A DNA stretch of 64,000 nucleotides, taken from Aliidiomarina sanyensis (GTDB lineage: Bacteria; Pseudomonadota; Gammaproteobacteria; Enterobacterales; Alteromonadaceae). Of this stretch, positions 1-64,000 are shown in pieces. Made by a program: the position numbers and the translations under genes. Within the stretch, counting starts at the first letter, position 1, and each line of letters starts with the position of its first letter. The notes beneath the pieces are model-generated. The model did not search any database. It was not told the origin of the DNA and saw only the letters and a list, made by a program, of their open reading frames with translations. The stretch spans positions 1 to 64,000 of the forward strand of contig NZ_PIPM01000006.1 of assembly GCF_003987175.1 (NCBI RefSeq), read 5' to 3'.

Positions 1-127
1 ACTGGGTCTGGTATCGCTGATGGACAGTTACCATCAGCTCAAATGTAACCTATGAACCGCCGTGGTACGGAACCGTATGCCCGGTGGTGTGAGAGGACGG
101 AGGCCAGGAGGCCTCCTCCTACTCGAT
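1..127 (+). mobile_element. 3' end of a group II intron (domains V and VI)
   Basis: The sequence folds as the last two domains of a bacterial group II intron. A domain V-like hairpin pairs ACCGCCG (56-62) with CGGTGGT (82-88) around an inner hairpin capped near GGAA. A domain VI hairpin pairs GGAGGCC (99-105) with GGCCTCC (110-116) and, further out, GAG/AGGA (91-97) with TCCT/CTC. A single bulged A at 121 sits where the branch-point adenosine is expected. The 3' splice junction would be at about 127 or 128, six to seven bases after the bulged A. The reverse transcriptase/maturase would lie upstream, outside the window; the first ~48 bases could be its last codons (open to TAA at 46-48), but that is only a guess. 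Intron identity is inferred from fold and layout, not from a search. Confidence 0.75.
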
Positions 128-294
128 TAGAATTCTAAATCGTCTACTTCGAGGTCGTAACAGTAGTCGATATCCATCAACTCGCGCTCGAGACGTTTGC
201 GCTCTTTCAGTGCTTCAATTTCACGCCACTTCCGCTTCGCCCGGCCCTTACTTGACTTCTCAGATGCGTTGCTGAGTTCTTCTGTATGGTTCAT
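127..294 (-). CDS. DUF3545 family small protein
   Basis: Encodes 55 residues beginning MNHTEELSNASEKSSKG. A basic, charged helix (GRAKRKWREIEALKERKRLEREL) is followed by an acidic tail, MDIDYCYDLEVDDLEF. This resembles the DUF3545 family of short proteins found in marine gammaproteobacteria, whose function is not known. The ATG is preceded by a good ribosome-binding site, GGGGAG, five bases upstream. The stop codon (TTA on the plus strand, 127-129) coincides with the 3' end of the group II intron, so the C-terminus may have been set or altered by the intron insertion. The gene faces away from the intron's direction of transcription. Family assignment is from memory of the sequence pattern. 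Confidence 0.75.
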   Translation of the reverse strand: MNHTEELSNASEKSSKGRAKRKWREIEALKERKRLERELMDIDYCYDLEVDDLEF

Positions 295-423
295 GAGCTC
301 CCCCTTTAGAGTATCGCTAGTATCGCTTTTTGATTGTTTTTTAGCGCATCAACATAGTGCCACAACCGGGATAAATGTAAAGCGATTTTGTTACATAAAT
401 GTGATCAACCTATTACGTTTGCC

Positions 424-1074
424 TTACCAACGAATGGGTTGATGCCCTTGGCGCACTAGCCACTCATTTGCGAGGCGGAAGTGTCCGCAGGTGAGGAAGC
501 CACGGTGGGCGGAGAGGGGAGAGGGATGAACCGATTCGAGCACATAATGGCGTTCGCGATCGACGGGAGCGGCCACAGTTTGGGCATGTTTGCCCCAGAG
601 CATAAAGACCATCGGATGCATTTGGTTAAGATGTTCGACGGTGGCTTGCGTAAAGGTTTGCCACCCCCAACGTGCATGTGAGGCGGGCTCTCCTTCCCGA
701 ACGGTCAGCGCAGTATTTAACAACAACACGCCTTGTTCGGCCCAGTGACTCAGGTCCCCATGGGTCGGGATCTGAAAGTTCGGGTCATCATGCTGTATGG
801 CTTTATAAATATTCTTAAGGGAAGGTGGTGGCGTAACTCCGCGCGGTACAGAGAATGCTAAACCGTGTGCTTGGCCGGGCTGATGGTATGGATCCTGCCC
901 CAAAATAACCACTTTGACGCGGTTCGCTGGGGTGAGTTGAAACGCTCGGAAGACATCCTCTTTGGCTGGGTACACGGGCTTATCACCCGCGCGATCTGCC
1001 AGCACTCGCGCTCGAAGCTCACGAAAATACGCTTGCTGCCGCTGAACATCAAATAAAGGCGCCCAGGATTCCAT
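424..1074 (-). CDS. ung: Uracil-DNA glycosylase
   Basis: Encodes a 216-residue family 1 uracil-DNA glycosylase, which cuts uracil from DNA to start base-excision repair. The water-activating motif GQDPYH is present within VVILGQDPYHQPGQAHGLAF, the LLLNTALTVR segment follows, and the C-terminal HPSPLSAHRG motif carries the catalytic histidine. Length matches the family (about 220-230). The start is taken as the ATG at 1074, giving MESWAPLF, because GGGAGG lies four bases upstream; a TTG four codons earlier overlaps that site and is unlikely. The gene is divergent from trmJ, with the large repeat array between the two starts. Confidence 0.97.
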   Translation of the reverse strand: MESWAPLFDVQRQQAYFRELRARVLADRAGDKPVYPAKEDVFRAFQLTPANRVKVVILGQDPYHQPGQAHGLAFSVPRGVTPPPSLKNIYKAIQHDDPNFQIPTHGDLSHWAEQGVLLLNTALTVREGEPASHARWGWQTFTQATVEHLNQMHPMVFMLWGKHAQTVAAPVDRERHYVLESVHPSPLSAHRGFLTCGHFRLANEWLVRQGHQPIRW

Positions 1075-1138
1075 TTTGCCTCCCAATCAATGAATGCCCG
1101 CTATCATGCCAAGCTTCTATACTCCCAGCAAGCGCATC

Positions 1139-1625
1139 GTAGCCAACGCACCGCGTTGGGCTTTCAACCCTCGCTCCCAACGCTGTGCGTTGGCTACGAT
1201 CATCACTCGGCGAAGGCGTCGCTTCCAACCCTCGCTCCCAACGCTGTGCGTTGGCTACGATCATCACCCGGCGAAGGCGTCGCTTCCAACCCTCGCTCCC
1301 AACGCGGTGCGTTGGCTACGATCATCACTCGGCGAAGGCGTCGCTTTCAACCCTCGCTCCCAACGCGGTGCGTTGGCTACGATCATTACTCGGCGAAGGC
1401 GTCGCTTCCAACCCTCGCTCCCAACGCGGTGCGTTGGCTACGATCATTACTCGGCGAAGGCGTCGCTTTCAACCATCGTTCCCAACGCGGTGCGTTGGCT
1501 ACGATCATCACCCGGCGAAGGCGTCGCTTTCAACCATCGTTCCCAACGCTGTGCGTTGGCTACGATCATCACTCGGCGAAGGCGTCGCTTCCAACCCCTT
1601 GCTCCCAACGCGGTGCGTTGGCTAC
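1139..1625. repeat. REP/BIME array, nine palindromes, 61-bp period
   Basis: This fills most of the 680-bp gap between the divergent genes ung and trmJ. One plus-orientation palindrome (GTAG CCAACGC ACC GCGTTGG, from 1139) is followed by eight copies in the opposite orientation (CCAACGC-N3-GCGTTGGCTAC). Equivalent points fall at 1181, 1242, 1303, 1364, 1425, 1486, 1547 and 1609, so the period is 61 except for a last step of 62 caused by one extra base. The spacer carries ATCATCACTCGGCGAAGGCG and varies by only a few substitutions. Because 61 is not a multiple of three, the array is open in several frames, which gives spurious repetitive ORFs. The 5' GTAG next to the palindrome is the hallmark of RAYT-associated REPs. 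No gene is seen in 1087-1756. Confidence 0.9.
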
Positions 1626-1756
1626 CGTCATCACCTATGCGCGCACCGGATGTGTTGGTGGATGAAAAAATGTGGGGGCTGTGGTATGCTCGCGCGGTTT
1701 TCTGAACACGCGTTTGGGCTGGGCGGTCGGTACCGCAAAAAAGGGTAAAAGTCTCC

Positions 1757-2509
1757 ATGTTAGATAAAGTTCGCGTCATTTTGGTTGGTACAACGGATCA
1801 GCGGAATATTGGCTCTGCCGCTCGGGCGATGAAGACGATGGGCATCCATGAATTGGTCCTCGTTCAGCCGGAAGAGTTGCCAGAGGGTAAAGCACAAGCC
1901 TTGGCTGCGGGCGCAACGGATGTCCTAGCGAAAGCGCAAATTATGGACTCTTTGGCTGATGCGTTGGCAGATTGCCAATTGGTGTTGGCGACAAGCGCGC
2001 GGAACCGAACGTTAGATTGGCCGCAGCTAACTCCGCGCGAAGCGGGTGAAAAAGCTGTGCAAGAGGGGTTGGCTGGAGCGAAAGTGGCGATTGTATTTGG
2101 TCGTGAGGCGAGTGGATTGACCAATGAAGAGCTCCAGATGGCGGACTTCCATCTGCATATTCCCGCGAATCCAGAATACAGTTCACTCAACTTAGCGATG
2201 GCGGTGCAGACGGTTTGTTATGAGGTCCGCATGGCGGCTCTGGCGGCAGCGGAAGCGCCGGAATCGGTTCGTTCAAGTGACGTCGAGTATCCGCTACATG
2301 ACGATATCGAAGGGTTCTATGCGCATTTAGAACGTGTGCTCGGCCACACGGGCTTTATTATTCGCAAGCATCCGGGCATGGTGATGACGAAGTTGCGCCG
2401 CTTATTTAATCGTGCGCGTCCGGAGAAGAATGAACTGAATATTTTACGTGGGGTGTTGTCGTCAGTGGAACGCCTTGCGCCATCGAATGAAAAGCGGTCA
2501 CCTGACTGA
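1757..2509 (+). CDS. trmJ: tRNA (cytidine/uridine-2'-O-)-methyltransferase TrmJ
   Basis: A 250-residue SPOUT methyltransferase that 2'-O-methylates position 32 of tRNA anticodon loops. The SPOUT knot motifs are clear: the N-terminal NIGSAARAMKTMGI, IVFGREASGLTNEEL in the middle, and NPEYSSLNLAMAVQTVCYE for SAM binding. The C-terminal ~80 residues form the helical extension typical of TrmJ. In Enterobacteria trmJ lies directly upstream of iscR-iscS; here it is followed by iscS at 33 bp with no iscR. Ribosome-binding site is weak (AAGGGT). A -10-like TATGCT at 1685-1690 lies between the repeat array and the gene but has no good -35. Confidence 0.96.
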   Translation: MLDKVRVILVGTTDQRNIGSAARAMKTMGIHELVLVQPEELPEGKAQALAAGATDVLAKAQIMDSLADALADCQLVLATSARNRTLDWPQLTPREAGEKAVQEGLAGAKVAIVFGREASGLTNEELQMADFHLHIPANPEYSSLNLAMAVQTVCYEVRMAALAAAEAPESVRSSDVEYPLHDDIEGFYAHLERVLGHTGFIIRKHPGMVMTKLRRLFNRARPEKNELNILRGVLSSVERLAPSNEKRSPD

Positions 2510-2542
2510 TTGCCCCGTCATCTCGTTTCGAAGGAATAAGCC

Positions 2543-3694
2543 ATGAGAAAGCCTGTCTACCTTGATTATGCAGCTACGACCCCGGTCGATCCGCGGGTTG
2601 CCGAGTGCATGATGGGTTTTCTCACTATGGATGGCGTATTTGGAAATCCTGCATCTCGGTCGCATCGGTTTGGTTGGCAGGCTGAGGAAGCGGTGGATAT
2701 CGCGCGCGAACAAATTGCTCAGTTGATTCATGCGGATCCGCGCGAGATTGTCTTTACTTCTGGGGCGACGGAAGCTAGCAATCTTGCAATCAAAGGGGTG
2801 ATGGAGTTTCATCAAAACCGCGGCAAACATGTGGTCACAGTGGTGACGGAGCATAAAGCGACTCTAGACACCTGTGCCGCACTTGAGGCCGCCGGATTTG
2901 AAGTGACTTACTTGCCGGTTGATGCGCAAGGAGCGCTTGATCTTGCTGATGTGCAGCAAGCACTGCGACCTGATACGGTGTTGTTGTCGGTCATGCAGGT
3001 CAATAACGAAACGGGTGTGATGCATCCAATTCGTGAGCTTGCTCAACTTGCCCATGAGAATGGCACGCTCATTCACGTGGATGCGGCTCAAAGTGTTGGC
3101 AAGATCGCGGTTGATGTGCGCGACCTCGATGTGGACCTGATGTCGATCTCAGCGCATAAAATGTACGGGCCGAAAGGTATCGGTGCGCTATTCGTGCGTC
3201 GGAATCCGCGGGTTCTTTTGCAATCTCAGATCCACGGCGGTGGGCACGAACGAGGGATGCGTTCAGGGACACTTGCGCCCCATCAAATTGCCGGATTTGG
3301 CCAAGCAGCCGCCATCGCGTCAGAAGCGCTTGAACAGGACGGTTATCGGATTGGGCTGCTCCGCGCACAATTGTGGACGGGTCTGCAAAACATCCCCGGC
3401 ATTGTCTTGAATACGGATTTGAAGCGCAGTGTGCCGGGTATTCTCAATATTGGATTTGAGGGGATTGAAGGCGAAACTTTACTGATGGCGCTCGGCCAGC
3501 TCGCGGTATCTTCAGGATCCGCGTGCAACAGTGCGAGTGTCGAGCCCTCTTATGTCCTGCGCGCAATGGGGCGATCGGATGCGGTGGCGCACGCAAGCAT
3601 TCGCTTGAGTGTGGGTCGTTTTACAACCGAGGAAGAAATCGATTTCGCTGCGCAGCTCGTGAACGATACGGTCACTGGACTGCGCAGCAGCTAA
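2543..3694 (+). CDS. iscS: Cysteine desulfurase IscS, solitary and C-terminally short
   Basis: A 383-residue PLP-dependent cysteine desulfurase that takes sulfur from L-cysteine as a persulfide for Fe-S clusters and tRNA thiolation. Key residues fall at the same positions as in E. coli IscS: His104 (TEHKATLDT), the PLP lysine Lys206 ([10 protein letters not shown]) and the persulfide Cys328 ([21 protein letters not shown]). The protein stops about 21 residues before the E. coli enzyme (404), removing the tail that contributes to IscU contact. No iscR, iscU, iscA, hscBA or fdx is present; the next gene is msrA on the opposite strand, then ndk. The ribosome-binding site is AAGGAA. It may serve mainly tRNA thiolation or supply another assembly system (inference). 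Confidence 0.93.
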
Positions 3695-3701
3695 ATCGAT
3701 A

Positions 3702-4241
3702 TTATTTCAAACGTGCGGCAAAGGTCTTTTTGAATTTCGCTAACTTGGGTGATACGACGGCCTGACAGTACTGGTTTTGCGGATTCCGCTCAAAGTAGTT
3801 GTCGTGGTAGTCCTCCGCTGGATAGAAGGTTTCAAGTGCTGCAACCTGCGTGGCAACTGGATCTGGCCACATCTTGTCTGCTTCAATCTCCGCGATAATT
3901 TCATGGGCGGCTGCTTCTTGAGCCGGAGAATGGAAGAAAATGGCGGTCCGGTATTGCGTACCAATATCATTCCCCTGCCGGTTCACTTGCGTTGGATCAT
4001 GCAGCGCAAAGAATATCTCGAGTAGTTCACGGTAACTGATCACGGTTGGATCAAAGGTGATTTGCACCACCTCTGCGTGGCCGGTGGAACCGGTGCACAC
4101 TTCTTTGTAAGTTGGGTTTTCGGTATGCCCACCCGCATAGCCTGATTTGACCCGAGCGACACCTTGCAGTTGATTAAAAGCGGATTCTAAACACCAGAAG
4201 CACCCTCCCGCCAGGGTGGCTTGTTCTAACGCACTACTCAT
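3702..4241 (-). CDS. msrA: Peptide-methionine (S)-S-oxide reductase MsrA
   Basis: A 179-residue enzyme that reduces the S-epimer of methionine sulfoxide in proteins and so repairs oxidative damage. The catalytic motif GCFWC lies at residues 13-17, followed by GYAGGHTENPTYKEVCTGSTGHAEVV, which is diagnostic of MsrA. The start is the ATG at 4241, with AGGTGG nine bases upstream; a longer reading frame of 28 extra residues has no signal for initiation and is not conserved in character. Convergent with iscS, seven bases apart, at a place where the isc operon would be expected. Confidence 0.96.
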   Translation of the reverse strand: MSSALEQATLAGGCFWCLESAFNQLQGVARVKSGYAGGHTENPTYKEVCTGSTGHAEVVQITFDPTVISYRELLEIFFALHDPTQVNRQGNDIGTQYRTAIFFHSPAQEAAAHEIIAEIEADKMWPDPVATQVAALETFYPAEDYHDNYFERNPQNQYCQAVVSPKLAKFKKTFAARLK

Positions 4242-4331
4242 CTCGTTCCACCTTTCAAATAAACATCTAGACGGCCAAAATACATGAGCGCAAAAAATTT
4301 GCAAGTGCTTGTAGGGGCACGTCAAGATTTA

Positions 4332-4361
4332 TTGGGAAAAATTCCTTGAATCGCGTATAAT
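4332..4361 (+). promoter_or_regulatory. Predicted sigma-70 promoter of ndk
   Basis: TTGGGA (4332-4337) and a perfect TATAAT (4356-4361) are separated by 18 bases, 40 bp upstream of the ndk start. It lies in the divergent region between msrA and ndk. Confidence 0.6.
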
Positions 4362-4400
4362 CCGCGCGACTTTTTTTATAACTTGAACCGGGAGTAACAC

Positions 4401-4832
4401 ATGGCTTTGGAACGTACTTTGTCCATCATTAAGCCTGACGCGGTTGCGAAAAACGTAATCGGCGCAATCGTAAATCGTTTTGAATCTGCAGGTCTGCGTA
4501 TCGTGGGTCAGAAAATGATGCACCTGAGCAAAGAGCAAGCAGAAGGCTTTTACGCTGAACATAAAGAGCGTCCGTTCTTTGGCGCATTGGTCGAGTTCAT
4601 GACTTCAGGTCCAATCGTCGTTATGGCGTTGGAAGGTGAAGATGCGGTTCGTAAAAACCGTGAAATCATGGGTGCAACCAACCCACAAGAAGCTGCGGCA
4701 GGAACCTTGCGCGCAGACTACGCAGAAACCATCGATGAGAACGCAGTTCACGGTTCCGATGCGGTTGAATCTGCAGCACGCGAAATCGCCTATTTCTTCT
4801 CTGATGAAGAAGTTTGTGCTCGTACCCGCTAA
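4401..4832 (+). CDS. ndk: Nucleoside diphosphate kinase
   Basis: A 143-residue NDP kinase that moves the gamma phosphate of ATP onto other (d)NDPs through a phosphohistidine. The N-terminus [20 protein letters not shown] and the catalytic [21 protein letters not shown], with the phosphorylated histidine, are intact and the length is exactly that of the family. The ribosome-binding site is GGGAG. It has its own promoter and terminator, so it is probably monocistronic. Confidence 0.98.
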
Positions 4833-4854
4833 AATAGTAGGGAAGCGCACAGAG

Positions 4855-4879
4855 AAAAGGGGCTTTGAGCCCCTTTTTT
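4855..4879 (+). terminator. Rho-independent terminator after ndk
   Basis: AAAAGGGGCT pairs with AGCCCCTTTT around a TTG loop and runs into six T residues. Confidence 0.9.
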
Positions 4880-4922
4880 GACCGCACGAAAAGAAATTTG
4901 CTGAAGAAATATTGAGGTCGTC

Positions 4923-6095
4923 ATGACAGTAAGCACTTGCAACCCGAGCACCGAGCAAAGCGCCGGAACCGCAAAAAAAGTTAACCTGCTGGATTTAAAC
5001 AAGCAGGGCATGCGGGATTTCTTTGCCCAGCTAGGGGAGAAGCCGTTTCGCGCCGAACAGGTGATGAAGTGGGTCTATCATTACTGCGAAGATGACTTCG
5101 ATAAGATGACAAACTTAAACAAAGCCTTGCGAGCCAAGCTTAAAGAAGTTGCTGAGGTGCGTGCGCCGGAGATTAAAGTTCAGCAGCAATCGGCCGATGG
5201 AACCATTAAGTTCGCGATGGATTTAGGGGACGGTCAGGAGGTTGAGTCTGTTTGGATTCCTGAAGACGACCGCGCAACGCTGTGCGTATCCTCTCAAGTG
5301 GGCTGTGCTCTGGAATGTACCTTCTGCTCTACGGGGCATCAAGGGTTCAACCGGAACTTGAAAGTGTCAGAAATCATTGGCCAAGTGTGGCGGGTGAGTA
5401 AGCTGCTTGGTCCGTTCGGTGAAACGAATGTGAAAGCGGTGACCAATGTCGTCATGATGGGGATGGGTGAGCCGTTGTTGAACCTCAAGAATGTTGTCCC
5501 AGCGATGGAGCTGATGCTCGATGATTACGGCTTTGGTCTGTCCAAGCGACGGGTGACCTTAAGTACCTCAGGTGTCGTGCCTGCACTTGACCTGTTGCGC
5601 GAGCAAATTGATGTGGCCTTGGCAATTTCACTTCACGCACCAACGAATGATTTGCGTGATGAGATTGTGCCCATTAACAAAAAGTATCCGATTGAAGAGT
5701 TTTTGGCCGCGTCACGTCGGTATATCGAAAACTCGAAAGCACAATCGAAGGTGACCGTGGAGTATGTCATGTTGGATCATATTAATGACTCAACGGATCA
5801 AGCACATCAGTTGGCGAGCGTATTGAAAGGAACACCCAGTAAAATAAACTTAATTCCTTTTAATCCCTTCCCCGGCTCTGAGTATGGTCGTTCGAGTAAT
5901 TCTCGTATTGATCGTTTCTCAAAGGTATTGATGCAGCACGGTTATACCGTTATCGTTAGAAAGACGCGTGGGGACGATATTGACGCGGCGTGTGGACAGC
6001 TCGTCGGGGATGTAGTGGATCGCACAAAACGCTTATTGAAAAAACAACAAAAACAAAAGAATGGGGAACCGATTAAGGTAAATGTGGTCGGTTAG
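4923..6095 (+). CDS. rlmN: 23S rRNA/tRNA adenine-C2 methyltransferase RlmN
   Basis: A 390-residue radical-SAM enzyme that methylates C2 of A2503 in 23S rRNA and A37 in some tRNAs. The [4Fe-4S] motif CX3CX2C is seen as [11 protein letters not shown], the SAM-binding GMGEPLLN segment follows, and the catalytic C-terminal cysteine is in [12 protein letters not shown]. The N-terminus carries a ~20-residue Ser/Thr-rich lead before [31 protein letters not shown] lies just upstream of the chosen ATG. In many gammaproteobacteria pilF follows rlmN; here rodZ follows directly after 58 bp. Confidence 0.97.
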
Positions 6096-6153
6096 CCTAT
6101 TACGATATCGATTCCGGCGATGGATTGCCTCAAAGTAGTGAATTCAGCTAAAC

Positions 6154-7203
6154 ATGACCGATACCAAACAAAATGAAGAGCTCCCTCTTGACGAGGAGAG
6201 CGAAGGCCAAGTGGATACGCAGGTAACCCCTGGGGAGTTGTTGCGCGCTGCGCGTGAGCAAGCGGGTTTGTCTGTGAGCCAAATTGCTGACCGACTGCGT
6301 CTTCGGCGTTCACAGATCGAAGAGCTTGAAGCCAATGAATTTAGTAAGTACGTCGGTGGAACATATATCCGCGGTTACTTGCGTTCATACGCCAAACTTG
6401 TAAACCTGAACGAAGCGAGTGTTATCGCCGCGTACCAAAGCTTTATCGGCGAAGAAGTCCCTCCCGGCCAAATGCAAAGTTTCTCGCGCAAAACCAAGCT
6501 TGAATCACAAGACAACAAGCTGATGCTGATCACGTGGATCATTATCCTCTTGTTGATTGGTTCGGTCGCGGTTTTTGTTTGGCAACAATTTATCGAAGAG
6601 CAAAACGGCAACGGCCTCTCATCGTCCGCAACGACAACGTCGACTCAAGCGCGTGAACGAGCCACTTCAACGACGACTCCTCAGCGCGAATTGGAGCGTC
6701 AACGGGATCCGATTGACCCACGTGATCGCGATGATGTGATCGCACCAGAGGAAACCGAAACTTTGGTGGAAGCCCCGGTTGAGCCAGTCGTGGTGCCAGA
6801 AGTATCAACTGAAACGACAGAATCAGAAAGCACTGTCTCTGAATCCACCAGCGCGTCAACGAGCCAAACGCCCGTCAGTACACAGCCACCTCGGCAGACT
6901 TCGGACGTTCAATCGACACGCTCTGAGCCAGCTGCATCGCCGGCGGGTTCAGAGATCCCAGACGCTGAATTGGTATTGACGTTTGCAGATGATTGTTGGG
7001 TTCGAATCGAAGATGCGACCGGTGCTGTAATTGCATTCGGCGTCAAACAAGCGGGGCATGTGATGCCGTTAGAAGGCGAAGCGCCTTTTGAGTTAACCTT
7101 GGGAGCTCCCCAAGCCGTTTCTGTTTATTTTCGTGGTGAATCGATTGACTTGAGTTCCTACCGTGGGCGCACAGCGCGCTTCCGCTTGCCTGCCGAAGGT
7201 TAA
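6154..7203 (+). CDS. rodZ: Cytoskeleton protein RodZ
   Basis: A 349-residue bitopic membrane protein that links MreB filaments to the elongasome and maintains rod shape. Residues ~27-95 form a helix-turn-helix domain (GELLRAAREQAGLSVSQIADRLRLRRSQIEELE), one transmembrane helix lies at about 123-145, then a Thr/Ser/Pro/Glu-rich periplasmic linker (~150-265) and a C-terminal DUF4115 beta domain (LVLTFADDCWVRIEDATGAVIAFG). The order matches E. coli RodZ. The linker is low-complexity. The gene keeps its conserved place upstream of ispG. No strong ribosome-binding site is visible. Confidence 0.95.
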   Translation: MTDTKQNEELPLDEESEGQVDTQVTPGELLRAAREQAGLSVSQIADRLRLRRSQIEELEANEFSKYVGGTYIRGYLRSYAKLVNLNEASVIAAYQSFIGEEVPPGQMQSFSRKTKLESQDNKLMLITWIIILLLIGSVAVFVWQQFIEEQNGNGLSSSATTTSTQARERATSTTTPQRELERQRDPIDPRDRDDVIAPEETETLVEAPVEPVVVPEVSTETTESESTVSESTSASTSQTPVSTQPPRQTSDVQSTRSEPAASPAGSEIPDAELVLTFADDCWVRIEDATGAVIAFGVKQAGHVMPLEGEAPFELTLGAPQAVSVYFRGESIDLSSYRGRTARFRLPAEG

Positions 7204-7254
7204 GCCAACGGTGAACCACTGAAGCGTGTTCCGAAAAGAGAGTAGTTACCGAAC

Positions 7255-8370
7255 ATGAATCACGAATCTCCTATTATTCGCCGCAAGAGCCGTCGTATTT
7301 ACGTCGGCTCTGTGCCTATTGGTGATGGGGCACCCATCGCTGTCCAGTCGATGACCAACACCTTAACAACGGATGTCGACGCGACGGTTGCACAAATTGA
7401 GCGCATTGTCGCAGCAGGGGGAGATATTGTCCGCGTTTCCGTTCCAACCATGGACGCGGCGGAAGCGTTCAAGCAAATTCGAGAGCGCGTGGAGGTTCCA
7501 CTCGTTGCAGACATCCATTTTGATTATCGGATTGCGTTAAAAGTTGCTGAGTACGGAGTGGACTGTTTGCGCATCAATCCAGGGAATATCGGCAATGAAG
7601 AGCGGATTCGCGCGGTTGTCGATGCTGCACGTGACCGCAATATTCCTATTCGTATTGGTGTCAATGCGGGCTCACTCGAGCGTGACATTCAAGAAAAGTA
7701 TGGTGAGCCGACGGGCGCAGCGCTAGTCGAGTCAGCGATGCGCCACGTGGATATTCTCGATCGCCTAAATTTTCAGGATTTTAAGGTGAGCGTGAAAGCA
7801 TCTGATGTCTTTCTTGCTGTGGATGCTTATCGCATTTTGGCGAAGCAAATCGAACAACCATTGCATTTGGGCATTACCGAAGCGGGAGGCGCGCGGGCCG
7901 GTGCTGTCAAATCGGCAATTGGCTTGGGGATGTTGTTAGCAGAGGGGATTGGCGACACGATTCGCATCTCGCTCGCAGCAGATCCTGTCGAAGAGATCAA
8001 AGTGGGCTTTGATATTTTGAAGTCACTGCGCATTCGCAGCCGTGGTATCAACTTTATCGCCTGTCCGAGTTGTTCCCGTCAGGAGTTTGATGTGATTTCG
8101 ACGGTCAATGCTTTGGAACAACGGTTGGAAGACATCGTGACCCCGCTCGATGTGTCGGTCATTGGCTGTGTGGTGAACGGACCCGGTGAAGCCATGGTTG
8201 CTCAGATTGGCTTGGCAGGTGCGAAAAATAAAAGCGGCTTTTATATGGATGGTGAGCGTCAGAAGTTGCGTATCGACAATGGAAATATTGTGGATGAGCT
8301 TGAGGCCCAGATCCGTGCGTATGTGCAGCGCCGTGAGCGCGAACAACCGATCGATATCAAGAACCTCTGA
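7255..8370 (+). CDS. ispG: 4-hydroxy-3-methylbut-2-en-1-yl diphosphate synthase (flavodoxin) IspG
   Basis: A 371-residue [4Fe-4S] enzyme of the MEP isoprenoid pathway that turns MEcPP into HMBPP. The iron-sulfur cysteines are visible in [11 protein letters not shown] and [10 protein letters not shown], and the TIM-barrel start [24 protein letters not shown]-like segment is intact. Length equals that of E. coli IspG (372). It keeps its usual place between rodZ and hisS. Confidence 0.98.
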
Positions 8371-8371
8371 T

Positions 8372-8400
8372 TTTACCTGATTCCCTAAACACCCTATAAT
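8372..8400 (+). promoter_or_regulatory. Predicted sigma-70 promoter of hisS
   Basis: TTTACC (8372-8377) and a perfect TATAAT (8395-8400) are 17 bases apart. The promoter sits just after the ispG stop, so hisS-yfgM-bamB can be transcribed separately from the genes before. Confidence 0.6.
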
Positions 8401-8447
8401 GCCGGCTTTGCAAATTACGGTCGATTGAGTACAGGAATACCGAAACA

Positions 8448-9719
8448 GTGGCAAAACAAATCCAAGCCATCCGCGGCATGAACGACATTCTGCCGGAGCA
8501 AACGGGACGCTGGCAACAGCTCGAGCACGTCATTCGTCAATTGCTCGCGGGATACGGTTACAGCGAAATTCGCATGCCGGTGGTCGAACAAACCGACCTT
8601 TTTAAGCGCTCGATTGGCGAAGTGACGGATATCGTCGAGAAAGAAATGTACACCTTCGAGGACCGCAACGGTGACAGTTTGACCTTGCGTCCTGAAGGAA
8701 CTGCAAGTTGTGTGCGTGCCGGAAATGAGCATGGCCTGCTTTACAACCAAACCCGTCGTCTATGGTACATGGGGCCGATGTTCCGTCATGAGCGTCCGCA
8801 GAAAGGGCGGTATCGTCAGTTTCATCAAGTCGGTGTTGAAGCCTTCGGGCTCGATGGGCCAGACATTGATGCCGAACTTATTCTTCTCACCGTGCGCTTG
8901 TGGAAGGCGCTTGGTTTACTCCCTTATTTGACCCTTGAGCTCAATTCATTAGCTTCGAATGAAGCCCGTGGGGCGTATCGCGATGCACTCACGGCGTACC
9001 TGCGTAGTCATCTGGATATGCTCGATGAAGACAGTGTGCGCCGGCTCGAGTCGAATCCGTTACGGATTTTGGATTCGAAAAACCCAGCAATGGCTGAGGT
9101 ACTCGCCAATGCGCCTAAGTTAAGCGAATATTGGGACGAGGAATCACGTTCGCACTTTGAAAAACTCTGTGCCTATCTTGATGCGGCAGGCGTGCCTTAT
9201 GTGCACAATGAGCGTCTGGTGCGCGGTTTGGATTATTACAATCGAACCGTTTTTGAATGGGTGACCGAAAGTCTTGGCGCGCAAGGAACCGTTTGCGCTG
9301 GCGGCCGTTACGATGGACTCGTCGAGCAACTGGGCGGGAAAGCGACGCCAGCCGTTGGTTTTGCGATGGGGCTTGAGCGTCTTGTGCTCATGCTCGAACA
9401 AGCGGACTCCCTTACAATTCCGCGTGCGGTGGATGTTTATGTGGTTGCGGCAGGGCCCGAGGCGGAACTTCCTGCGATGCGCGTTGCCGAACAGGTTCGG
9501 GATACGCTGCCCGGCCTTCGGACCATGCTCCACTGCGGTGGTGGAAAGTTTGCGAAACAACTTAAAAAGGCAGATCAGAGCGGTGCGGAAGTTGCACTGA
9601 TTCTGGGCGCTGACGAAGTAAAAGAAAATAAAGTAACCGTGAAATATCTGCGTCAAAACGTGGAGCAACAAACGGTCCCTATGGATGAATTAACCTCAGT
9701 ACTGCGTACTTTGGTATGA
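8448..9719 (+). CDS. hisS: Histidyl-tRNA synthetase
   Basis: A 423-residue class II synthetase that charges tRNA-His. Motif 2 ([21 protein letters not shown]), the histidine-specific signatures [14 protein letters not shown] and [14 protein letters not shown], and the C-terminal anticodon-binding domain (from about residue 325) are all present. Translation starts at GTG (8448), giving the conserved [21 protein letters not shown] lies about ten bases upstream. First gene of a likely hisS-yfgM-bamB unit. Confidence 0.98.
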
Positions 9720-9737
9720 CCTGAAGAGGAAGAGGCA

Positions 9738-10358
9738 GTGGAACACGAAGATCAACAAGTCGAACAGATTAAGCAATTCATCAAAGAGTACGGTCCTTGG
9801 ATCGTTGCCGGCGTCGTGATTGGGCTCGGCTCTCTGTTCGGCTGGCGTCATTATCAAGATAGCCAAACACAAGCAGCTGAATCGCGTACAGCAATCTATC
9901 AACAGATGCTTGAAACCTTGCAATTCTCGGAAGGCGATGAGGCTTCTGCACGCGCGCAAGCTCTGGCTGCTGAACTCGAGGGTTCGGAGCAGGGTGCGCT
10001 TGCCCAATTGCACTTGGCGCAACAAGCGGTCAATCAGGGCGATTTTGATGCCGCTCGGTCGTATCTCGAATCAGCCCACGCAACGCTCCGCAGTGGTGAA
10101 CTTAAATCGATTGTCGCTTTGCGTCTAGCACGGTTGGACATCGCGCGCGAAGACTACAATTCCGCGGAAGCTTGGCTCAATGGTATTCGCAGTTCAGCGT
10201 TTGCTGCGAATGTCGCCGAAGTTCGCGGTGACATTCATTATGCGCGCGGTAACCATGCGGCGGCGCGTGAATCCTATCTGGCAGCTGCTGAAGCATCAGT
10301 AAGTGGTGCAAGTACTGCGCTCCAGATGAAAATTGACAACCTGGCAGGACACGAATGA
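9738..10358 (+). CDS. yfgM: YfgM family ancillary SecYEG translocon subunit
   Basis: A 206-residue inner-membrane protein with a short cytoplasmic N-terminus, one transmembrane helix (YGPWIVAGVVIGLGSLFGW, about 25-43) and a periplasmic TPR-like helical domain. In E. coli YfgM binds SecYEG and the chaperone PpiD and helps hand over exported proteins. Start is GTG at 9738 with GAGG-rich sequence upstream (GAAGAGGAAGAGG). It overlaps bamB by four bases (ATGA), which supports coupled translation and a shared role in envelope protein biogenesis. Confidence 0.93.
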   Translation: MEHEDQQVEQIKQFIKEYGPWIVAGVVIGLGSLFGWRHYQDSQTQAAESRTAIYQQMLETLQFSEGDEASARAQALAAELEGSEQGALAQLHLAQQAVNQGDFDAARSYLESAHATLRSGELKSIVALRLARLDIAREDYNSAEAWLNGIRSSAFAANVAEVRGDIHYARGNHAAARESYLAAAEASVSGASTALQMKIDNLAGHE

Positions 10359-11542
10359 TTAAAACAAAACAATGGTTAGCTGTCGTTGCAGCTGTACTTC
10401 TGGTCTCCGCATGTTCTTCACGCGATCAAGGCCCGCAGCACGCAGAACTGCAACAGATTACCACTGAAGTCAGCGCCTCTCAGATTTGGTCAACCCGGGT
10501 CGGGACTGGGTTCCGTGGGCATTTTTCGCGTCTTCGACCGGTCCATGCAGATGGCATCGTGTACGCCGCGGATCGGCAAGGAACCATTGTAGCTCTCAAC
10601 GTTGAGAACGGCCGTGAAGTGTGGTCGAAACACGTGGGAGGGCGGCAACCGCTATTCGGACGCTATTTTGCCGGTGAGCCGGCTCGTTTGAGTGGTCTGA
10701 CTGTCGCGGGCTCGATGTTATTTGTCGGTTCGGAGAATGGTCTGGTTTATGCCTTTAACCGAGAAGATGGTGAGTTGCTGTGGGAACAAAAAGTTCCTGG
10801 TGAAGTACTCGCACCACCGGCCGTGGGTGAAGGCCGCGTAGTGGTCCATTTGGGCTCGGGAAATGTCGTTGCTTTGCGGGCGAGCACGGGTGAACAACTG
10901 TGGATTCACGAAGAAGAAGTTTCTCTCTTAAGCCTTCGCGGCACGTCGCCGCTTGCGATTCAGAGTGGCGGTGTGATCTTTGGCAGCGCGACAGGAAAGG
11001 CAGTGGTTCTTATCCTTGAAAGTGGCATGCTTGCATGGGAAGAGCGCGTAACGGTTCCGTCAGGCTCGACTGATCTTGAGCGTGTTGTGGATATCGATGG
11101 CGCGCCTCTGGTCGCTGGTACGACGGTCTACATGTCGGCATATAATGGCGATTTGGTTGCATTAGACCTGCGTAGTGGCGAGGTTCTGTGGCGCCGCGAG
11201 TATGGTAGCTGGCGCGGCCCGGTCATGTCGGCAAACCGAATTATTTTGGTCAATCAACAAAGCCACGTGATCAGCGTCGACCGTTCGAACGGTCTCGAAC
11301 AGTGGCGGAATTCAGACCTATTCTTGCGTTCGTTAACGGAGCCAGCCACCCAAGGCGGCTACTTAGTGTCGGGCGATCGTTTCGGCTACTTGCATTGGTT
11401 CAATCGCAGTAATGGTGAGCTGGTCGGTCGCTATAATCTTGGGGATGAGCCGATCCGCGGTGCGCCCTTGGTCGTGAATGACAAAATCATTGTGCAAGAT
11501 GGTCGGGGACGCGTTGTCGCCCTACGTCAGCAGACGCGATAA
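10355..11542 (+). CDS. bamB: Outer membrane protein assembly factor BamB
   Basis: A 395-residue lipoprotein of the BAM complex, which folds beta-barrel proteins into the outer membrane. The signal peptide ends in a lipobox, LLVSACSS (Cys at about residue 20). The rest is an eight-bladed PQQ-like beta-propeller with recurring units of the form GxVxALdxxtGexlW (for example YAFNREDGELLWEQKV and VALDLRSGEVLWRREY). Length is close to E. coli BamB (392). Confidence 0.96.
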   Translation: MIKTKQWLAVVAAVLLVSACSSRDQGPQHAELQQITTEVSASQIWSTRVGTGFRGHFSRLRPVHADGIVYAADRQGTIVALNVENGREVWSKHVGGRQPLFGRYFAGEPARLSGLTVAGSMLFVGSENGLVYAFNREDGELLWEQKVPGEVLAPPAVGEGRVVVHLGSGNVVALRASTGEQLWIHEEEVSLLSLRGTSPLAIQSGGVIFGSATGKAVVLILESGMLAWEERVTVPSGSTDLERVVDIDGAPLVAGTTVYMSAYNGDLVALDLRSGEVLWRREYGSWRGPVMSANRIILVNQQSHVISVDRSNGLEQWRNSDLFLRSLTEPATQGGYLVSGDRFGYLHWFNRSNGELVGRYNLGDEPIRGAPLVVNDKIIVQDGRGRVVALRQQTR

Positions 11543-11586
11543 TCATGCATACCTAAACACACTTCTGTAGTACAATAGAGTGTGCA

Positions 11587-11630
11587 GGCGGCGAGACCGC
11601 CAATCGTTCAGGGCCGTGTAGGCCCTGAAC
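11587..11630 (+). promoter_or_regulatory. Two hairpins in the der leader
   Basis: Two stem-loops lie in the 5' leader of der: a small one with GGCGG facing CCGCC (11587-11601), and a perfect 10-bp stem GTTCAGGGCC / GGCCCTGAAC with loop GTGTA (11606-11630). A TACAAT -10-like box is at 11571-11576. There is no T-run, so a simple terminator is unlikely. The stronger hairpin ends 24 bases before the start codon; it may affect mRNA stability or translation (inference). Confidence 0.5.
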
Positions 11631-11654
11631 GTGTTTCAGGAGAGAGGAAATTAC

Positions 11655-13106
11655 ATGTTACCCGTGGTCGCCCTTGTGGGCCGTCCAAATGTTGGCAAAT
11701 CCACATTATTTAATCGTTTAACTCAGTCTCGGGATGCGCTTGTTGCGGATTTTCCGGGGTTAACCCGTGACCGTCAGTACGGTCAGGGGCGCTATGATAA
11801 CTACCAGTTTATTGTTGTGGATACCGGCGGTATTCACGGTAAGGAAGAAGGGTTGGATTTGCTGATGGCCAAGCAATCATTGCAGGCCATTGATGAAGCG
11901 GATGTGGTGTTATTCTTGGTCGATGCCCGCGATGGGATCAGTGCTGCAGATGAGTTCATCGCTGACTATCTGCGCAAACAAGACAAGCCAGTTTACCTGA
12001 CCGCCAATAAAATCGACGGACTCGACGGCGATGCAGCGGCTGCGGACTTCTTTAGTCTTGGTCTCGGTGATGTTTATCAAATTGCAGCCGCCCACGGTCG
12101 TGGGGTGAGTCAGTTGTTGCGTACGGTATTGTTGCCATTAGAAAAGCAATATCCGGACATGCATCGGGAGCCGAAATCGGCAGAGCCTCAGGAGCTCACC
12201 GAGGCCGACGCGCAAGCCGAAATTGAACGTCTCCAAGCACAACCGATCAAACTCGCCATTATCGGTCGTCCGAATGTGGGGAAATCCACCCTCACGAATC
12301 GAATTCTGGGTGAAGATCGCGTGGTTGTCTTTGATATGCCAGGCACCACTCGTGATAGCGTCTATATCCCCATGGAACGTGATGGTCGCGAGTATGTATT
12401 GATTGATACGGCAGGTGTGCGGCGCCGCGGTCGGATTGATATGGCCGTAGAGAAATATTCAGTGGTCAAAACGTTGCAGGCCATTGAGAGCGCCAACGTG
12501 GTTATTTTGGTGATTGATGCGCGGGAAACGATCAGTGACCAAGACTTAAATTTGTTGGGCTTCGTTCTCAATGCGGGGCGCTCGGTGGTCATCGCGGTCA
12601 ATAAGTGGGATGGCATTGAAGCGGATGCGAAGCAATGGATTAAAGACGAGCTTGATCGACGTCTGGGCTTTGCAGACTTCGCGCGTGTGCATTTTATTTC
12701 TGCACTCCATGGCACCAATGTGGGTCACTTGTTTACCTCGGTTCAAGAGGCTTATGCCAGTGCAACCAAACGGGTCGGGACTTCGCAACTGACGCGAATT
12801 ATGGAATCAGCGCAAGAAGAGCACCAACCGCCGTTGGTTCGTGGGCGTCGGGTGAAACTGAAATTTGCTCATGCGGGTGGCTACAATCCACCGTTGATTG
12901 TGGTCCATGGAAATCAAGTCAATGACCTACCAGAAAGCTATAAACGCTATCTGATGAACTACTTCCGAAAATCATTGAAGCTGATGGGAACCCCAGTGAA
13001 AGTAGAGTTTCGTGAAGGTAAAAATCCGTTTGCTGGGAGAAAGAATTCCCTCACGCTGTCTCAACAGCGCAAGCGCAAGCGCCTCATGAAGTTCGTCAAA
13101 AAATAA
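11655..13106 (+). CDS. der: Ribosome biogenesis GTPase Der (EngA)
   Basis: A 483-residue double GTPase needed for 50S subunit maturation. Both G domains are clear: G1 motifs [12 protein letters not shown] and [13 protein letters not shown]3 DTGG and DTAG, G4 NKID and NKWD. A C-terminal KH-like domain follows ([20 protein letters not shown]). The start is the ATG at 11655 ([12 protein letters not shown]), with AGAGAGGAA upstream; a frame open eight codons earlier covers that ribosome-binding site. It ends in a lysine/arginine-rich tail. Confidence 0.97.
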
Positions 13107-13129
13107 CGCGTCGTCACACCCAACGCGAC

Positions 13130-13200
13130 GTAGCCAACGCATTGCGTTGGGTTTTGCTCGGGTGGGAACCGTGCCCTCGCGCCCAACGCAGCGCGTTGGG
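13130..13200. repeat. REP pair (BIME) between der and hslO
   Basis: GTAG CCAACGC ATT GCGTTGG (13130-13150) is followed by a middle part TTTTGCTCGGGTGGGAACC... and a second, inverted palindrome CCCAACGCAGCGCGTTGGG (13182-13200) with a decayed flank. The middle is shared with the element between mscS and xseA. It lies between two convergent genes and could also stop transcription or protect mRNA ends. Confidence 0.85.
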
Positions 13201-13211
13201 TATCGTGGTTG

Positions 13212-14078
13212 TTATTGAGGCTGTTCTGGTGCTTCGTGGGCGTGGAGTGCTTCGATATCGAACTCATTGTAGATGTAGTTCGTTAAGCAGTAGTCGCAGG
13301 TCATTTTGATCTCGCCCTCTTCACGCAAAATGGCTCGTAATTCCTCCATCGGCACACCGCGCAGGGCAGTGGCTGTTGCACTTCGCGAGCAACCACAGAA
13401 AAAGCGGACGCTTTGGGTTGGGTAGATGTGAACTTGTTCTTCATGGTACAGGCGGTGCAGCACCTCGGTTGCAGGAAGCATTAACACTTCCTCAGCCCGA
13501 ATGGTGTCAGCTAAGGTGGTTAGGTGTTCGAAGCCATCCAATCCTTTTGCACCTGGCATGGCCTGAAGGAAAAGCCCTCCACTGCGAGCGGCCTCGAGAT
13601 CTGCGAACAGCCAAACGCGGGTTGCGAGTTGCTCGGATTGTTGGAAATACTGTTCAACAGCGGAGCCAAGAGATTCCCCTTCGATCGCAACCACTCCTTG
13701 ATATCGCTCGCCTTGCTCGGGAGACAAGGTAATGATCAAAATTGCATTGTCGCCGACGAGTTCGCGAAAGGTTGCCTCCTGAATATCTTGCGTTAGTCGC
13801 GCCGCACCGCGCAAGGCTTGGTCATGACTTCCATTCACGGTGGCATAGTTGAGCGGTCCGTTGCCTTGAATTTGCACATTAATATGCCCCTCAAACTTGA
13901 GGGTTGCGGTCAACAAGCTGGTGACGGCCATGAGCTCACCCAATAAGATTTTCACCGGCTTTGAATAGCCGTGTCCCTGTAAAAGCGATTGAAAACTTTC
14001 CTGCAGCTGCACGATTTCGCCACGGACATCGTGATTCTCGAAGGTAAAACGAAGGATTTCATCAAGTTTGGTTGCCAT
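13212..14078 (-). CDS. hslO: Redox-regulated chaperone Hsp33
   Basis: A 288-residue chaperone that is switched on by oxidation of a zinc-bound cysteine cluster. The C-terminal switch is complete: CXC in FFCGCSRSAT and CXXC in MTCDYCLTNY, the four zinc ligands. Start is the ATG at 14078 (MATKLDEILRFTF), with GGAAAG five bases upstream; a GTG ten codons earlier is rejected. It lies directly downstream of hslR (32 bp), as in E. coli, forming a heat-shock operon. Confidence 0.97.
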   Translation of the reverse strand: MATKLDEILRFTFENHDVRGEIVQLQESFQSLLQGHGYSKPVKILLGELMAVTSLLTATLKFEGHINVQIQGNGPLNYATVNGSHDQALRGAARLTQDIQEATFRELVGDNAILIITLSPEQGERYQGVVAIEGESLGSAVEQYFQQSEQLATRVWLFADLEAARSGGLFLQAMPGAKGLDGFEHLTTLADTIRAEEVLMLPATEVLHRLYHEEQVHIYPTQSVRFFCGCSRSATATALRGVPMEELRAILREEGEIKMTCDYCLTNYIYNEFDIEALHAHEAPEQPQ

Positions 14079-14110
14079 GGGGTCTTTCCAATCTGGCAGC
14101 AGGGACACCC

Positions 14111-14494
14111 CTACTGGTTTTTGAATTTGATAAGTTCCCGACGTTGTTTTTTATCGGGGCGTTGCTCAGGGTGCGGATTATACAACTGATTCAGTTTTCG
14201 TGCCTGCGCGTTTTCTTCTCGCTTTTGCACACTCGCCGCGGTTTCTTCGTACATCTGTTGGGCTTCTTGCGCTCCCCGTCGTTGATCGTTGAGCGTCAGG
14301 ACAACAACCTCAACTTTATCGTAGCCGCGCGGTACGCTGAGTATTGCGCCGAGTTCGACGATTTTTGCCGGTTTGGTTCTTTGTCCGTTGTAGTGGACTT
14401 TACCGGCCTGAATGGCGTTTCGTGCCAATCCGCGGGTTTTAAAAAAGCGAGCAGCCCACAGCCATTTATCCAAACGGACGGATACCTGATTCAT
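14111..14494 (-). CDS. hslR: Heat-shock ribosome-associated protein Hsp15 (S4 domain)
   Basis: A 127-residue S4-domain RNA-binding protein. Hsp15 binds free 50S subunits carrying a nascent-chain tRNA and helps recycle stalled subunits. The S4 fold is seen in VRLDKWLWAARFFKTRGLARNAIQAGKVHYNGQRTKPAKIVELGAILS, followed by a basic C-terminal tail (KKQRRELIKFKNQ). Upstream of hslO, as in E. coli. Confidence 0.95.
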   Translation of the reverse strand: MNQVSVRLDKWLWAARFFKTRGLARNAIQAGKVHYNGQRTKPAKIVELGAILSVPRGYDKVEVVVLTLNDQRRGAQEAQQMYEETAASVQKREENAQARKLNQLYNPHPEQRPDKKQRRELIKFKNQ

Positions 14495-14565
14495 AGCAAT
14501 GAACCCTGATTAAAAATGGAGTGTTAGTTTAACATGAATCCTTACATTTTTTCCTTCCACGCGCA

Positions 14566-14594
14566 TTGTTGTTCGGGATTAGGCGAGCTAGAAT
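14566..14594 (+). promoter_or_regulatory. Predicted promoter of the gsp operon
   Basis: TTGTTG (14566-14571) and TAGAAT (14589-14594) are 17 bases apart, about 45 bp before gspC. No other promoter as good was seen through the overlapping genes to gspM. Confidence 0.55.
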
Positions 14595-14639
14595 GCGATC
14601 ATTGATAACAAAAATTTAATACACGTTGATTTCTTATTG

Positions 14640-15533
14640 ATGGCTCACTCTATGTCTTTTGGCTCGATGTCTTTTAGCGCGCTCGGTGATTCCCTCGGCC
14701 GCTTTCTTCAGCCCGCTGCAACCGTGGTTGCAGTGTTCCTATTCGCGTGGGCTGCTTGGCTCGCGGCACAGATGACATGGAACCTTCTCGCACCTGCGAA
14801 TCCGCCAACACCGTCCGCAACGGTCTCTGCGGCGACAGGAAGTGGCGGTCAGCTGAGTCCGGAGCGAATTCAACGCATGCACTTATTTGGTGAGCGTGGG
14901 GCTCAACCCGCGCAAACTGCTCGAACAACGGAAGCGCCAGAAACGACGCTGAATATTCGTCTTGTTGGGGTGACAGCAAGTACGGTACCAGAACGGTCAG
15001 CCGCGATTATTCAGCAAGGGAACAACCAAGTTGTCTATATTCCCGGCGAAACAATTAGCTCAAGTCGCGCGGTACTGCGCGAAATTCTCTCGGATCGTGT
15101 CATTCTCGAAAACGCCGGTCGCATGGAAACGCTGTACTTGGATGGTCGGGACGGCTTCGAACCTGGGTTGACGCTTCGAGAGGCACCGGCCCCGCGCTCG
15201 GATGCATCAACACCTGTGCAACCAACGGAAGTTCCGCTCTCTGGGCAAGAGGTGTCTATCGAGAGCATTCAAGAATTAGTGACGATTACGCCGTATCAGC
15301 AAGATGGCGAATTGGTGGGTTATCGGCTCGCTCCGCGAGCGAATCCAGAAATTTTCACGGCAGCAGGCTTTCAAGCCGGTGACATTGCAATCAGCCTCAA
15401 TGGCTACGATCTAACCAATGTTGCTGAAGCGGCCTCCATTATGCGTGACCTTTCCTCGCTCACCACGGCCACAGTCGTGGTTTTACGTAATGGCGAGCAG
15501 GTGACGCTGGAACTCAGTATTCCGAACGAATAG
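14640..15533 (+). CDS. gspC: Type II secretion system protein GspC
   Basis: A 297-residue inner-membrane protein that links the T2SS inner-membrane platform to the secretin. It has one transmembrane helix at about 25-45 (PAATVVAVFLFAWAAWLAAQM), a periplasmic homology region (residues ~95-180, with NIRLVGVTAS and AIIQQGNNQVVYIPGE) and a C-terminal PDZ-like domain (FQAGDIAISLNGYDLTN...TVVVLRNGEQVTLEL). No clear ribosome-binding site precedes the ATG at 14640, so a start at one of the internal ATGs (codons 5 or 10) remains possible. Confidence 0.93.
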   Translation: MAHSMSFGSMSFSALGDSLGRFLQPAATVVAVFLFAWAAWLAAQMTWNLLAPANPPTPSATVSAATGSGGQLSPERIQRMHLFGERGAQPAQTARTTEAPETTLNIRLVGVTASTVPERSAAIIQQGNNQVVYIPGETISSSRAVLREILSDRVILENAGRMETLYLDGRDGFEPGLTLREAPAPRSDASTPVQPTEVPLSGQEVSIESIQELVTITPYQQDGELVGYRLAPRANPEIFTAAGFQAGDIAISLNGYDLTNVAEAASIMRDLSSLTTATVVVLRNGEQVTLELSIPNE

Positions 15534-15542
15534 GTAGATAGA

Positions 15543-17639
15543 ATGCGCTTCTTAACGAAAGTCCTTGGAATGACATTTGCGGCAAGCCTCGCACTCGTTC
15601 CGTTATCATCGGTGCAAGCACAGGAAGAATTCTCTGCAAGCTTCAAAAATACCGATATCAACGAATTCATTCAGGCGGTGAGCCGAAACCTCGAGCAGAC
15701 CATCATTATAGATCCCGAAGTACGGGGACGGATCAATGTCCGCAGTTACGATGTGATGAATCGTGAACAGTATTACCAGTTCTTCCTGAACGTGTTGGAA
15801 GTTTATGGGTATGCGGTGGTCCGTATGGATAACAATGTCCTGAAAGTCATTCGTGACCGCGACGCAAAATCAGCGCCAGTTCCCGTGGTCGATGACGATT
15901 CCTACAACGGTGATGAGTGGGTAACCCGGGTAGTTCCACTACGAAACGTGTCGGTCCGTGAACTTGCCCCCTTGCTACGTCAATTAAACGACCAAGCCAG
16001 TGGCGGAGCGGTCATGAGCTACGATCCGTCGAACGTCATCATGATGAGTGGGCGCGCAGCGCTCATCAACCGCTTGGTTCAAATTATTCAGCACGTTGAC
16101 CGTGCCGGCGACCAAGATGTTGAAGTGGTTCAATTACAACACGCATCTGCGGCAGAAATGGTGCGGATTGCCCAGAGCGTCTTTCAACAGCAAGGGTCCG
16201 GTATCCCTGAGATGATGATTCCACGGATTGTCCCAGATGAGCGTACCAACCGCGTATTGATTAGCGGAGACCCGCGCGCGCGAGAACGTGTCGCGCGTCT
16301 GTTGCGTCAGCTCGATACGGAAATGCAGACGAGTGGAAACACCCGCGTGTTCTATTTACGCTATGCCCAAGCCGATGACATGGTGCAGCTGCTGCGCGGC
16401 ATGACAGATACGATCATTGCTGAAGAACGTGCGGCCGCGAGCTCCGGTTCGGGCTCAGGTTCCGGTGCGGCCTCGCGTACAGCGCGTCGCGGAAACGAAG
16501 TAAGTATTGAATCTCATCAACCGACAAACTCCATTGTGGTGACCGCTCAACCTGATATTTTGCGAGCCATCGAGAACGTGATTGGCCAGCTCGACATTCG
16601 TCGTGCGCAAGTGTTGGTCGAGGCCATCATCGTCGAGGTATTTGAGGGGGATGGGATCAACTTTGGTATTCAATGGGCCAGTGAAGATATTGGCTTGATG
16701 CAACATAACAACGGCAATATTGTTCCGATTGGACCGCTTGGTGTCGCAGCTGAAGCAGCGCGTACCCGTCCGGGGGCTGAAGTGACGCGGGTCGATAACG
16801 CGGGAAATCAGTTCACTACACGTGAACCGGATCAACGGGGCGATTTCTCCTTGTTGGCGAATCTGCTTGGCAACGCCAATGGCTTGCTCTTTGGGACCGT
16901 ACAAGATGGTTGGGCTGCGGTGGTTCAAGCGGTTGCAACCACAACGAACTCGAATATTCTCTCGGCGCCGAGTATCACCACACTCGACAACCAAGAGGCC
17001 TCGATTCTTGTTGGTCAGGAAGTTCCTACCATTACGGGCGCTACCGCCGGTTCAAATAACGAGAACCCGTTCCAAACCGTCGAGCGCCGTGAAGTGGGTA
17101 TTCGCTTACGTGTGACGCCACAAATCAACGAGGGTGATGCAGTTCAGCTCCTGATTGAGCAAGAAGTTTCAAGTATTGCGGGTGCAACGTCGGTTGACGT
17201 TACGTTCAATAAACGTGAACTCAGAACGACCGTTTTGGCCCGCGATGGAGAGACCATTGTGTTAGGCGGCTTGATTGATGAGGACGTGCAAGAAAGTTTG
17301 TCAAAAGTTCCTCTGTTGGGTGACATTCCGATTCTGGGACACCTGTTCAAATCAACCAGCGTCAGCACGCGCAAGCGCAACCTGATGATTTTTATCCGTC
17401 CGACCATTATTCGTGACGATGAGCGCATGGGTCACTTAAGTCAACGTAAATACAGCTACCTGCGCGCGCAACAGATAGCACAACGGGATCGTGGAATCTC
17501 CTTGCGTTCACGAGACGTCGTTCCGGTCCTTCCAGACTGGGACGAGGACAAAGATTTGCCACCAGAGTACCAACGCTTCCTGGATGAGTGGCGTCGCGAT
17601 ATGGATGAAATCCGTCGTGAGGCAGAAGGGGGTCAGTAA
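15543..17639 (+). CDS. gspD: Type II secretion system secretin GspD
   Basis: A 698-residue outer-membrane secretin forming the exit channel for folded substrates. It has a signal peptide ending in VQAQEE (about residue 27), periplasmic N0-N3 domains, a Gly/Ser-rich loop in N3 ([17 protein letters not shown]), and the secretin core with [39 protein letters not shown]. The S-domain tail follows. Its stop overlaps the gspE start (TAATG). No gspS pilotin is in the window. Confidence 0.97.
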
Positions 17640-19183
17640 TGAGTGAAGCCACTGAGTCAGGCGTTGAGCTGTCGAACGCGGAAGCCGTGGCTGCACAAGT
17701 TGCAGCGCCGGATGAGCCACGGGCACGATTACCGTACCCGTTCTCACGGCGTTTCGGCGTGGTATTGAGCTGGGAGGGGGAAACCCCCACCTTGCATACA
17801 CGAGGGAAAGTCACGCCAAAAGCGCTTCATGAAGTGCGTCGTTTGGTCGGACAGAAGTTTGCCGTGAAAGTGCACTCAGAAAACGAGTTTGACGTGATTC
17901 TAGGTCAGGCTTACCAACGGGATTCCTCGGAAGCGAAACAATTAATGGAAGATATTGGGAACGAGGTGAACTTGTTCTCACTGGCCGAAGAATTACCCCA
18001 AACCGAAGATTTGCTCGATAGTGAAGATGACGCACCCATCATCAAACTCATTAACGCAATGTTGAGCGAAGCGATCAAAGAGGGTGCGTCAGATATCCAT
18101 ATCGAGACGTTTGAAAAAGACTTGGTTATCCGGTTTCGAATTGATGGCGTTCTGCGCGAGATTTTGCGGCCGAACCGGAAGTTGGCGTCGCTCTTGGTGT
18201 CTCGGATCAAAGTCATGGCACAGCTTGATATCGCCGAAAAGCGCCTGCCACAAGACGGGCGTATTTCGCTTTTGATTGCCGGTCGTGCGGTCGATGTTCG
18301 GGTATCTACGATGCCGTCCAACCACGGCGAACGGGCGGTATTGCGTTTGCTCGACAAAAACAATGCGCGCTTGGATTTGACTGAGTTGGGCATGACCGTG
18401 GCAAACCGAAAGATTTTCTCCAGTCTGATTCATAAACCGCATGGCATTATTCTGGTGACGGGTCCAACGGGGTCAGGGAAAAGTACCACGCTGTATGCTG
18501 GACTCTCTGAGATCAACACCAAAGACCGTAACATTCTGACTGTCGAAGACCCTATCGAATATGCACTGGAAGGGGTTGGCCAAATGCAGGTCAATCCACG
18601 GGTCGATATGACTTTTGCGCGCGGTTTACGGGCGATTCTACGTCAAGATCCCGATGTCGTCATGGTCGGGGAAATCCGGGATGGCGAGACGGCACAAATT
18701 GCCGTGCAGGCCTCCCTGACGGGGCACTTGGTATTGTCCACGTTGCACACGAACACAGCCGCAGGTGCAATCACCCGATTGGAAGACATGCGGATTGAAC
18801 CCTTTTTGTTATCTTCGAGTCTTCTCGCTGTACTCTCGCAACGTCTTGTCCGAACGCTGTGCAAAGACTGTCGCCAGGAGCATGTTGCAACGGCCGAGGA
18901 ATGTGCGCTGCTTGGCATTGATGCAAAGAACCCGCCAACGATCTACCGGCCACGTGGTTGTGAGAAATGTAACCAGACGGGATATCGAGGTCGTACGGGT
19001 ATTCACGAAATGCTCGTGGTTGATGAGACGATTCGAGAATTGATTCACAATGGTCAAGGTGAACAAGCGATTGAGCGCTATGCGCGGAAGTTCTATCCAA
19101 GTATTCGCCAAGATGGCCGCGACAAAATTATTGCCGGTATCACGACGCTTGAAGAAGTTCTCCGAGTAACCCGGGAGGAATAA
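17639..19183 (+). CDS. gspE: Type II secretion ATPase GspE
   Basis: A 514-residue cytoplasmic ATPase that powers pseudopilus assembly. It has an N-terminal GspL-binding region, Walker [11 protein letters not shown], Asp box VEDPIEY, Walker [13 protein letters not shown], a His box with LSTLHTN, and the tetracysteine zinc motif of GspE proteins (CKDC ... CEKC). The N-terminal ~60 residues are acidic and alanine-rich. Translationally coupled to gspD. Confidence 0.97.
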
Positions 19184-19185
19184 GC

Positions 19186-20409
19186 ATGCCAGCGTTTTCA
19201 TATGAGGCGCTCGATGCGCAAGGACGCAAGCAAGAGGGTGTGCTCGAAGCAGATACCGAGCGTCAGATCAGACAGATGCTGCGGGAAAAGGGGATGTTCC
19301 CGGTAACCGTTGAGTTTGCAGATACCCAGGAAAAAGGCACATCAAAACGCCGAAAACCATTTTTCCAACGCCGAATTAGTACCCACGATCTTGCGCTCAT
19401 TACGCGTCAGTTGGCCACTTTAGTCTCGGCAGCGCTGCCGATTGAACAAGCGTTACTCGCCGTTGCGGAACAAACGGATGGGACTCGTTTAAAGCGAATG
19501 TTAATGTCCGTGCGCAGCAAAGTTGTTGAAGGATATAGTCTGGCTGAAGGCATGCGCGACTTCCCAGCAATTTTTGATGAGCTGTTTTGCGCTATGGTCG
19601 CGGCGGGGGAGAAATCAGGGCATCTCGATGAAGTCTTGAATCGCTTAGCGGACTACACCGAACAGCAACAAGCAACCAAAAGTCAAATCACCCAAGCTGC
19701 GGTGTACCCGCTCGTATTGACGCTCGTCGCGATGGGGGTGGTTGGCTTCTTACTTGCCTTCGTCGTACCTCAAGTTATTGAACAGTTTGAGGACCTGGGC
19801 CAAGAATTACCCCTAATCACGCAAATTCTAATCGTTATCAGCGACTTCCTGCGGGATTATGGTTTGTTTATGATCGTAGGTTTGATGGTGTTCATGGTGA
19901 TCTGGAAGCGATTGATGCTGAGCGATAAATTTCGCTACCGCGTCCATAAACGAGTGCTCTACATGCCATTCATCGGGAATGTAGTGCGCGTGGTCAACAC
20001 ATCAAGATTTGCGCGCACATTGAGTATTTTGACCGCTTCTGCGGTCCCATTATTGGAGGGACTCCGAATTACTGGCTCAGTGCTTGGTAATTTGAGAATG
20101 CGGGAAGTCGTTTCAGAGGCGGCCGACCGAGTTCGTGAGGGCTCAAGTTTACGGGCTGCGTTGGCCCCAAGTAAATTATTTCCTCCGATGATGCTTCATA
20201 TGATTGCATCCGGTGAAAAAAGTGGTGAACTTGAGCAAATGCTTCGTCGGTGTGCTGATAACCAAGATAGTGAGTTTTCAGCAACCGTGAACATCACACT
20301 CAAAGTGTTCGAACCGTTATTGATTGTTGTGATGGCAGTCGTGGTTCTATTTATCGTTTTGGCCATTATCTTGCCGATATTGGCACTTAATCAGTTAGCA
20401 GGTATGTAA
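19186..20409 (+). CDS. gspF: Type II secretion inner-membrane platform protein GspF
   Basis: A 407-residue polytopic membrane protein at the heart of the T2SS platform. It has the two repeated cytoplasmic T2SSF domains (the first with RQLATLVSAALPIEQALLAVAEQ, the second with RFARTLSILTASAVPLLEGLRITG) and three hydrophobic segments (about 175, 220 and 380). The N-terminus FSYEALDAQGRKQEGVLEAD is typical. The gene starts two bases after the gspE stop and ends within the gspG start. Confidence 0.97.
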   Translation: MPAFSYEALDAQGRKQEGVLEADTERQIRQMLREKGMFPVTVEFADTQEKGTSKRRKPFFQRRISTHDLALITRQLATLVSAALPIEQALLAVAEQTDGTRLKRMLMSVRSKVVEGYSLAEGMRDFPAIFDELFCAMVAAGEKSGHLDEVLNRLADYTEQQQATKSQITQAAVYPLVLTLVAMGVVGFLLAFVVPQVIEQFEDLGQELPLITQILIVISDFLRDYGLFMIVGLMVFMVIWKRLMLSDKFRYRVHKRVLYMPFIGNVVRVVNTSRFARTLSILTASAVPLLEGLRITGSVLGNLRMREVVSEAADRVREGSSLRAALAPSKLFPPMMLHMIASGEKSGELEQMLRRCADNQDSEFSATVNITLKVFEPLLIVVMAVVVLFIVLAIILPILALNQLAGM

Positions 20410-20858
20410 TGAAGACAATCACGCAGCAACGACAAAAAGGCTTCACCATGATCGAACTCATGGTGGTATTAGTTATTCTCGGAATTTTGGCGACCTTTGT
20501 CGTACCGCAAGTATTCTCACAACGTGATCAAGCCGATCGACAGAAAGCAATTTCTGACCTCACAGCGTTAGAGAATGCGATGGAAATGTATCGCTTGGAT
20601 AATGGAATTTATCCAACGACCGAGCAAGGTCTCGAAGCCTTAGTGAATCCGCCGCAAATGGATCCGCGTCCACGGAATTTCCGAGAGGGAGGATACATTC
20701 GCCGATTACCCCAAGATCCTTGGGGCAACGAGTATCGCCTCATCAGTCCGGGGCAATATGGTCGGTATGACATTTTCACGGCTGGGCCTGATGGTCAGCC
20801 TGGAACAGATGACGATATCGGCACTTGGAATATGCATGATCGCCCACAGCAGCAATAG
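20409..20858 (+). CDS. gspG: Major pseudopilin GspG
   Basis: A 149-residue precursor of the main pseudopilus subunit. The prepilin peptidase site is QKG/FTMIELMVVLVILGILATFVVPQV, with Glu at +5. The globular domain has the PTTEQGLEALV and C-terminal calcium-site region (FTAGPDGQPGTDDDIGTW) seen in GspG. The prepilin peptidase GspO is not in the window and must be encoded elsewhere. Confidence 0.98.
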   Translation: MKTITQQRQKGFTMIELMVVLVILGILATFVVPQVFSQRDQADRQKAISDLTALENAMEMYRLDNGIYPTTEQGLEALVNPPQMDPRPRNFREGGYIRRLPQDPWGNEYRLISPGQYGRYDIFTAGPDGQPGTDDDIGTWNMHDRPQQQ

Positions 20859-20866
20859 AAATAGAA

Positions 20867-21445
20867 ATGAAACACCCTCGGTCCTTTGAATGGCAATCAC
20901 GCGGCTTTACTCTGATCGAGTTGATGCTGGTGATTGCTATTTTAGGACTGGCCGCCATGTATGTGGTCATTACAAGTCCAACTCGGGCGCCCGGGAACAC
21001 CGCAGAAGATGCGGCCCGCAAGTTTCTACTTCAAATGCATCACGTCCGTGAGCAAGCCATTTTACGCAACTACGTATATGGCATTGAGTTTGATGATGAT
21101 TACTATACCTTCTATCGTTGGCGTGATGAGGCATGGCATGAAATTGTCGCTCCGCCATTAGTCGCGACGCGCGTTCCAGACACCGTTGAGTTTGAATTTG
21201 AGTTGGGCGATTTTCGTATTCTCGACAATATGACAGAAGGGCGAGACGCGATCTTCGGCCGAGATGCTCGCCGTGAATCAAGTGATGATGATGACCCGCC
21301 ACGTCCACAAATTTTAGTGTTCGAAAGTTCCGAGTTCATTCCTTTTCGTGTGCGATTCTCCGGTATGGAGCCGGGCGATATCACGATCCTGCTCGATGGC
21401 CGAAGTGGGATTGATTTTGTGCGTGAGGAGCGCGACGTATGGTGA
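20867..21445 (+). CDS. gspH: Minor pseudopilin GspH
   Basis: A 192-residue minor pseudopilin with cleavage site SRG/FTLIELMLVIAILGLAAMYVV. The globular domain is acidic and carries an aspartate run (ESSDDDDPPRP) in an exposed loop. It overlaps gspI by seven bases. Confidence 0.92.
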   Translation: MKHPRSFEWQSRGFTLIELMLVIAILGLAAMYVVITSPTRAPGNTAEDAARKFLLQMHHVREQAILRNYVYGIEFDDDYYTFYRWRDEAWHEIVAPPLVATRVPDTVEFEFELGDFRILDNMTEGRDAIFGRDARRESSDDDDPPRPQILVFESSEFIPFRVRFSGMEPGDITILLDGRSGIDFVREERDVW

Positions 21446-21825
21446 AACAGGGGCGCTTGATATCCCGTGGATTCACGCTGATTGAAGTGATGGTCGCGTT
21501 GACGATTTTTGCAGTCGGCGCCATTGCTGCATTGCAGCTCGCGGCTGAAACCACGCGCAGCTCCGCACTGCTTGAAGAGCGTTACTTTGCCCAACTTGTC
21601 GCAAGCAATCGATTAGCTGAAGTTCATGCTGAGGCTCGTTGGCAAACCTGGCCGCCTCGCAATGAGCAAAGTGGTGAGTCTGAGCTGGTTGGCCGCACCT
21701 GGTACTGGGATCAGCAAGTGCTCGCAACGGTGACTGAGGACCTGCAAGAAGTGACGGTGCGCGTTCGCGCAATCCCAGAGGGGCCTGTAGTGGCTGAAGT
21801 TAGCGGGTTTGTGGGGCGCCGATGA
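21439..21825 (+). CDS. gspI: Minor pseudopilin GspI
   Basis: A 128-residue minor pseudopilin with cleavage site SRG/FTLIEVMVALTIFAVGAIAAL. GspI nucleates the tip complex with GspJ and GspK. The start lies inside the gspH end and the stop overlaps gspJ by four bases (ATGA). Confidence 0.94.
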   Translation: MVKQGRLISRGFTLIEVMVALTIFAVGAIAALQLAAETTRSSALLEERYFAQLVASNRLAEVHAEARWQTWPPRNEQSGESELVGRTWYWDQQVLATVTEDLQEVTVRVRAIPEGPVVAEVSGFVGRR

Positions 21826-22436
21826 GACGAGCACGTGGCTTTACATTTATTGAAGTACTGGTGGCGGTTGCGATCTTCGCGGTGCTCGCGCTGTCGAGTG
21901 CGCTTATCTTCGCACAAATGAATGACTCTTCGAGAATTTCGGAGGCCCGCCATCAGCGTTTGAGCGAACTGCAATTTGCGTTTTTGGTCATGGACCGTGA
22001 TGTCCGGCAGATGGTCGCGCGGCCCGTGCGCGCTGTACCCGAAGAAAGCCGTCGATACTATGTAAGTAACAGCAGCGATTTAATCGATTCAGATATGGGC
22101 GGATTAGCGTTTGTGCGCGCCGGATGGAGCAACCCAGGGATGATGCTTCCTCGCAGTGAATTGCAGCCGGTTGTATACCGGGTCCGCGATAATGTTTTAC
22201 AGCGCCTACATCGACCTTTTGTTGATGACTCCAGTGGTGAGCAGGGGGTTCAGAATTTGCTGACGGGTGTTGAGGATTTTGAAGTGCTCTTTATGCACCA
22301 AGCCGATCAACACGAGCGTTGGCAACGCCAAGACGACCTACCTGATGTTGTGATCGTACGGATTGTGTTGGAGGACTTTGGTCTTGTTGAGCGCTGGTTG
22401 CTGACCTCGGGCGTGAAACCGGAGCCGATCCCATGA
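21822..22436 (+). CDS. gspJ: Minor pseudopilin GspJ
   Basis: A 204-residue minor pseudopilin with cleavage site ARG/FTFIEVLVAVAIFAVLALSSAL. The C-terminal part (GVQNLLTGVEDFEVLFMHQAD) matches the GspJ pattern. It overlaps gspK by four bases. Confidence 0.94.
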   Translation: MRRARGFTFIEVLVAVAIFAVLALSSALIFAQMNDSSRISEARHQRLSELQFAFLVMDRDVRQMVARPVRAVPEESRRYYVSNSSDLIDSDMGGLAFVRAGWSNPGMMLPRSELQPVVYRVRDNVLQRLHRPFVDDSSGEQGVQNLLTGVEDFEVLFMHQADQHERWQRQDDLPDVVIVRIVLEDFGLVERWLLTSGVKPEPIP

Positions 22437-23455
22437 GCACACTTCGACTGGCTAGACCGCCGACAGGTCGCAACAAAGGCTCAGCCATCATCACAGTTTT
22501 GTTGATTATCGCTTTCGTAACCATCATCGCGGTGCAAATGAGTGAGCGATTACGCATGCAGATTGCTCGGGTTGCATCGACGGACTTTGCCGAGCAAGCC
22601 TATTGGCATTGGTTGAGTGCCGAAGCCTTGACGCGGCAAGTTTTGCTCGCAGAGTTGGAAAATGATGACTGGCGAGCGCATCTCGGTCAAAACTGGGCCA
22701 ACCAACAAGGGCCTTTTCCTGTGCGAGGCGGGCAAATCGGCGGGCGTATCCGAGACTTGCATAGCTGCTTCAATCTCAACAGTTTGTACCGAGATACTGA
22801 AGATCAGTCGGGCTTCACGGTTGCGGTGGAGCAATATCGCACACTCCTTGCAGCCCTCGAGTTTGATGAGTTTACCAGCCAGCGCTTGACCTCCACCCTA
22901 ATTGACTGGTTGGACAAAGACTCGGAATTACATGATTCGTTTGGCGCTGAAGACCCAGATTACGAGTCTTTACCGCAGCCATATCAGGCGGCCAATACAT
23001 TGTTGTCACACCGCTCGGAATTGCGGCAAATTATCGGCTACACTCAAGAAGTTTACGAGACGCTAAGGCCTTACGTGTGTGCGATCCCAGCGAATAGTCG
23101 CTTCGCCCTGAACTTGAACACCGTCAGTGTCGACCAACCTGAACTAGTCGAAGCGTTCTTTCGGGGGCAAATGGACCGAAATGCGGCAGAAAACCTCATT
23201 CGTGCCCGCCCGGAAACGGGATTTGAAACAATTGACGAGATCCGCTCACAACCCGAGATTCAAAACCTGCTCTCGGACGAACAGCAGAGCTTATCAGAAT
23301 TAGAATTACTGACATTAGAAAGTCGCTATTTTGAGTTGCAGGCCCATGTGCAATATGGTGATCTGGAGTATTATGGATTTAGTCAGCTCATGGTAGCGGG
23401 CGGCGATGCGCACATTCTGCATCGTTCACGCGGAGGATACGTTAAAGATGAGTGA
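22433..23455 (+). CDS. gspK: Minor pseudopilin GspK
   Basis: A 340-residue, unusually large pseudopilin that caps the pseudopilus tip. The N-terminal hydrophobic segment is KGSAIITVLLIIAFVTIIAVQMSERL; like other GspK proteins it lacks the +5 glutamate. The helix-hairpin-helix-like insert (ALNLNTVSVDQPELVEAFFRGQMDRNAAENLI) is typical of the family. It overlaps gspL by eight bases. Confidence 0.94.
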   Translation: MSTLRLARPPTGRNKGSAIITVLLIIAFVTIIAVQMSERLRMQIARVASTDFAEQAYWHWLSAEALTRQVLLAELENDDWRAHLGQNWANQQGPFPVRGGQIGGRIRDLHSCFNLNSLYRDTEDQSGFTVAVEQYRTLLAALEFDEFTSQRLTSTLIDWLDKDSELHDSFGAEDPDYESLPQPYQAANTLLSHRSELRQIIGYTQEVYETLRPYVCAIPANSRFALNLNTVSVDQPELVEAFFRGQMDRNAAENLIRARPETGFETIDEIRSQPEIQNLLSDEQQSLSELELLTLESRYFELQAHVQYGDLEYYGFSQLMVAGGDAHILHRSRGGYVKDE

Positions 23456-24644
23456 GCAACTAATCATTCGCTTACCCGGCGATCCAGAGACTCCGGTCTC
23501 GTGGCTCGTGTGGAACAAAGACCAACGGGAACTCGTTGCGAGTGGCGAGATGACCGCTGGAGCGGATTTAGCTGGATTGGGTGAGAAGGCTGCGGGTCGT
23601 CAGGTACTGGTTTTTGTAAGTACGCTCGCCGTTGGATTACATGAAATTAATCTTCCTGCCAAATCGAGACGTCATTTGCGTCAGGTCATCCCGTACGCCT
23701 TAGAAGATGAACTGGCCGAAGACATTGAGGACGTTCACTTTGCCTGGCCTGAGCCGTTGCCTCGCAGTGAGGGCGTGCCGGTCGCCGTCGTTGCGCGTGC
23801 GCAAATGGATATCTGGCTTGCCTTACTCGGGGAAGCAGGCGTGCCCGTGTCCCATCTCTATCCCGATCTCTATTTGTTGCCCACCTTTGAAGATGAATGG
23901 TCCATGACGCGTTTTGGGCCCGAATGGATTTTGCGGACCGGAGCATGGCAGGGAACCGCGTTGGATGTCGAGTTATTGGACTATTTTGTGCCGGATTCGA
24001 CGATGTCGGAGCCAACCACAATTCGTGCCTACGGCGCGCTTGAATGGCACGGGGCTCCTGCGCCGGTTGTACCCCATGACCCAGCATTGCCATTGCAGTT
24101 AGCCGTAGACTTCCAACCCCAAGGCTGCATCAATTTGATGCAGGGCGATTATCGGGTGCAAAGTGCATCTGATGTGGACTTGAGTAAACTGAAATTCCCA
24201 GCGATGGCGGCGGCTATTTTTGTGGCGGTGCTTCTGCTGAATAAGTGGACGACCGCGATCCAACTGGAACGCGACACGCGGCAGTTGGCACAACAGACGG
24301 AAAGTCTTTATTTGCAGACTTTCCCCAATGAGACACGCGTGCAAGATCCTGTGGGTCAGATGGAGCGTCACGTTCGTGCCTTGGGCGGGGGGCAACAAGG
24401 CCATGTTCTTGAGATTCTTCAGCGGCTTGAACCCGCGTTTAGTGAAGCCCAGCTGCAACTGACCATGTTGCAATTTGACGCCAGCCGAGGTGAGTTGCGT
24501 CTGCAAGCGAATGGCGCAAATTTCCAAACGTTTGAGCGCTTCACACAGGCTGCTCGAGCGCAAGAACTGGAAGTGAGCCAAGGCCAACTGACCAGCCGAG
24601 GTGGTCAGATTAATGGAACAATTCTTGTGCGGAGGGGCTCATGA
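23448..24644 (+). CDS. gspL: Type II secretion platform protein GspL
   Basis: A 398-residue bitopic protein that anchors the ATPase GspE to the inner membrane. The cytoplasmic actin-like domain (residues ~1-240, with RHLRQVIPYALEDELAEDIEDVHFA) is followed by one transmembrane helix (FPAMAAAIFVAVLLL, about 248-263) and a periplasmic ferredoxin-like domain. The start is the ATG at 23448 (MSEQLIIRLPGD), preceded by GGAGG; a frame 14 codons longer is not used. Confidence 0.93.
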   Translation: MSEQLIIRLPGDPETPVSWLVWNKDQRELVASGEMTAGADLAGLGEKAAGRQVLVFVSTLAVGLHEINLPAKSRRHLRQVIPYALEDELAEDIEDVHFAWPEPLPRSEGVPVAVVARAQMDIWLALLGEAGVPVSHLYPDLYLLPTFEDEWSMTRFGPEWILRTGAWQGTALDVELLDYFVPDSTMSEPTTIRAYGALEWHGAPAPVVPHDPALPLQLAVDFQPQGCINLMQGDYRVQSASDVDLSKLKFPAMAAAIFVAVLLLNKWTTAIQLERDTRQLAQQTESLYLQTFPNETRVQDPVGQMERHVRALGGGQQGHVLEILQRLEPAFSEAQLQLTMLQFDASRGELRLQANGANFQTFERFTQAARAQELEVSQGQLTSRGGQINGTILVRRGS

Positions 24645-25204
24645 GTGCATTGGGTCAAACGGTTGGAAAAGCGTTCCAGCCGATAAAAGCAAAAATCGCA
24701 CCTGTCTATGGCAAGTATCGAGCGCAATTTGATCAGCGTTGGAATGCCATGCAAACGCGCGAGCAACGGATGCTACAAATTTTGGCGGTCTTCCTTGGTA
24801 TCTTCTTATTTTGGTACTTGTTATGGTTACCGCTTGATGCACGGTTAGAGCGCGCTGAGATGCGATTCAATTCACAGCAATCCGCTTATCAACGCGTGGC
24901 GGATGGTGCTGCACGGGTTGAATCTGCCCGGGCAAATCAACAGAATCAACGCAGTGCCATTTCAGCGAATCAGTTGTCTGGATTTGTGAATACCCTGACA
25001 TCTGAACTGGATATGGAAGTGGCGCGTATTCAACCGCAACAAGACTCGTGGGTTTTAACCTTTAACGAAGTTGAGTTCGATGCCCTCATTACGCTCACAG
25101 CGCGGCTGATCGAGCGGGGTGTTATCATCGAAGCGATGGATGCGGCCGAGACGAGTGAAGCGGGTATCGTCCGTGTTCGTCGGCTACAAATTCGTGCGCC
25201 GTAG
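24641..25204 (+). CDS. gspM: Type II secretion protein GspM
   Basis: A 187-residue bitopic protein that stabilises GspL and interacts with GspC. It has an N-terminal cytoplasmic stretch, a transmembrane helix at about 45-62 (MLQILAVFLGIFLFWYLLWLP) and a periplasmic ferredoxin-like domain. It overlaps gspL by four bases. Confidence 0.92.
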   Translation: MSALGQTVGKAFQPIKAKIAPVYGKYRAQFDQRWNAMQTREQRMLQILAVFLGIFLFWYLLWLPLDARLERAEMRFNSQQSAYQRVADGAARVESARANQQNQRSAISANQLSGFVNTLTSELDMEVARIQPQQDSWVLTFNEVEFDALITLTARLIERGVIIEAMDAAETSEAGIVRVRRLQIRAP

Positions 25205-25283
25205 CAGCTAGACTAGCGTATGACCGCATTGCACGGGGCAAGGTAAGTTTTGCCTCTTCAGTTATTAAGGAAGTCTTCATTTC

Positions 25284-26042
25284 ATGGTTCAATACCTCAA
25301 GAAAAAGCGTGTACTGCTCCCTTTGCTAGGCGTGGTATATCTTGTTGCTCTCATTACCTTGATGCCGGCCCGCGTTATTTTTGCGTTTGCCCCGATCCCA
25401 GAAAATATCCAAGTGGGCGGAGTTCATGGAACCATTTGGAACGGAACCATAACCCGTATTCGCGCAGACGATGTCGCCCTTGAAGGGCTCGAGTGGCGCC
25501 TGCATCCTTTGGAACTCCTGCGCTTACGTGTGGGTGCAGACCTTCGTATTCCGGCAACCGAAGGAAACGTGGTGTCTGGAACGGCTCGTGTTGCTGCCTC
25601 GGCAAATCGTGTTCAGTTGAACGACGTTCGGCTTGGAGGTGAGCTTGAGCGGCTCATGGGTCTGATGGATTTTGATTCGCCTATCGCTTTGCGTGGCGCC
25701 ATTACATTAAACATTCCTGAATTTGTCCTCGGCCAACCGGTATGTGAATCATTGCGTGGCGATCTGTTTGGAATGCAGGTTGAAGCGCGCCTTGCGCAAG
25801 GATGGGAGGCGCTTGGGGACTATGACATTGCGCTAGCTTGCGTTGAGGGTGCAATTGGCGTGACGATGGAACCAGAAAATCTGCTCGGTTTAAGCGTGCA
25901 AGGGAATGTTTCTCCGCAAAGCACGAACCTCCGAATTGGTATTGCTCCGGAGCCAGGTGCGCCGCGTGGGATTCAAGATTTACTGCAGTGGCTCGGGCCC
26001 GGAGATGACCAAGGTCGCAGATACTTTAACTTCCGCTTATAA
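25284..26042 (+). CDS. gspN: Type II secretion protein GspN
   Basis: A 252-residue protein of the T2SSN family: one N-terminal transmembrane helix (LLPLLGVVYLVALITLMPARVIFAF) and a periplasmic beta-rich domain with GGVHGTIWNGTITRIRADDVALEGLEWRLHPLELLRL, characteristic of GspN. GspN is not present in all T2SS and its exact role is unclear. It is separated from gspM by 79 bp, the only real gap in the operon. Confidence 0.92.
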   Translation: MVQYLKKKRVLLPLLGVVYLVALITLMPARVIFAFAPIPENIQVGGVHGTIWNGTITRIRADDVALEGLEWRLHPLELLRLRVGADLRIPATEGNVVSGTARVAASANRVQLNDVRLGGELERLMGLMDFDSPIALRGAITLNIPEFVLGQPVCESLRGDLFGMQVEARLAQGWEALGDYDIALACVEGAIGVTMEPENLLGLSVQGNVSPQSTNLRIGIAPEPGAPRGIQDLLQWLGPGDDQGRRYFNFRL

Positions 26043-26081
26043 TAGCGAAAAGTCTTATAGAAAAACCAAAAGGATGACACC

Positions 26082-26945
26082 ATGACTGATCTTCTCGATT
26101 GGTTCGCAGAGAACCAAGAGTCCATTTTGCTGTTTTCCGGCAACGTGGTCGTCGCTCTCTTTATTATTGTCGGTGGCTTTATGTTGGCCCGAGCAATTGC
26201 CAATATCTTGGTAAAACGGCTCGATAAGTCAAACATCGATAATGCAGTTGTTTCATTTATGGCGGGGATTATCCGCACCATCATCATGGTTGCGGCGATC
26301 CTTATGGCGTTATCCCATGTGGGGATTCAAACGACGTCCTTTATCGCTATCTTGGGTGCGGCTGGTTTGGCTGTGGGCTTGGCACTCCAAGGCTCTTTGT
26401 CCAACTTTGCGTCGGGTGTTTTGATCATGATTTATCGTCCGTTTAAGTCGGGCGACTACGTGGACGCTGGTGGGACGGCAGGAACGGTTCAGCGTATTGA
26501 GCTGTTTACCACAGTTCTGAAAACGCCAGATAACAAGCTTGTGATTGTACCGAACTCAAAGATTACCGGAAGTGAGATTACGAATTTCTCAGAAGAGCCG
26601 ATTCGTCGGGTTGATATGGTGATTGGTGTTTCATACAAAGCGGATTTGAAGAAAACGAAAGACGTCCTGATGAATGTAATTACCTCCGATGAGCGCACGC
26701 TGCAAGACCCGGCGCCGCGCGTTGCGGTCACTGCATTGAACGATTCTTCTGTGGACTTCATTGTTCGTCCATGGGTGAAAAGCGCTGACTACTGGCCGAT
26801 GTACTGGGATTCCATGGAGCGCATTAAAAATGCACTCGATGAAAATGGCATCGGCATTCCGTTCCCACAAATGGATGTTCATTTACACCATCCAGAGGGC
26901 GAGGCCGGCGTTCTACGCGTCGTCCAACAGAAAGAAGAGTCGTAA
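26082..26945 (+). CDS. mscS: Small-conductance mechanosensitive channel (MscS family)
   Basis: A 287-residue channel that opens under membrane tension and releases solutes on osmotic downshock. There are three transmembrane segments near the N-terminus. The third has the Gly/Ala-rich pore helix (AILGAAGLAVGLALQGSLSNFASGVLIMIYRPFKSGDYV), then the beta domain and the C-terminal cytoplasmic cage. Length equals E. coli MscS (286). It is 39 bp downstream of gspN in the same direction, possibly read through from the gsp operon. Confidence 0.96.
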   Translation: MTDLLDWFAENQESILLFSGNVVVALFIIVGGFMLARAIANILVKRLDKSNIDNAVVSFMAGIIRTIIMVAAILMALSHVGIQTTSFIAILGAAGLAVGLALQGSLSNFASGVLIMIYRPFKSGDYVDAGGTAGTVQRIELFTTVLKTPDNKLVIVPNSKITGSEITNFSEEPIRRVDMVIGVSYKADLKKTKDVLMNVITSDERTLQDPAPRVAVTALNDSSVDFIVRPWVKSADYWPMYWDSMERIKNALDENGIGIPFPQMDVHLHHPEGEAGVLRVVQQKEES

Positions 26946-26950
26946 CCGAC

Positions 26951-27025
26951 GCATGTTCCGTAACGGGCGTTGGGCTTTGCTCGGGAGGGAACCATGCCCT
27001 CCACCCAACGCGTTGCGTTGGCTAC
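26951..27025. repeat. REP element between mscS and xseA
   Basis: An inverted-orientation REP (CCAACGCGTTGCGTTGGCTAC, ending 27025) is preceded by the middle part GCTTTGCTCGGGAGGGAACC... and a partner half with GCATGTTCCGTAACGGGCGTTGGG. The GTAG of the REP, read on the minus strand, supplies the TAG stop of xseA (27022-27024). It lies between convergent genes. Confidence 0.85.
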
Positions 27026-28407
27026 CCGTTAATTTTTTTTACGGTGGAAATGACCTCACCCTCGGCGAAACGGGTCCGAAGGGTGTCGCCTGGTTGTAAG
27101 GCCGTTGCTTGACGGACGATCTGACCATCTTGGTTGAACGTGATGGTGTATCCGCGGCTGAGGGTGTTTAGAGGACTCACCAAACTGAGTGCCTGTTGGG
27201 ACGCCCGAAATCGACTATTGGACTGATTGAGTTGATTCACAATCGCGCGCTTTCCTTGTTGGAGTAAGCGCTCCTGCTGCAATTTTAATTCTTGAACGCG
27301 CTTGGCTAAGTGTCCTTTATCAAGGGAACGTTGTTGTTGCTCGACCCGCTGGCGCTGTGCTGCAACCGATCGTTGAATGGCGCGCTCTGCCCGGCGGACT
27401 AGCTCATCGAGTAACTGTGCTTGGGTCTGTAGCCTTTGCTGGGGGCTGAGGGGCTGCAAGCGTTGTTGTGCGTGCTGCCAGCGCAACTGCGTTTGACGCA
27501 GGTATTGCTGTGCACTGCGTGCAAGTCGAGCCGTTATAAGCATCAGGTGACGGCGGCTTTCACTCTGATCCTGGCTGACCAGCTCAGCGGCAGCTGATGG
27601 GGTGGGGGCACGCACGTCTGCGACGAAATCTGCGATCGTGAAATCGATCTCGTGGCCAACAGCACTGACGGTCGGGATGGGGCAGTTGGCGATATCCCGA
27701 GCGAGATTTTCATCGTTAAAACACCACATATCTTCGAGTGAGCCACCGCCTCGGGTGAGCAGGATCGTGTCGACTTCGTTGCGTCGAATCGCGGTAGCCA
27801 GTGCTTGACGTAATTGCTGGGCGGCATCGGCACCTTGCACTTGGCTGGGGTAGATGATCACATGCAAGCTGGGATCACGACGCCGTAGGACGGTCAGGAC
27901 GTCGCGAATAGCGGCGCCGGTGGGCGATGTAATGACGCCGAGTGTGCGAATTCTCTCTGGGAGTCGCTTTTTACGTTCCGGTGCGAACAGGCCTTCGTGG
28001 GTGAGTTGCCGTTTGAGTGCTTCAAACTGCTGTTGCAACAGGCCCTCACCTGCGGGCTCTAGGTGTTCGACAATGAGTTGGTAGTCTCCACGTGGTTCAT
28101 ACAAGCTAATTTTGGCTCGGACCATGACTTGCATACCATTGCCAGGTCGTTGTCCATTCGGGAGTCGCACACGCATATTATTACCGCGGAACATGGCCGC
28201 CCGAATCTGTGCTTGTTCATCTTTGAGGGTGAAATACCAGTGTCCTGAACCAGGGGCTGAGAAGTTGCTGATTTCACCGACCAGCCACAGGGAACCCCAC
28301 TGACGCTCAAGAAGTTGGCGTACTTGCCGGTTTAATCCGGAGACGGTGAGTACTTTACGATCTTCGCGCGGGGCTGGGGTTAAATCGTCCCAATCATCTG
28401 AAAACAT
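27022..28407 (-). CDS. xseA: Exodeoxyribonuclease VII large subunit
   Basis: A 461-residue large subunit of exonuclease VII, which degrades single-stranded DNA and acts in repair. It has an N-terminal OB fold (VSGLNRQVRQLLERQWGSLWLVGEISNF), the catalytic core with SPTGAAIRDVLTVLRRRDP, GGGSLEDMWCFNDE and VGHEIDFTIADFVADVRAPTPSAAAE, a long Gln/Arg-rich coiled coil (~265-400) and a C-terminal segment. The stop codon TAG belongs to a REP palindrome, so the last residue (ING) sits at the repeat junction. xseB is not adjacent. Confidence 0.96.
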   Translation of the reverse strand: MFSDDWDDLTPAPREDRKVLTVSGLNRQVRQLLERQWGSLWLVGEISNFSAPGSGHWYFTLKDEQAQIRAAMFRGNNMRVRLPNGQRPGNGMQVMVRAKISLYEPRGDYQLIVEHLEPAGEGLLQQQFEALKRQLTHEGLFAPERKKRLPERIRTLGVITSPTGAAIRDVLTVLRRRDPSLHVIIYPSQVQGADAAQQLRQALATAIRRNEVDTILLTRGGGSLEDMWCFNDENLARDIANCPIPTVSAVGHEIDFTIADFVADVRAPTPSAAAELVSQDQSESRRHLMLITARLARSAQQYLRQTQLRWQHAQQRLQPLSPQQRLQTQAQLLDELVRRAERAIQRSVAAQRQRVEQQQRSLDKGHLAKRVQELKLQQERLLQQGKRAIVNQLNQSNSRFRASQQALSLVSPLNTLSRGYTITFNQDGQIVRQATALQPGDTLRTRFAEGEVISTVKKING

Positions 28408-28484
28408 GCACGCTTTCCTGTGTTATTGCGGTGCGGCTGCGGCGCACTCGGACCGATACTGCGATCCAAAAGGGAATATTTTAG

Positions 28485-28513
28485 TTTACTGGAAGGGGTG
28501 ATCTGAGTAAAAT
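28485..28513 (+). promoter_or_regulatory. Predicted promoter of guaBA
   Basis: TTTACT (28485-28490) and TAAAAT (28508-28513) are 17 bases apart, about 50 bp before guaB, in the divergent region between xseA and guaB. Confidence 0.6.
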
Positions 28514-28562
28514 ACCGCCGCAACATTGATCCAGTCATCCACCTCCAGCGAGAGATGTTGCC

Positions 28563-30029
28563 ATGCTACGAATTGCCCAAGAAGCCCTCACTTTTGACGA
28601 CGTTTTGCTCTTGCCTGCGCACTCCACCGTGTTGCCGCATACAGCGAAACTAAATACCCGCTTAACGAAAAGCATTACACTGAATATTCCACTTGTTTCG
28701 GCTGCGATGGATACCGTAACGGAAGCCGATCTGGCGATTGCTCTCGCCCAGGAAGGTGGAATGGGCTTTATTCACAAGAATATGAGCATCAGTGACCAAG
28801 CAGCCCATGTTCGTAAGGTGAAGAAATACGAAAGCGGTATTGTCTCTGATCCAGTCACCGTGACCCCAAAGACAACGCTCAAGCAAGTGAAAGCCCTTGC
28901 ACTTGAACATGGATTTCATGGCTTCCCCGTGGTTGAAAAAAATCGCCTGGTCGGCATTGTGACGGGTCGGGATACTCGTTTCGAAGAGTCCGGAAATACC
29001 GTTGTTGCAGACGTGATGACGCCAGAAGAGCGTTTGGTCACGGTTCGCGAGAATACTTCAAGTGCAGAAATCTTAGCCCTGATGCATAAGCATCGCATCG
29101 AAAAGATCCTTGTGGTGAACGATAAGCATGAACTGCGCGGCATGATTACCCTGAAGGATTATGAAAAGGCCGCCAATAAACCGAACGCCTGTAAAGATGA
29201 GCAAGGTCGATTGCGGGTGGGTGCTGCAGTTGGTGTTGGCGCCGGTACGGAAGAACGCATCGCAGCCTTGGTGGAAGCAGGTGCCGACGTCATTCTGATT
29301 GATACCTCACATGGACACTCAGAAGGTGTCCTTGAGCGTGTTCGCTGGACTCGCAAGAACTTTCCAGACATTCAAATTATCGGTGGCAACGTAGCCACGG
29401 CTGAAGGTGCGGTTGCGCTGGCCGATGCAGGAGTGGACGCAGTGAAAGTCGGAATTGGTCCGGGGTCTATCTGTACCACGCGGATCGTGACCGGTTGCGG
29501 TGTCCCACAAATTACGGCGATTTCAAACGCGGTTGCGGGCCTCGAAGGGCGCGATATCCCGGTGATTGCTGATGGCGGTATTCGATTCTCTGGTGATATC
29601 ACAAAAGCGATCGTTGCCGGTGCGAGCTGTGTCATGGTTGGCAGTATGCTTGCGGGAACGGAAGAGTCTCCGGGTGAAGTCGAGCTATACCAAGGCCGTT
29701 ACTATAAGTCATACCGTGGCATGGGCTCGCTTGGCGCCATGAACCAAAGCCATGGCTCATCGGATCGTTACTTCCAAGCAAGTAACCAGGCCGAGAAGTT
29801 AGTTCCTGAAGGCATTGAAGGTCGAGTGGCATACAAAGGCCCAATCGCCAATATTATTCACCAGCAGATGGGTGGCTTGCGCTCTGCCATGGGGCTGACG
29901 GGCTCGGCAGATATCGAAACGCTGCGAACCAAACCACAGTTTGTGAAGGTCACCTCAGCAGGGATGGGTGAGTCGCACGTCCATGACGTCCAGATCACGA
30001 AAGAAGCTCCTAACTACCGGATGGGTTAA
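28563..30029 (+). CDS. guaB: IMP dehydrogenase
   Basis: A 488-residue enzyme that oxidises IMP to XMP, the first committed step to GMP. It has a TIM barrel with two inserted CBS domains (residues ~95-205), the catalytic loop [18 protein letters not shown] with the active-site cysteine, and the C-terminal flap containing [19 protein letters not shown]. Length matches E. coli GuaB. guaA follows after nine bases. Confidence 0.98.
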
Positions 30030-30038
30030 TAGACAGAT

Positions 30039-31616
30039 ATGACACAAGATATTCATCAGCATCGTATTCTAATTCTCGACTTTGGTTCGCAATACACGCA
30101 GCTGATTGCTCGCCGTATTCGTGAGATCGGCGTGTACTGTGAACTTTGGGCTTGGGACGTGGATGCGGACGATATCAAAGCCTTTAATCCAGACGGAATT
30201 GTGCTCTCGGGTGGTCCGGAAAGCGTGGTTGAGGCAGGCTCTCCTCGTGCCCCAGAATATGTATTCTCTGCCGGTGTTCCGGTACTGGGCGTGTGCTACG
30301 GCATGCAGACTATGGCTGCCCAGCTCGGGGGTGCAGTTCAAGGCTCCAATCTACGCGAATTTGGATATGCGCGAGTCGAACAGGTCGCCGATTGCCCTCT
30401 TTTTAAAAACATAGAGGATGGCATTAGTGAGAACAACCTGCCATTGCTTGATGTATGGATGAGCCACGGCGATAAAGTCAGTGATATCCCGCGCGGATTT
30501 ATTACCACGGCGCGCACGGAAACCTGTCCCCATGCGGCCATGGCCAATGAAGAGAAGCGTTTTTACGGGGTTCAGTTCCACCCTGAAGTGACCCATACGC
30601 GACAGGGTCTGCGGATGTTGGAGCATTTCGTGCTCGATATCTGCCAATGTGAGAAGCTCTGGACACCGGGCGCCATTATTGAGGATGCAATTGAGCGGAT
30701 CCGTGAGCAAGTCGGTACTGGCAAGGTACTTTTGGGTCTCTCGGGCGGCGTGGATTCATCGGTCACTGCAATGCTATTGCACCGTGCGATAGGCGACCAG
30801 CTGACCTGCGTATTTGTAGACAACGGGCTTCTGAGACTGAATGAAGCGGATCAGGTGATGGAGATGTTCGGTGACCACTTTGGTTTGAACATCATCCGCG
30901 TCGACGCAGAAGATCGTTTCTTGGATGCCTTGGCTGGTATTGACGAGCCAGAAGCCAAGCGCAAAGCCATTGGCCGCTCATTCATTGAAGTGTTTGATGA
31001 AGAGGCGCATAAGCTTACGGAAGTGAACTGGTTGGCCCAGGGCACCATTTATCCTGATGTTATTGAATCAGCAGGATCAAAGACTGGGAAAGCACATGTC
31101 ATCAAATCGCACCATAACGTGGGTGGCCTGCCGGAAGACATGAAAATGGGCTTGGTCGAGCCACTGCGGGAATTGTTTAAAGACGAAGTGCGCAAGATTG
31201 GACTTGAGCTCGGCTTACCCTATGACATGCTCTATCGTCATCCATTCCCAGGACCGGGACTCGGTGTTCGAGTCCTTGGGGAAGTGAAGAAAGAGTACTG
31301 TGATTTGTTGCGCCGTGCAGATGCAATTTTCATTGAAGAACTGCATAAGGCTGACCTCTACCACAAAGTCAGTCAAGCATTCGCTGTTTTCCTGCCGGTT
31401 CGTTCGGTTGGGGTCATGGGCGACGCTCGCAAATACGATTGGGTTGTTTCACTGCGCGCGGTAGAAACCATCGACTTTATGACGGCTCACTGGGCGCACT
31501 TGCCCTACGACCTGCTCGGACGGGTCTCGAACCGAATCATCAACGAGATTGATGGGATCAGTCGAGTGGTGTACGACGTGTCTGGGAAACCCCCGGCCAC
31601 GATTGAGTGGGAATAA
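30039..31616 (+). CDS. guaA: GMP synthase (glutamine-hydrolysing)
   Basis: A 525-residue enzyme that aminates XMP to GMP. The N-terminal class I glutamine amidotransferase domain has the nucleophile in GVCYGMQ and the His-Glu pair in FHPEVTHT. The ATP pyrophosphatase domain has the P-loop LSGGVDSSV, and the C-terminal dimerisation domain ends in [10 protein letters not shown]. It forms the guaBA operon and is followed by a strong terminator. Confidence 0.99.
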
Positions 31617-31627
31617 CCAGGCTTATC

Positions 31628-31662
31628 AAGGTCGCCATGCAATATGCTGGCGACCTTTTTTT
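31628..31662 (+). terminator. Rho-independent terminator after guaA
   Basis: A perfect 10-bp stem AAGGTCGCCA / TGGCGACCTT with a 10-base loop is followed by a run of T. It overlaps the stop of the convergent small gene by a couple of bases and so marks the boundary for both. Confidence 0.9.
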
Positions 31663-31849
31663 ACCCTTGTGGATGTTCAAAGAGGCGAGGCCACAGCAGC
31701 ACGAGAATCAGCGAAATGTAAGGTAATAGCAAGCCAATGAAAAACCACCGCCAGCCGTTAAAGCCGCGAAAGTGAGCGATCAAACCGACGATGATTCCGG
31801 AAAGTCCGAAAGTGAGTGAGAAAGCGAAAAGAAAGACCAAGATTTCCAT
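31661..31849 (-). CDS. Small two-helix membrane protein, unknown function
   Basis: Encodes 62 residues beginning MEILVFLFAFSLTFGLSG. Two hydrophobic helices (about 3-24 and 33-53) are joined by a short basic/aromatic loop (AHFRGFNGWRWF), with a C-terminal RLFEHPQG. GGAG lies seven bases before the ATG at 31849. The frame is also open 18 codons upstream through an A9 and a G7 tract (plus strand T9 at 31865-31873 and C7 at 31881-31887), but there is no good start signal there. The family was not recognised. Confidence 0.65.
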   Translation of the reverse strand: MEILVFLFAFSLTFGLSGIIVGLIAHFRGFNGWRWFFIGLLLPYISLILVLLWPRLFEHPQG

Positions 31850-31943
31850 ATGTGTAACTCCATGTTTTTTTTTGAATGTACCCCCCCGACAAAAACAAAT
31901 CAAATTCTTTCTGTTCTTTTAATCCGCATCGACACAACCTGAA

Positions 31944-31972
31944 TTGCGTAACCCACGGTCAGCCTTTATTAT
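31944..31972 (+). promoter_or_regulatory. Predicted promoter of the NhaC-type antiporter
   Basis: TTGCGT (31944-31949) and TATTAT (31967-31972) are 17 bases apart, about 47 bp before the start codon. Confidence 0.5.
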
Positions 31973-32019
31973 CGGTGGATATCAGAAAATAATTCAAAGA
32001 ACGGCAAGGGAGTGAGCAC

Positions 32020-33425
32020 ATGAATACCGAATTAGGCTGGATCAGTCTGTTACCCTCCTTGTTGGCAATTCTGTTCGCTATTGTGACGCGCAAGGTCATT
32101 TGGGCACTGCTCGGTGGGGTGTTGCTGGCGCACGTACTCCTGTTTATGCCGCAGGTCGGTGTTGGGTTATGGTCTGGGACCACCAGTTTATTCGAAACCC
32201 TCGTGAATCCGAGCAACCAATTGATTTGGGGCTTCACCCTTGCGATCGGCGCTTTGTTTGGTGTTTTGGAGCGGGGTGGAACTTTTGTTCACTTTGTGCG
32301 CGCGCTTGAGCAAAAGCAGCTCGTCCCGAATAAACGGCGGGCACGTTTATTCACATGGGTGTTAGGTGTTGTGGTCTTTATTGAGTCAAATGTGTCGATT
32401 ATGACCTCAGGGACGACATCACGACCCGTCTACGACAAGCTCGGCATCTCTCGGCAAAAGTTAGCTTACCTCGTCGACTCAACCTGTGCCCCGGTCTGCA
32501 TTCTTATTCCGCTCAATGCGTGGGGCGCATTCAATTTAGGGCTGATTGGTAATCAAGGGGTTGCCGATCCGCTAACCACCCTAGTCTATGCAGTGGTTCT
32601 GAACTTTTATGCTATCGTGGCGTTAATGCTGGCGTTTGGCGTGGCGTGGACCGGCTGGTCATTCGGACCCATGCAGAAGTACGAGCGAGAGGCACGAGTA
32701 AAGGTTGCTGAGCGACTTGAGCAAGAAAAAAAGCCGGGGCAAAACCATATCCCGAAACAAGCAATCAATCGTGGGGCGCTTGCTACGGTATTGATTAGTT
32801 TAGTCACCATGGTGCTGCTCGTTCCAATTATGCTGTATATCACTGGGGATGGTTCAATTGTTCGAGGGCGGGGGATGGTCAGCGTCTTTGTCGCGATCGT
32901 CACGGCGTTAATTATTGCGATTATCGGCACATGGTTGAGTTTGCGGACTCCGGTAAAAGTGATTGCAGAGGCAGTGCTGCGCGGCGCATGGAAGATACTA
33001 CCGCTCGCAGTTATTCTCTGGTTGGCGATTACTCTGGGTGACGCGACACGAGCCCTTGGCAGCGGTGCTTACCTTGCCGATATCCTTAATGAGGCATTGC
33101 CGACTTGGATGCTCCCGGCATTGATTTTCTTGCTGGCGGCATTAACTGCATTTGCGATTGGTTCGAGTTGGGGGACCTTTGCCATTATGCTGCCCCTCGC
33201 AATCCCGCTCGCGATGAGTCTCGATTTGCCCGTTCCATTGTTAATTGCTGCAGCTCTGTCCGGCGGGATCTTTGGCGATCACGCATCGCCGATCAGTGAT
33301 ACCACAATCATTGCATCCTTGGCGGCTGGAGTTGATCATATAGAACACGTGCAGACCCAGTTGCCCTACGCGGTCTTGGCTGCGGTTATAACCACCGTCC
33401 TATTCGCCGCAGCTGGAATGATGAT

Positions 33426-33429
<4 letters not shown>
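32020..33429 (+). CDS. NhaC-family Na+/H+ antiporter-like transporter
   Basis: A 469-residue polytopic membrane protein of the NhaC/ion-transporter superfamily with about 11-12 hydrophobic segments. Family features include IESNVSIMTSGTTSRPVYDKLGISRQKLAYLVDSTCAPVCILIPLNAWGA and, near the end, GSSWGTFAIMLPLAIPLA and GGIFGDHASPISDTTI. It probably exchanges Na+ for H+, which suits a saline habitat; related members carry organic substrates, so the substrate is not certain. The start has AAGGGAG upstream. The stop TAG (33427-33429) is the TAG of a REP element, and the protein ends in MMM at that junction. Confidence 0.9.
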
Positions 33430-34291
<862 letters not shown>

Positions 34292-34392
34292 GGCTCCAGC
34301 CTTCTTTAGCACCAACGTATTCCTTTTGTAGCAGGTTTACCTTCCCTTCGTCAAAGCACACGAGTGGCAACGTAAGAGACAGAACGAACTGA

Positions 34393-35826
34393 TTAACGCG
34401 TGATAGCGTCGGACTCGGCATTCAATAGCGTCGATAAACGCTCTTGCTCATCCAGCCACACCAAGGTGTCATAATACCGACGAATATTTTCGACATAGCG
34501 CACCGGCTCGTCACCCCGCGCAAACCCGAAGCGCGTCGTGCGGTAGTAGCGATTCTGCCGGAGCAAAGGCAAGCGCTCGCGAACATCAATCCAATAATCC
34601 GGGTTGCCGCCCTGACGTTGGGTGATAATGCGGGCGTCCTCTAAATGACCTAACCCTACGTTATATGCTGCAAGCGCCATCCAGGTGCGGTCTGGTTCAG
34701 AAATCCGATCGGGTAGTCGTCGATGCAGACGATGCAAATATTCTGCACCACCGCGAATACTTTGTTCTGGGTCAAGTCGGCTGCGCACCCCGAGCTGTTG
34801 CGCCGTGGGAAGCGTCAGCATCATCATCCCGCGCACGCCTGTTGGGGAACGGGCCCACGGATCCCAGTGCGATTCTTGATACGCAACAGCAGCCAACAAG
34901 CGCCAATCGAGATCGCCCGCATACTCTTCGAAGAGTGCTTTGTAGTTCGGGAGGGTGGATTGAATGGCGGCAATAAATGCACGGGTATCGACCACATTAA
35001 ATTGCGCGACATGACCAAAATAACGATCCACCAGCTGCACCAACAGGCCGTTTTCATGACTGTGGCCAACATATTCAATGGCGGCTGCGTACAAGGAATC
35101 ATCCGAACTGCCAGTAAATGCCCAAGCCAAATGGGTATTATCACGAACGGTAAATGCAATGCTGAGATCCGGATGCGTGCGGCGCTTAATGTCCAAATGA
35201 TGCGAATCTGCAATGGTAAAATCCAAGCGGCCTTGCATTACATGATCGAGTAATTCATCGGCATCGTAGAGCGGAGTGCTCGACCAATTTAAATGAGGAT
35301 AATGGTCGGATAGGGCGACCAGCATGGCTTCATGACTGCTGCCTTCAACAACCCGAATCTGACCTTCCACCTGGGTCCAATCACGCGGTCGCTCACGTGA
35401 GTCTTGTCGATAAACGAGCTTCTGCTCTACTTGGTGGTAGGGCGGAGTGAAGCGAAAGACACGGCGGCGCTCGTCTGTGATATCCAGTCCTGCCGCAAGA
35501 AAATCAACCGCACCACTGTCGAGGAGCTGCCAGAGTTCACGAAGTTCGTAGCGCACTTCAAGCTCGAGGGTTACACCAAGTGATGCGGCAAAGCCTTGTA
35601 ACAACTCGTACTCAAAACCTGTGCCCGTTTGGTCTGGGCCCAAATAGTAGTTGACCGGCGACATCATGGTGCCGATGCGCAAGGTACCGCGCTCTTGAAT
35701 TTTCTGCAGCTGGTGTTGTTCAACGCGCTCGCCACCACATCCGCTGAGACTCAGCAAGAGTGCCAGGGCGACGGCAAGTATGCTTGTGTACCTTCCAAGT
35801 CGTATCACGTTGTAGACACCCTTCAT
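34393..35826 (-). CDS. mltF: Membrane-bound lytic murein transglycosylase F
   Basis: A 477-residue transglycosylase that cleaves peptidoglycan glycan strands. The signal region ends in a lipobox-like LSLSGCGG. Residues ~55-280 form a periplasmic solute-binding (SBP_bac_3) domain (LRIGTMMSPVNYYLGPDQTGTGFEYELL), which in MltF regulates activity. The SLT domain follows, with the catalytic glutamate in AYQESHWDPWARSPTGVRGMMMLT. The start is taken as the ATG at 35826 (MKGVYNVIRLGRY); a GTG 17 codons earlier lacks a signal-peptide start and a ribosome-binding site. Divergent from purL. Confidence 0.94.
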   Translation of the reverse strand: MKGVYNVIRLGRYTSILAVALALLLSLSGCGGERVEQHQLQKIQERGTLRIGTMMSPVNYYLGPDQTGTGFEYELLQGFAASLGVTLELEVRYELRELWQLLDSGAVDFLAAGLDITDERRRVFRFTPPYHQVEQKLVYRQDSRERPRDWTQVEGQIRVVEGSSHEAMLVALSDHYPHLNWSSTPLYDADELLDHVMQGRLDFTIADSHHLDIKRRTHPDLSIAFTVRDNTHLAWAFTGSSDDSLYAAAIEYVGHSHENGLLVQLVDRYFGHVAQFNVVDTRAFIAAIQSTLPNYKALFEEYAGDLDWRLLAAVAYQESHWDPWARSPTGVRGMMMLTLPTAQQLGVRSRLDPEQSIRGGAEYLHRLHRRLPDRISEPDRTWMALAAYNVGLGHLEDARIITQRQGGNPDYWIDVRERLPLLRQNRYYRTTRFGFARGDEPVRYVENIRRYYDTLVWLDEQERLSTLLNAESDAITR

Positions 35827-35954
35827 TCTCGGGTCTGCCGACGCGGCTTTTGCGAGCAGCGTTTTAGACCAGAACACTAATCTTGGTGACAGTTATACCA
35901 GAACTGAGTGGTCGGTGCATTGTCGTTTGTGTCGCAAAACCATTCAATTTTCTT

Positions 35955-35960
35955 TATAAT
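35955..35960 (+). promoter_or_regulatory. Probable -10 box of purL
   Basis: A perfect TATAAT lies 44 bp before the purL start, but no good -35 is seen 17 bases upstream (TCGCAA). No PurR-like palindrome was recognised. Confidence 0.45.
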
Positions 35961-36003
35961 GCAGGGCCATCCCAATCCCTCATTGCAATCCGGAGCCTTA
36001 CCA

Positions 36004-39000
36004 GTGGAAATCCTTCGTGGTTCACCTGCTTTGTCTGATTTTCGTGCAGAGAAATTATTACAACGACTACAGACGGCTGCTTTGCCAGTCACCGCCCTCT
36101 ACGCCGAGTTTGTTCACTTTGTGCAAGTGAGTGCGCCACTTTCGGTTGCACATCAAGAGGTCTTGGCTGCGCTGTTAACCTACGGCCCGAAGCGAGAAGC
36201 GCACGTTCCCGAGGGACAACTCATCGTTGTGACGCCGCGTGTGGGAACCATTTCACCCTGGGCTTCGAAAGCAACCGATATTGCACACAACTGCGGACTC
36301 GAGGCGATTGAACGGATCGAACGTGGCGTTGCGTACTATCTTGAAGGGGAGCTCAGCCCAGAACAACGCAAGCAAGCGGCGATGCTACTCCATGATCGGA
36401 TGACCGAAAGTACTTTCGAATTGCTCGCAGATGCGGATATCCTCTTCGCCGAACAATCGCCTGCACCGTTCAGCACCGTTGATATCATGGGGCAAGGGCG
36501 CAGTGCACTTGAAGCGGCTAATCGCGAACTCGGCCTCGCACTCGCGGATGATGAGATTGATTATCTCGTCGAGAATTTCCAAAAATTAGGACGCAATCCG
36601 GTGGATGCTGAACTCTACATGTTCGCACAAGCCAACTCCGAGCATTGCCGTCATAAAATCTTCAATGCGGATTGGACCATTGATGGCGAGCCGCAAGAGA
36701 AGTCCTTGTTTAAGATGATCAAGCGCACCTTTGAGGTGACTCCAGATTACGTGCTCTCTGCTTACAAAGACAACGCGGCGGTGATGGAAGGTTCGGAGGC
36801 GGGTCGCTTCTTCCCTGAGGCGGGAACGCATGAATACCGCTATCACGGGGAGCCAATTCATATCCTCATGAAGGTCGAGACCCATAATCACCCGACCGCG
36901 ATTTCTCCATACCCAGGCGCAGCCACCGGTAGTGGAGGTGAAATACGCGATGAAGGTGCCACAGGCGTTGGCGCCAAGCCGAAAGCCGGATTAGTCGGTT
37001 TTTCAGTGTCTAACCTGCGAATTCCTGGGTTTGAACAGCCGTGGGAAGCAGATTTTGGCAAGCCAGGTCGTATTGTTTCCGCGCTCGACATTATGTTGGA
37101 AGGGCCGTTGGGCGGCGCCGCATTCAATAACGAATTTGGTCGGCCAAATATCACCGGCTATTTCCGTACGTACGAAGAGCAAGTGGTCAGTTTTAATGGT
37201 CTTGAGGTGCGTGGTTATCATAAGCCGATCATGATTGCAGGTGGCTTGGGTAACATCCGAGCGGACCATGTACAAAAAGATGATATTCCCGTGGGTGCGC
37301 CGCTTGTGGTTCTCGGTGGTCCAGCTATGAATATCGGGTTAGGAGGCGGTGCCGCCTCCTCGATGGCCTCCGGCGACTCATCGGAAGCGCTCGATTTCGC
37401 CTCGGTTCAGCGGGAGAATCCAGAAATGGAGCGGCGCTGCCAAGAAGTGATTGATCGCTGTTGGCAGTTGGGTTCAGAAAACCCAATCGTTTTTATCCAT
37501 GATGTCGGTGCAGGTGGACTTTCCAATGCGCTTCCAGAACTTGTCAATGATGGCGGGCGCGGTGGTGAGTTTAAGCTACGTGCGATCCCAAATGACGAGC
37601 CGGGTATGTCGCCGATGGCGATTTGGTCGAACGAATCGCAAGAGCGTTATGTTATTGCCATTGCTCCTGAACGTCTCGCAACCTTTGAGGCAATTTGTCA
37701 GCGGGAACGGGCACCGTTTGCGGTGGTTGGCGAAGCAACCGAACGTCAGACATTGCGTTTGTATGATGAAGTGTTTGATAACTACCCGGTCGATATGCCG
37801 CTCAACGTCCTCTTGGGTAAACCACCTAAAATGCATCGCGAAGTGAGTTCGACTCAACTTAATTCGGCACCTTTAGCAACGGCGACCTTGCAAGTGCGTG
37901 ATGCCATTGAGCGTCTGTTGCGCTTACCAGCCATTGCTGAAAAAACGTTTTTGATCACCATTGGGGATCGCAGTGTGACGGGTCTTGTTGCCCGTGATCA
38001 GATGGTGGGTCCGTGGCAAATTCCGGTAGCAGACTGCGGAGTAACTGCAGCGTCGTACGATAGTTATGCGGGTGAAGCGATGGCCATGGGGGAGCGGACG
38101 CCGCTTGCCTTGTTGAACCATGCCGCGTCCGCTCGAGTCGCGGTGGCAGAAGCCATTACCAATATTGCCGGGACTGCGATCGGAGACCTCAAGCGAATCA
38201 AGTTGTCGGCAAACTGGATGGCACCGGCAGGGCACCCAGGCGAGGACGCAGGCTTGTACGCTGCGGTGAAAGCGGTCGGCGAAGAATTGTGTCCAGCGCT
38301 GGGCTTAACGATTCCGGTCGGCAAAGATTCGATGTCGATGCAAACTCGCTGGCAAGAAGATGAAAAAGAGAAAGCTGTTATTTCTCCGATGTCACTGGTT
38401 ATCACGGCATTTGGGCGTGTAACTGATGTGCGAAAAACGGTTACCCCTGAATTGAAGCCAGAGCAGAGCGATTCGCGCCTGTTGCTGCTCGATCTGGGCC
38501 GCGGCCAGAATCGCTTGGGTGGCTCGGCGTTGGCCCAAGTGCATCGTGAATTGGGTGACACCCCCGTAGATTTGGATGCACCGGAATACCTCCGCGTTTA
38601 CTTTGAGGTGCTGCAGGCGCTGGTTGAAGCGGGCGACCTGATTGCATACCACGATCGCTCAGATGGCGGCGTATTTGTTACTGTGGCGGAGATGGCGTTT
38701 GCCGGAAACTGTGGTGCAGTGATGACCATCCCAGCGTCGGTTGACTTGATACCGGCGCTCTTTAGTGAGGAGCTCGGTGGCGTCATTCAAGTAACGCCTG
38801 AGGTTGCAAAACGTGTTCAAGCACAATTCGCGGAAGTGGGTTTTGCGGACATGGTGGTTGATCTCGGAACAGTTACCCCGAACGATGAGATTCGGATCAT
38901 GCATGGAGAGCAAACGGTCTATGCGGAGCCGCGCTCTGTCTTGCGTTCTATTTGGGCCGAAACGACCCATCAGATGCAGCGATTGCGTGATAACCCAGGT

Positions 39001-39888
39001 TGTGCAGACCAAGAGTTTGCACTCAAGCAAGATGCAGCGAATCCGGGTCTCCATGCAAAGCTAACTTTCGATCCAGCAGAAGACATCGCAGCGCCCTTTA
39101 TCTTAAAAGGCGTTGCGCCGCGAATCGCGATACTGCGAGAACAAGGCGTGAATTCCCATTATGAAATGGCGGCGGCGTTTGACCGAGCCGGTTTCCAAGC
39201 GATCGACGTGCATATGAGTGATATTCTCGCGGGCCGTGTGCAGTTAGCTGACTTCCAAGCGTTGGCCGCGTGTGGCGGATTCTCCTACGGTGATGTTTTG
39301 GGCGCCGGTGAAGGGTGGGCGAAATCAATTTTGTTCAACACCCAAGCCCGCGAGCAGTTTGCGCAGTTTTTCCAGCGTAAAGATACGCTTGCGTTGGGGG
39401 TCTGTAATGGCTGCCAGATGTTGTCGACTTTGCATGAACTGATCCCAGGAACGGCGCATTGGCCGCGCTTTGTTACGAACCGCTCGGAGCGTTTTGAGGC
39501 GCGTGTGGCCATGGTCGACGTGCAGAAGAGCCAGAGTCCATGGTTCGAGGGGATGGCCGGTTCACGGATGCCTATCGCTGTTTCGCACGGGGAAGGGCGA
39601 GTTGAATTCGCGCACTCCGAAGCGGTGACTGGGTTGAACGAGGCCGGGCAAATTACCCTGCGTTATGTGGATAATTATGGACAAGTGACGGAGCACTATC
39701 CAGCGAACCCGAATGGTTCCGTGCAGGGGATTACTGGAATTACTAACGACGATGGACGAGTGACGGCGATGATGCCACACCCTGAAAGAGTCTTCCGTGC
39801 GATTGCGAATAGTTGGTATCCGGAAGATTGGCAGGAAGATGGCGCTTGGATGCGTTTGTTCCGTAATGCGCGCAAAGCGCTCGGCTAA
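36004..39888 (+). CDS. purL: Phosphoribosylformylglycinamidine synthase
   Basis: A 1294-residue large-type PurL that converts FGAR to FGAM in purine synthesis. The start is GTG at 36004, giving [19 protein letters not shown], which lines up with the E. coli N-terminus; GGAG lies eight bases upstream. Domains in order: N-terminal PurS-like region, linker, two AIRS-type ATP domains ([29 protein letters not shown]), and a C-terminal glutamine amidotransferase with GVCNGCQML and the PHPERVFR region. Length equals E. coli PurL (1295). Confidence 0.98.
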
Positions 39889-39919
39889 ACCCGACCAAGC
39901 GAAATCCTTGATGTCATAA

Positions 39920-39948
39920 AAAAGGCCACCTTCATTCGGTGGCCTTTT
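39920..39948. terminator. Bidirectional terminator between purL and alkaline phosphatase
   Basis: AAAAGGCCACC pairs with GGTGGCCTTTT around TTCATTC, with A residues before and T residues after. It therefore serves both converging genes. Confidence 0.88.
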
Positions 39949-39968
39949 GTGTTTTAATCCAATGCGGG

Positions 39969-41315
39969 TTATTGGACCCACTCAATAAGTTGACGACCAA
40001 TGTCCGTTTGATCCTGGAAGCCACGGAAATAATCTGACCAAGGACCAAAGCTGATCACTGGAACATCTTCACCGGTGTGACCGCCGGTGGTCCAGCCCGC
40101 GCCAGTGTGCGCACGCACGATATCGACCAACACATTTTGAATGGCCTGACGATTACGCTCACTGCGGCTCGCGTGTTCGCGCAGTGCGGCTTGATGGTTG
40201 GAGCTCAGTGGGAATGGAATGTATTTCTCGACGTAGTCATTCCAATCGACTGCCGGCATATCGACGAGGTCAACGGCCATGGTCCGAAGGCCACGACCGA
40301 TTTTGTGGATTTCACCGGCGCGGAACTTATAGTCGCCGTCCGCTCCGAGGGTGAGACCTCCTGTGGAATGGTCGGCGGTTAAAATCACCGCGGTATCATC
40401 ACGCTCGTTTGCGTAACTGTAGAGAAACTCCATCAGCTCTTCGAGTTCAGCCATTTCATGCATGGCACAGGCGATATCGTTAGCGTGACCACACCAATCC
40501 ACCATAGACGCTTCGATCATAATGATATAGGGACGATCGTCTTGATCCAGTAACCGAAGGGCTTCTTGACTCATCATGCGCAAGCGCTTTTTGTCGTCGA
40601 TGACATAGGGGAATGAATCATCGTGAAACAGGCCGAACACGGGGAGCGTATCAAGTGTTTGCAGCTGTTCATATTCGTCCACAAAACTCACACCGGCGGC
40701 TTGTAGCGTTTCTACATGGTTCACTTCGGTTCCATCTTCCTCTTCACGCACGAAAAAGCGAGTGCCACTTCCCAAGACGATATCGAAATTTGGGCTGCCG
40801 TCATCGCGCAGGGCGGCCATCTGATCGGCAATTTCAGCTTCCATACGGCGTGACGGAACGTGCGCGAAAAATGCGGCGGGTGTCGCGTGAGTGACGCGGG
40901 TTGTCACCACTGTTCCGGTGCGCCAATCGTTGTCTTTTGCATATTGCATGACGGTGCGAATCGGATTGTGTTCGGCATCTACCGATATCGCGCCATTAAA
41001 GGTTTTATAGCCTGTCGCAAGGGCGGTTGCGCTGGCGGCTGAATCGGTGACTTGGGTATCGTCCGCTGGATAGGTGCTCGCCATCCCAACCAAGTAACGA
41101 TCAAACAGGGTGGACTGCACATCGGAGTCAAGGGTGTAGTCGCGGCCATCTTTAAAATGACGGTAGGCAGTTACGTAGGGGAAACCCATTCCATCAGCGA
41201 TCACTAAGATAATGCGTTGGGGACCCTGTGCTTGCTCTTCAGCAGCGACTGGGCTGCTGTTGAACCCCACCGCCACAGCGACAAGAGCGAGGGATGCAAT
41301 AAAGCGTTTCATCAT
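39969..41315 (-). CDS. Secreted alkaline phosphatase (PhoA family)
   Basis: A 448-residue periplasmic or secreted phosphomonoesterase. The signal peptide MMKRFIASLALVAVAVGFNSSPVAAEE is followed by the first metal ligand in VIADGMGFPYV. The nucleophile serine is in VTDSAASATALATG (about Ser92), and further metal ligands are in EASMVDWCGHAND, ILTADHSTGGLTLG and GWTTGGHTGEDVPV. It is of the PhoA superfamily, with the short insert typical of marine enzymes. It may be exported by the T2SS in the window (inference). No Pho box was recognised upstream. Confidence 0.93.
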   Translation of the reverse strand: MMKRFIASLALVAVAVGFNSSPVAAEEQAQGPQRIILVIADGMGFPYVTAYRHFKDGRDYTLDSDVQSTLFDRYLVGMASTYPADDTQVTDSAASATALATGYKTFNGAISVDAEHNPIRTVMQYAKDNDWRTGTVVTTRVTHATPAAFFAHVPSRRMEAEIADQMAALRDDGSPNFDIVLGSGTRFFVREEEDGTEVNHVETLQAAGVSFVDEYEQLQTLDTLPVFGLFHDDSFPYVIDDKKRLRMMSQEALRLLDQDDRPYIIMIEASMVDWCGHANDIACAMHEMAELEELMEFLYSYANERDDTAVILTADHSTGGLTLGADGDYKFRAGEIHKIGRGLRTMAVDLVDMPAVDWNDYVEKYIPFPLSSNHQAALREHASRSERNRQAIQNVLVDIVRAHTGAGWTTGGHTGEDVPVISFGPWSDYFRGFQDQTDIGRQLIEWVQ

Positions 41316-41339
41316 GAGTATATCCTAATCTTTAGTTTG

Positions 41340-41942
41340 CTAGCGTTTACGGTTCTGTTCTTTGGTGGCCAGTTTACGCTCGGAATTTTTCCGAATCATG
41401 ACATAAGTCGCCCCTGCACCTCCATGATGCTTTTGTGCGGTATGAAAAGCCAATACTGGCTCAAGCTCGGGGAGCCACTGATTACATAAGCTTTTCAACA
41501 GAGCGGGCCGAGGCTGGCTTTTGAGACCAAGTCCGTGGATGATCAGTCCGGTGCGAATTCCACGGCGATAACAATCGGCAATAAAACCGGCGACTTCTCT
41601 CCGGGCTTCTCGAACTCGAAGATGGTGGAGATTGAGGGTGGCTTGCGGTTCGTAATGGCCTTTCTTGAGCTGCCGGAACACGCCATCTTGCACACCATCT
41701 TTGCGCCAAAAAATGGGGTCGTGTGGCTCAATCCAGTCACGAACCTCTTCGCTTAGCGCAATACTATCCTCGTCTTCCTGTGCTTGCGCTGCCCGTTGGC
41801 GTTCCGCTTGCTGTTCGGGCGTGAGGCCTTGATGTTCTTGGCGCACGATATCATCCGCCTTGATGCGCGCAACATCGTGCATCATCTCTCGAAACAGATC
41901 GAATTCATCCGAGGGACTTTTCTGACCTTTGCTCTGCGACAT
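41340..41942 (-). CDS. smrA: Smr domain protein, SmrA-like endonuclease
   Basis: A 200-residue protein with a helical N-terminus rich in Glu/Gln and a C-terminal Smr domain. The Smr motifs are LNLHHLRVREARREVAGFI (a variant of LDLHG), LIIHGLGLKSQPRPALLKSLCNQWL and GGAGATYVMIRK. E. coli SmrA has DNA endonuclease activity. The start is the ATG at 41942 (MSQSKGQKSPSDEF), with GAGGT four bases upstream; the 73-codon upstream extension is translated REP sequence and is rejected. The second H replaces the usual G in the LDLHG motif. Confidence 0.88.
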   Translation of the reverse strand: MSQSKGQKSPSDEFDLFREMMHDVARIKADDIVRQEHQGLTPEQQAERQRAAQAQEDEDSIALSEEVRDWIEPHDPIFWRKDGVQDGVFRQLKKGHYEPQATLNLHHLRVREARREVAGFIADCYRRGIRTGLIIHGLGLKSQPRPALLKSLCNQWLPELEPVLAFHTAQKHHGGAGATYVMIRKNSERKLATKEQNRKR

Positions 41943-41993
41943 GGATACCTCACACACCCCAATCGATGCCTCAGTGTACCAAACAAGACCAAG

Positions 41994-42343
41994 GTAGCCA
42001 ACGCAGCGCGTTGGGTTTCGCGATGTAGCCAACGCACTGCGTTGGGTTGAGCTCGGGTGGGAGCTATGCCGTCTCCGGGACGCCGTGAACCCATCCATGG
42101 GGGCTTGACTGCCGCATCCATGCGGCAGACACCCGGCGGAGGCATAGCCCCACCCTCGCACACAACGCGCAGCCCCGGCTCCGTATCGCTCCGTTCAAGC
42201 TCGTTTTAATCAATCAGACCCAACGCAGTGCGTTGGCTACGTTACTACATCGCGCGACCCAACGCATTGCGTTGGCTACGTTACTACATCGCACGACCCA
42301 ACGCAGTGCGTTGGCTACGTTACGTTGGCCACAATGCGTTGGG
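41994..42343. repeat. REP array with nested inverted-repeat element
   Basis: This fills the 414-bp gap between smrA and the porin. Two plus-orientation REPs (GTAG at 41994 and 42025, 31 bp apart) come first. A 110-bp inverted-repeat element follows, with arms 42051-42079 and 42132-42158 and a centre holding GGGACGCCGT and CTGCCGCATCCATGCGGCAG. Next come about 60 bp of other sequence, then three REPs in the opposite orientation at an exact 39-bp period (42218, 42257, 42296) with spacer GTTACTACATCGC. A decayed fourth copy ends near 42343. Confidence 0.9.
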
Positions 42344-42356
42344 TCGTTCTGGGGGG

Positions 42357-43523
42357 TTAGAAGGAATACATGACGCTCAGTTGGAAGCGATCGAGGTTGC
42401 CGTTGTCGCCCGAGAGCAGTTCACGCTTGGCACGGCTGATTTCAGCACCGACGACCATACTTTCGTTCACTTGATACATCACGTTCGCGGCAATGCGCTG
42501 GGTGTAGTCGTTGGCATTTAAACCGGTCAATTCACGCTGGTCTTTGAATTGCCCGCGAGAAAAAATGAGGTTGGTGCGATACTGATCACTCCAAACATGC
42601 CGATACGCGGCTGTGAAACCTGTGTATCCCAGTGCGTCCAGATTGAGCTCTTCGGTGATGACCGCGTCGTTGACAGAATTGAGCCCGACATACCGGCCAA
42701 TTCCCTCACCATGCACGACACCGAGCCGAAGGTCATGGGGACCCAAATCGATTTTGGTATTCAGGGCAATACCGTATCCTGAGGTGGTGTCACTGACGCC
42801 GCCCTGACGGTATTCGATCTCCCGGTACAGGCCTGCTGCGAACAGGTGTACATGATCGATTTGCGTCTGGTAGCGGATCGTTAAATCAGGCATTGCAGTG
42901 TCACCAGTGGTGATGCGATCGGTGCCACCTTGGAATGGTGTAATGGTTGACTCGGGTGCTTCGACGGAGAACGACCAACCATTATCCATGGTGTAGCGGA
43001 TCTGAGGCTGGCGGTTAAACACGATACCGTCTGGATTACCGACGAAGTCGGGGCTTTCAGGGATCATGTTAAGATCCATGAAGTTACTCCAGAACTGACC
43101 GACCAGCCATTCCCGATACAAGATAAAGGCATTGCGGATGCGTGGGGAATAGCTGTTGGTGACCCGCTTATCGCCGCCCGGTGTGCCTAAAAAATCGAAC
43201 TCAAAGTGACCGGTAATGGTCTCGCCGTTGGCAAGCTCTTGGCTTGCGCGGAACCAAAAACGAGATTCCCGTGCATGAAAATCTGTGTAGGTATTGCGCT
43301 CTCCACCGACCGGCGTGAGGGCAGGGATGTAGAAATTACGGCCAATACTATCCGTGGGCAGAAAACCGCTATCCGTGCGTGTCACCATGGTATCGAGTTT
43401 GATGTAGCCACCGTACGTGATGCTGGTCTCGTTGGCCTGCGCATTCGCACTGGTCGCAACGGCACCGAGCAACAAAGCGCTGGTTACTGCGCTGGCGAGT
43501 ACGGTTTTATTCATTCGTAACAT
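42357..43523 (-). CDS. DcaP-like outer membrane porin
   Basis: A 388-residue outer-membrane beta-barrel with signal peptide MLRMNKTVLASAVTSALLLGAVATSANAQA and a C-terminal phenylalanine (QLSVMYSF), the usual sign of a porin strand. The N-terminal YGGYIKLDTMVTRTDSG and the block GHFEFDFLGTPGGDKRVTNSYSPRIRNAFILYREWLVGQFWSNF resemble the DcaP family, whose members carry dicarboxylates. It is divergent from acs, which suggests uptake of small carboxylates through the outer membrane. Start 43523 has GAGG upstream; the ATG three codons later is an alternative. No glycine-rich N-terminal coiled coil is seen. Confidence 0.85.
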   Translation of the reverse strand: MLRMNKTVLASAVTSALLLGAVATSANAQANETSITYGGYIKLDTMVTRTDSGFLPTDSIGRNFYIPALTPVGGERNTYTDFHARESRFWFRASQELANGETITGHFEFDFLGTPGGDKRVTNSYSPRIRNAFILYREWLVGQFWSNFMDLNMIPESPDFVGNPDGIVFNRQPQIRYTMDNGWSFSVEAPESTITPFQGGTDRITTGDTAMPDLTIRYQTQIDHVHLFAAGLYREIEYRQGGVSDTTSGYGIALNTKIDLGPHDLRLGVVHGEGIGRYVGLNSVNDAVITEELNLDALGYTGFTAAYRHVWSDQYRTNLIFSRGQFKDQRELTGLNANDYTQRIAANVMYQVNESMVVGAEISRAKRELLSGDNGNLDRFQLSVMYSF

Positions 43524-43598
43524 GTTCGTTTCCTCATAGCTTTTAACAAGGCGTTTTGGCGTTTTATAGGGTCACGGAAGATGCAGGCTGGATCAATC

Positions 43599-43612
43599 TA
43601 GACTATGGTCTA
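43599..43612. promoter_or_regulatory. Candidate CrbR operator upstream of acs
   Basis: The inverted repeat TAGAC-TATG-GTCTA lies 64 bp before acs in the divergent porin/acs region. Its core, GACTATGGTCTAAT, is matched at 49888-49901 before the symporter operon. It is proposed as the binding site of the LuxR-type regulator encoded next to acs. Confidence 0.5.
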
Positions 43613-43675
43613 ATAGGTTTCCCACGGCAGAATCAGTACAACTGTGAGCATACAAAAATAAGGAGGAATTGACCG

Positions 43676-45619
43676 ATGGCAGCAAAAACTTATGCGATGC
43701 CAACCGCCGTTGCGGAACATGCTCGTCTCTCGCCAGCGAGCTACCAAGAGAAGTACGCGGCGTCGATTGCCGATCCGGAAGCATTTTGGCGTGAGGAAGG
43801 CAAACGCATCAATTGGTTCAGTCCTTACAGCAAGGTCAAAGAGACAAGTTACGCGCCGGGGAATGTGAATATCCGGTGGTTTAGTGATGGAACATTGAAT
43901 GCTTGCTACAACTGTGTCGACCGTCACTTACCAAAGCGTGCGGACAAGACAGCGATTATTTGGGAAGGAGACGAGGTTGATGTGCAAAAGCACGTAACCT
44001 TCCGTGAACTCCACGAGCACGTTGCGCGCTTTGCAAATGGTTTAAAGAAGCTTGGTGTAGGCAAAGGAGATCGTGTCGCGATCTACATGCCGATGGTCCC
44101 TGAGGCGGCCTATGCCATGCTGGCCTGCGCCCGTATTGGTGCGGTGCATTCGGTTATTTTTGGTGGGTTTTCGCCCAATGCGATCGCTGATCGGGTGAAC
44201 GATTGCGAGGCAAAAGTAGTGATTACCGCGAACGAAGGGCGTCGCGGTGGAAAAGCCGTCCCGTTAAAGCCCAATGTCGACAAGGCCCTTTCGAAAGGAG
44301 CATGTCCGACGGTTGACCATGTGGTCATCCTAAAACATACGGACACCGACTATGAACTCGAGGCGCCGCGGGATGTTTGGTGGCATGAGCTGATTGGAGA
44401 TTGCGACACGGATTGTTCGCCTGAGGTCATGAACGCTGAGGATCCGCTTTTCATCTTATATACCTCAGGCTCAACCGGAAAACCCAAAGGGGTAGTCCAT
44501 ACCACCGGTGGTTACATGGTGTATGCTTCCATGACCCACGAGTATGCATTTGATATTCGTGAAGACGACGTTTATTGGTGTGCAGCGGATGTGGGCTGGA
44601 TTACCGGCCACAGCTACATTGTCTATGGTCCACTTGCGAATGGCACGACGACCCTAATGTTCGAGGGCGTACCAACCTATCCGGACGTGTCGCGGATCGG
44701 CAAAGTGGTCGATAAACACCAAGTCAATATTCTCTACACGGCACCAACGGCTATTCGTGCCTTGATGGCAAAAGGCACGGCTGCAGCAAAAGGCAGTACG
44801 CGGGAGTCACTGCGTATTCTTGGTTCAGTTGGCGAGCCGATCAACCCTGAAGCGTGGGAGTGGTATTACAACCATATTGGCAATAGCCAATGCCCGGTCA
44901 TCGATACGTTCTGGCAGACCGAGACAGGTGGCATTCTAATTGCTCCGTTCCCAGCAGCGACGGATATGAAGCCGGGTTCAGCCATGCTGCCATTTTTCGG
45001 AATCAAGCCGAAACTCGTGGATAACGAGGGGCATCCGCTCGAGGGTGCGACCGAAGGCAACCTAATCATCGAAGACTCATGGCCCGGACAAGCCCGCACC
45101 TTATGGGGTGACCATGAGCGTTTCGAACAGACATATTTTAGTACCTATAAGAATGTGTATTTCACTGGCGATGGTGCGCGTCGTGATGAAGACGGCCATT
45201 TCTGGATCACGGGTCGGGTGGATGATGTACTCAATGTATCGGGTCACCGTTTGGGTACTGCGGAGATTGAGAGCGCCCTGGTCGCGCATGAAGTGGTGGC
45301 CGAAGCGGCTGTCGTAGGTTATCCCCATGATCTCAAAGGCCAAGGCATTTATGTCTACGTGACCGTGGTGGATGGTGTGAATGCAACCGATGAGCTCCGG
45401 GTGGAATTGGTGAAGTGGGTTCGTTCTGAATTGAGTCCCATTGCAACGCCCGACTTTATTCAGTGGGCTCCTGGTTTACCGAAAACCCGTTCGGGTAAGA
45501 TTATGCGACGGATTTTGCGTAAAATAGCCTGCAATGAGCACAGCAATTTAGGCGATACCTCTACGTTAGCGGATCCGAGTGTGGTAGATTCGTTGATTGA
45601 GAATCGATTAAACCGGTAA
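43676..45619 (+). CDS. acs: Acetyl-CoA synthetase
   Basis: A 647-residue AMP-forming enzyme that activates acetate to acetyl-CoA. It has the ATP-binding loop [19 protein letters not shown], the TFWQTETGG motif, the hinge [13 protein letters not shown] and the C-terminal [15 protein letters not shown] with the acetylatable catalytic lysine. Length matches E. coli Acs (652). The ribosome-binding site AAGGAGG is ideal. It is followed by crbR at 34 bp in the same direction. Confidence 0.98.
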
Positions 45620-45653
45620 GGGATCCGGGCGCCATAGCCGCCCGGCAAGTGCT

Positions 45654-46295
45654 ATGACTCGATTATTAATTGCCGATGACCATCCGCTGTTTCGCGAGGC
45701 CCTGCAAGGGGCTCTCGCGAATCATTTTTCTGATCTCCAAATTCGTGAGGCGGATAGCCTCGAATCCACGCTCGACGCGCTCGCCACCGATGATGATATT
45801 GACCTTCTCCTCCTCGACCTACACATGCCGGGAGCGGGAGACTTGTACGGGTTAATTCGTATCCGAAATGACTATCCATTATTGCCTATTGCGGTCATCA
45901 GTGGCGCTGAAGATGTCCAAGTGATTGGTCGATGCATGGGGTTTGGTGCGCTTGGGTTCATTCCGAAATCAATGCCGTCCAATCAAATAGCCCAAGCAAT
46001 TGCTAGTATTCTTGACGGTGACGAATGGGTTCCAGAATCTGTTCGGGAGCAGCTTGCGGAAGTATCTCAAGAAGATAAAGAACTGGCGGAGAAGATTGCG
46101 GATCTGACACCACAGCAATACAAGGTTTTGTATTATGTGCACGAGGGGCTTTTGAACAAGCAGATCGCCTACCAATTGGGCATAACCGAAGCGACGGTGA
46201 AAGCGCACATGACGGCTATCTTTCGAAAACTGGATGTATATAACCGCACGCAAGCCGTGTTGATTGCGGAGCGTTTGCAGCTCTCCCCACCATAA
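45654..46295 (+). CDS. crbR: LuxR/NarL-type response regulator CrbR
   Basis: A 213-residue response regulator. The receiver domain has its phosphorylatable aspartate in LLLLDLHMPGAGDLYG and the switch residues ISGAED. A LuxR HTH follows at about 145-205 (LTPQQYKVLYYVHEGLLNKQIAYQLGITEATVKAHM). Its place between acs and an SSS-domain sensor kinase, with the ActP-like symporter beyond, matches the CrbS/CrbR system that controls acs and acetate uptake in Vibrio and Pseudomonas. Confidence 0.88.
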   Translation: MTRLLIADDHPLFREALQGALANHFSDLQIREADSLESTLDALATDDDIDLLLLDLHMPGAGDLYGLIRIRNDYPLLPIAVISGAEDVQVIGRCMGFGALGFIPKSMPSNQIAQAIASILDGDEWVPESVREQLAEVSQEDKELAEKIADLTPQQYKVLYYVHEGLLNKQIAYQLGITEATVKAHMTAIFRKLDVYNRTQAVLIAERLQLSPP

Positions 46296-46304
46296 TCGTG
46301 GCTA

Positions 46305-46340
46305 AAAACCTTGCACCCACCCCGGGGCACAAGGTTTTTC
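46305..46340. terminator. Bidirectional terminator between crbR and crbS
   Basis: AAAAACCTTG (46305-46314) pairs with CAAGGTTTTT (46331-46340) around a GC-rich loop between the two converging genes. Confidence 0.82.
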
Positions 46341-46344
46341 AAGC

Positions 46345-49300
46345 TCACGACATTTCTTTGTGGCGTTGCATATGTTGTAGTAACGCCTTTAATTGCGCGG
46401 GCCGCACGGGCTTGGCCAAGAACTGCAAGCCGGCGCGTCGAGTGCGGACTTTTAGCTCCGGATCGCGAACCGCAGTGACCAGCGCACCAGGAACTTTTTT
46501 CTTCCAAGCATCTTGAAGCTGATGCCACAGGCTTAAACCATCGCCGTGCTCCCCGAGTTGGTAATCCAGAAGTACACCGTCCGGAGCGGGGTTTTGTTGA
46601 GCCCATTGGAGGGCCTCCTTCGGCGTTGTAAATTGCACACTGCTGCAATTCCACTTGGTTAACAGGGCGTTTAAAGCCTCAAGGTTTGCGCCGTCATCAT
46701 CCACACACAAGATCTGCAGTCCGTCATGAGCTTGCGTTGAACGCTCGGGTTTCTCACGTGGAATGATTTTTTGTGTGTCGCCGAGTGGAACGAGAACCGT
46801 GAAACAACTTCCCTGACCAAGCTCAGAGCGAATCGTCAATGGACAGTTCAGTTGTTCGGCCATACGCTTCGCGACACTCAAACCTAAGCCAACCCCACTG
46901 GTACTGCCCTTGTGTAACCGAATGAACGCTTCAAATATCTCTTCATGTTTTTGCTGTGGGATACCGGGGCCAGTGTCCCAGACACTAAGTTCCGCAAAGT
47001 TTCCTCGCTTTCTGACCGCGAGCAGCACCTTCCCTTGATCGGTATATTTGATGGCGTTGGACACGAAGTTTTGAATAATGCGTCGCAAATAGGTGGGATC
47101 GGTGAACACCGTTAAGTTTCTTAACCGAGCTTTAAATTTAAGTTTCCGTTGCTCAGCAAGCACCTGATACTCGGGGACAAGGGGTCCGAGGATGGTGTCT
47201 AAATCAATGTGCCGAAGCTGGGGCTGCATCGCCCCTTGATCCATCTTCGCGATCGACAAGAGTGCAGAGAGTAAGTGTTCCGTGGAGTCCAATGCCGTAT
47301 CCACTTTGTGGATGAGCCCTGAGTGATGCGCATCGAGCCGCTCGGTATCGACCGCCGAGAGATATAAGCGTGCGGCATTGAGCGGTTGCAAAATATCGTG
47401 ACTAGCCAAAGCAAGGAAGCGTGTTTTACTTGCGTTGGCGGCTTCCGCCTCCGCCTTAGCGGCCTGTAGCGCTTTCTCAACCTCGCGACGACGGACAATT
47501 TCCTCGGTCAGTTCTCGATTAATTTCACGTACTTCATCGGTCCGGCTGCGAATCCGTGCCTCAAGGTCGATATTGGCATCCTCAAGCGCGTTTTGCGTCT
47601 CGATGTGTTCGGTGACATCGGTAAAACTGGTAACAAAACCCCCGTGTGGGAGCGGATTCCCTACCATTTCAATCACTCGACCATCTGAGCGACGACGGAT
47701 AAACCGATGCGGTGAACCCTGTTGCATATAGCGCAAACGCTTCGCAACAAGCTCATCAATATCACCAACACCACACTCACCGCGCTCCGCGTTGTAACGA
47801 ATAAGATCTGCAATCGGGCGGCCGGGCTGGACCATGCCATCGGGATAATCAAATAGCTCAAGGTAACGTCGGTTCCAAACCACCAAGCGTAACTCCTTGT
47901 CCACCACAGAAATGCCTTGAGCCAAGTTCTCAAGGGATGAATACATAATTGATTGTTGGGTTTGCAGCGCTTGGGTGGTGTCGTCAAAGAAATGCACCAC
48001 TTCCTCAAGATTTAGCTTGCGGTTCTCCATCGCCGCATGAATGAGTGAGCGCGCTGTGGCGGCACCTAATACGCCAGCGATCGAGCGTTCTGCATAATCG
48101 GTGAATTGAGAGTCTGCATTTCCCTCACGATTCAACACCGCATGGCGTTCGTAGGCAATCAGGAGCTCCGCACTCCGCTCGCTCCCGAGGAAGGTTTCCA
48201 TCAGCAAAATTAAATCACCGACGCGCGTTGCCTCAGGCTCCGACCCTTTCGTTTGATTACTTTGCGCCAGTCGCGGTTGGACGAAGGCGGTCGCTTGAAT
48301 TTTATCGACGAGTGCGGGGACAGAAAGATAGCTAAACAGAATGTAGGCGGCCGTATTGAGCCCTAAACTGATCACGGTTCCATGGGTGATAATGCGCTCA
48401 GCAAGGGACGGATCCGATTGGGTGAGTGGCAGGAGAATGGCCAGAATCCATGCCACCAAACCTGCCACTAACCCCATATACACCCCTTGTGCATGCCCTT
48501 TGCGCCAGTACAAGCCCCCGATCATGGCGGGTAGCAACTGCAAGACCACAGAAAATGCGAGCAGACCGATGCTGACGAGGTTGAGGCGAGAAACCCATAA
48601 GTGGTAACAGGCCCAGCCTAGCAACAGAACTAACGTAATGGAGTATCGACGGACGCGGAGTAACCGGCGGTAGAAGCGATGGGGTTGCGGAATGCTGCGT
48701 CGATCGCGCGTCAACCAGATTGGCATGATCACATCGTTACTGATCATGGTGCTCAAAGTAAGCGTGGCAATAATAACCATTGCGGTGGCCGCTGAAATTC
48801 CGCCGATGTAAACAAGAATGGCCAACCACTCTTGTCCAAAATTGAACGGGATTAGCAATGGTAAAACGGATCCATCCCCATTGCTCGGAAGTAACGCCTG
48901 TCCACTCACGGCAAGGGCCGCAATGGCCAGTGAGGTCAATGCAAGGTACAGAGGAAACAACCAACGAGCGGTCTTGAGGTGACTTAAACGGACGTTATCC
49001 ACCACAGTGACATGGAATTGGCGAGGTAGACAGAGAATAGCACCAGCCGCCATGGCCAGTTGAATGAAAAATTCAGGGGTCAATGCCTGGCGCGGTGACC
49101 ATCCCGGGCTGAGGTCCATGGATGCCAATTGGGCGCCAAGGGTTAAATCATTGCTGCTGCGAAACAGTATCCAACCAAACAGCGCCGCACCACACAACGC
49201 GACCAGTTTAACGATCGATTCAAAGGCAATCGCCAACATCATGCCGGACCGATACTCGGTCACCTCCATGCGACGGGTACCAAACATGATGGCGAATAGC

Positions 49301-49797
49301 GCCATTAAAATGGCGACGGCTAATTCTTTTAGTGAACCTCCGGTGGTCTCAGGCGGTAAATCACTGAGTGTATTAAAACTCAAACCCACGGCTTTTAGCT
49401 GCAATGCAATGTAAGGAATGATGGCCGCGGCGGCAATGAGAGTGACAACTAACGCCATACGATGGCTTTTTCCATACCGAGAGGCGATAAAGTCTGCGAT
49501 AGATGTCGAGTTTTGTTGCTTACTGACCATGACCATTTTGGTGATAACGGGCAGGGCGAACAGATACAGTAAAATCGGCCCAAGCAGAATAGGAAGAAAG
49601 CTCCACCCGCTGTCAATGGCATTGCCCACAGCCCCATAGTAGGTCCAGGTGGTGCAATAAATGGCTAAGGACAATCCATACACCCATGGGTGCAAACTGA
49701 GCTTATAACCGAGCGTCGATTTCTTCTCGCCCCACAGCGCGATCGCGAACAGGAGGGCGATATAGATCAAACCAGAACTGACCAAGATTAATGTCAT
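46345..49797 (-). CDS. crbS: Hybrid sensor kinase CrbS with SSS transporter domain
   Basis: An 1150-residue sensor kinase. Residues ~1-490 form a sodium/solute symporter-like domain with about 13 transmembrane helices, then a linker, a PAS domain (~610-725, ISVVDKELRLVVWNRRYLELFDYP), a coiled coil and a HisKA domain (FLALASHDILQPLNAARLYLS). The HATPase domain has an N-box NFVSNAIKYT, G1 VWDTGPGIP and G2 GVGLGLSVAKRM. A C-terminal receiver domain follows, with aspartate in LLDYQLGEHGDGLSL. The order matches CrbS (related to CbrA and MxtR). It probably senses acetate or overflow metabolism and signals to CrbR. Confidence 0.9.
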   Translation of the reverse strand: MTLILVSSGLIYIALLFAIALWGEKKSTLGYKLSLHPWVYGLSLAIYCTTWTYYGAVGNAIDSGWSFLPILLGPILLYLFALPVITKMVMVSKQQNSTSIADFIASRYGKSHRMALVVTLIAAAAIIPYIALQLKAVGLSFNTLSDLPPETTGGSLKELAVAILMALFAIMFGTRRMEVTEYRSGMMLAIAFESIVKLVALCGAALFGWILFRSSNDLTLGAQLASMDLSPGWSPRQALTPEFFIQLAMAAGAILCLPRQFHVTVVDNVRLSHLKTARWLFPLYLALTSLAIAALAVSGQALLPSNGDGSVLPLLIPFNFGQEWLAILVYIGGISAATAMVIIATLTLSTMISNDVIMPIWLTRDRRSIPQPHRFYRRLLRVRRYSITLVLLLGWACYHLWVSRLNLVSIGLLAFSVVLQLLPAMIGGLYWRKGHAQGVYMGLVAGLVAWILAILLPLTQSDPSLAERIITHGTVISLGLNTAAYILFSYLSVPALVDKIQATAFVQPRLAQSNQTKGSEPEATRVGDLILLMETFLGSERSAELLIAYERHAVLNREGNADSQFTDYAERSIAGVLGAATARSLIHAAMENRKLNLEEVVHFFDDTTQALQTQQSIMYSSLENLAQGISVVDKELRLVVWNRRYLELFDYPDGMVQPGRPIADLIRYNAERGECGVGDIDELVAKRLRYMQQGSPHRFIRRRSDGRVIEMVGNPLPHGGFVTSFTDVTEHIETQNALEDANIDLEARIRSRTDEVREINRELTEEIVRRREVEKALQAAKAEAEAANASKTRFLALASHDILQPLNAARLYLSAVDTERLDAHHSGLIHKVDTALDSTEHLLSALLSIAKMDQGAMQPQLRHIDLDTILGPLVPEYQVLAEQRKLKFKARLRNLTVFTDPTYLRRIIQNFVSNAIKYTDQGKVLLAVRKRGNFAELSVWDTGPGIPQQKHEEIFEAFIRLHKGSTSGVGLGLSVAKRMAEQLNCPLTIRSELGQGSCFTVLVPLGDTQKIIPREKPERSTQAHDGLQILCVDDDGANLEALNALLTKWNCSSVQFTTPKEALQWAQQNPAPDGVLLDYQLGEHGDGLSLWHQLQDAWKKKVPGALVTAVRDPELKVRTRRAGLQFLAKPVRPAQLKALLQHMQRHKEMS

Positions 49798-49887
49798 AGG
49801 GCATCAATTTGCTGCGATGGAAAGTTTTCTAATCTAACACTTTAGTCGGAAACCGCCAGTGATTTGGCGCGAATAACTGGCCTATTC

Positions 49888-49901
49888 GACTAAGGTCCAA
49901 T
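49888..49901. promoter_or_regulatory. Candidate CrbR operator upstream of the symporter operon
   Basis: GACTAAGGTCCAAT matches GACTATGGTCTAAT before acs at 12 of 14 positions and has the same GAC-N4-GTC inverted half-sites. It lies about 94 bp before the DUF4212 gene, in the region divergent from crbS, so it could serve either. Confidence 0.5.
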
Positions 49902-49994
49902 TTCGCCCTTCGGGCTTCTCCAACATGCTTGCTCCATACCTCGGGAACAACCACAAAAAGCCGAGGTTTTCGACAACCTTTGGAGGAAACACAC

Positions 49995-50261
49995 ATGGCA
50001 TTTGAATCGGAAGATCATGCCAAAGCCTATTGGAAAGAGAATCTTGCTTTAATGATCAAGCTCTTGATTGTTTGGTTCACGGTCTCTTTCGGCTTCGGCA
50101 TTATCCTGGTGGACTGGCTGAACCAGATCACCTTTTTCGGCTTCAAGCTCGGGTTCTGGTTTGCCCAGCAAGGCGCTATCTACACCTTTATCGTGCTGAT
50201 CTTTATCTACATCCATCAGATGAACAAGCTCGATAAAAAATACAAGGTCGACGAGGAGTAA
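49995..50261 (+). CDS. Sodium/solute symporter small subunit (DUF4212)
   Basis: An 88-residue protein with two transmembrane helices (about 19-40 and 52-75) and the DUF4212 pattern (AKAYWKENLALMIKLLIVWFTVSFGFGIIL ... GFWFAQQGAIYTFIVLIFIY). It is the partner always found before VC_2705-type symporters. The start is the ATG at 49995 with GGAGG upstream. Only three bases separate it from the large subunit. Confidence 0.94.
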   Translation: MAFESEDHAKAYWKENLALMIKLLIVWFTVSFGFGIILVDWLNQITFFGFKLGFWFAQQGAIYTFIVLIFIYIHQMNKLDKKYKVDEE

Positions 50262-50264
50262 ACT

Positions 50265-51971
50265 ATGGATATTCAAACACTCACGTTTATCGTCGTCGGT
50301 CTGACTTTTGCGCTTTATATTGGAATTGCAATTTGGGCGCGTGCCGGTTCGACGAATGATTTCTATGTAGCAGGCGGGGGTGTGCCTCCGGTTGCAAATG
50401 GGATGGCGACAGCTGCAGATTGGATGTCTGCTGCATCCTTCATTTCAATGGCGGGTCTGATCTCCATGCTCGGATATGACGGCAGCGTCTATCTGATGGG
50501 ATGGACCGGCGGATATGTGCTTCTGGCACTCTGTCTGGCACCTTACTTGCGTAAGTTTGGTAAGTTTACCGTGCCCGACTTTATTGGCGATCGCTATTAC
50601 TCGCAAACCGCGCGGACCGTTGCGGTTATTTGTGCCATCTTGGTGTCCTTCACGTATATCGCGGGTCAGATGCGCGGTGTGGGCGTGGTTTTCAGCCGCT
50701 TCTTGGAAGTCGACATTACAGCCGGTGTCTTGATTGGCATGGCGATGGTTTACTTCTATACCCTGTTGGGGGGAATGAAGGGCATTACCTACACTCAGGT
50801 TGCTCAGTATTGTGTTTTGGCGTTCGCCTACACAGTTCCTGCAGTCTTTATCACCATGCAAATGACGGGGCATTTCTTACCACAAACTGGGTTTGGCGCG
50901 ACCTTAGCCGACGGTTCGGGTCAGTACTTACTCGAGCGCCTCGATGGCTTGTCGACGGAGCTTGGTTTTGCACCCTACACGGAAGGTACTAAATCGGGCT
51001 TAGATGTATTTGCAATCACTATGGCGCTGATGGTGGGTACCGCGGGTTTGCCACACGTTATTATCCGCTTTTTCACGGTTCCGAAAGTTCGTGATGCACG
51101 CCGCTCAGGTGGTTGGGCACTGGTCTTTATCGCGGTGGTATACACCACAGCACCGGCTATTGCTTCTATTACCAAGGTGAATATCTTGAACACGCTCAAC
51201 GGTCCGGATCAGCAAGGCGTCTTGTATGAAGATGCACCGAGCTGGGTCACGAACTGGGAGCGAACGGGTCTTATCACCTGGGATGATCATAATGAAGATG
51301 GTCGGATGTTCTATTCGAATGACGAGCGGAATGAAATGCACGTCGACGCGGACATCATTGTCTTGGCAAGCCCAGAGATCGCGAGCCTACCGAATTGGGT
51401 AGTCGCCTTGGTCGCAGCGGGTGGTGTTGCCGCGGCACTGTCTACCTCAGCAGGGTTGCTCTTGGTTATCTCGAGTTCCGTGTCTCATGATTTGTTGAAG
51501 CGAACCTTGATGCCGAACATATCGGACCGGCAAGAGCTATTCTATGCACGGGTAGCGGCTGGGGTTGCCGTGGTCATCGGTGCGTATTTCGGGATTAATC
51601 CGCCCGGCTTCGTGGCGCAGGTGGTCGCCTTCGCGTTCGGTCTGGCTGCGGCCTCGTTCTTCCCAGCGATTATCCTCGGGATATTCCATAAGCGGATGAA
51701 CAGCACCGGAGCCATTGCGGGAATGGTCGTAGGTATTATCTTCACCTTGTCCTATATTATTTACTTCCGCTTCATCAATCCGGCGGCAGATACCCCAGAG
51801 AACTGGTGGTTCGGAATTTCGCCGGAGGGAATTGGAACGGTGGGGATGCTTCTGAACTTTATTGTCGCCTTGACGGTGTTGAAGTTCACCAAGGAAGCTC
51901 CGAAAGAAATTCAGGATTTGGTGGAATCCATTCGATATCCGAAAGGCGCTGGCGCAGCAACGGGCCATTAA
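50265..51971 (+). CDS. Sodium/solute symporter, VC_2705 type (ActP-like acetate permease)
   Basis: A 568-residue SSS-family permease with about 13-14 transmembrane helices. It starts MDIQTLTFIVVGLTFALYIGIAIWARAGSTNDFYVAGGGVPPVANGMATAADWMSAASFISMAG, close to ActP. A large loop between helices (about residues 300-370, acidic, HNEDGRMFYSNDE) is typical of the VC_2705 group. Together with acs and CrbS/R it probably imports acetate or another short carboxylate with Na+; the substrate is inferred from context. Confidence 0.92.
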   Translation: MDIQTLTFIVVGLTFALYIGIAIWARAGSTNDFYVAGGGVPPVANGMATAADWMSAASFISMAGLISMLGYDGSVYLMGWTGGYVLLALCLAPYLRKFGKFTVPDFIGDRYYSQTARTVAVICAILVSFTYIAGQMRGVGVVFSRFLEVDITAGVLIGMAMVYFYTLLGGMKGITYTQVAQYCVLAFAYTVPAVFITMQMTGHFLPQTGFGATLADGSGQYLLERLDGLSTELGFAPYTEGTKSGLDVFAITMALMVGTAGLPHVIIRFFTVPKVRDARRSGGWALVFIAVVYTTAPAIASITKVNILNTLNGPDQQGVLYEDAPSWVTNWERTGLITWDDHNEDGRMFYSNDERNEMHVDADIIVLASPEIASLPNWVVALVAAGGVAAALSTSAGLLLVISSSVSHDLLKRTLMPNISDRQELFYARVAAGVAVVIGAYFGINPPGFVAQVVAFAFGLAAASFFPAIILGIFHKRMNSTGAIAGMVVGIIFTLSYIIYFRFINPAADTPENWWFGISPEGIGTVGMLLNFIVALTVLKFTKEAPKEIQDLVESIRYPKGAGAATGH

Positions 51972-51981
51972 GCGTAACGCA

Positions 51982-52004
51982 AGCCCCGCTATGGCGGGGC
52001 TTTT
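51982..52004 (+). terminator. Rho-independent terminator after the symporter
   Basis: AGCCCCGC pairs with GCGGGGCT around TATG and is followed by T residues. It lies only four bases before the next start codon, so the next gene may be reached by partial read-through. Confidence 0.8.
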
Positions 52005-52007
52005 ACT

Positions 52008-53858
52008 ATGGATTTTTTTATGACCAGTGATAGCCAAGATATTCGTAGCTTTTTACAACAGACTCCACCGTTCGATGCGCTCGATGCGGACACGTTGAAA
52101 CTTGCTGCCGATAAAATGCAGGCGATGTATCTGTGTCAGGCGAACCGGGACGAAATCATTCGCCCGGATCGTCCTATGTTGTTTTTGGTGCGCTCCGGCG
52201 CATCAGATTTAGTCGACAAAGATGGGCAGCACATTGAGCGTCTCGAACCGGGAGACCTCTTTGGCTACCCATCTTTGTTGACTGGTCGAGCGATTACGAA
52301 TCGCTTGCAAGTGATTGCTGACGGCATTGTGTGGACGTGGTCCGCGGCGCTGTTTGATGAAATGCGCCGACGTTCTCAAGCATTTGAACGTTATTTTATG
52401 AATGCCCATGGGCAACGGCTGCTCGCAGAGAAAGGGGGGCAAACAGGTCTTGATTGGACCGAGAAAACCTTGGACTCGGTGTTGGAACGGACGCCTGTTT
52501 CTATTCCCAGCGCTGCATCAATCCGAGAGGCAGCAATCAAAATGTCCGAGCATCGGGTGTCCTGTTTGCTAGTGGTTGATGACGAGCAGTTACGGGGAAT
52601 TTTGACGGATAGAGATTTGCGTAACCGTGTGGTTGCCGCTGGATTGACGACAGATACAGCCGTGGCCGCCGTGATGACACCGATGCCAGCTGTCGTCTAT
52701 GCCCGAGAAAGTTTATTTGATGCACTGACTGCGATGAGTCAAACCAATATTCATCATCTACCGGTGCTCGATGATCAAGAGCGTCCAGTTGGCGTCATCA
52801 CAGCAACCGATTTGATGCATCAACAGCGCAGCGAACCGGTGCTTCTGATCAATGCATTATTCAAAGCACGGGATAAAGAAGCCTTGGTGCAGGAGGCGCA
52901 GAAAATCCCAGATTACTTGCGCAGCTTTGCTGGACGGGTGCGAGACATCGGGACGATCGGTCGACTGCTGTCGTCGTTAACCGATGGGATGACTAAAAAA
53001 CTCATTCAACTTTATGAGCAGAAACATGGCAGTGCCCCATGCGCCTATGTGTGGTTGGCATTTGGTTCGCAAGCCCGTGGGGACCAAACCCTGGGATCGG
53101 ATCAAGACAATGGGCTCCTATTCGCCGATGAAATCACCGATGGTCAGCGCCAGTGGTTTGCAGATATGGCGACGTATGTCTGTGATGGGCTCGCGGATTG
53201 CGGAATTCGTTTGTGTCCTGGGGACATCATGGCGAAAAATCCAGTGTGGCAAATGACGCGGTTGCAATGGCGGGAGCAATTTCAAAAGTGGGTTCGTTCC
53301 CCAACACCCAAAAATATTATGCATAGTATGATTTTCTTTGATAGCCGTGCGGTGGCGGGCAATACGACCTTGTATCGTAGGCATCGGGAGGAGGTCGCGA
53401 AGCTAGCGCAGCATGATATGTTCTTGGGAAATATTGCACGTCATATCGGCGAGCTAAGTGTCCCTCTCGGATTATTTAATCGGTTTCGCACGAAATCTGA
53501 GGGCGAGTTTGAATATATTGATATTAAGAAGCAGGCGATTGCCATTTTGAATGATATTGTCCGCTTATACAGTCTTTCCGCGGGTCTTACGGTACCTGCA
53601 ACACCAGCGCGTTTAGCCCAGCTGCGCGGGAAGAGCCCGCTGAACGACAAGGACAACACGAACCTGCTCGAAGCGTGGCAGTTTCTGACGCAACTTCGCT
53701 TAAATGTGCAAATGGATCGGCGCTACGATGGCGTCCCTGCGAATGCTGTGGATCCAGAGCAATTAAGCACGTTGCAAAGACGGCAACTGAAGGCGGCCTT
53801 TCGTGTGATTAAAAATGCACAGCAAGGGGTCTCCTTTAAGTTCGGTAGGAATATGTGA
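52008..53858 (+). CDS. Cyclic-nucleotide-binding/CBS/DUF294 nucleotidyltransferase-like protein
   Basis: A 616-residue cytoplasmic protein. It has an N-terminal cNMP-binding-like domain (~15-130), two CBS domains (~155-275, HRVSCLLVVDDEQLRGILTDRDLRNRV), a DUF294 nucleotidyltransferase domain with GSQARGDQTLGSDQDNGLLFAD (~350) and a DUF294 C-terminal helical domain. Relatives sit beside ActP-like symporters and an exonuclease in many proteobacteria. Function is unproven; the domains suggest nucleotide sensing. The start is either ATG 52008 or ATG 52020; neither has a clear ribosome-binding site because a terminator stem lies just upstream. Confidence 0.88.
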   Translation: MDFFMTSDSQDIRSFLQQTPPFDALDADTLKLAADKMQAMYLCQANRDEIIRPDRPMLFLVRSGASDLVDKDGQHIERLEPGDLFGYPSLLTGRAITNRLQVIADGIVWTWSAALFDEMRRRSQAFERYFMNAHGQRLLAEKGGQTGLDWTEKTLDSVLERTPVSIPSAASIREAAIKMSEHRVSCLLVVDDEQLRGILTDRDLRNRVVAAGLTTDTAVAAVMTPMPAVVYARESLFDALTAMSQTNIHHLPVLDDQERPVGVITATDLMHQQRSEPVLLINALFKARDKEALVQEAQKIPDYLRSFAGRVRDIGTIGRLLSSLTDGMTKKLIQLYEQKHGSAPCAYVWLAFGSQARGDQTLGSDQDNGLLFADEITDGQRQWFADMATYVCDGLADCGIRLCPGDIMAKNPVWQMTRLQWREQFQKWVRSPTPKNIMHSMIFFDSRAVAGNTTLYRRHREEVAKLAQHDMFLGNIARHIGELSVPLGLFNRFRTKSEGEFEYIDIKKQAIAILNDIVRLYSLSAGLTVPATPARLAQLRGKSPLNDKDNTNLLEAWQFLTQLRLNVQMDRRYDGVPANAVDPEQLSTLQRRQLKAAFRVIKNAQQGVSFKFGRNM

Positions 53859-54475
53859 TGCGTCGTCTTCGAGCCTGGCGCCATGGCCGAGGGAATTGGC
53901 AGCAAGCGCGATGGATGGCGCTTGATATTGAAACCAACGGGCTGAGTCCAAAGGAAGATGCGATGCTCAGCTTGGCTTGGGTTCCAATTCAACCTCCTGT
54001 GATTGCGCTTGATCGCACCGGTTATTCGTTACTTCATTCGGATACCACGTTGAATCAAAGCGCGACGATTCATCAGTTATCCTCGTCTGATCTTGCCTCC
54101 GGCCGGCCTTTGAAAGAAGTACTTGAGGCGTTCACGCACGATGCGCAGGACCATTTTATCGTGGCTCATAATGTGCAGTTTGATCGAAGCGCGTTGCAGG
54201 CTGCTTTGGCCCGCGCCGGAATGCGTTGGCGCGCGGATGGATGGTACTGCACGCTCCTTGCGGAAAAAAAGCGTCTAGAGCGTGCACACAATGTCCTTCC
54301 TCACGGCAGTCTGACACTTGCTGCAAGTCGCGCGCGGTATGGGCTTGCGGACTTTACTGGGCATCATGCGTTGCACGATGCGATCGCCTGCGCTGAACTT
54401 TTCCTTGCCCAAGCCTATCGAAGCAGCAACGGGCAATCGATTCCTGCTCGACGGATTCTGAAGGATGGGCGCTGA
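53858..54475 (+). CDS. DEDDh 3'-5' exonuclease (DnaQ-like)
   Basis: A 205-residue exonuclease of the DnaQ/epsilon type. ExoI is in MALDIETNGLSP, ExoII in IVAHNVQFDRSAL and ExoIII in GHHALHDAIACAEL, so the catalytic Asp/Glu/His set is complete. Its start overlaps the stop of the previous gene (TGATG), with TAGGA upstream, which points to coupled translation. This DUF294-exonuclease pair is common next to ActP-like symporters; why is not known. Confidence 0.9.
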   Translation: MRRLRAWRHGRGNWQQARWMALDIETNGLSPKEDAMLSLAWVPIQPPVIALDRTGYSLLHSDTTLNQSATIHQLSSSDLASGRPLKEVLEAFTHDAQDHFIVAHNVQFDRSALQAALARAGMRWRADGWYCTLLAEKKRLERAHNVLPHGSLTLAASRARYGLADFTGHHALHDAIACAELFLAQAYRSSNGQSIPARRILKDGR

Positions 54476-54508
54476 AGCGAAATTGCTTTTTATTTAGGCA
54501 AATTTCAG

Positions 54509-54534
54509 TATACTGCGCAACAAGTTGTTAACAA
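54509..54534 (+). promoter_or_regulatory. Possible promoter and palindrome before the orphan ACP gene
   Basis: A TATACT box (54509-54514) is followed at 54525-54534 by the perfect palindrome TTGTTAACAA, near the expected transcription start. No -35 has good spacing (TTGCTT is 20 bases away). The palindrome could be an operator. Confidence 0.4.
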
Positions 54535-54602
54535 TCCTGCTATGGCGCGCAATGAGGGCGGCAACCTTCATGTCATAGGTGTGCAGATATTGTGAGGTCG
54601 TT

Positions 54603-54863
54603 TTGACGATTCGTGAACATCAACTCGAACAAATGATTCGAGACGTCATGGATGAAGTTGCAGCGGAGACAGGCCGCGAAACCTTAAACCAGATCGATAG
54701 CCAAACCTTGCTCGCTGAGAGCGGCTTGGATTCTCTTGGTCTTGCTATCGTTATGGCTCGCCTCGAAACGCGCCTCGGTTTCGATCCCTTCGCGCGCACC
54801 TCCGATGCTCAATTCCCAAGAACCTTCAGCGAACTCGTTGCGCTCTACCGACGCCAATTGTAG
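54603..54863 (+). CDS. Orphan acyl carrier protein-like protein
   Basis: An 86-residue phosphopantetheine-binding protein. The attachment serine is in LAESGLDSLGLAIVMARLE (DSL motif), flanked by helices as in acyl or peptidyl carrier proteins. It is not AcpP: the sequence around the DSL motif differs and no fab genes are nearby. The start is taken as TTG at 54603 (MTIREHQLEQ), with GAGGT four bases upstream; a GTG eight codons earlier lacks a site. The stop TAG is part of a REP element. It is not next to any synthase or ligase in the window, so its partner is unknown. Confidence 0.82.
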   Translation: MTIREHQLEQMIRDVMDEVAAETGRETLNQIDSQTLLAESGLDSLGLAIVMARLETRLGFDPFARTSDAQFPRTFSELVALYRRQL

Positions 54864-55156
54864 CCAACGCAACGCGTTGGGCGCCCAATTCGAACGGGGC
54901 GCTGGGCACAGAGATCGTAGCCAACGCATTGCGTTGGGCGCCCAATTCGAACGGGGCACTGGGCACAGAGATCGTAGCCAACGCATTGCGTTGGGCGCCC
55001 AATTCGAACGGGGCGCTGGGGCTCGAGGCGGGTCAATCCCTCCCCAGGGACGCCGTAAATACGTCCCTGTAGGCTTGTCTGCCGCATCCATGCGGCACAC
55101 ACCCTGCGGAGGCATACGACCCACCCCGAACCGTAGCCAACGCACTGCGTTGGGCT
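54860..55156. repeat. REP array with 57-bp period and nested inverted-repeat element
   Basis: This fills the 337-bp gap between the ACP gene and the lipoprotein gene. Three REPs in plus orientation start at 54860, 54917 and 54974 (exact 57-bp period), with spacer GGGCGCCCAATTCGAACGGG.... A second inverted-repeat element follows (arms about 55024-55050 and 55112-55132, centre GGGACGCCGT and TGCCGCATCCATGCGGCA). One more plus-orientation REP starts at 55133. The centre is shared with the element at 42051-42158. Confidence 0.9.
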
Positions 55157-55200
55157 GAAAGAAGAAAGTTTCCATAACCACCTGTTACTAAGGAAAGCCC

Positions 55201-55881
55201 ATGAAAGCAGGTATTAAACTCGTCATATTGTTGTTGGTTACCGCGCTGATTTCTGCCTGCAGCGCGATATTTGCAGACACCTCGCATCAATCAGCCCATA
55301 GCAGTAGCTTGGTCGATTTTCTCTACCCAAAAGAGCAGGACCGGGTGGCTCATAGTCCTGAAATACCGACTCTGAACTTACCATTGCGCGTTGGGATTGC
55401 ATTTGTACCGAGCCGTAATCATTGGTACGAAGCGATCCCACAGCGCCGTCAGCTTGAGTTGCTCAATATGGTCCGACAGGAGTTTATTCAGCAAGACTAC
55501 ATCGACCATATCGAATTAATTCCGAGCACTTATCTTGAAGGTCGAGAAGGATGGAACACGGTAGATCAGCTGGCTCGTTTATATGGTTTTGATGTCATTG
55601 CCTTGGTGTCGTATGACCAAGTGCGAACGACCTCGGACCGCTCGAGTTCGATTCTTTACTGGACCATTTATGGTTTGTACACCGTGAAAGGTACCGAAAA
55701 CGAAACACAGACGTTTGTCGACACAGCGGTGTTTGATGTGAAGACGCGCAGTATGCTATTCCGAGCACCAGGCACCTCTAGCAGCTCCACACGCAGTACT
55801 GCGATGGCTGCGTCGACTTCGATGCGTCAACAAGCCCATGAAGATTTTGAATTGGCTGTTGTGGAAATGAATGAATTTTGA
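55201..55881 (+). CDS. Lipoprotein resembling rhombotarget lipoproteins, apparently frameshifted at its 3' end
   Basis: A 226-residue lipoprotein. The signal peptide MKAGIKLVILLLVTALISACSAIF ends in a lipobox (ISAC). The body has a repeated-looking alpha/beta pattern with VGIAFVPSRNHWYEAIPQRRQLELLNMVRQEF and LARLYGFDVIALVSYDQVR. The frame stops at TGA right after a run of four T (55876-55879). One more T would extend it by about 52 residues ending in a GlyGly-CTERM-like tail. It resembles the rhombotarget lipoprotein family of rhombosortase-bearing bacteria; this match is from memory. Confidence 0.72.
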   Translation: MKAGIKLVILLLVTALISACSAIFADTSHQSAHSSSLVDFLYPKEQDRVAHSPEIPTLNLPLRVGIAFVPSRNHWYEAIPQRRQLELLNMVRQEFIQQDYIDHIELIPSTYLEGREGWNTVDQLARLYGFDVIALVSYDQVRTTSDRSSSILYWTIYGLYTVKGTENETQTFVDTAVFDVKTRSMLFRAPGTSSSSTRSTAMAASTSMRQQAHEDFELAVVEMNEF

Positions 55882-56039
55882 AATCTGAGCTAGAGCGCTT
55901 TGAATATCGGGTGCAAAACGAACAGATAGCACGAGTTGAACGCCGTCCGGGTTATTCAGGGGGGAGTTGGGGTGTGGTGATCATGATCACGGCGCTCACT
56001 TTGGCGATTCGCCGTCGCGTGCAGGCTCCCACAAAATAA
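55878..56039 (+). pseudogene. Out-of-frame GlyGly-CTERM-like tail of the lipoprotein
   Basis: The frame one base back from the lipoprotein frame runs from TTG at 55878 to TAA at 56039. It encodes KSELERFEYRVQNEQIARVE, then RRPGYSGGSWGVVIMITALT, then LAIRRRVQAPTK. The order (charged helix, GYSGGS, hydrophobic helix, RRR) is that of a GlyGly-CTERM sorting signal cleaved by rhombosortase. No ribosome-binding site or ATG precedes it, so it is best read as the severed end of the gene before it. Confidence 0.65.
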
Positions 56040-56051
56040 TCAGTAAACTGC

Positions 56052-56080
56052 TTGCAATTCACCGCGCGGATCCGTAATAT
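56052..56080 (+). promoter_or_regulatory. Predicted rpsT promoter P1
   Basis: TTGCAA (56052-56057) and TAATAT (56075-56080) are 17 bases apart. The -10 lies within an inverted repeat, CGCGGAT/ATCCGCG. Confidence 0.55.
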
Positions 56081-56106
56081 CCGCGCGCATCTTTCACCGA
56101 TTCCGT

Positions 56107-56135
56107 TTGACTTTTGAGCGCAAACGAGGCATGAT
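56107..56135 (+). promoter_or_regulatory. Predicted rpsT promoter P2
   Basis: TTGACT (56107-56112) and CATGAT (56130-56135) are 17 bases apart. Two tandem promoters are also found before rpsT in E. coli. Confidence 0.5.
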
Positions 56136-56187
56136 CCTCGGCCTTAAAAAGTCCGGTACAAGTTTACGAATTATCAGGAGTTACACC

Positions 56188-56454
56188 TTGGCTAACATCA
56201 AGTCTGCGAAAAAGCGCGCGGTCACGGCTGAAAAAAACCGTCGCCACAATGCAAGCCGCCGCTCAATGATGCGCACTTACATCAAAAAAGTTCAAGCAGC
56301 TATTGCTGCCGGTGACCAAGCTCAAGCGCAGCAGGCATATGCTGTTTTGACTCCGGTTATCGACCGTTACGCGACCAAAGGTCTGATCCATAAGAACAAA
56401 GCTGCTCGTCATAAGAGCCGTTTGTCAGCTCAGATCAAATTGCTGTCTGCGTAA
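56188..56454 (+). CDS. rpsT: 30S ribosomal protein S20
   Basis: An 88-residue S20 protein that binds 16S rRNA early in 30S assembly: [35 protein letters not shown] ... [21 protein letters not shown]. The start codon is TTG (56188), with AGGAG upstream. E. coli rpsT also starts at UUG, where it takes part in autoregulation, so the unusual codon is probably conserved for that reason. Longer frames upstream are leader sequence. Confidence 0.98.
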
Positions 56455-56473
56455 GCAAACTCAGTTTGCGAAG

Positions 56474-56498
56474 AAAACCGCCTCCGGGCGGTTTTTTT
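56474..56498 (+). terminator. Rho-independent terminator after rpsT
   Basis: AAAACCGCC pairs with GGCGGTTTT around TCCG and runs into seven T residues. Confidence 0.92.
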
Positions 56499-56521
56499 GT
56501 GCCCAAAAAAGTCTCAAAACG

Positions 56522-56645
56522 CGGTTCTGGGTTTTTCATAGGCCCCTTTGATAATCTCTGAGCCATTGGTTCAGAACGGATTTTAACCCACGTGACCGAC
56601 GCAAATCCCAGCGCGGACAGTAAGTCCACTGCAATAACGTCATCG
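56522..56645 (+). repeat. Copy A of a 124-bp duplicated murJ promoter/start region
   Basis: It matches 57656-57779 over 124 bases with no gaps and 12 mismatches (about 90% identity). It contains the GATAAT -10 box, the leader hairpin CTGAGCC-ATT-GGTTCAG and the murJ start. The two copies are direct repeats flanking the gene at 56740-57609. Confidence 0.92.
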
Positions 56646-56654
56646 GGGTATTAA
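56592..56654 (+). pseudogene. Truncated duplicate of the murJ N-terminus
   Basis: From the copied GTG the frame reads MTDANPSADSKSTAITSSGY and stops at TAA (56652-56654). It follows the murJ start (MTDANPGVDSKSTATTPSS) and departs from it where the duplication ends. No function is expected. Confidence 0.75.
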
Positions 56655-56739
56655 AATTTGCAATTACTGCCGGGGGGTAACATAATTTTGACAATTGCAA
56701 GTTAGCAATATTGGATAAACGTTCAAGGAATGAAAGTAG

Positions 56740-57609
56740 ATGAAATATTTAACTATTCTGGTTGTGGCCTTTTTCGCCGTTCTCGCAAGCCCCATCACGC
56801 ACGCCACGGAAAACTGCGCGAACTACTATAAGAAATACAGTTCGGTGTGCGCTGATTACACATATCAATCCCAATTGGTCTGGTTCAATAGTACGTTTGG
56901 TTCTGAGCATCAATTATTCGTCAGAACCTCCCGTTCCCCGTCTGGAACGGTGGTGGGTGTCAGTTTGGACTTTGTTGCCGAGATGGGCGGCTCGATGAAC
57001 TCCCCGAACGAAGCTGCAATCAATGAAGTCTACGAAGCGTTTCGGTTAGCTTACTTAAATGAAGGATTCTTTATTTATCGCGACTGTGATCCGACACGAG
57101 AAATTTGTTGTGATGATTACACGTGCTCTGAAATCCAAGGGGAGGAGTCTCTTCAGACATTTGACCCGCAAGATGCGCACCAGGGTGGTGATGTCGGACA
57201 AGCGAATTGGTTGGGTCGTGTGCGTGATGTGATCACCACGGCCGATGCTGGTGTTAGCCTGTTTGACCGGGTTGTCCGAGGTTCAGGCGATACCAGTGAC
57301 TTTCGCGATAAATTAACGCAAGAAACTTCGGCAACTCCAAAGGTTTTATTAGTTTCTACGCAAGGCGGTGGACATTTTCTTTGCCTCGACGATGGGGTGA
57401 GTTGTAATCAGATCGCCGGGAGTTTGACGCTCGGTGAGGATTTTGCCTCTGCATACCTTCATCATGAATTTGGCATGGATACGAATATTGAAATCTACGA
57501 GTTTCTACAAAACTGGTTTTATGAGCAGTTAAATCCGTTTTTCGTCTGTAGCCAGACAATGCGTTGTGATACAACGAGCAGCTGTACCGTCACATTGTCC
57601 TGCCGTTAA
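56740..57609 (+). CDS. Secreted cysteine-rich protein of unknown function
   Basis: A 289-residue protein with a Sec signal peptide (MKYLTILVVAFFAVLASPITHATENC, cut near THA/TE). The mature part is acidic and has about 14 cysteines in pairs (YRDCDPTREICCDDYTCSE, FLCLDDGVSCNQ, FVCSQTMRCDTTSSCTVTLSC), so disulfides are likely. No known domain was recognised. A TTGACA -35 (56688-56693) and AAGGA before the ATG support independent expression; the region before it is AT-rich. It lies between two copies of the murJ promoter, splitting rpsT from murJ. It is a plausible T2SS substrate, which is inference. Confidence 0.78.
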   Translation: MKYLTILVVAFFAVLASPITHATENCANYYKKYSSVCADYTYQSQLVWFNSTFGSEHQLFVRTSRSPSGTVVGVSLDFVAEMGGSMNSPNEAAINEVYEAFRLAYLNEGFFIYRDCDPTREICCDDYTCSEIQGEESLQTFDPQDAHQGGDVGQANWLGRVRDVITTADAGVSLFDRVVRGSGDTSDFRDKLTQETSATPKVLLVSTQGGGHFLCLDDGVSCNQIAGSLTLGEDFASAYLHHEFGMDTNIEIYEFLQNWFYEQLNPFFVCSQTMRCDTTSSCTVTLSCR

Positions 57610-57655
57610 CGATCGTGCTCGCGCTGGGGATAACAGCAGATAACTAAGAATGCGT

Positions 57656-57779
57656 CGGTTCTGGGTTTTTCATGGGTTCATGTGATAATCTCTGAGCCAT
57701 TGGTTCAGAAAGGATTTTAACCCACGTGACCGACGCAAATCCCGGCGTGGACAGTAAGTCCACTGCGACGACGCCATCG
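57656..57779 (+). repeat. Copy B of the duplicated murJ promoter/start region
   Basis: This is the copy in front of the intact murJ gene. It has an extended -10, TGTGATAAT (-10 at 57684-57689), followed at once by the hairpin CTGAGCC-ATT-GGTTCAG, AAGGA and the GTG start at 57726. Confidence 0.92.
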
Positions 57780-59357
57780 TCTAATCCCTCCTCGCAAAAG
57801 CCTGCTCCGCGCTTATTGCGCTCTGGCTTGATCGTCAGCGTGATGACGTTCTTATCCCGAATCCTCGGGTTGGTGCGCGACGTTGCGATTGCGGCCCTGA
57901 TGGGTGCCGGCGCGGCCGCAGACGTCTTTCTTTTCGCCAATAAGATTCCTAACTTTCTTCGCCGTCTCTTTGCTGAAGGGGCTTTTGCGCAAGCCTTTGT
58001 TCCAGTTCTAACCGAATACCATCGTGGAAAATCGTTGGATGAGACGCGTCTTTTGATGGCACGCGTCGCCGGAACCCTTGGAACCTTGGTCGGTATTGTC
58101 ACCTTGGTCGCCATGGTGCTCTCGCCGGTTGTGGCGGCGCTATTCGGTATGGGCTGGTTTATGGACTGGCTGCGTGGTGGGGACCAAGCAGACAAGTTTG
58201 AAATGGCTAGTTTGCTATTACGAATTACCTTTCCATACCTCTTTTTTATTACCTTAACAGCCCTCTCGGGTGCTGCGCTGAATGTTCTTGGCAGATTTGG
58301 TGTTGCTGCGTTTACGCCAGTTTTGCTGAATGTCTCGGTGATTGTTGCCGCGTTGTGGCTTGCACCCATGTTAGAGCGCCCGGAAATCGGTCTCGCGATC
58401 GGTGTGTTTGTGGGTGGGGTTGTGCAGTTCCTATTTCAGTTACCCTTCCTGAAGCAAGCAGGGCTCTTGGTCATGCCGAAGTGGGGTTGGCGCGATCCGG
58501 GTGTGGTGAAGATCCGCACCCTGATGATTCCGGCCTTATTTGGGGTTTCGGTTAGTCAAATCAACCTACTCCTCGACACGGTGATTGCGAGTTTTCTGGT
58601 GACCGGTTCGATCAGTTGGTTGTATTACGCCGATCGTTTGCTTGAGTTCCCACTCGGGCTCTTTGGTATTGCGATTGCGACGGTTGTGTTGCCGGCACTT
58701 TCTGCGCGCCATGTCGATCAATCATTGGATAAATTCCGCAGTACCCTCGATTGGGGCGTGCGCATGGTAGTCATGCTCGGTTTGCCTGCTATGGCGGGGC
58801 TTTTTGTTCTGGCAGAGCCGATGCTGTTGGTCTTGTTCGAGCGAGGGGTATTTAGCCCAGAAGATGCGTATCTTTCTTCATTTGCCCTGATGGCATACGC
58901 CACCGGCTTGCTCAGTTTTATGTTGGTGAAAGTATTGGCCACCGGCTTTTTTTCGCGTCAAGACACGAAGCGCCCTGTGAAATATGGCATTATTGCCATG
59001 GCCTCCAATATGGTTCTCAATATCGTTCTCGCCATTCCCTTTGGTTACGTGGGTCTTGCCCTTGCAACTGCGTTATCGGGCACCCTCAATGCCTTACTCC
59101 TCGGAACCGTATTGTATCGCGAGAAAGTCCTTATATTGGCACCGGCTACGCGCCGTTTTCTGCTGAAAGTTACTTTAGCAACGGCGGTTATGATCGGTTT
59201 ATTAGTGGAACTTTCACCGGATCGATTGGCATGGGTTGATGCTGACTTCTGGCAGCGGGTGATCTGGCTAACCGGTTTGATCGCTGCGGGTGCTGCGACC
59301 TTTGTTATAAGTTGGCTCGTTTTCGGTGGCCGGCCGCGTGAATTACGGACTGTTTAA
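57726..59357 (+). CDS. murJ: Lipid II flippase MurJ
   Basis: A 543-residue MOP-superfamily flippase that moves lipid II across the inner membrane for peptidoglycan synthesis. About 14 transmembrane helices are seen. The conserved segments are LLRSGLIVSVMTFLSRILGLVRDVAIAALMGAGAAADVFLFANKIPNFLRRLFAEGAFAQAFVPVL and YYADRLLEFPLGLFGIAIATVVLPALS. A 30-residue Ser/Thr/Pro-rich N-terminal lead precedes the first helix, so the protein is longer than E. coli MurJ (511). The start is GTG at 57726. It is usually next to rpsT; here the insertion separates them. Confidence 0.96.
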   Translation: MTDANPGVDSKSTATTPSSNPSSQKPAPRLLRSGLIVSVMTFLSRILGLVRDVAIAALMGAGAAADVFLFANKIPNFLRRLFAEGAFAQAFVPVLTEYHRGKSLDETRLLMARVAGTLGTLVGIVTLVAMVLSPVVAALFGMGWFMDWLRGGDQADKFEMASLLLRITFPYLFFITLTALSGAALNVLGRFGVAAFTPVLLNVSVIVAALWLAPMLERPEIGLAIGVFVGGVVQFLFQLPFLKQAGLLVMPKWGWRDPGVVKIRTLMIPALFGVSVSQINLLLDTVIASFLVTGSISWLYYADRLLEFPLGLFGIAIATVVLPALSARHVDQSLDKFRSTLDWGVRMVVMLGLPAMAGLFVLAEPMLLVLFERGVFSPEDAYLSSFALMAYATGLLSFMLVKVLATGFFSRQDTKRPVKYGIIAMASNMVLNIVLAIPFGYVGLALATALSGTLNALLLGTVLYREKVLILAPATRRFLLKVTLATAVMIGLLVELSPDRLAWVDADFWQRVIWLTGLIAAGAATFVISWLVFGGRPRELRTV

Positions 59358-59453
59358 TTAAACCTCGCACGGGTCGTAAAGCAACCGACGAACATCAAAA
59401 TAACGTGGCCAATTCATCGGTGGTCCACGGGTGCATGGGGAAGTGGATTAAGA

Positions 59454-59459
59454 TATAAT
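59454..59459 (+). promoter_or_regulatory. Probable -10 box of the ribF operon
   Basis: A perfect TATAAT lies only nine bases before the ribF ATG, with no clear -35 (GTGCAT at 17 bases). Transcription would start at or just before the start codon. Confidence 0.5.
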
Positions 59460-59468
59460 CGCGCGCCT

Positions 59469-60479
59469 ATGGAATTGATTCGTGGTTTACATAACATTCG
59501 GCCTGAGCATCGGGGCTGCGTCCTGACGATTGGCAACTTTGATGGCGTGCATCTTGGGCACCAAGCGGTGCTCGAGCAAGTGCACGCGCAGGCGCTTGCG
59601 CGCAAGGTCCCTTCGGTCGCGATGATCTTTGAGCCGCAACCTCTGGAGCTATTTGCACCGGACCGGGCCCCTGCGCGCTTGTATCGTTGGCAGGATAAGT
59701 ACAAGCACATTGCTGAGTGTGGCGTCGATCGATTGCTCCTCACACAGTTTAATGCGCGCTTTGCGAATTTAACCGCCGAAGCCTTTATTGAAGATGTCCT
59801 CGTGGGTAAGCTTGGGGTCTCGTTGTTGGTTGTTGGCGATGACTTTCGTTTTGGCAAGGCTCGAACGGGCGATTTCAACTTGCTAAAACAAGCCGCGAAG
59901 CACTTTGGTTTTGAGGTCATTGACACCCAAAGTTATCGCACTGAATCCATTCGGGTCTCGAGCACCGCAATTCGCAGTGCATTGACGACGGCTGATTTTG
60001 AAACCGCTGCGCGTATGTTAGGGCGTCCGTATGCAATCAGTGGTCGCGTGCGTCATGGAGCGAAAAAAGGGCGTACGATCGGGTTTCCGACCGCTAATGT
60101 TGCGCTTCATCGGTTGCATAACCCGTTACGGGGCGTCTACGCCGTCGGGCTTGAGACAGCGCACCACGTCTATGCCGGCGTTGCGAACATTGGCCGGAAG
60201 CCGACGGTTGCAGGCACCGAAGAATTGCTGGAAGTTCACTTATTTGATTTCCCCGGTCCCCGAGACTCAGCAGAACTCTATGGTGAGCAAGTTTTAGTAA
60301 CCCCTCTGGCATGGTTGCGAGCCGAAAAGAAGTTTGCCAGCTTCGATGCGCTTCATGCGCAAATTATAGAGGACGCAGCGCTTGCGAGGGCGTTGCTAAT
60401 ACCGGATGATTCGGATGAGTCATCGAAGACAGAATCCGCTAGCGGGGCGCCCTATCAAACGGTATCGACCTCGAAGTAG
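59469..60479 (+). CDS. ribF: Bifunctional riboflavin kinase/FAD synthetase
   Basis: A 336-residue enzyme that makes FMN and then FAD. The N-terminal nucleotidyltransferase domain has TIGNFDGVHLGHQ and VVGDDFRFGKARTGD with VSSTAIR. The C-terminal riboflavin kinase domain has GRVRHGAKKGRTIGFPTANV and GVYAVGLE. The N-terminus MELIRGLHNI matches the E. coli start. No ribosome-binding site is visible before the ATG, and the TATAAT box is very close. First gene of ribF-ileS-lspA-fkpB. Confidence 0.97.
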   Translation: MELIRGLHNIRPEHRGCVLTIGNFDGVHLGHQAVLEQVHAQALARKVPSVAMIFEPQPLELFAPDRAPARLYRWQDKYKHIAECGVDRLLLTQFNARFANLTAEAFIEDVLVGKLGVSLLVVGDDFRFGKARTGDFNLLKQAAKHFGFEVIDTQSYRTESIRVSSTAIRSALTTADFETAARMLGRPYAISGRVRHGAKKGRTIGFPTANVALHRLHNPLRGVYAVGLETAHHVYAGVANIGRKPTVAGTEELLEVHLFDFPGPRDSAELYGEQVLVTPLAWLRAEKKFASFDALHAQIIEDAALARALLIPDDSDESSKTESASGAPYQTVSTSK

Positions 60480-60562
60480 ACTGAACAAAACGCGTATGTT
60501 GCATCACACTTTAATGAACTGAGTTACGTAAGTAGCCTCCAAACAAGAACGGACCGAACTGC

Positions 60563-63397
60563 ATGAGCGATTACAAACCTACGTTGAACCTCCCGGATAC
60601 GGCGTTTCCGATGCGCGGCAACTTAGCCCAGCGCGAGCCTGAAATGCTGGCACAATGGTATCAAGACGATTTGTATGGCCAGATTCGCAAGGCGCGGGCG
60701 GGACGAGAGAAGTTCATTTTGCACGATGGCCCTCCCTACGCGAATGGCAATATTCACATTGGCCATGCAGTGAACAAAATCATCAAGGATATGGTGGTGA
60801 AGTCAAAAACCCTTAGTGGGTTTGACGCACCTTATGTTCCGGGCTGGGACTGTCATGGCCTGCCGATCGAACTAATGGTTGAAAAGAAATACGGCAAGCC
60901 GGGCAAGAAGCTGACCGATGCCGAGTTTCGGCAAAAGTGTCGTGAGTATGCGCAAAGCCAAGTTGAAGCCCAGATGGTCGACTTCAAACGCTTGGGCGTG
61001 CTAGGTGATTGGGACAACCCATATCTGACCATGAATTTCGCCCAAGAAGCGAATATCATTCGTGCGCTCGGAAAAATCATTGAAAATGGTCACTTGCAAC
61101 AGGGCTTCAAACCGGTGCATTGGTGTACCGACTGTGGCTCTGCATTGGCAGAAGCGGAAGTAGAGTATAAAGACAAGGCATCACCTGCCATTGATGTGCG
61201 CTTCCCGATTGTCGATGCGAACGCAACCATTGCTAAATTTGCACACCCAGAAGGACATCCGGGTGAGGGGCCGATTAGTCTGCTGATCTGGACTACAACC
61301 CCGTGGACCATTCCTGCGAATATGGCGGTGACGGTAGAGCCGAGCCTTGAATATGCGTTAGTTCAAGTTGAAGGCGAGCAGCCGGAGCGTCTCATTTTGG
61401 CCAGTGATCTCGTGGTCAGCGCGATGGAACGGTATGGCATCAGCAAATATCACAAGCTTGGTTTCTGTAAAGGAGCGGATCTTGAGCTGGTGCAGCTGCG
61501 TCATCCGCTGCAAGCCCGCAATGTCCCGGTTATTTTGGGTGAACACGTCACAACTGAATCAGGAACAGGCTGTGTTCACACGGCCCCTGGGCACGGGGTC
61601 GATGACTTTTTAGTCGGTCAACGCTACGGCCTGGAGGTTTATAACCCAGTGAATGACCATGGGGTCTACAAAGAAGACACCCCACAGTTCGCTGGACAAC
61701 ACGTCTTTAAAGCAAATCCGAACATTGTTGATGCGCTGAATGAAGCAGGCATGCTCATCCATCATGAAAGCTATGAGCACAGCTATCCTCACTGCTGGCG
61801 CCACAAGACACCGATCATTTTCCGTGCAACTCCTCAGTGGTTCGTCAGCATGGACAAGCAAGGCCTACGCCAAAAAGCACTGAGTGAAATTAAAGGAGTC
61901 CGTTGGGTTCCTGAATGGGGTGAAAACCGAATTGCGGGTATGGTCGATGGTCGTCCAGATTGGTGTATCTCCCGTCAGCGCACTTGGGGTGTTCCACTCA
62001 CTTTATTTGTGAATACCGAAACGGCTGAGCCGCATCCGCGCTCGTTGGAACTTCTCGAAGCAGTTGCTCAACGGGTCGAAGCGGAGGGAATTCAAGCCTG
62101 GTTTGATTTGGATGCCGCGGATCTGCTCGGTGACGACGCGAAACAGTATCGCAAGCTGACCGATACACTTGATGTTTGGTTCGATTCGGGGGTAACGCAC
62201 TACTGTGTCTTAAAACAAGAAAGTGCCTTGCAATGGCCAGCGGATTTGTATCTTGAAGGGTCAGATCAGCACCGAGGGTGGTTCCAGTCGTCGCTCTTAA
62301 CGGGTGTTGCAACCCAGGGTACGGCCCCATACAAGCAAGTGTTAACTCATGGTTTCACGGTGGATCAACACGGTCGCAAAATGTCCAAGTCGTTGGGTAA
62401 TGTTGTATCTCCCCAAGACGTGATGAATAAATTGGGTGGCGATATTCTTCGTTTGTGGGTTGCGAGTAACGATTACACGGCCGAAATGACCGTCTCTGAT
62501 GAGATTCTAAAGCGTTCAGCCGACGCATATCGACGCATTCGTAACACAGCACGTTTCTTGTTGGCGAACTTGAACGGGTTTGATCCGGCACAGCACGAAG
62601 TAAGCACCGCCGATATGGTTGAACTGGATCGTTGGATCGTGGGTCGCGCACAAGCGTTACAGAACGAAATTCAGACGGCGTTTGATAATTATCAATTCCT
62701 GACGGTCGTGCAAAAACTAATGCACTTCTGTTCAATTGAGCTCGGTAGTTTTTACCTAGATATCATTAAAGACCGTCAGTACACCGCGAAGAAAGACAGT
62801 ATTGCCCAGCGCTCATGTCAGACTGCGCTGTGGCATATTACGGAAGCCTTAGTTCGTTGGATTGCGCCGATTTGTAGCTTCACGGCGCAAGAAGTATGGC
62901 AAGCATTACCTGCGCCACGCACCGGCGAACGCGCTCAGTATGTCTTTACGGCGGAGTGGTACACCGATTGGCCTGCCGATTTGACCACGGGTAAAATTTC
63001 CAATGCGCAGTGGCAGCAAATTCTGGAAGTGCGCGATGCAGTCAATGGTGCCCTTGAGCAAGCCCGTCGCGATGATGTGATTGGCGGTGCGTTGCAAGCG
63101 GAAGTAACTTTGTATTGCAACGATGCGATAGCGACAACTTTGTCATTGCTCGGCGATGAGTTGCGTTTCGTGTTGCTCACGTCAGCGGCGACAGTCAAAC
63201 CATTGGTTGAAGCGGTGGATGCACATGCAACGGAATTGGCTGGCCTCAAAGTTCACGTGGCGCGAACCGAGCACCAGAAATGTGCCCGTTGCTGGCACCA
63301 TCGTGACGATGTTGGAACCCATGCGGATCACCCGGAGTTGTGTGGTCGCTGTGTGACCAACGTTGATGGTCGCGGCGAAACCCGCGCGTTTGCTTAA
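60563..63397 (+). CDS. ileS: Isoleucyl-tRNA synthetase
   Basis: A 944-residue class I synthetase. The HIGH motif is in [16 protein letters not shown] and the KMSKS motif in [10 protein letters not shown]. The editing domain contains [17 protein letters not shown], and the C-terminal zinc site has [10 protein letters not shown] ... CGRCVTN. Length matches E. coli IleS (938). Confidence 0.99.
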
Positions 63398-63415
63398 TAG
63401 AGCCGGGAGCATTCG

Positions 63416-63949
63416 ATGGCGACAGTAAAGCCAACGCGTTGGCAGGAAAGTGGACTCACCTTGTGGTGGGTCATGCTTGTGGTGTTGGTCTTAGACCAAT
63501 TGACCAAAGTGTGGGTGGTGCAAGCGCTGCCGTTATTTGGCCGGGTCGATGTCCTGCCATTCTTTGATCTCGTCCATGTGCGCAATTATGGGGCTGCATT
63601 TAGTTTTTTGAGCGATCAAGGCGGTTGGCAGCGTTGGTTTTTCACCTTGATTGCCCTGGTCATCGTTGCGGTTCTGCTGATTTTCTTGCGACGTCAAGGG
63701 CGTCAACTCAAGGTACTGAATTGGTCCTTCGCACTGCTGGTGGGCGGTGCCTTGGGGAATGTTGTCGATCGCGTGCGCTTGGGTTATGTCGTCGATTTTC
63801 TTGATTTTTATGTCGGGAGCTATCACTGGCCCGCCTTTAATGTAGCGGATAGCGCGATTGTGATTGGCGCGGGCTTGATGATTTACGATAGCTTCTTTGG
63901 CTCCGGCGCAAAGTCCGATGTGAACCAAAAAAGCAAACCTAAGTCCTAG
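63416..63949 (+). CDS. lspA: Lipoprotein signal peptidase
   Basis: A 177-residue aspartyl protease with four transmembrane helices that cleaves prolipoproteins. The catalytic aspartates are in GALGNVVDRVRLGYVVDF and FNVADSAIVIGAG. The conserved DQLTKVWV and RNYGAAFSFL boxes are present. It follows ileS after 18 bp, its usual place. Confidence 0.98.
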   Translation: MATVKPTRWQESGLTLWWVMLVVLVLDQLTKVWVVQALPLFGRVDVLPFFDLVHVRNYGAAFSFLSDQGGWQRWFFTLIALVIVAVLLIFLRRQGRQLKVLNWSFALLVGGALGNVVDRVRLGYVVDFLDFYVGSYHWPAFNVADSAIVIGAGLMIYDSFFGSGAKSDVNQKSKPKS

Positions 63950-63968
63950 TGGTAAGGAAGTAAGCAGT

Positions 63969-64000
63969 ATGAGCGAAGAGTCAGTGATTGGTCCGGGCAG
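63969..64000 (+). CDS. fkpB: FKBP-type peptidyl-prolyl isomerase, 5' end only
   Basis: Only the first ten codons are inside the window (MSEESVIGPG). The place after lspA, the IGPG sequence and AAGGAAG upstream fit fkpB (slpA), a proline isomerase. The gene continues beyond base 64000. Confidence 0.75.
   Translation, partial: MSEESVIGPG

Follow-up and report, generated by a model that had tools for sequence, protein, structure and literature searches.

Passages of Di Nocera (2013; PMC3733652) describe a GTAG superfamily of REPs in which a GTAG tag precedes a short stem, the tag often provides a TAG stop codon, a RAYT gene is flanked by the repeats, and the repeats are reiterated in tandem with flanking DNA. 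The main text of that paper contains neither Idiomarina nor the letters of the CCAACGC stem analyzed here. The SMAG arrays of Stenotrophomonas maltophilia are similar: as described in parts of Roscetto (2008; PMC2613905), GTAG monomers or dimers are repeated in tandem with flanking DNA at many loci; loci differ in period (50 bp, 103 bp) and strains in unit number. REPINs and tandem REPIN clusters are described in sections of Bertels and Rainey (2011; PMC3116915) for Pseudomonas fluorescens SBW25, and a model in which REPINs are amplified locally, probably through host replication, is presented in part of PMC8049555. TnpAREP cleavage is treated in passages of PMC8266576, and RAYT classes in passages of PMC6006769. 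Tandem arrays of REPs and flanking DNA, and strain differences in their copy number, are already in the literature, where such an array is usually taken as a REP together with the DNA beside it. Among the open-licence PMC papers listed for Aliidiomarina or Idiomarina, none had a title or abstract opening that dealt with the present repeat. We analyzed a stretch of 64,000 nt from Aliidiomarina (the window; contig C44, positions 1–64000) together with the genome that contains it (G000; 2,592,193 bases in 47 contigs), and compared it with related species, each represented by one genome.

A pattern scan of the window found 23 perfect copies of CCAACGC-N3-GCGTTGG at six loci, in good agreement with the preliminary description, which had counted about twenty: nine copies at 1143–1621, two at 13134–13199, one at 27005–27021, two at 33430–33544, five at 41998–42314, and four at 54864–55153. 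When up to three mismatches were allowed the number rose to 32, compared with a mean of 4.8 and a maximum of 10 in 100 shuffles. GTAG is present at one end of 22 of the 23 palindromes. Genome-wide there are 368 perfect copies and none of the reversed pattern, and among these 368 palindromes 281 ends (132 + 149) are tagged. With a tag directly 5′ of a short palindrome and a high copy number, the window repeats are GTAG-tagged REPs and REPINs. All six window loci, where position relative to genes was scored, sit between genes or at gene ends. The earlier term "intergenic" has to be qualified at 27022–27025, 33426–33429, and 54860–54863, where a gene takes its stop codon from the tag. Tandem Repeats Finder returned the four periods reported before, 61 bp (7.8 copies), 98 bp (1.9), 39 bp (2.7), and 57 bp (2.8). 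A CRISPR array was considered and rejected, because the tandem units of these four arrays match each other at 94–100% and their spacers are thus not unique. Across the examined stretches of the genome, adjacent tagged pairs up to 200 bp apart are arranged head to tail in 118 of 152 cases, head to head in 24, and tail to tail in 10.

The individual loci differ in their construction. The array at 1139–1625 consists of one forward GTAG-REP, a 17-nt spacer, and eight reversed REPs with a 61-bp period, the first and last intervals being 34 and 62 instead of 61; no plasmid relatives of it were found. At 13130–13199 (forward strand), downstream of the EngA (Der) gene, two REPs enclose a 32-nt spacer and the second lacks the tag; G013, G016, and G001 have no REP at this site. 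The EngA encoded here shares 92% identity with its counterpart in Aliidiomarina indica SW123. At 26942–27025 a long-form REP with a GTAA tag is followed by a 31-nt spacer and a reversed short REP, and both tags are stop codons of convergent genes, 26082–26945 (forward) and the exonuclease VII large subunit gene 27022–28407 (reverse). The array at 33426–33610 (forward) contains two 98-bp units, each made of a GTAG-tagged short REP, 33 nt, a reversed 29-bp long-form REP, and an 11-bp linker, incomplete in the last unit; this is a tandem REPIN, and a Na+/H+ antiporter gene (32020–33429) has its stop codon in the first GTAG. Two forward REPs, 31 bp apart, occupy 41994–42045 (forward) and probably lie upstream of an Smr-domain gene: the longest ORF, 41340–42161, spans them, and its matches in relatives start at residue 61 or later. 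The spacer at 42046–42219 contains a 58-bp dispersed element (42077–42134) seen near REPs at other loci, and leads to the 39-bp array at 42217–42323 (reverse), with three reversed REPs and a 22-nt spacer that has no relative in the examined stretches. The 57-bp array at 54860–55020 (forward), in whose first GTAG a small gene (54579–54863) terminates, has three forward REPs and a spacer partly common to C44:83.9 and 86.7 kb. It runs into a 159-bp composite at 54974–55153 (forward) of a REP, the start of the 57-type spacer, the dispersed element (55047–55104), and a REP, which shares 97–98% identity over 134 bp with clusters C44:83866 and 86602.

The genome has one Y1_Tnp match, at C44:128697–129020, within a gene of 189 codons (C44:128634–129200) that lies on the same contig 65 kb past the window end. 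Its product scores 143 bits against the NCBIfam model REP_Tyr_transpos (NF047646; cut-off 80), and its best PDB match is E. coli TnpAREP 4er8 (E 4e-25), with HIH aligned with HMH. The 3.3-kb RAYT locus contains 18 palindromes, 13 on one side and five on the other. The protein is thus a Y1 HUH transposase of the RAYT (REP-associated tyrosine transposase) family, above the curated cut-off and encoded by a gene flanked by the REP type it would serve. The preliminary description had read the GTRG-plus-palindrome form as the mark of RAYT-mobilized REPs, and the assignment of the repeats to the RAYT kind is supported; the gene flanked by the same palindrome, whose absence was to count against that reading, is present on C44. 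We infer that the GTAG-REPs of G000 are mobilized in trans by this single RAYT, for which binding and cutting of the repeats are predicted.

No relative was found when the genome-contig collection was scanned with the RAYT protein. Among 16 congeners searched, five (G014, G015, G008, G012, and G005) encode relatives with 42–54% identity, and all five genes are flanked by repeats of GTAG, a 7-bp stem, and a 3-nt loop, each with another stem. Three more distant RAYTs were scanned, and GTAG repeats flank only one of them. The presence of each congener RAYT among its own REP type argues against an explanation without any transposition, in which gene conversion or ectopic recombination would spread REP units and unequal crossing over would lengthen arrays. 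We consider this explanation improbable, and further evidence on both sides of it is given below.

The preliminary description had proposed that a lone REP lands at a locus and is amplified together with the local flank, so that each locus has private spacers. The S. maltophilia pattern is described in this way in parts of PMC2613905, and the 39-bp spacer and many others, which have no relative in the examined stretches, agree with it. Our spacer and array analyses covered stretches with 345 of the 368 palindromes, grouped into 92 clusters. After masking of both short and long REPs, spacer links at E<1e-3 joined 59 of 4,186 cluster pairs, compared with none in the reversed control. At least one such link was found for 34 of the 92 clusters and none for the other 58, some of which may contain local flank. 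Five of the six window clusters are linked, the exception being 33430, and the link of the 41998 cluster is via its long spacer and not via the 39-bp array. At the level of arrays, spacer DNA was common to 28 of 75 and another array at E<1e-3 (none in the reversed control) and to 34 at E<0.01 (control, 1), counts that include some arrays sharing only the long-form REP, which was left unmasked in this comparison. The view of spacers as unrelated from locus to locus is therefore not upheld. The sharing that had been named as its refutation is found for the 61-bp array and, in part, for the 57-bp spacer. The spacer of the 1139–1625 array is linked to C11:19170, C12:31575, C12:76630, and C43:740, and these loci and window cluster 1143 are joined into a 61-bp class by links at E<1e-3; C22:207716 was added by inspection of its units, its best match outside its own cluster having an E value of 2e-3. 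The 61-class spacer had no match at E≤0.01 in those stretches of G013, G016, and G001 that were searched.

Part of the DNA between the hairpins belongs to recognizable units. All 12 copies of the 58-bp dispersed element in the examined G000 stretches are within 72 bp of a perfect REP, against a background of 10.9% of examined bases within 150 bp of one, although these stretches were selected for REPs and the proportion may exceed the genome-wide share. G001, in which the CCAACGC-type REP was not found, carries the element as well. Parts of the 61-bp spacers align with one end of the element's large form, with E values, counted against that single sequence, of 2e-6 to 9e-5 in four of seven spacers and of 0.005, 0.03, and 0.7 in the remaining three. 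With a looser REP definition that includes the 29-bp long form (stem plus inner CCGTAACGG), 34 of 58 head-to-head pairs have the spacer length characteristic of REPINs, 31–34 nt. These spacers resemble each other: taking one per locus (n = 18), the mean identity was 0.436, whereas letter shuffles gave 0.326 and at most 0.341 in 200 rounds. The REPIN assignment fits the array at 33426 but not every array, and a 98-bp unit that is a REPIN-type pair speaks against a lone REP amplified with its flank.

The corresponding sites in other species bear on both alternatives. At 33426, the sister species G013 and G016 have the stop codon at the same position, the next likely start 9 bp on, and no REP. 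At 54860, G016 has a gap of 15 bp between the stop and the next likely start, and G013 lacks such a neighbor gene. In the more distant G001, 77 and 50 bp separate the alignment ends at the 33426 and 54860 places, again without a REP. The spacers at 33426 and 54860 are 77 and 36 nt long, too long for the sister gaps. Judged by these alignments, they are not amplified local flank, because the sister-species sites have no room for them. The empty sister sites fit the movement of a REPIN as a unit, as far as a comparison of present-day genomes goes; they also argue against spread by recombination, since sites of the 33426 type, REP-free in both sisters, offer no start for conversion. The relatives are distant, with about 73% DNA identity at one locus. 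The spacer of the 39-bp array matched the highly diverged sister intergenic DNA at 12 of 22 positions at best, shuffled spacers reaching 15, and this array is compatible with a single REP amplified with its local flank. As a general account we regard that model as unlikely. The 61- and 98-bp arrays contradict it, and the 57-bp array does so in part: several loci have the 61-bp spacer in common, each 98-bp unit contains a REPIN-type pair, and the sister sites of 33426 and 54860 are too short.

What stands of the earlier model is the multiplication of units at a locus, seen in the 61-bp class; the local flank as the source of the spacer is not supported. The 25 units of this class from six loci have a mean distance of 0.081 within and 0.249 between loci, and the nearest neighbor is in the same locus for a fraction of 0.85 (shuffled mean 0.16, largest 0.43). 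Because the units group by locus, local multiplication after arrival is supported for them by their sequences. No grouping by locus is seen for the 65-bp class (11 units at four contig ends; 0.104 within, 0.099 between) or the 66-bp class (10 units in two arrays 7 kb apart; 0.080 within, 0.079 between), and exchange between arrays therefore also occurs, as expected if units spread by recombination. Neighboring rRNA operons were considered for the 65-bp arrays, but L025 and L031, two of the four contig ends, gave no Rfam match. Spacers can serve as markers, shared ones showing co-travel and locus-specific variants showing later events.

Built on the repeats, the RAYT with its flanking arrays, the shared spacers, the empty sites, and the grouping of 61-bp units by locus, all of them observed directly, the explanation we prefer, with a probability of about 0.7, is that the RAYT moves a cargo which is then multiplied head to tail at its new site. 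The GTAG-REP and REPIN population of G000 would be moved in trans by the single C44 RAYT, and the travelling cargo would usually be more than one REP: either a REPIN, with two inverted REPs around a spacer of fixed length (32–33 nt), or a REP with part of a spacer, or part of another dispersed element, attached to it. The cargo would settle in short intergenic gaps, where its tag often forms the stop codon of the preceding gene, and the unit would then be copied there into a uniform head-to-tail array, with slippage, unequal recombination, or rolling-circle copying of the unit as the most likely process.

A REP directly follows the stop codon at 20 ORFs in G000, and in 19 of them GTAR is formed by the last base plus the stop codon. 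We tested and rejected GTAR as a pre-existing target: relatives with the same stop position show GTAR in 9 of 22 pairs, compared with 96 of 363 in the background (Fisher p 0.15), the pairs not being independent and the background including some spurious ORFs. Before removal of two C22:266713–267873 pairs, in which the relative also has a REP, the count was 11 of 24 ORF–relative pairs; a third such pair (C44:153841, CTAA) was kept among the 22.

The sister species provide evidence against the transposition of cargo by the RAYT. G013 has 75 copies of this palindrome, 11 with GTAG, and G016 has 162, 117 with GTAG. Neither encodes a relative of the G000 RAYT at E≤1e-10, and the two genes that neighbor the RAYT in G000 are 101 and 222 bp apart in G013 and G016 (between alignment ends), with no RAYT between them. 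Each sister has one other Y1 gene, above the Pfam but below the NCBIfam RAYT cut-off, which in G016 is a short ORF of 110 codons. Because G013 and G016 keep the palindromes without a relative of this RAYT, REPs can persist, and perhaps multiply, without it, or the RAYT was lost. Several C44 gaps are occupied by REPs in G016 or G013 as well, and at C22:266713–267873 G000 and both sisters have a REP at the gene end. The small proportion of GTAG-tagged copies in G013 and the occupation of sites in all three species make our explanation slightly weaker and that by recombination slightly stronger; the retention of REPs in sister species that lack this RAYT points the same way.

The distribution of the REPs in G000 is unusual. 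At least 262 of the 368 palindromes lie in a dense zone that comprises C44, C10, and the part of C22 beyond 239 kb, and the RAYT is within it. The zone, drawn after the counts were seen, spans 273 kb or about 10.5% of the genome, and the count covers C10 and C22 in part. The end of C22, C10, and C44 are neighbors by synteny with G013. A random gene falls in this zone about 1 in 10 times, and the position of the RAYT is by itself not a strong coincidence. In G013, 22 of 75 palindromes are in the 996–1116 kb region, and in G016, 32 of 117 GTAG-tagged copies are on C25 (8% of its genome). The replication terminus or origin was considered as the cause and rejected: GC skew over G013:C4:996–1256 kb showed no clear flip, with negative values in 25 of 26 10-kb bins and a slightly positive value in the other. 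Related spacers tend to be neighbors, which also agrees with spread by recombination. Of the 27 linked pairs within the dense zone, 10 are less than 10 kb apart (permuted mean 2.5; at least 10 in 3 of 5,000 permutations), and when the dispersed-element family was left out, none of 20,000 permutations placed the remaining four spacer families as close. When members less than 2 kb apart were also dropped, 1,406 of 20,000 permutations did as well for the three families left; the trend is then weak and suggestive only. A tentative and rather doubtful extension of the RAYT-moved cargo is that REP units disperse mainly over short ranges around the RAYT by local hopping, with spacers as family labels that map the order and distance of jumps. 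If the regional concentration reflects local hopping, the dispersal distance of REPs could be read from ordinary genome sequences.

Compared with the known systems, and as far as the cited passages describe them, the Aliidiomarina REPs share with the GTAG superfamily (PMC3733652) the tag, the short stem, the flanks of the RAYT, the TAG stop codon, and the tandem reiteration, and are set apart by being regionally concentrated and mostly head to tail. The latter arrangement (118 of 152) also differs from that in the sections on REPINs of P. fluorescens SBW25. With the SMAG arrays they have in common the GTAG-tagged tandem units and a period that depends on the locus. The stem is different, and the remainder of the SMAG unit is described as flanking DNA, whereas Aliidiomarina spacers are often shared between loci and two are absent from a sister site. 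What is new is thus a revised account of the origin of the spacers, in which the DNA between the hairpins often travelled with them.

The minus-strand uracil-DNA glycosylase gene at window 424-1086 is flipped in orientation relative to both sister species, G013 and G016. In G013 an inositol-monophosphatase-like gene lies in the middle, between the uracil-DNA glycosylase gene and a SpoU methylase gene, and the other side of the uracil-DNA glycosylase gene carries REPs. The junction of the inverted segment in the window is the site of the 61-bp array. The rearrangement at 424-1755, where two gene names were assigned by reading of the sequence, looks like an inversion via REPs.

The same 65-bp array is found at four contig ends of the A. 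sanyensis assembly (C2:425, C15:259, C45:259 and C47:425), which may represent one repeated structure at which the assembly broke.

A second palindromic repeat (around CCCCAGGGG), tandem in places, occupies gene 3' ends in G013 where the A. sanyensis orthologues bear REPs, and in G016 it is present at some of these ends; on the A. sanyensis contig the orthologous sites lie at 116.5, 123 and 130.7 kb (stretches L079-L088 in G013, L093-L102 in G016). Alongside REPs we also found a palindrome-rich, dispersed 58-bp element (window 42077-42134 and 55047-55104). The more distant relative G001, in which no CCAACGC-N3-GCGTTGG REP was found, has this element too.

A second, longer type of Y1 transposase, distinct from the RAYT of A. 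sanyensis, is encoded in both sister species (G013, C4:1050618-1050929, L112; G016, C1:5675-5881, L117), with a neighbour gene common to the two. It spans 228 codons in G013 but only 110 in G016, and in both it scores below the NCBIfam RAYT cut-off.
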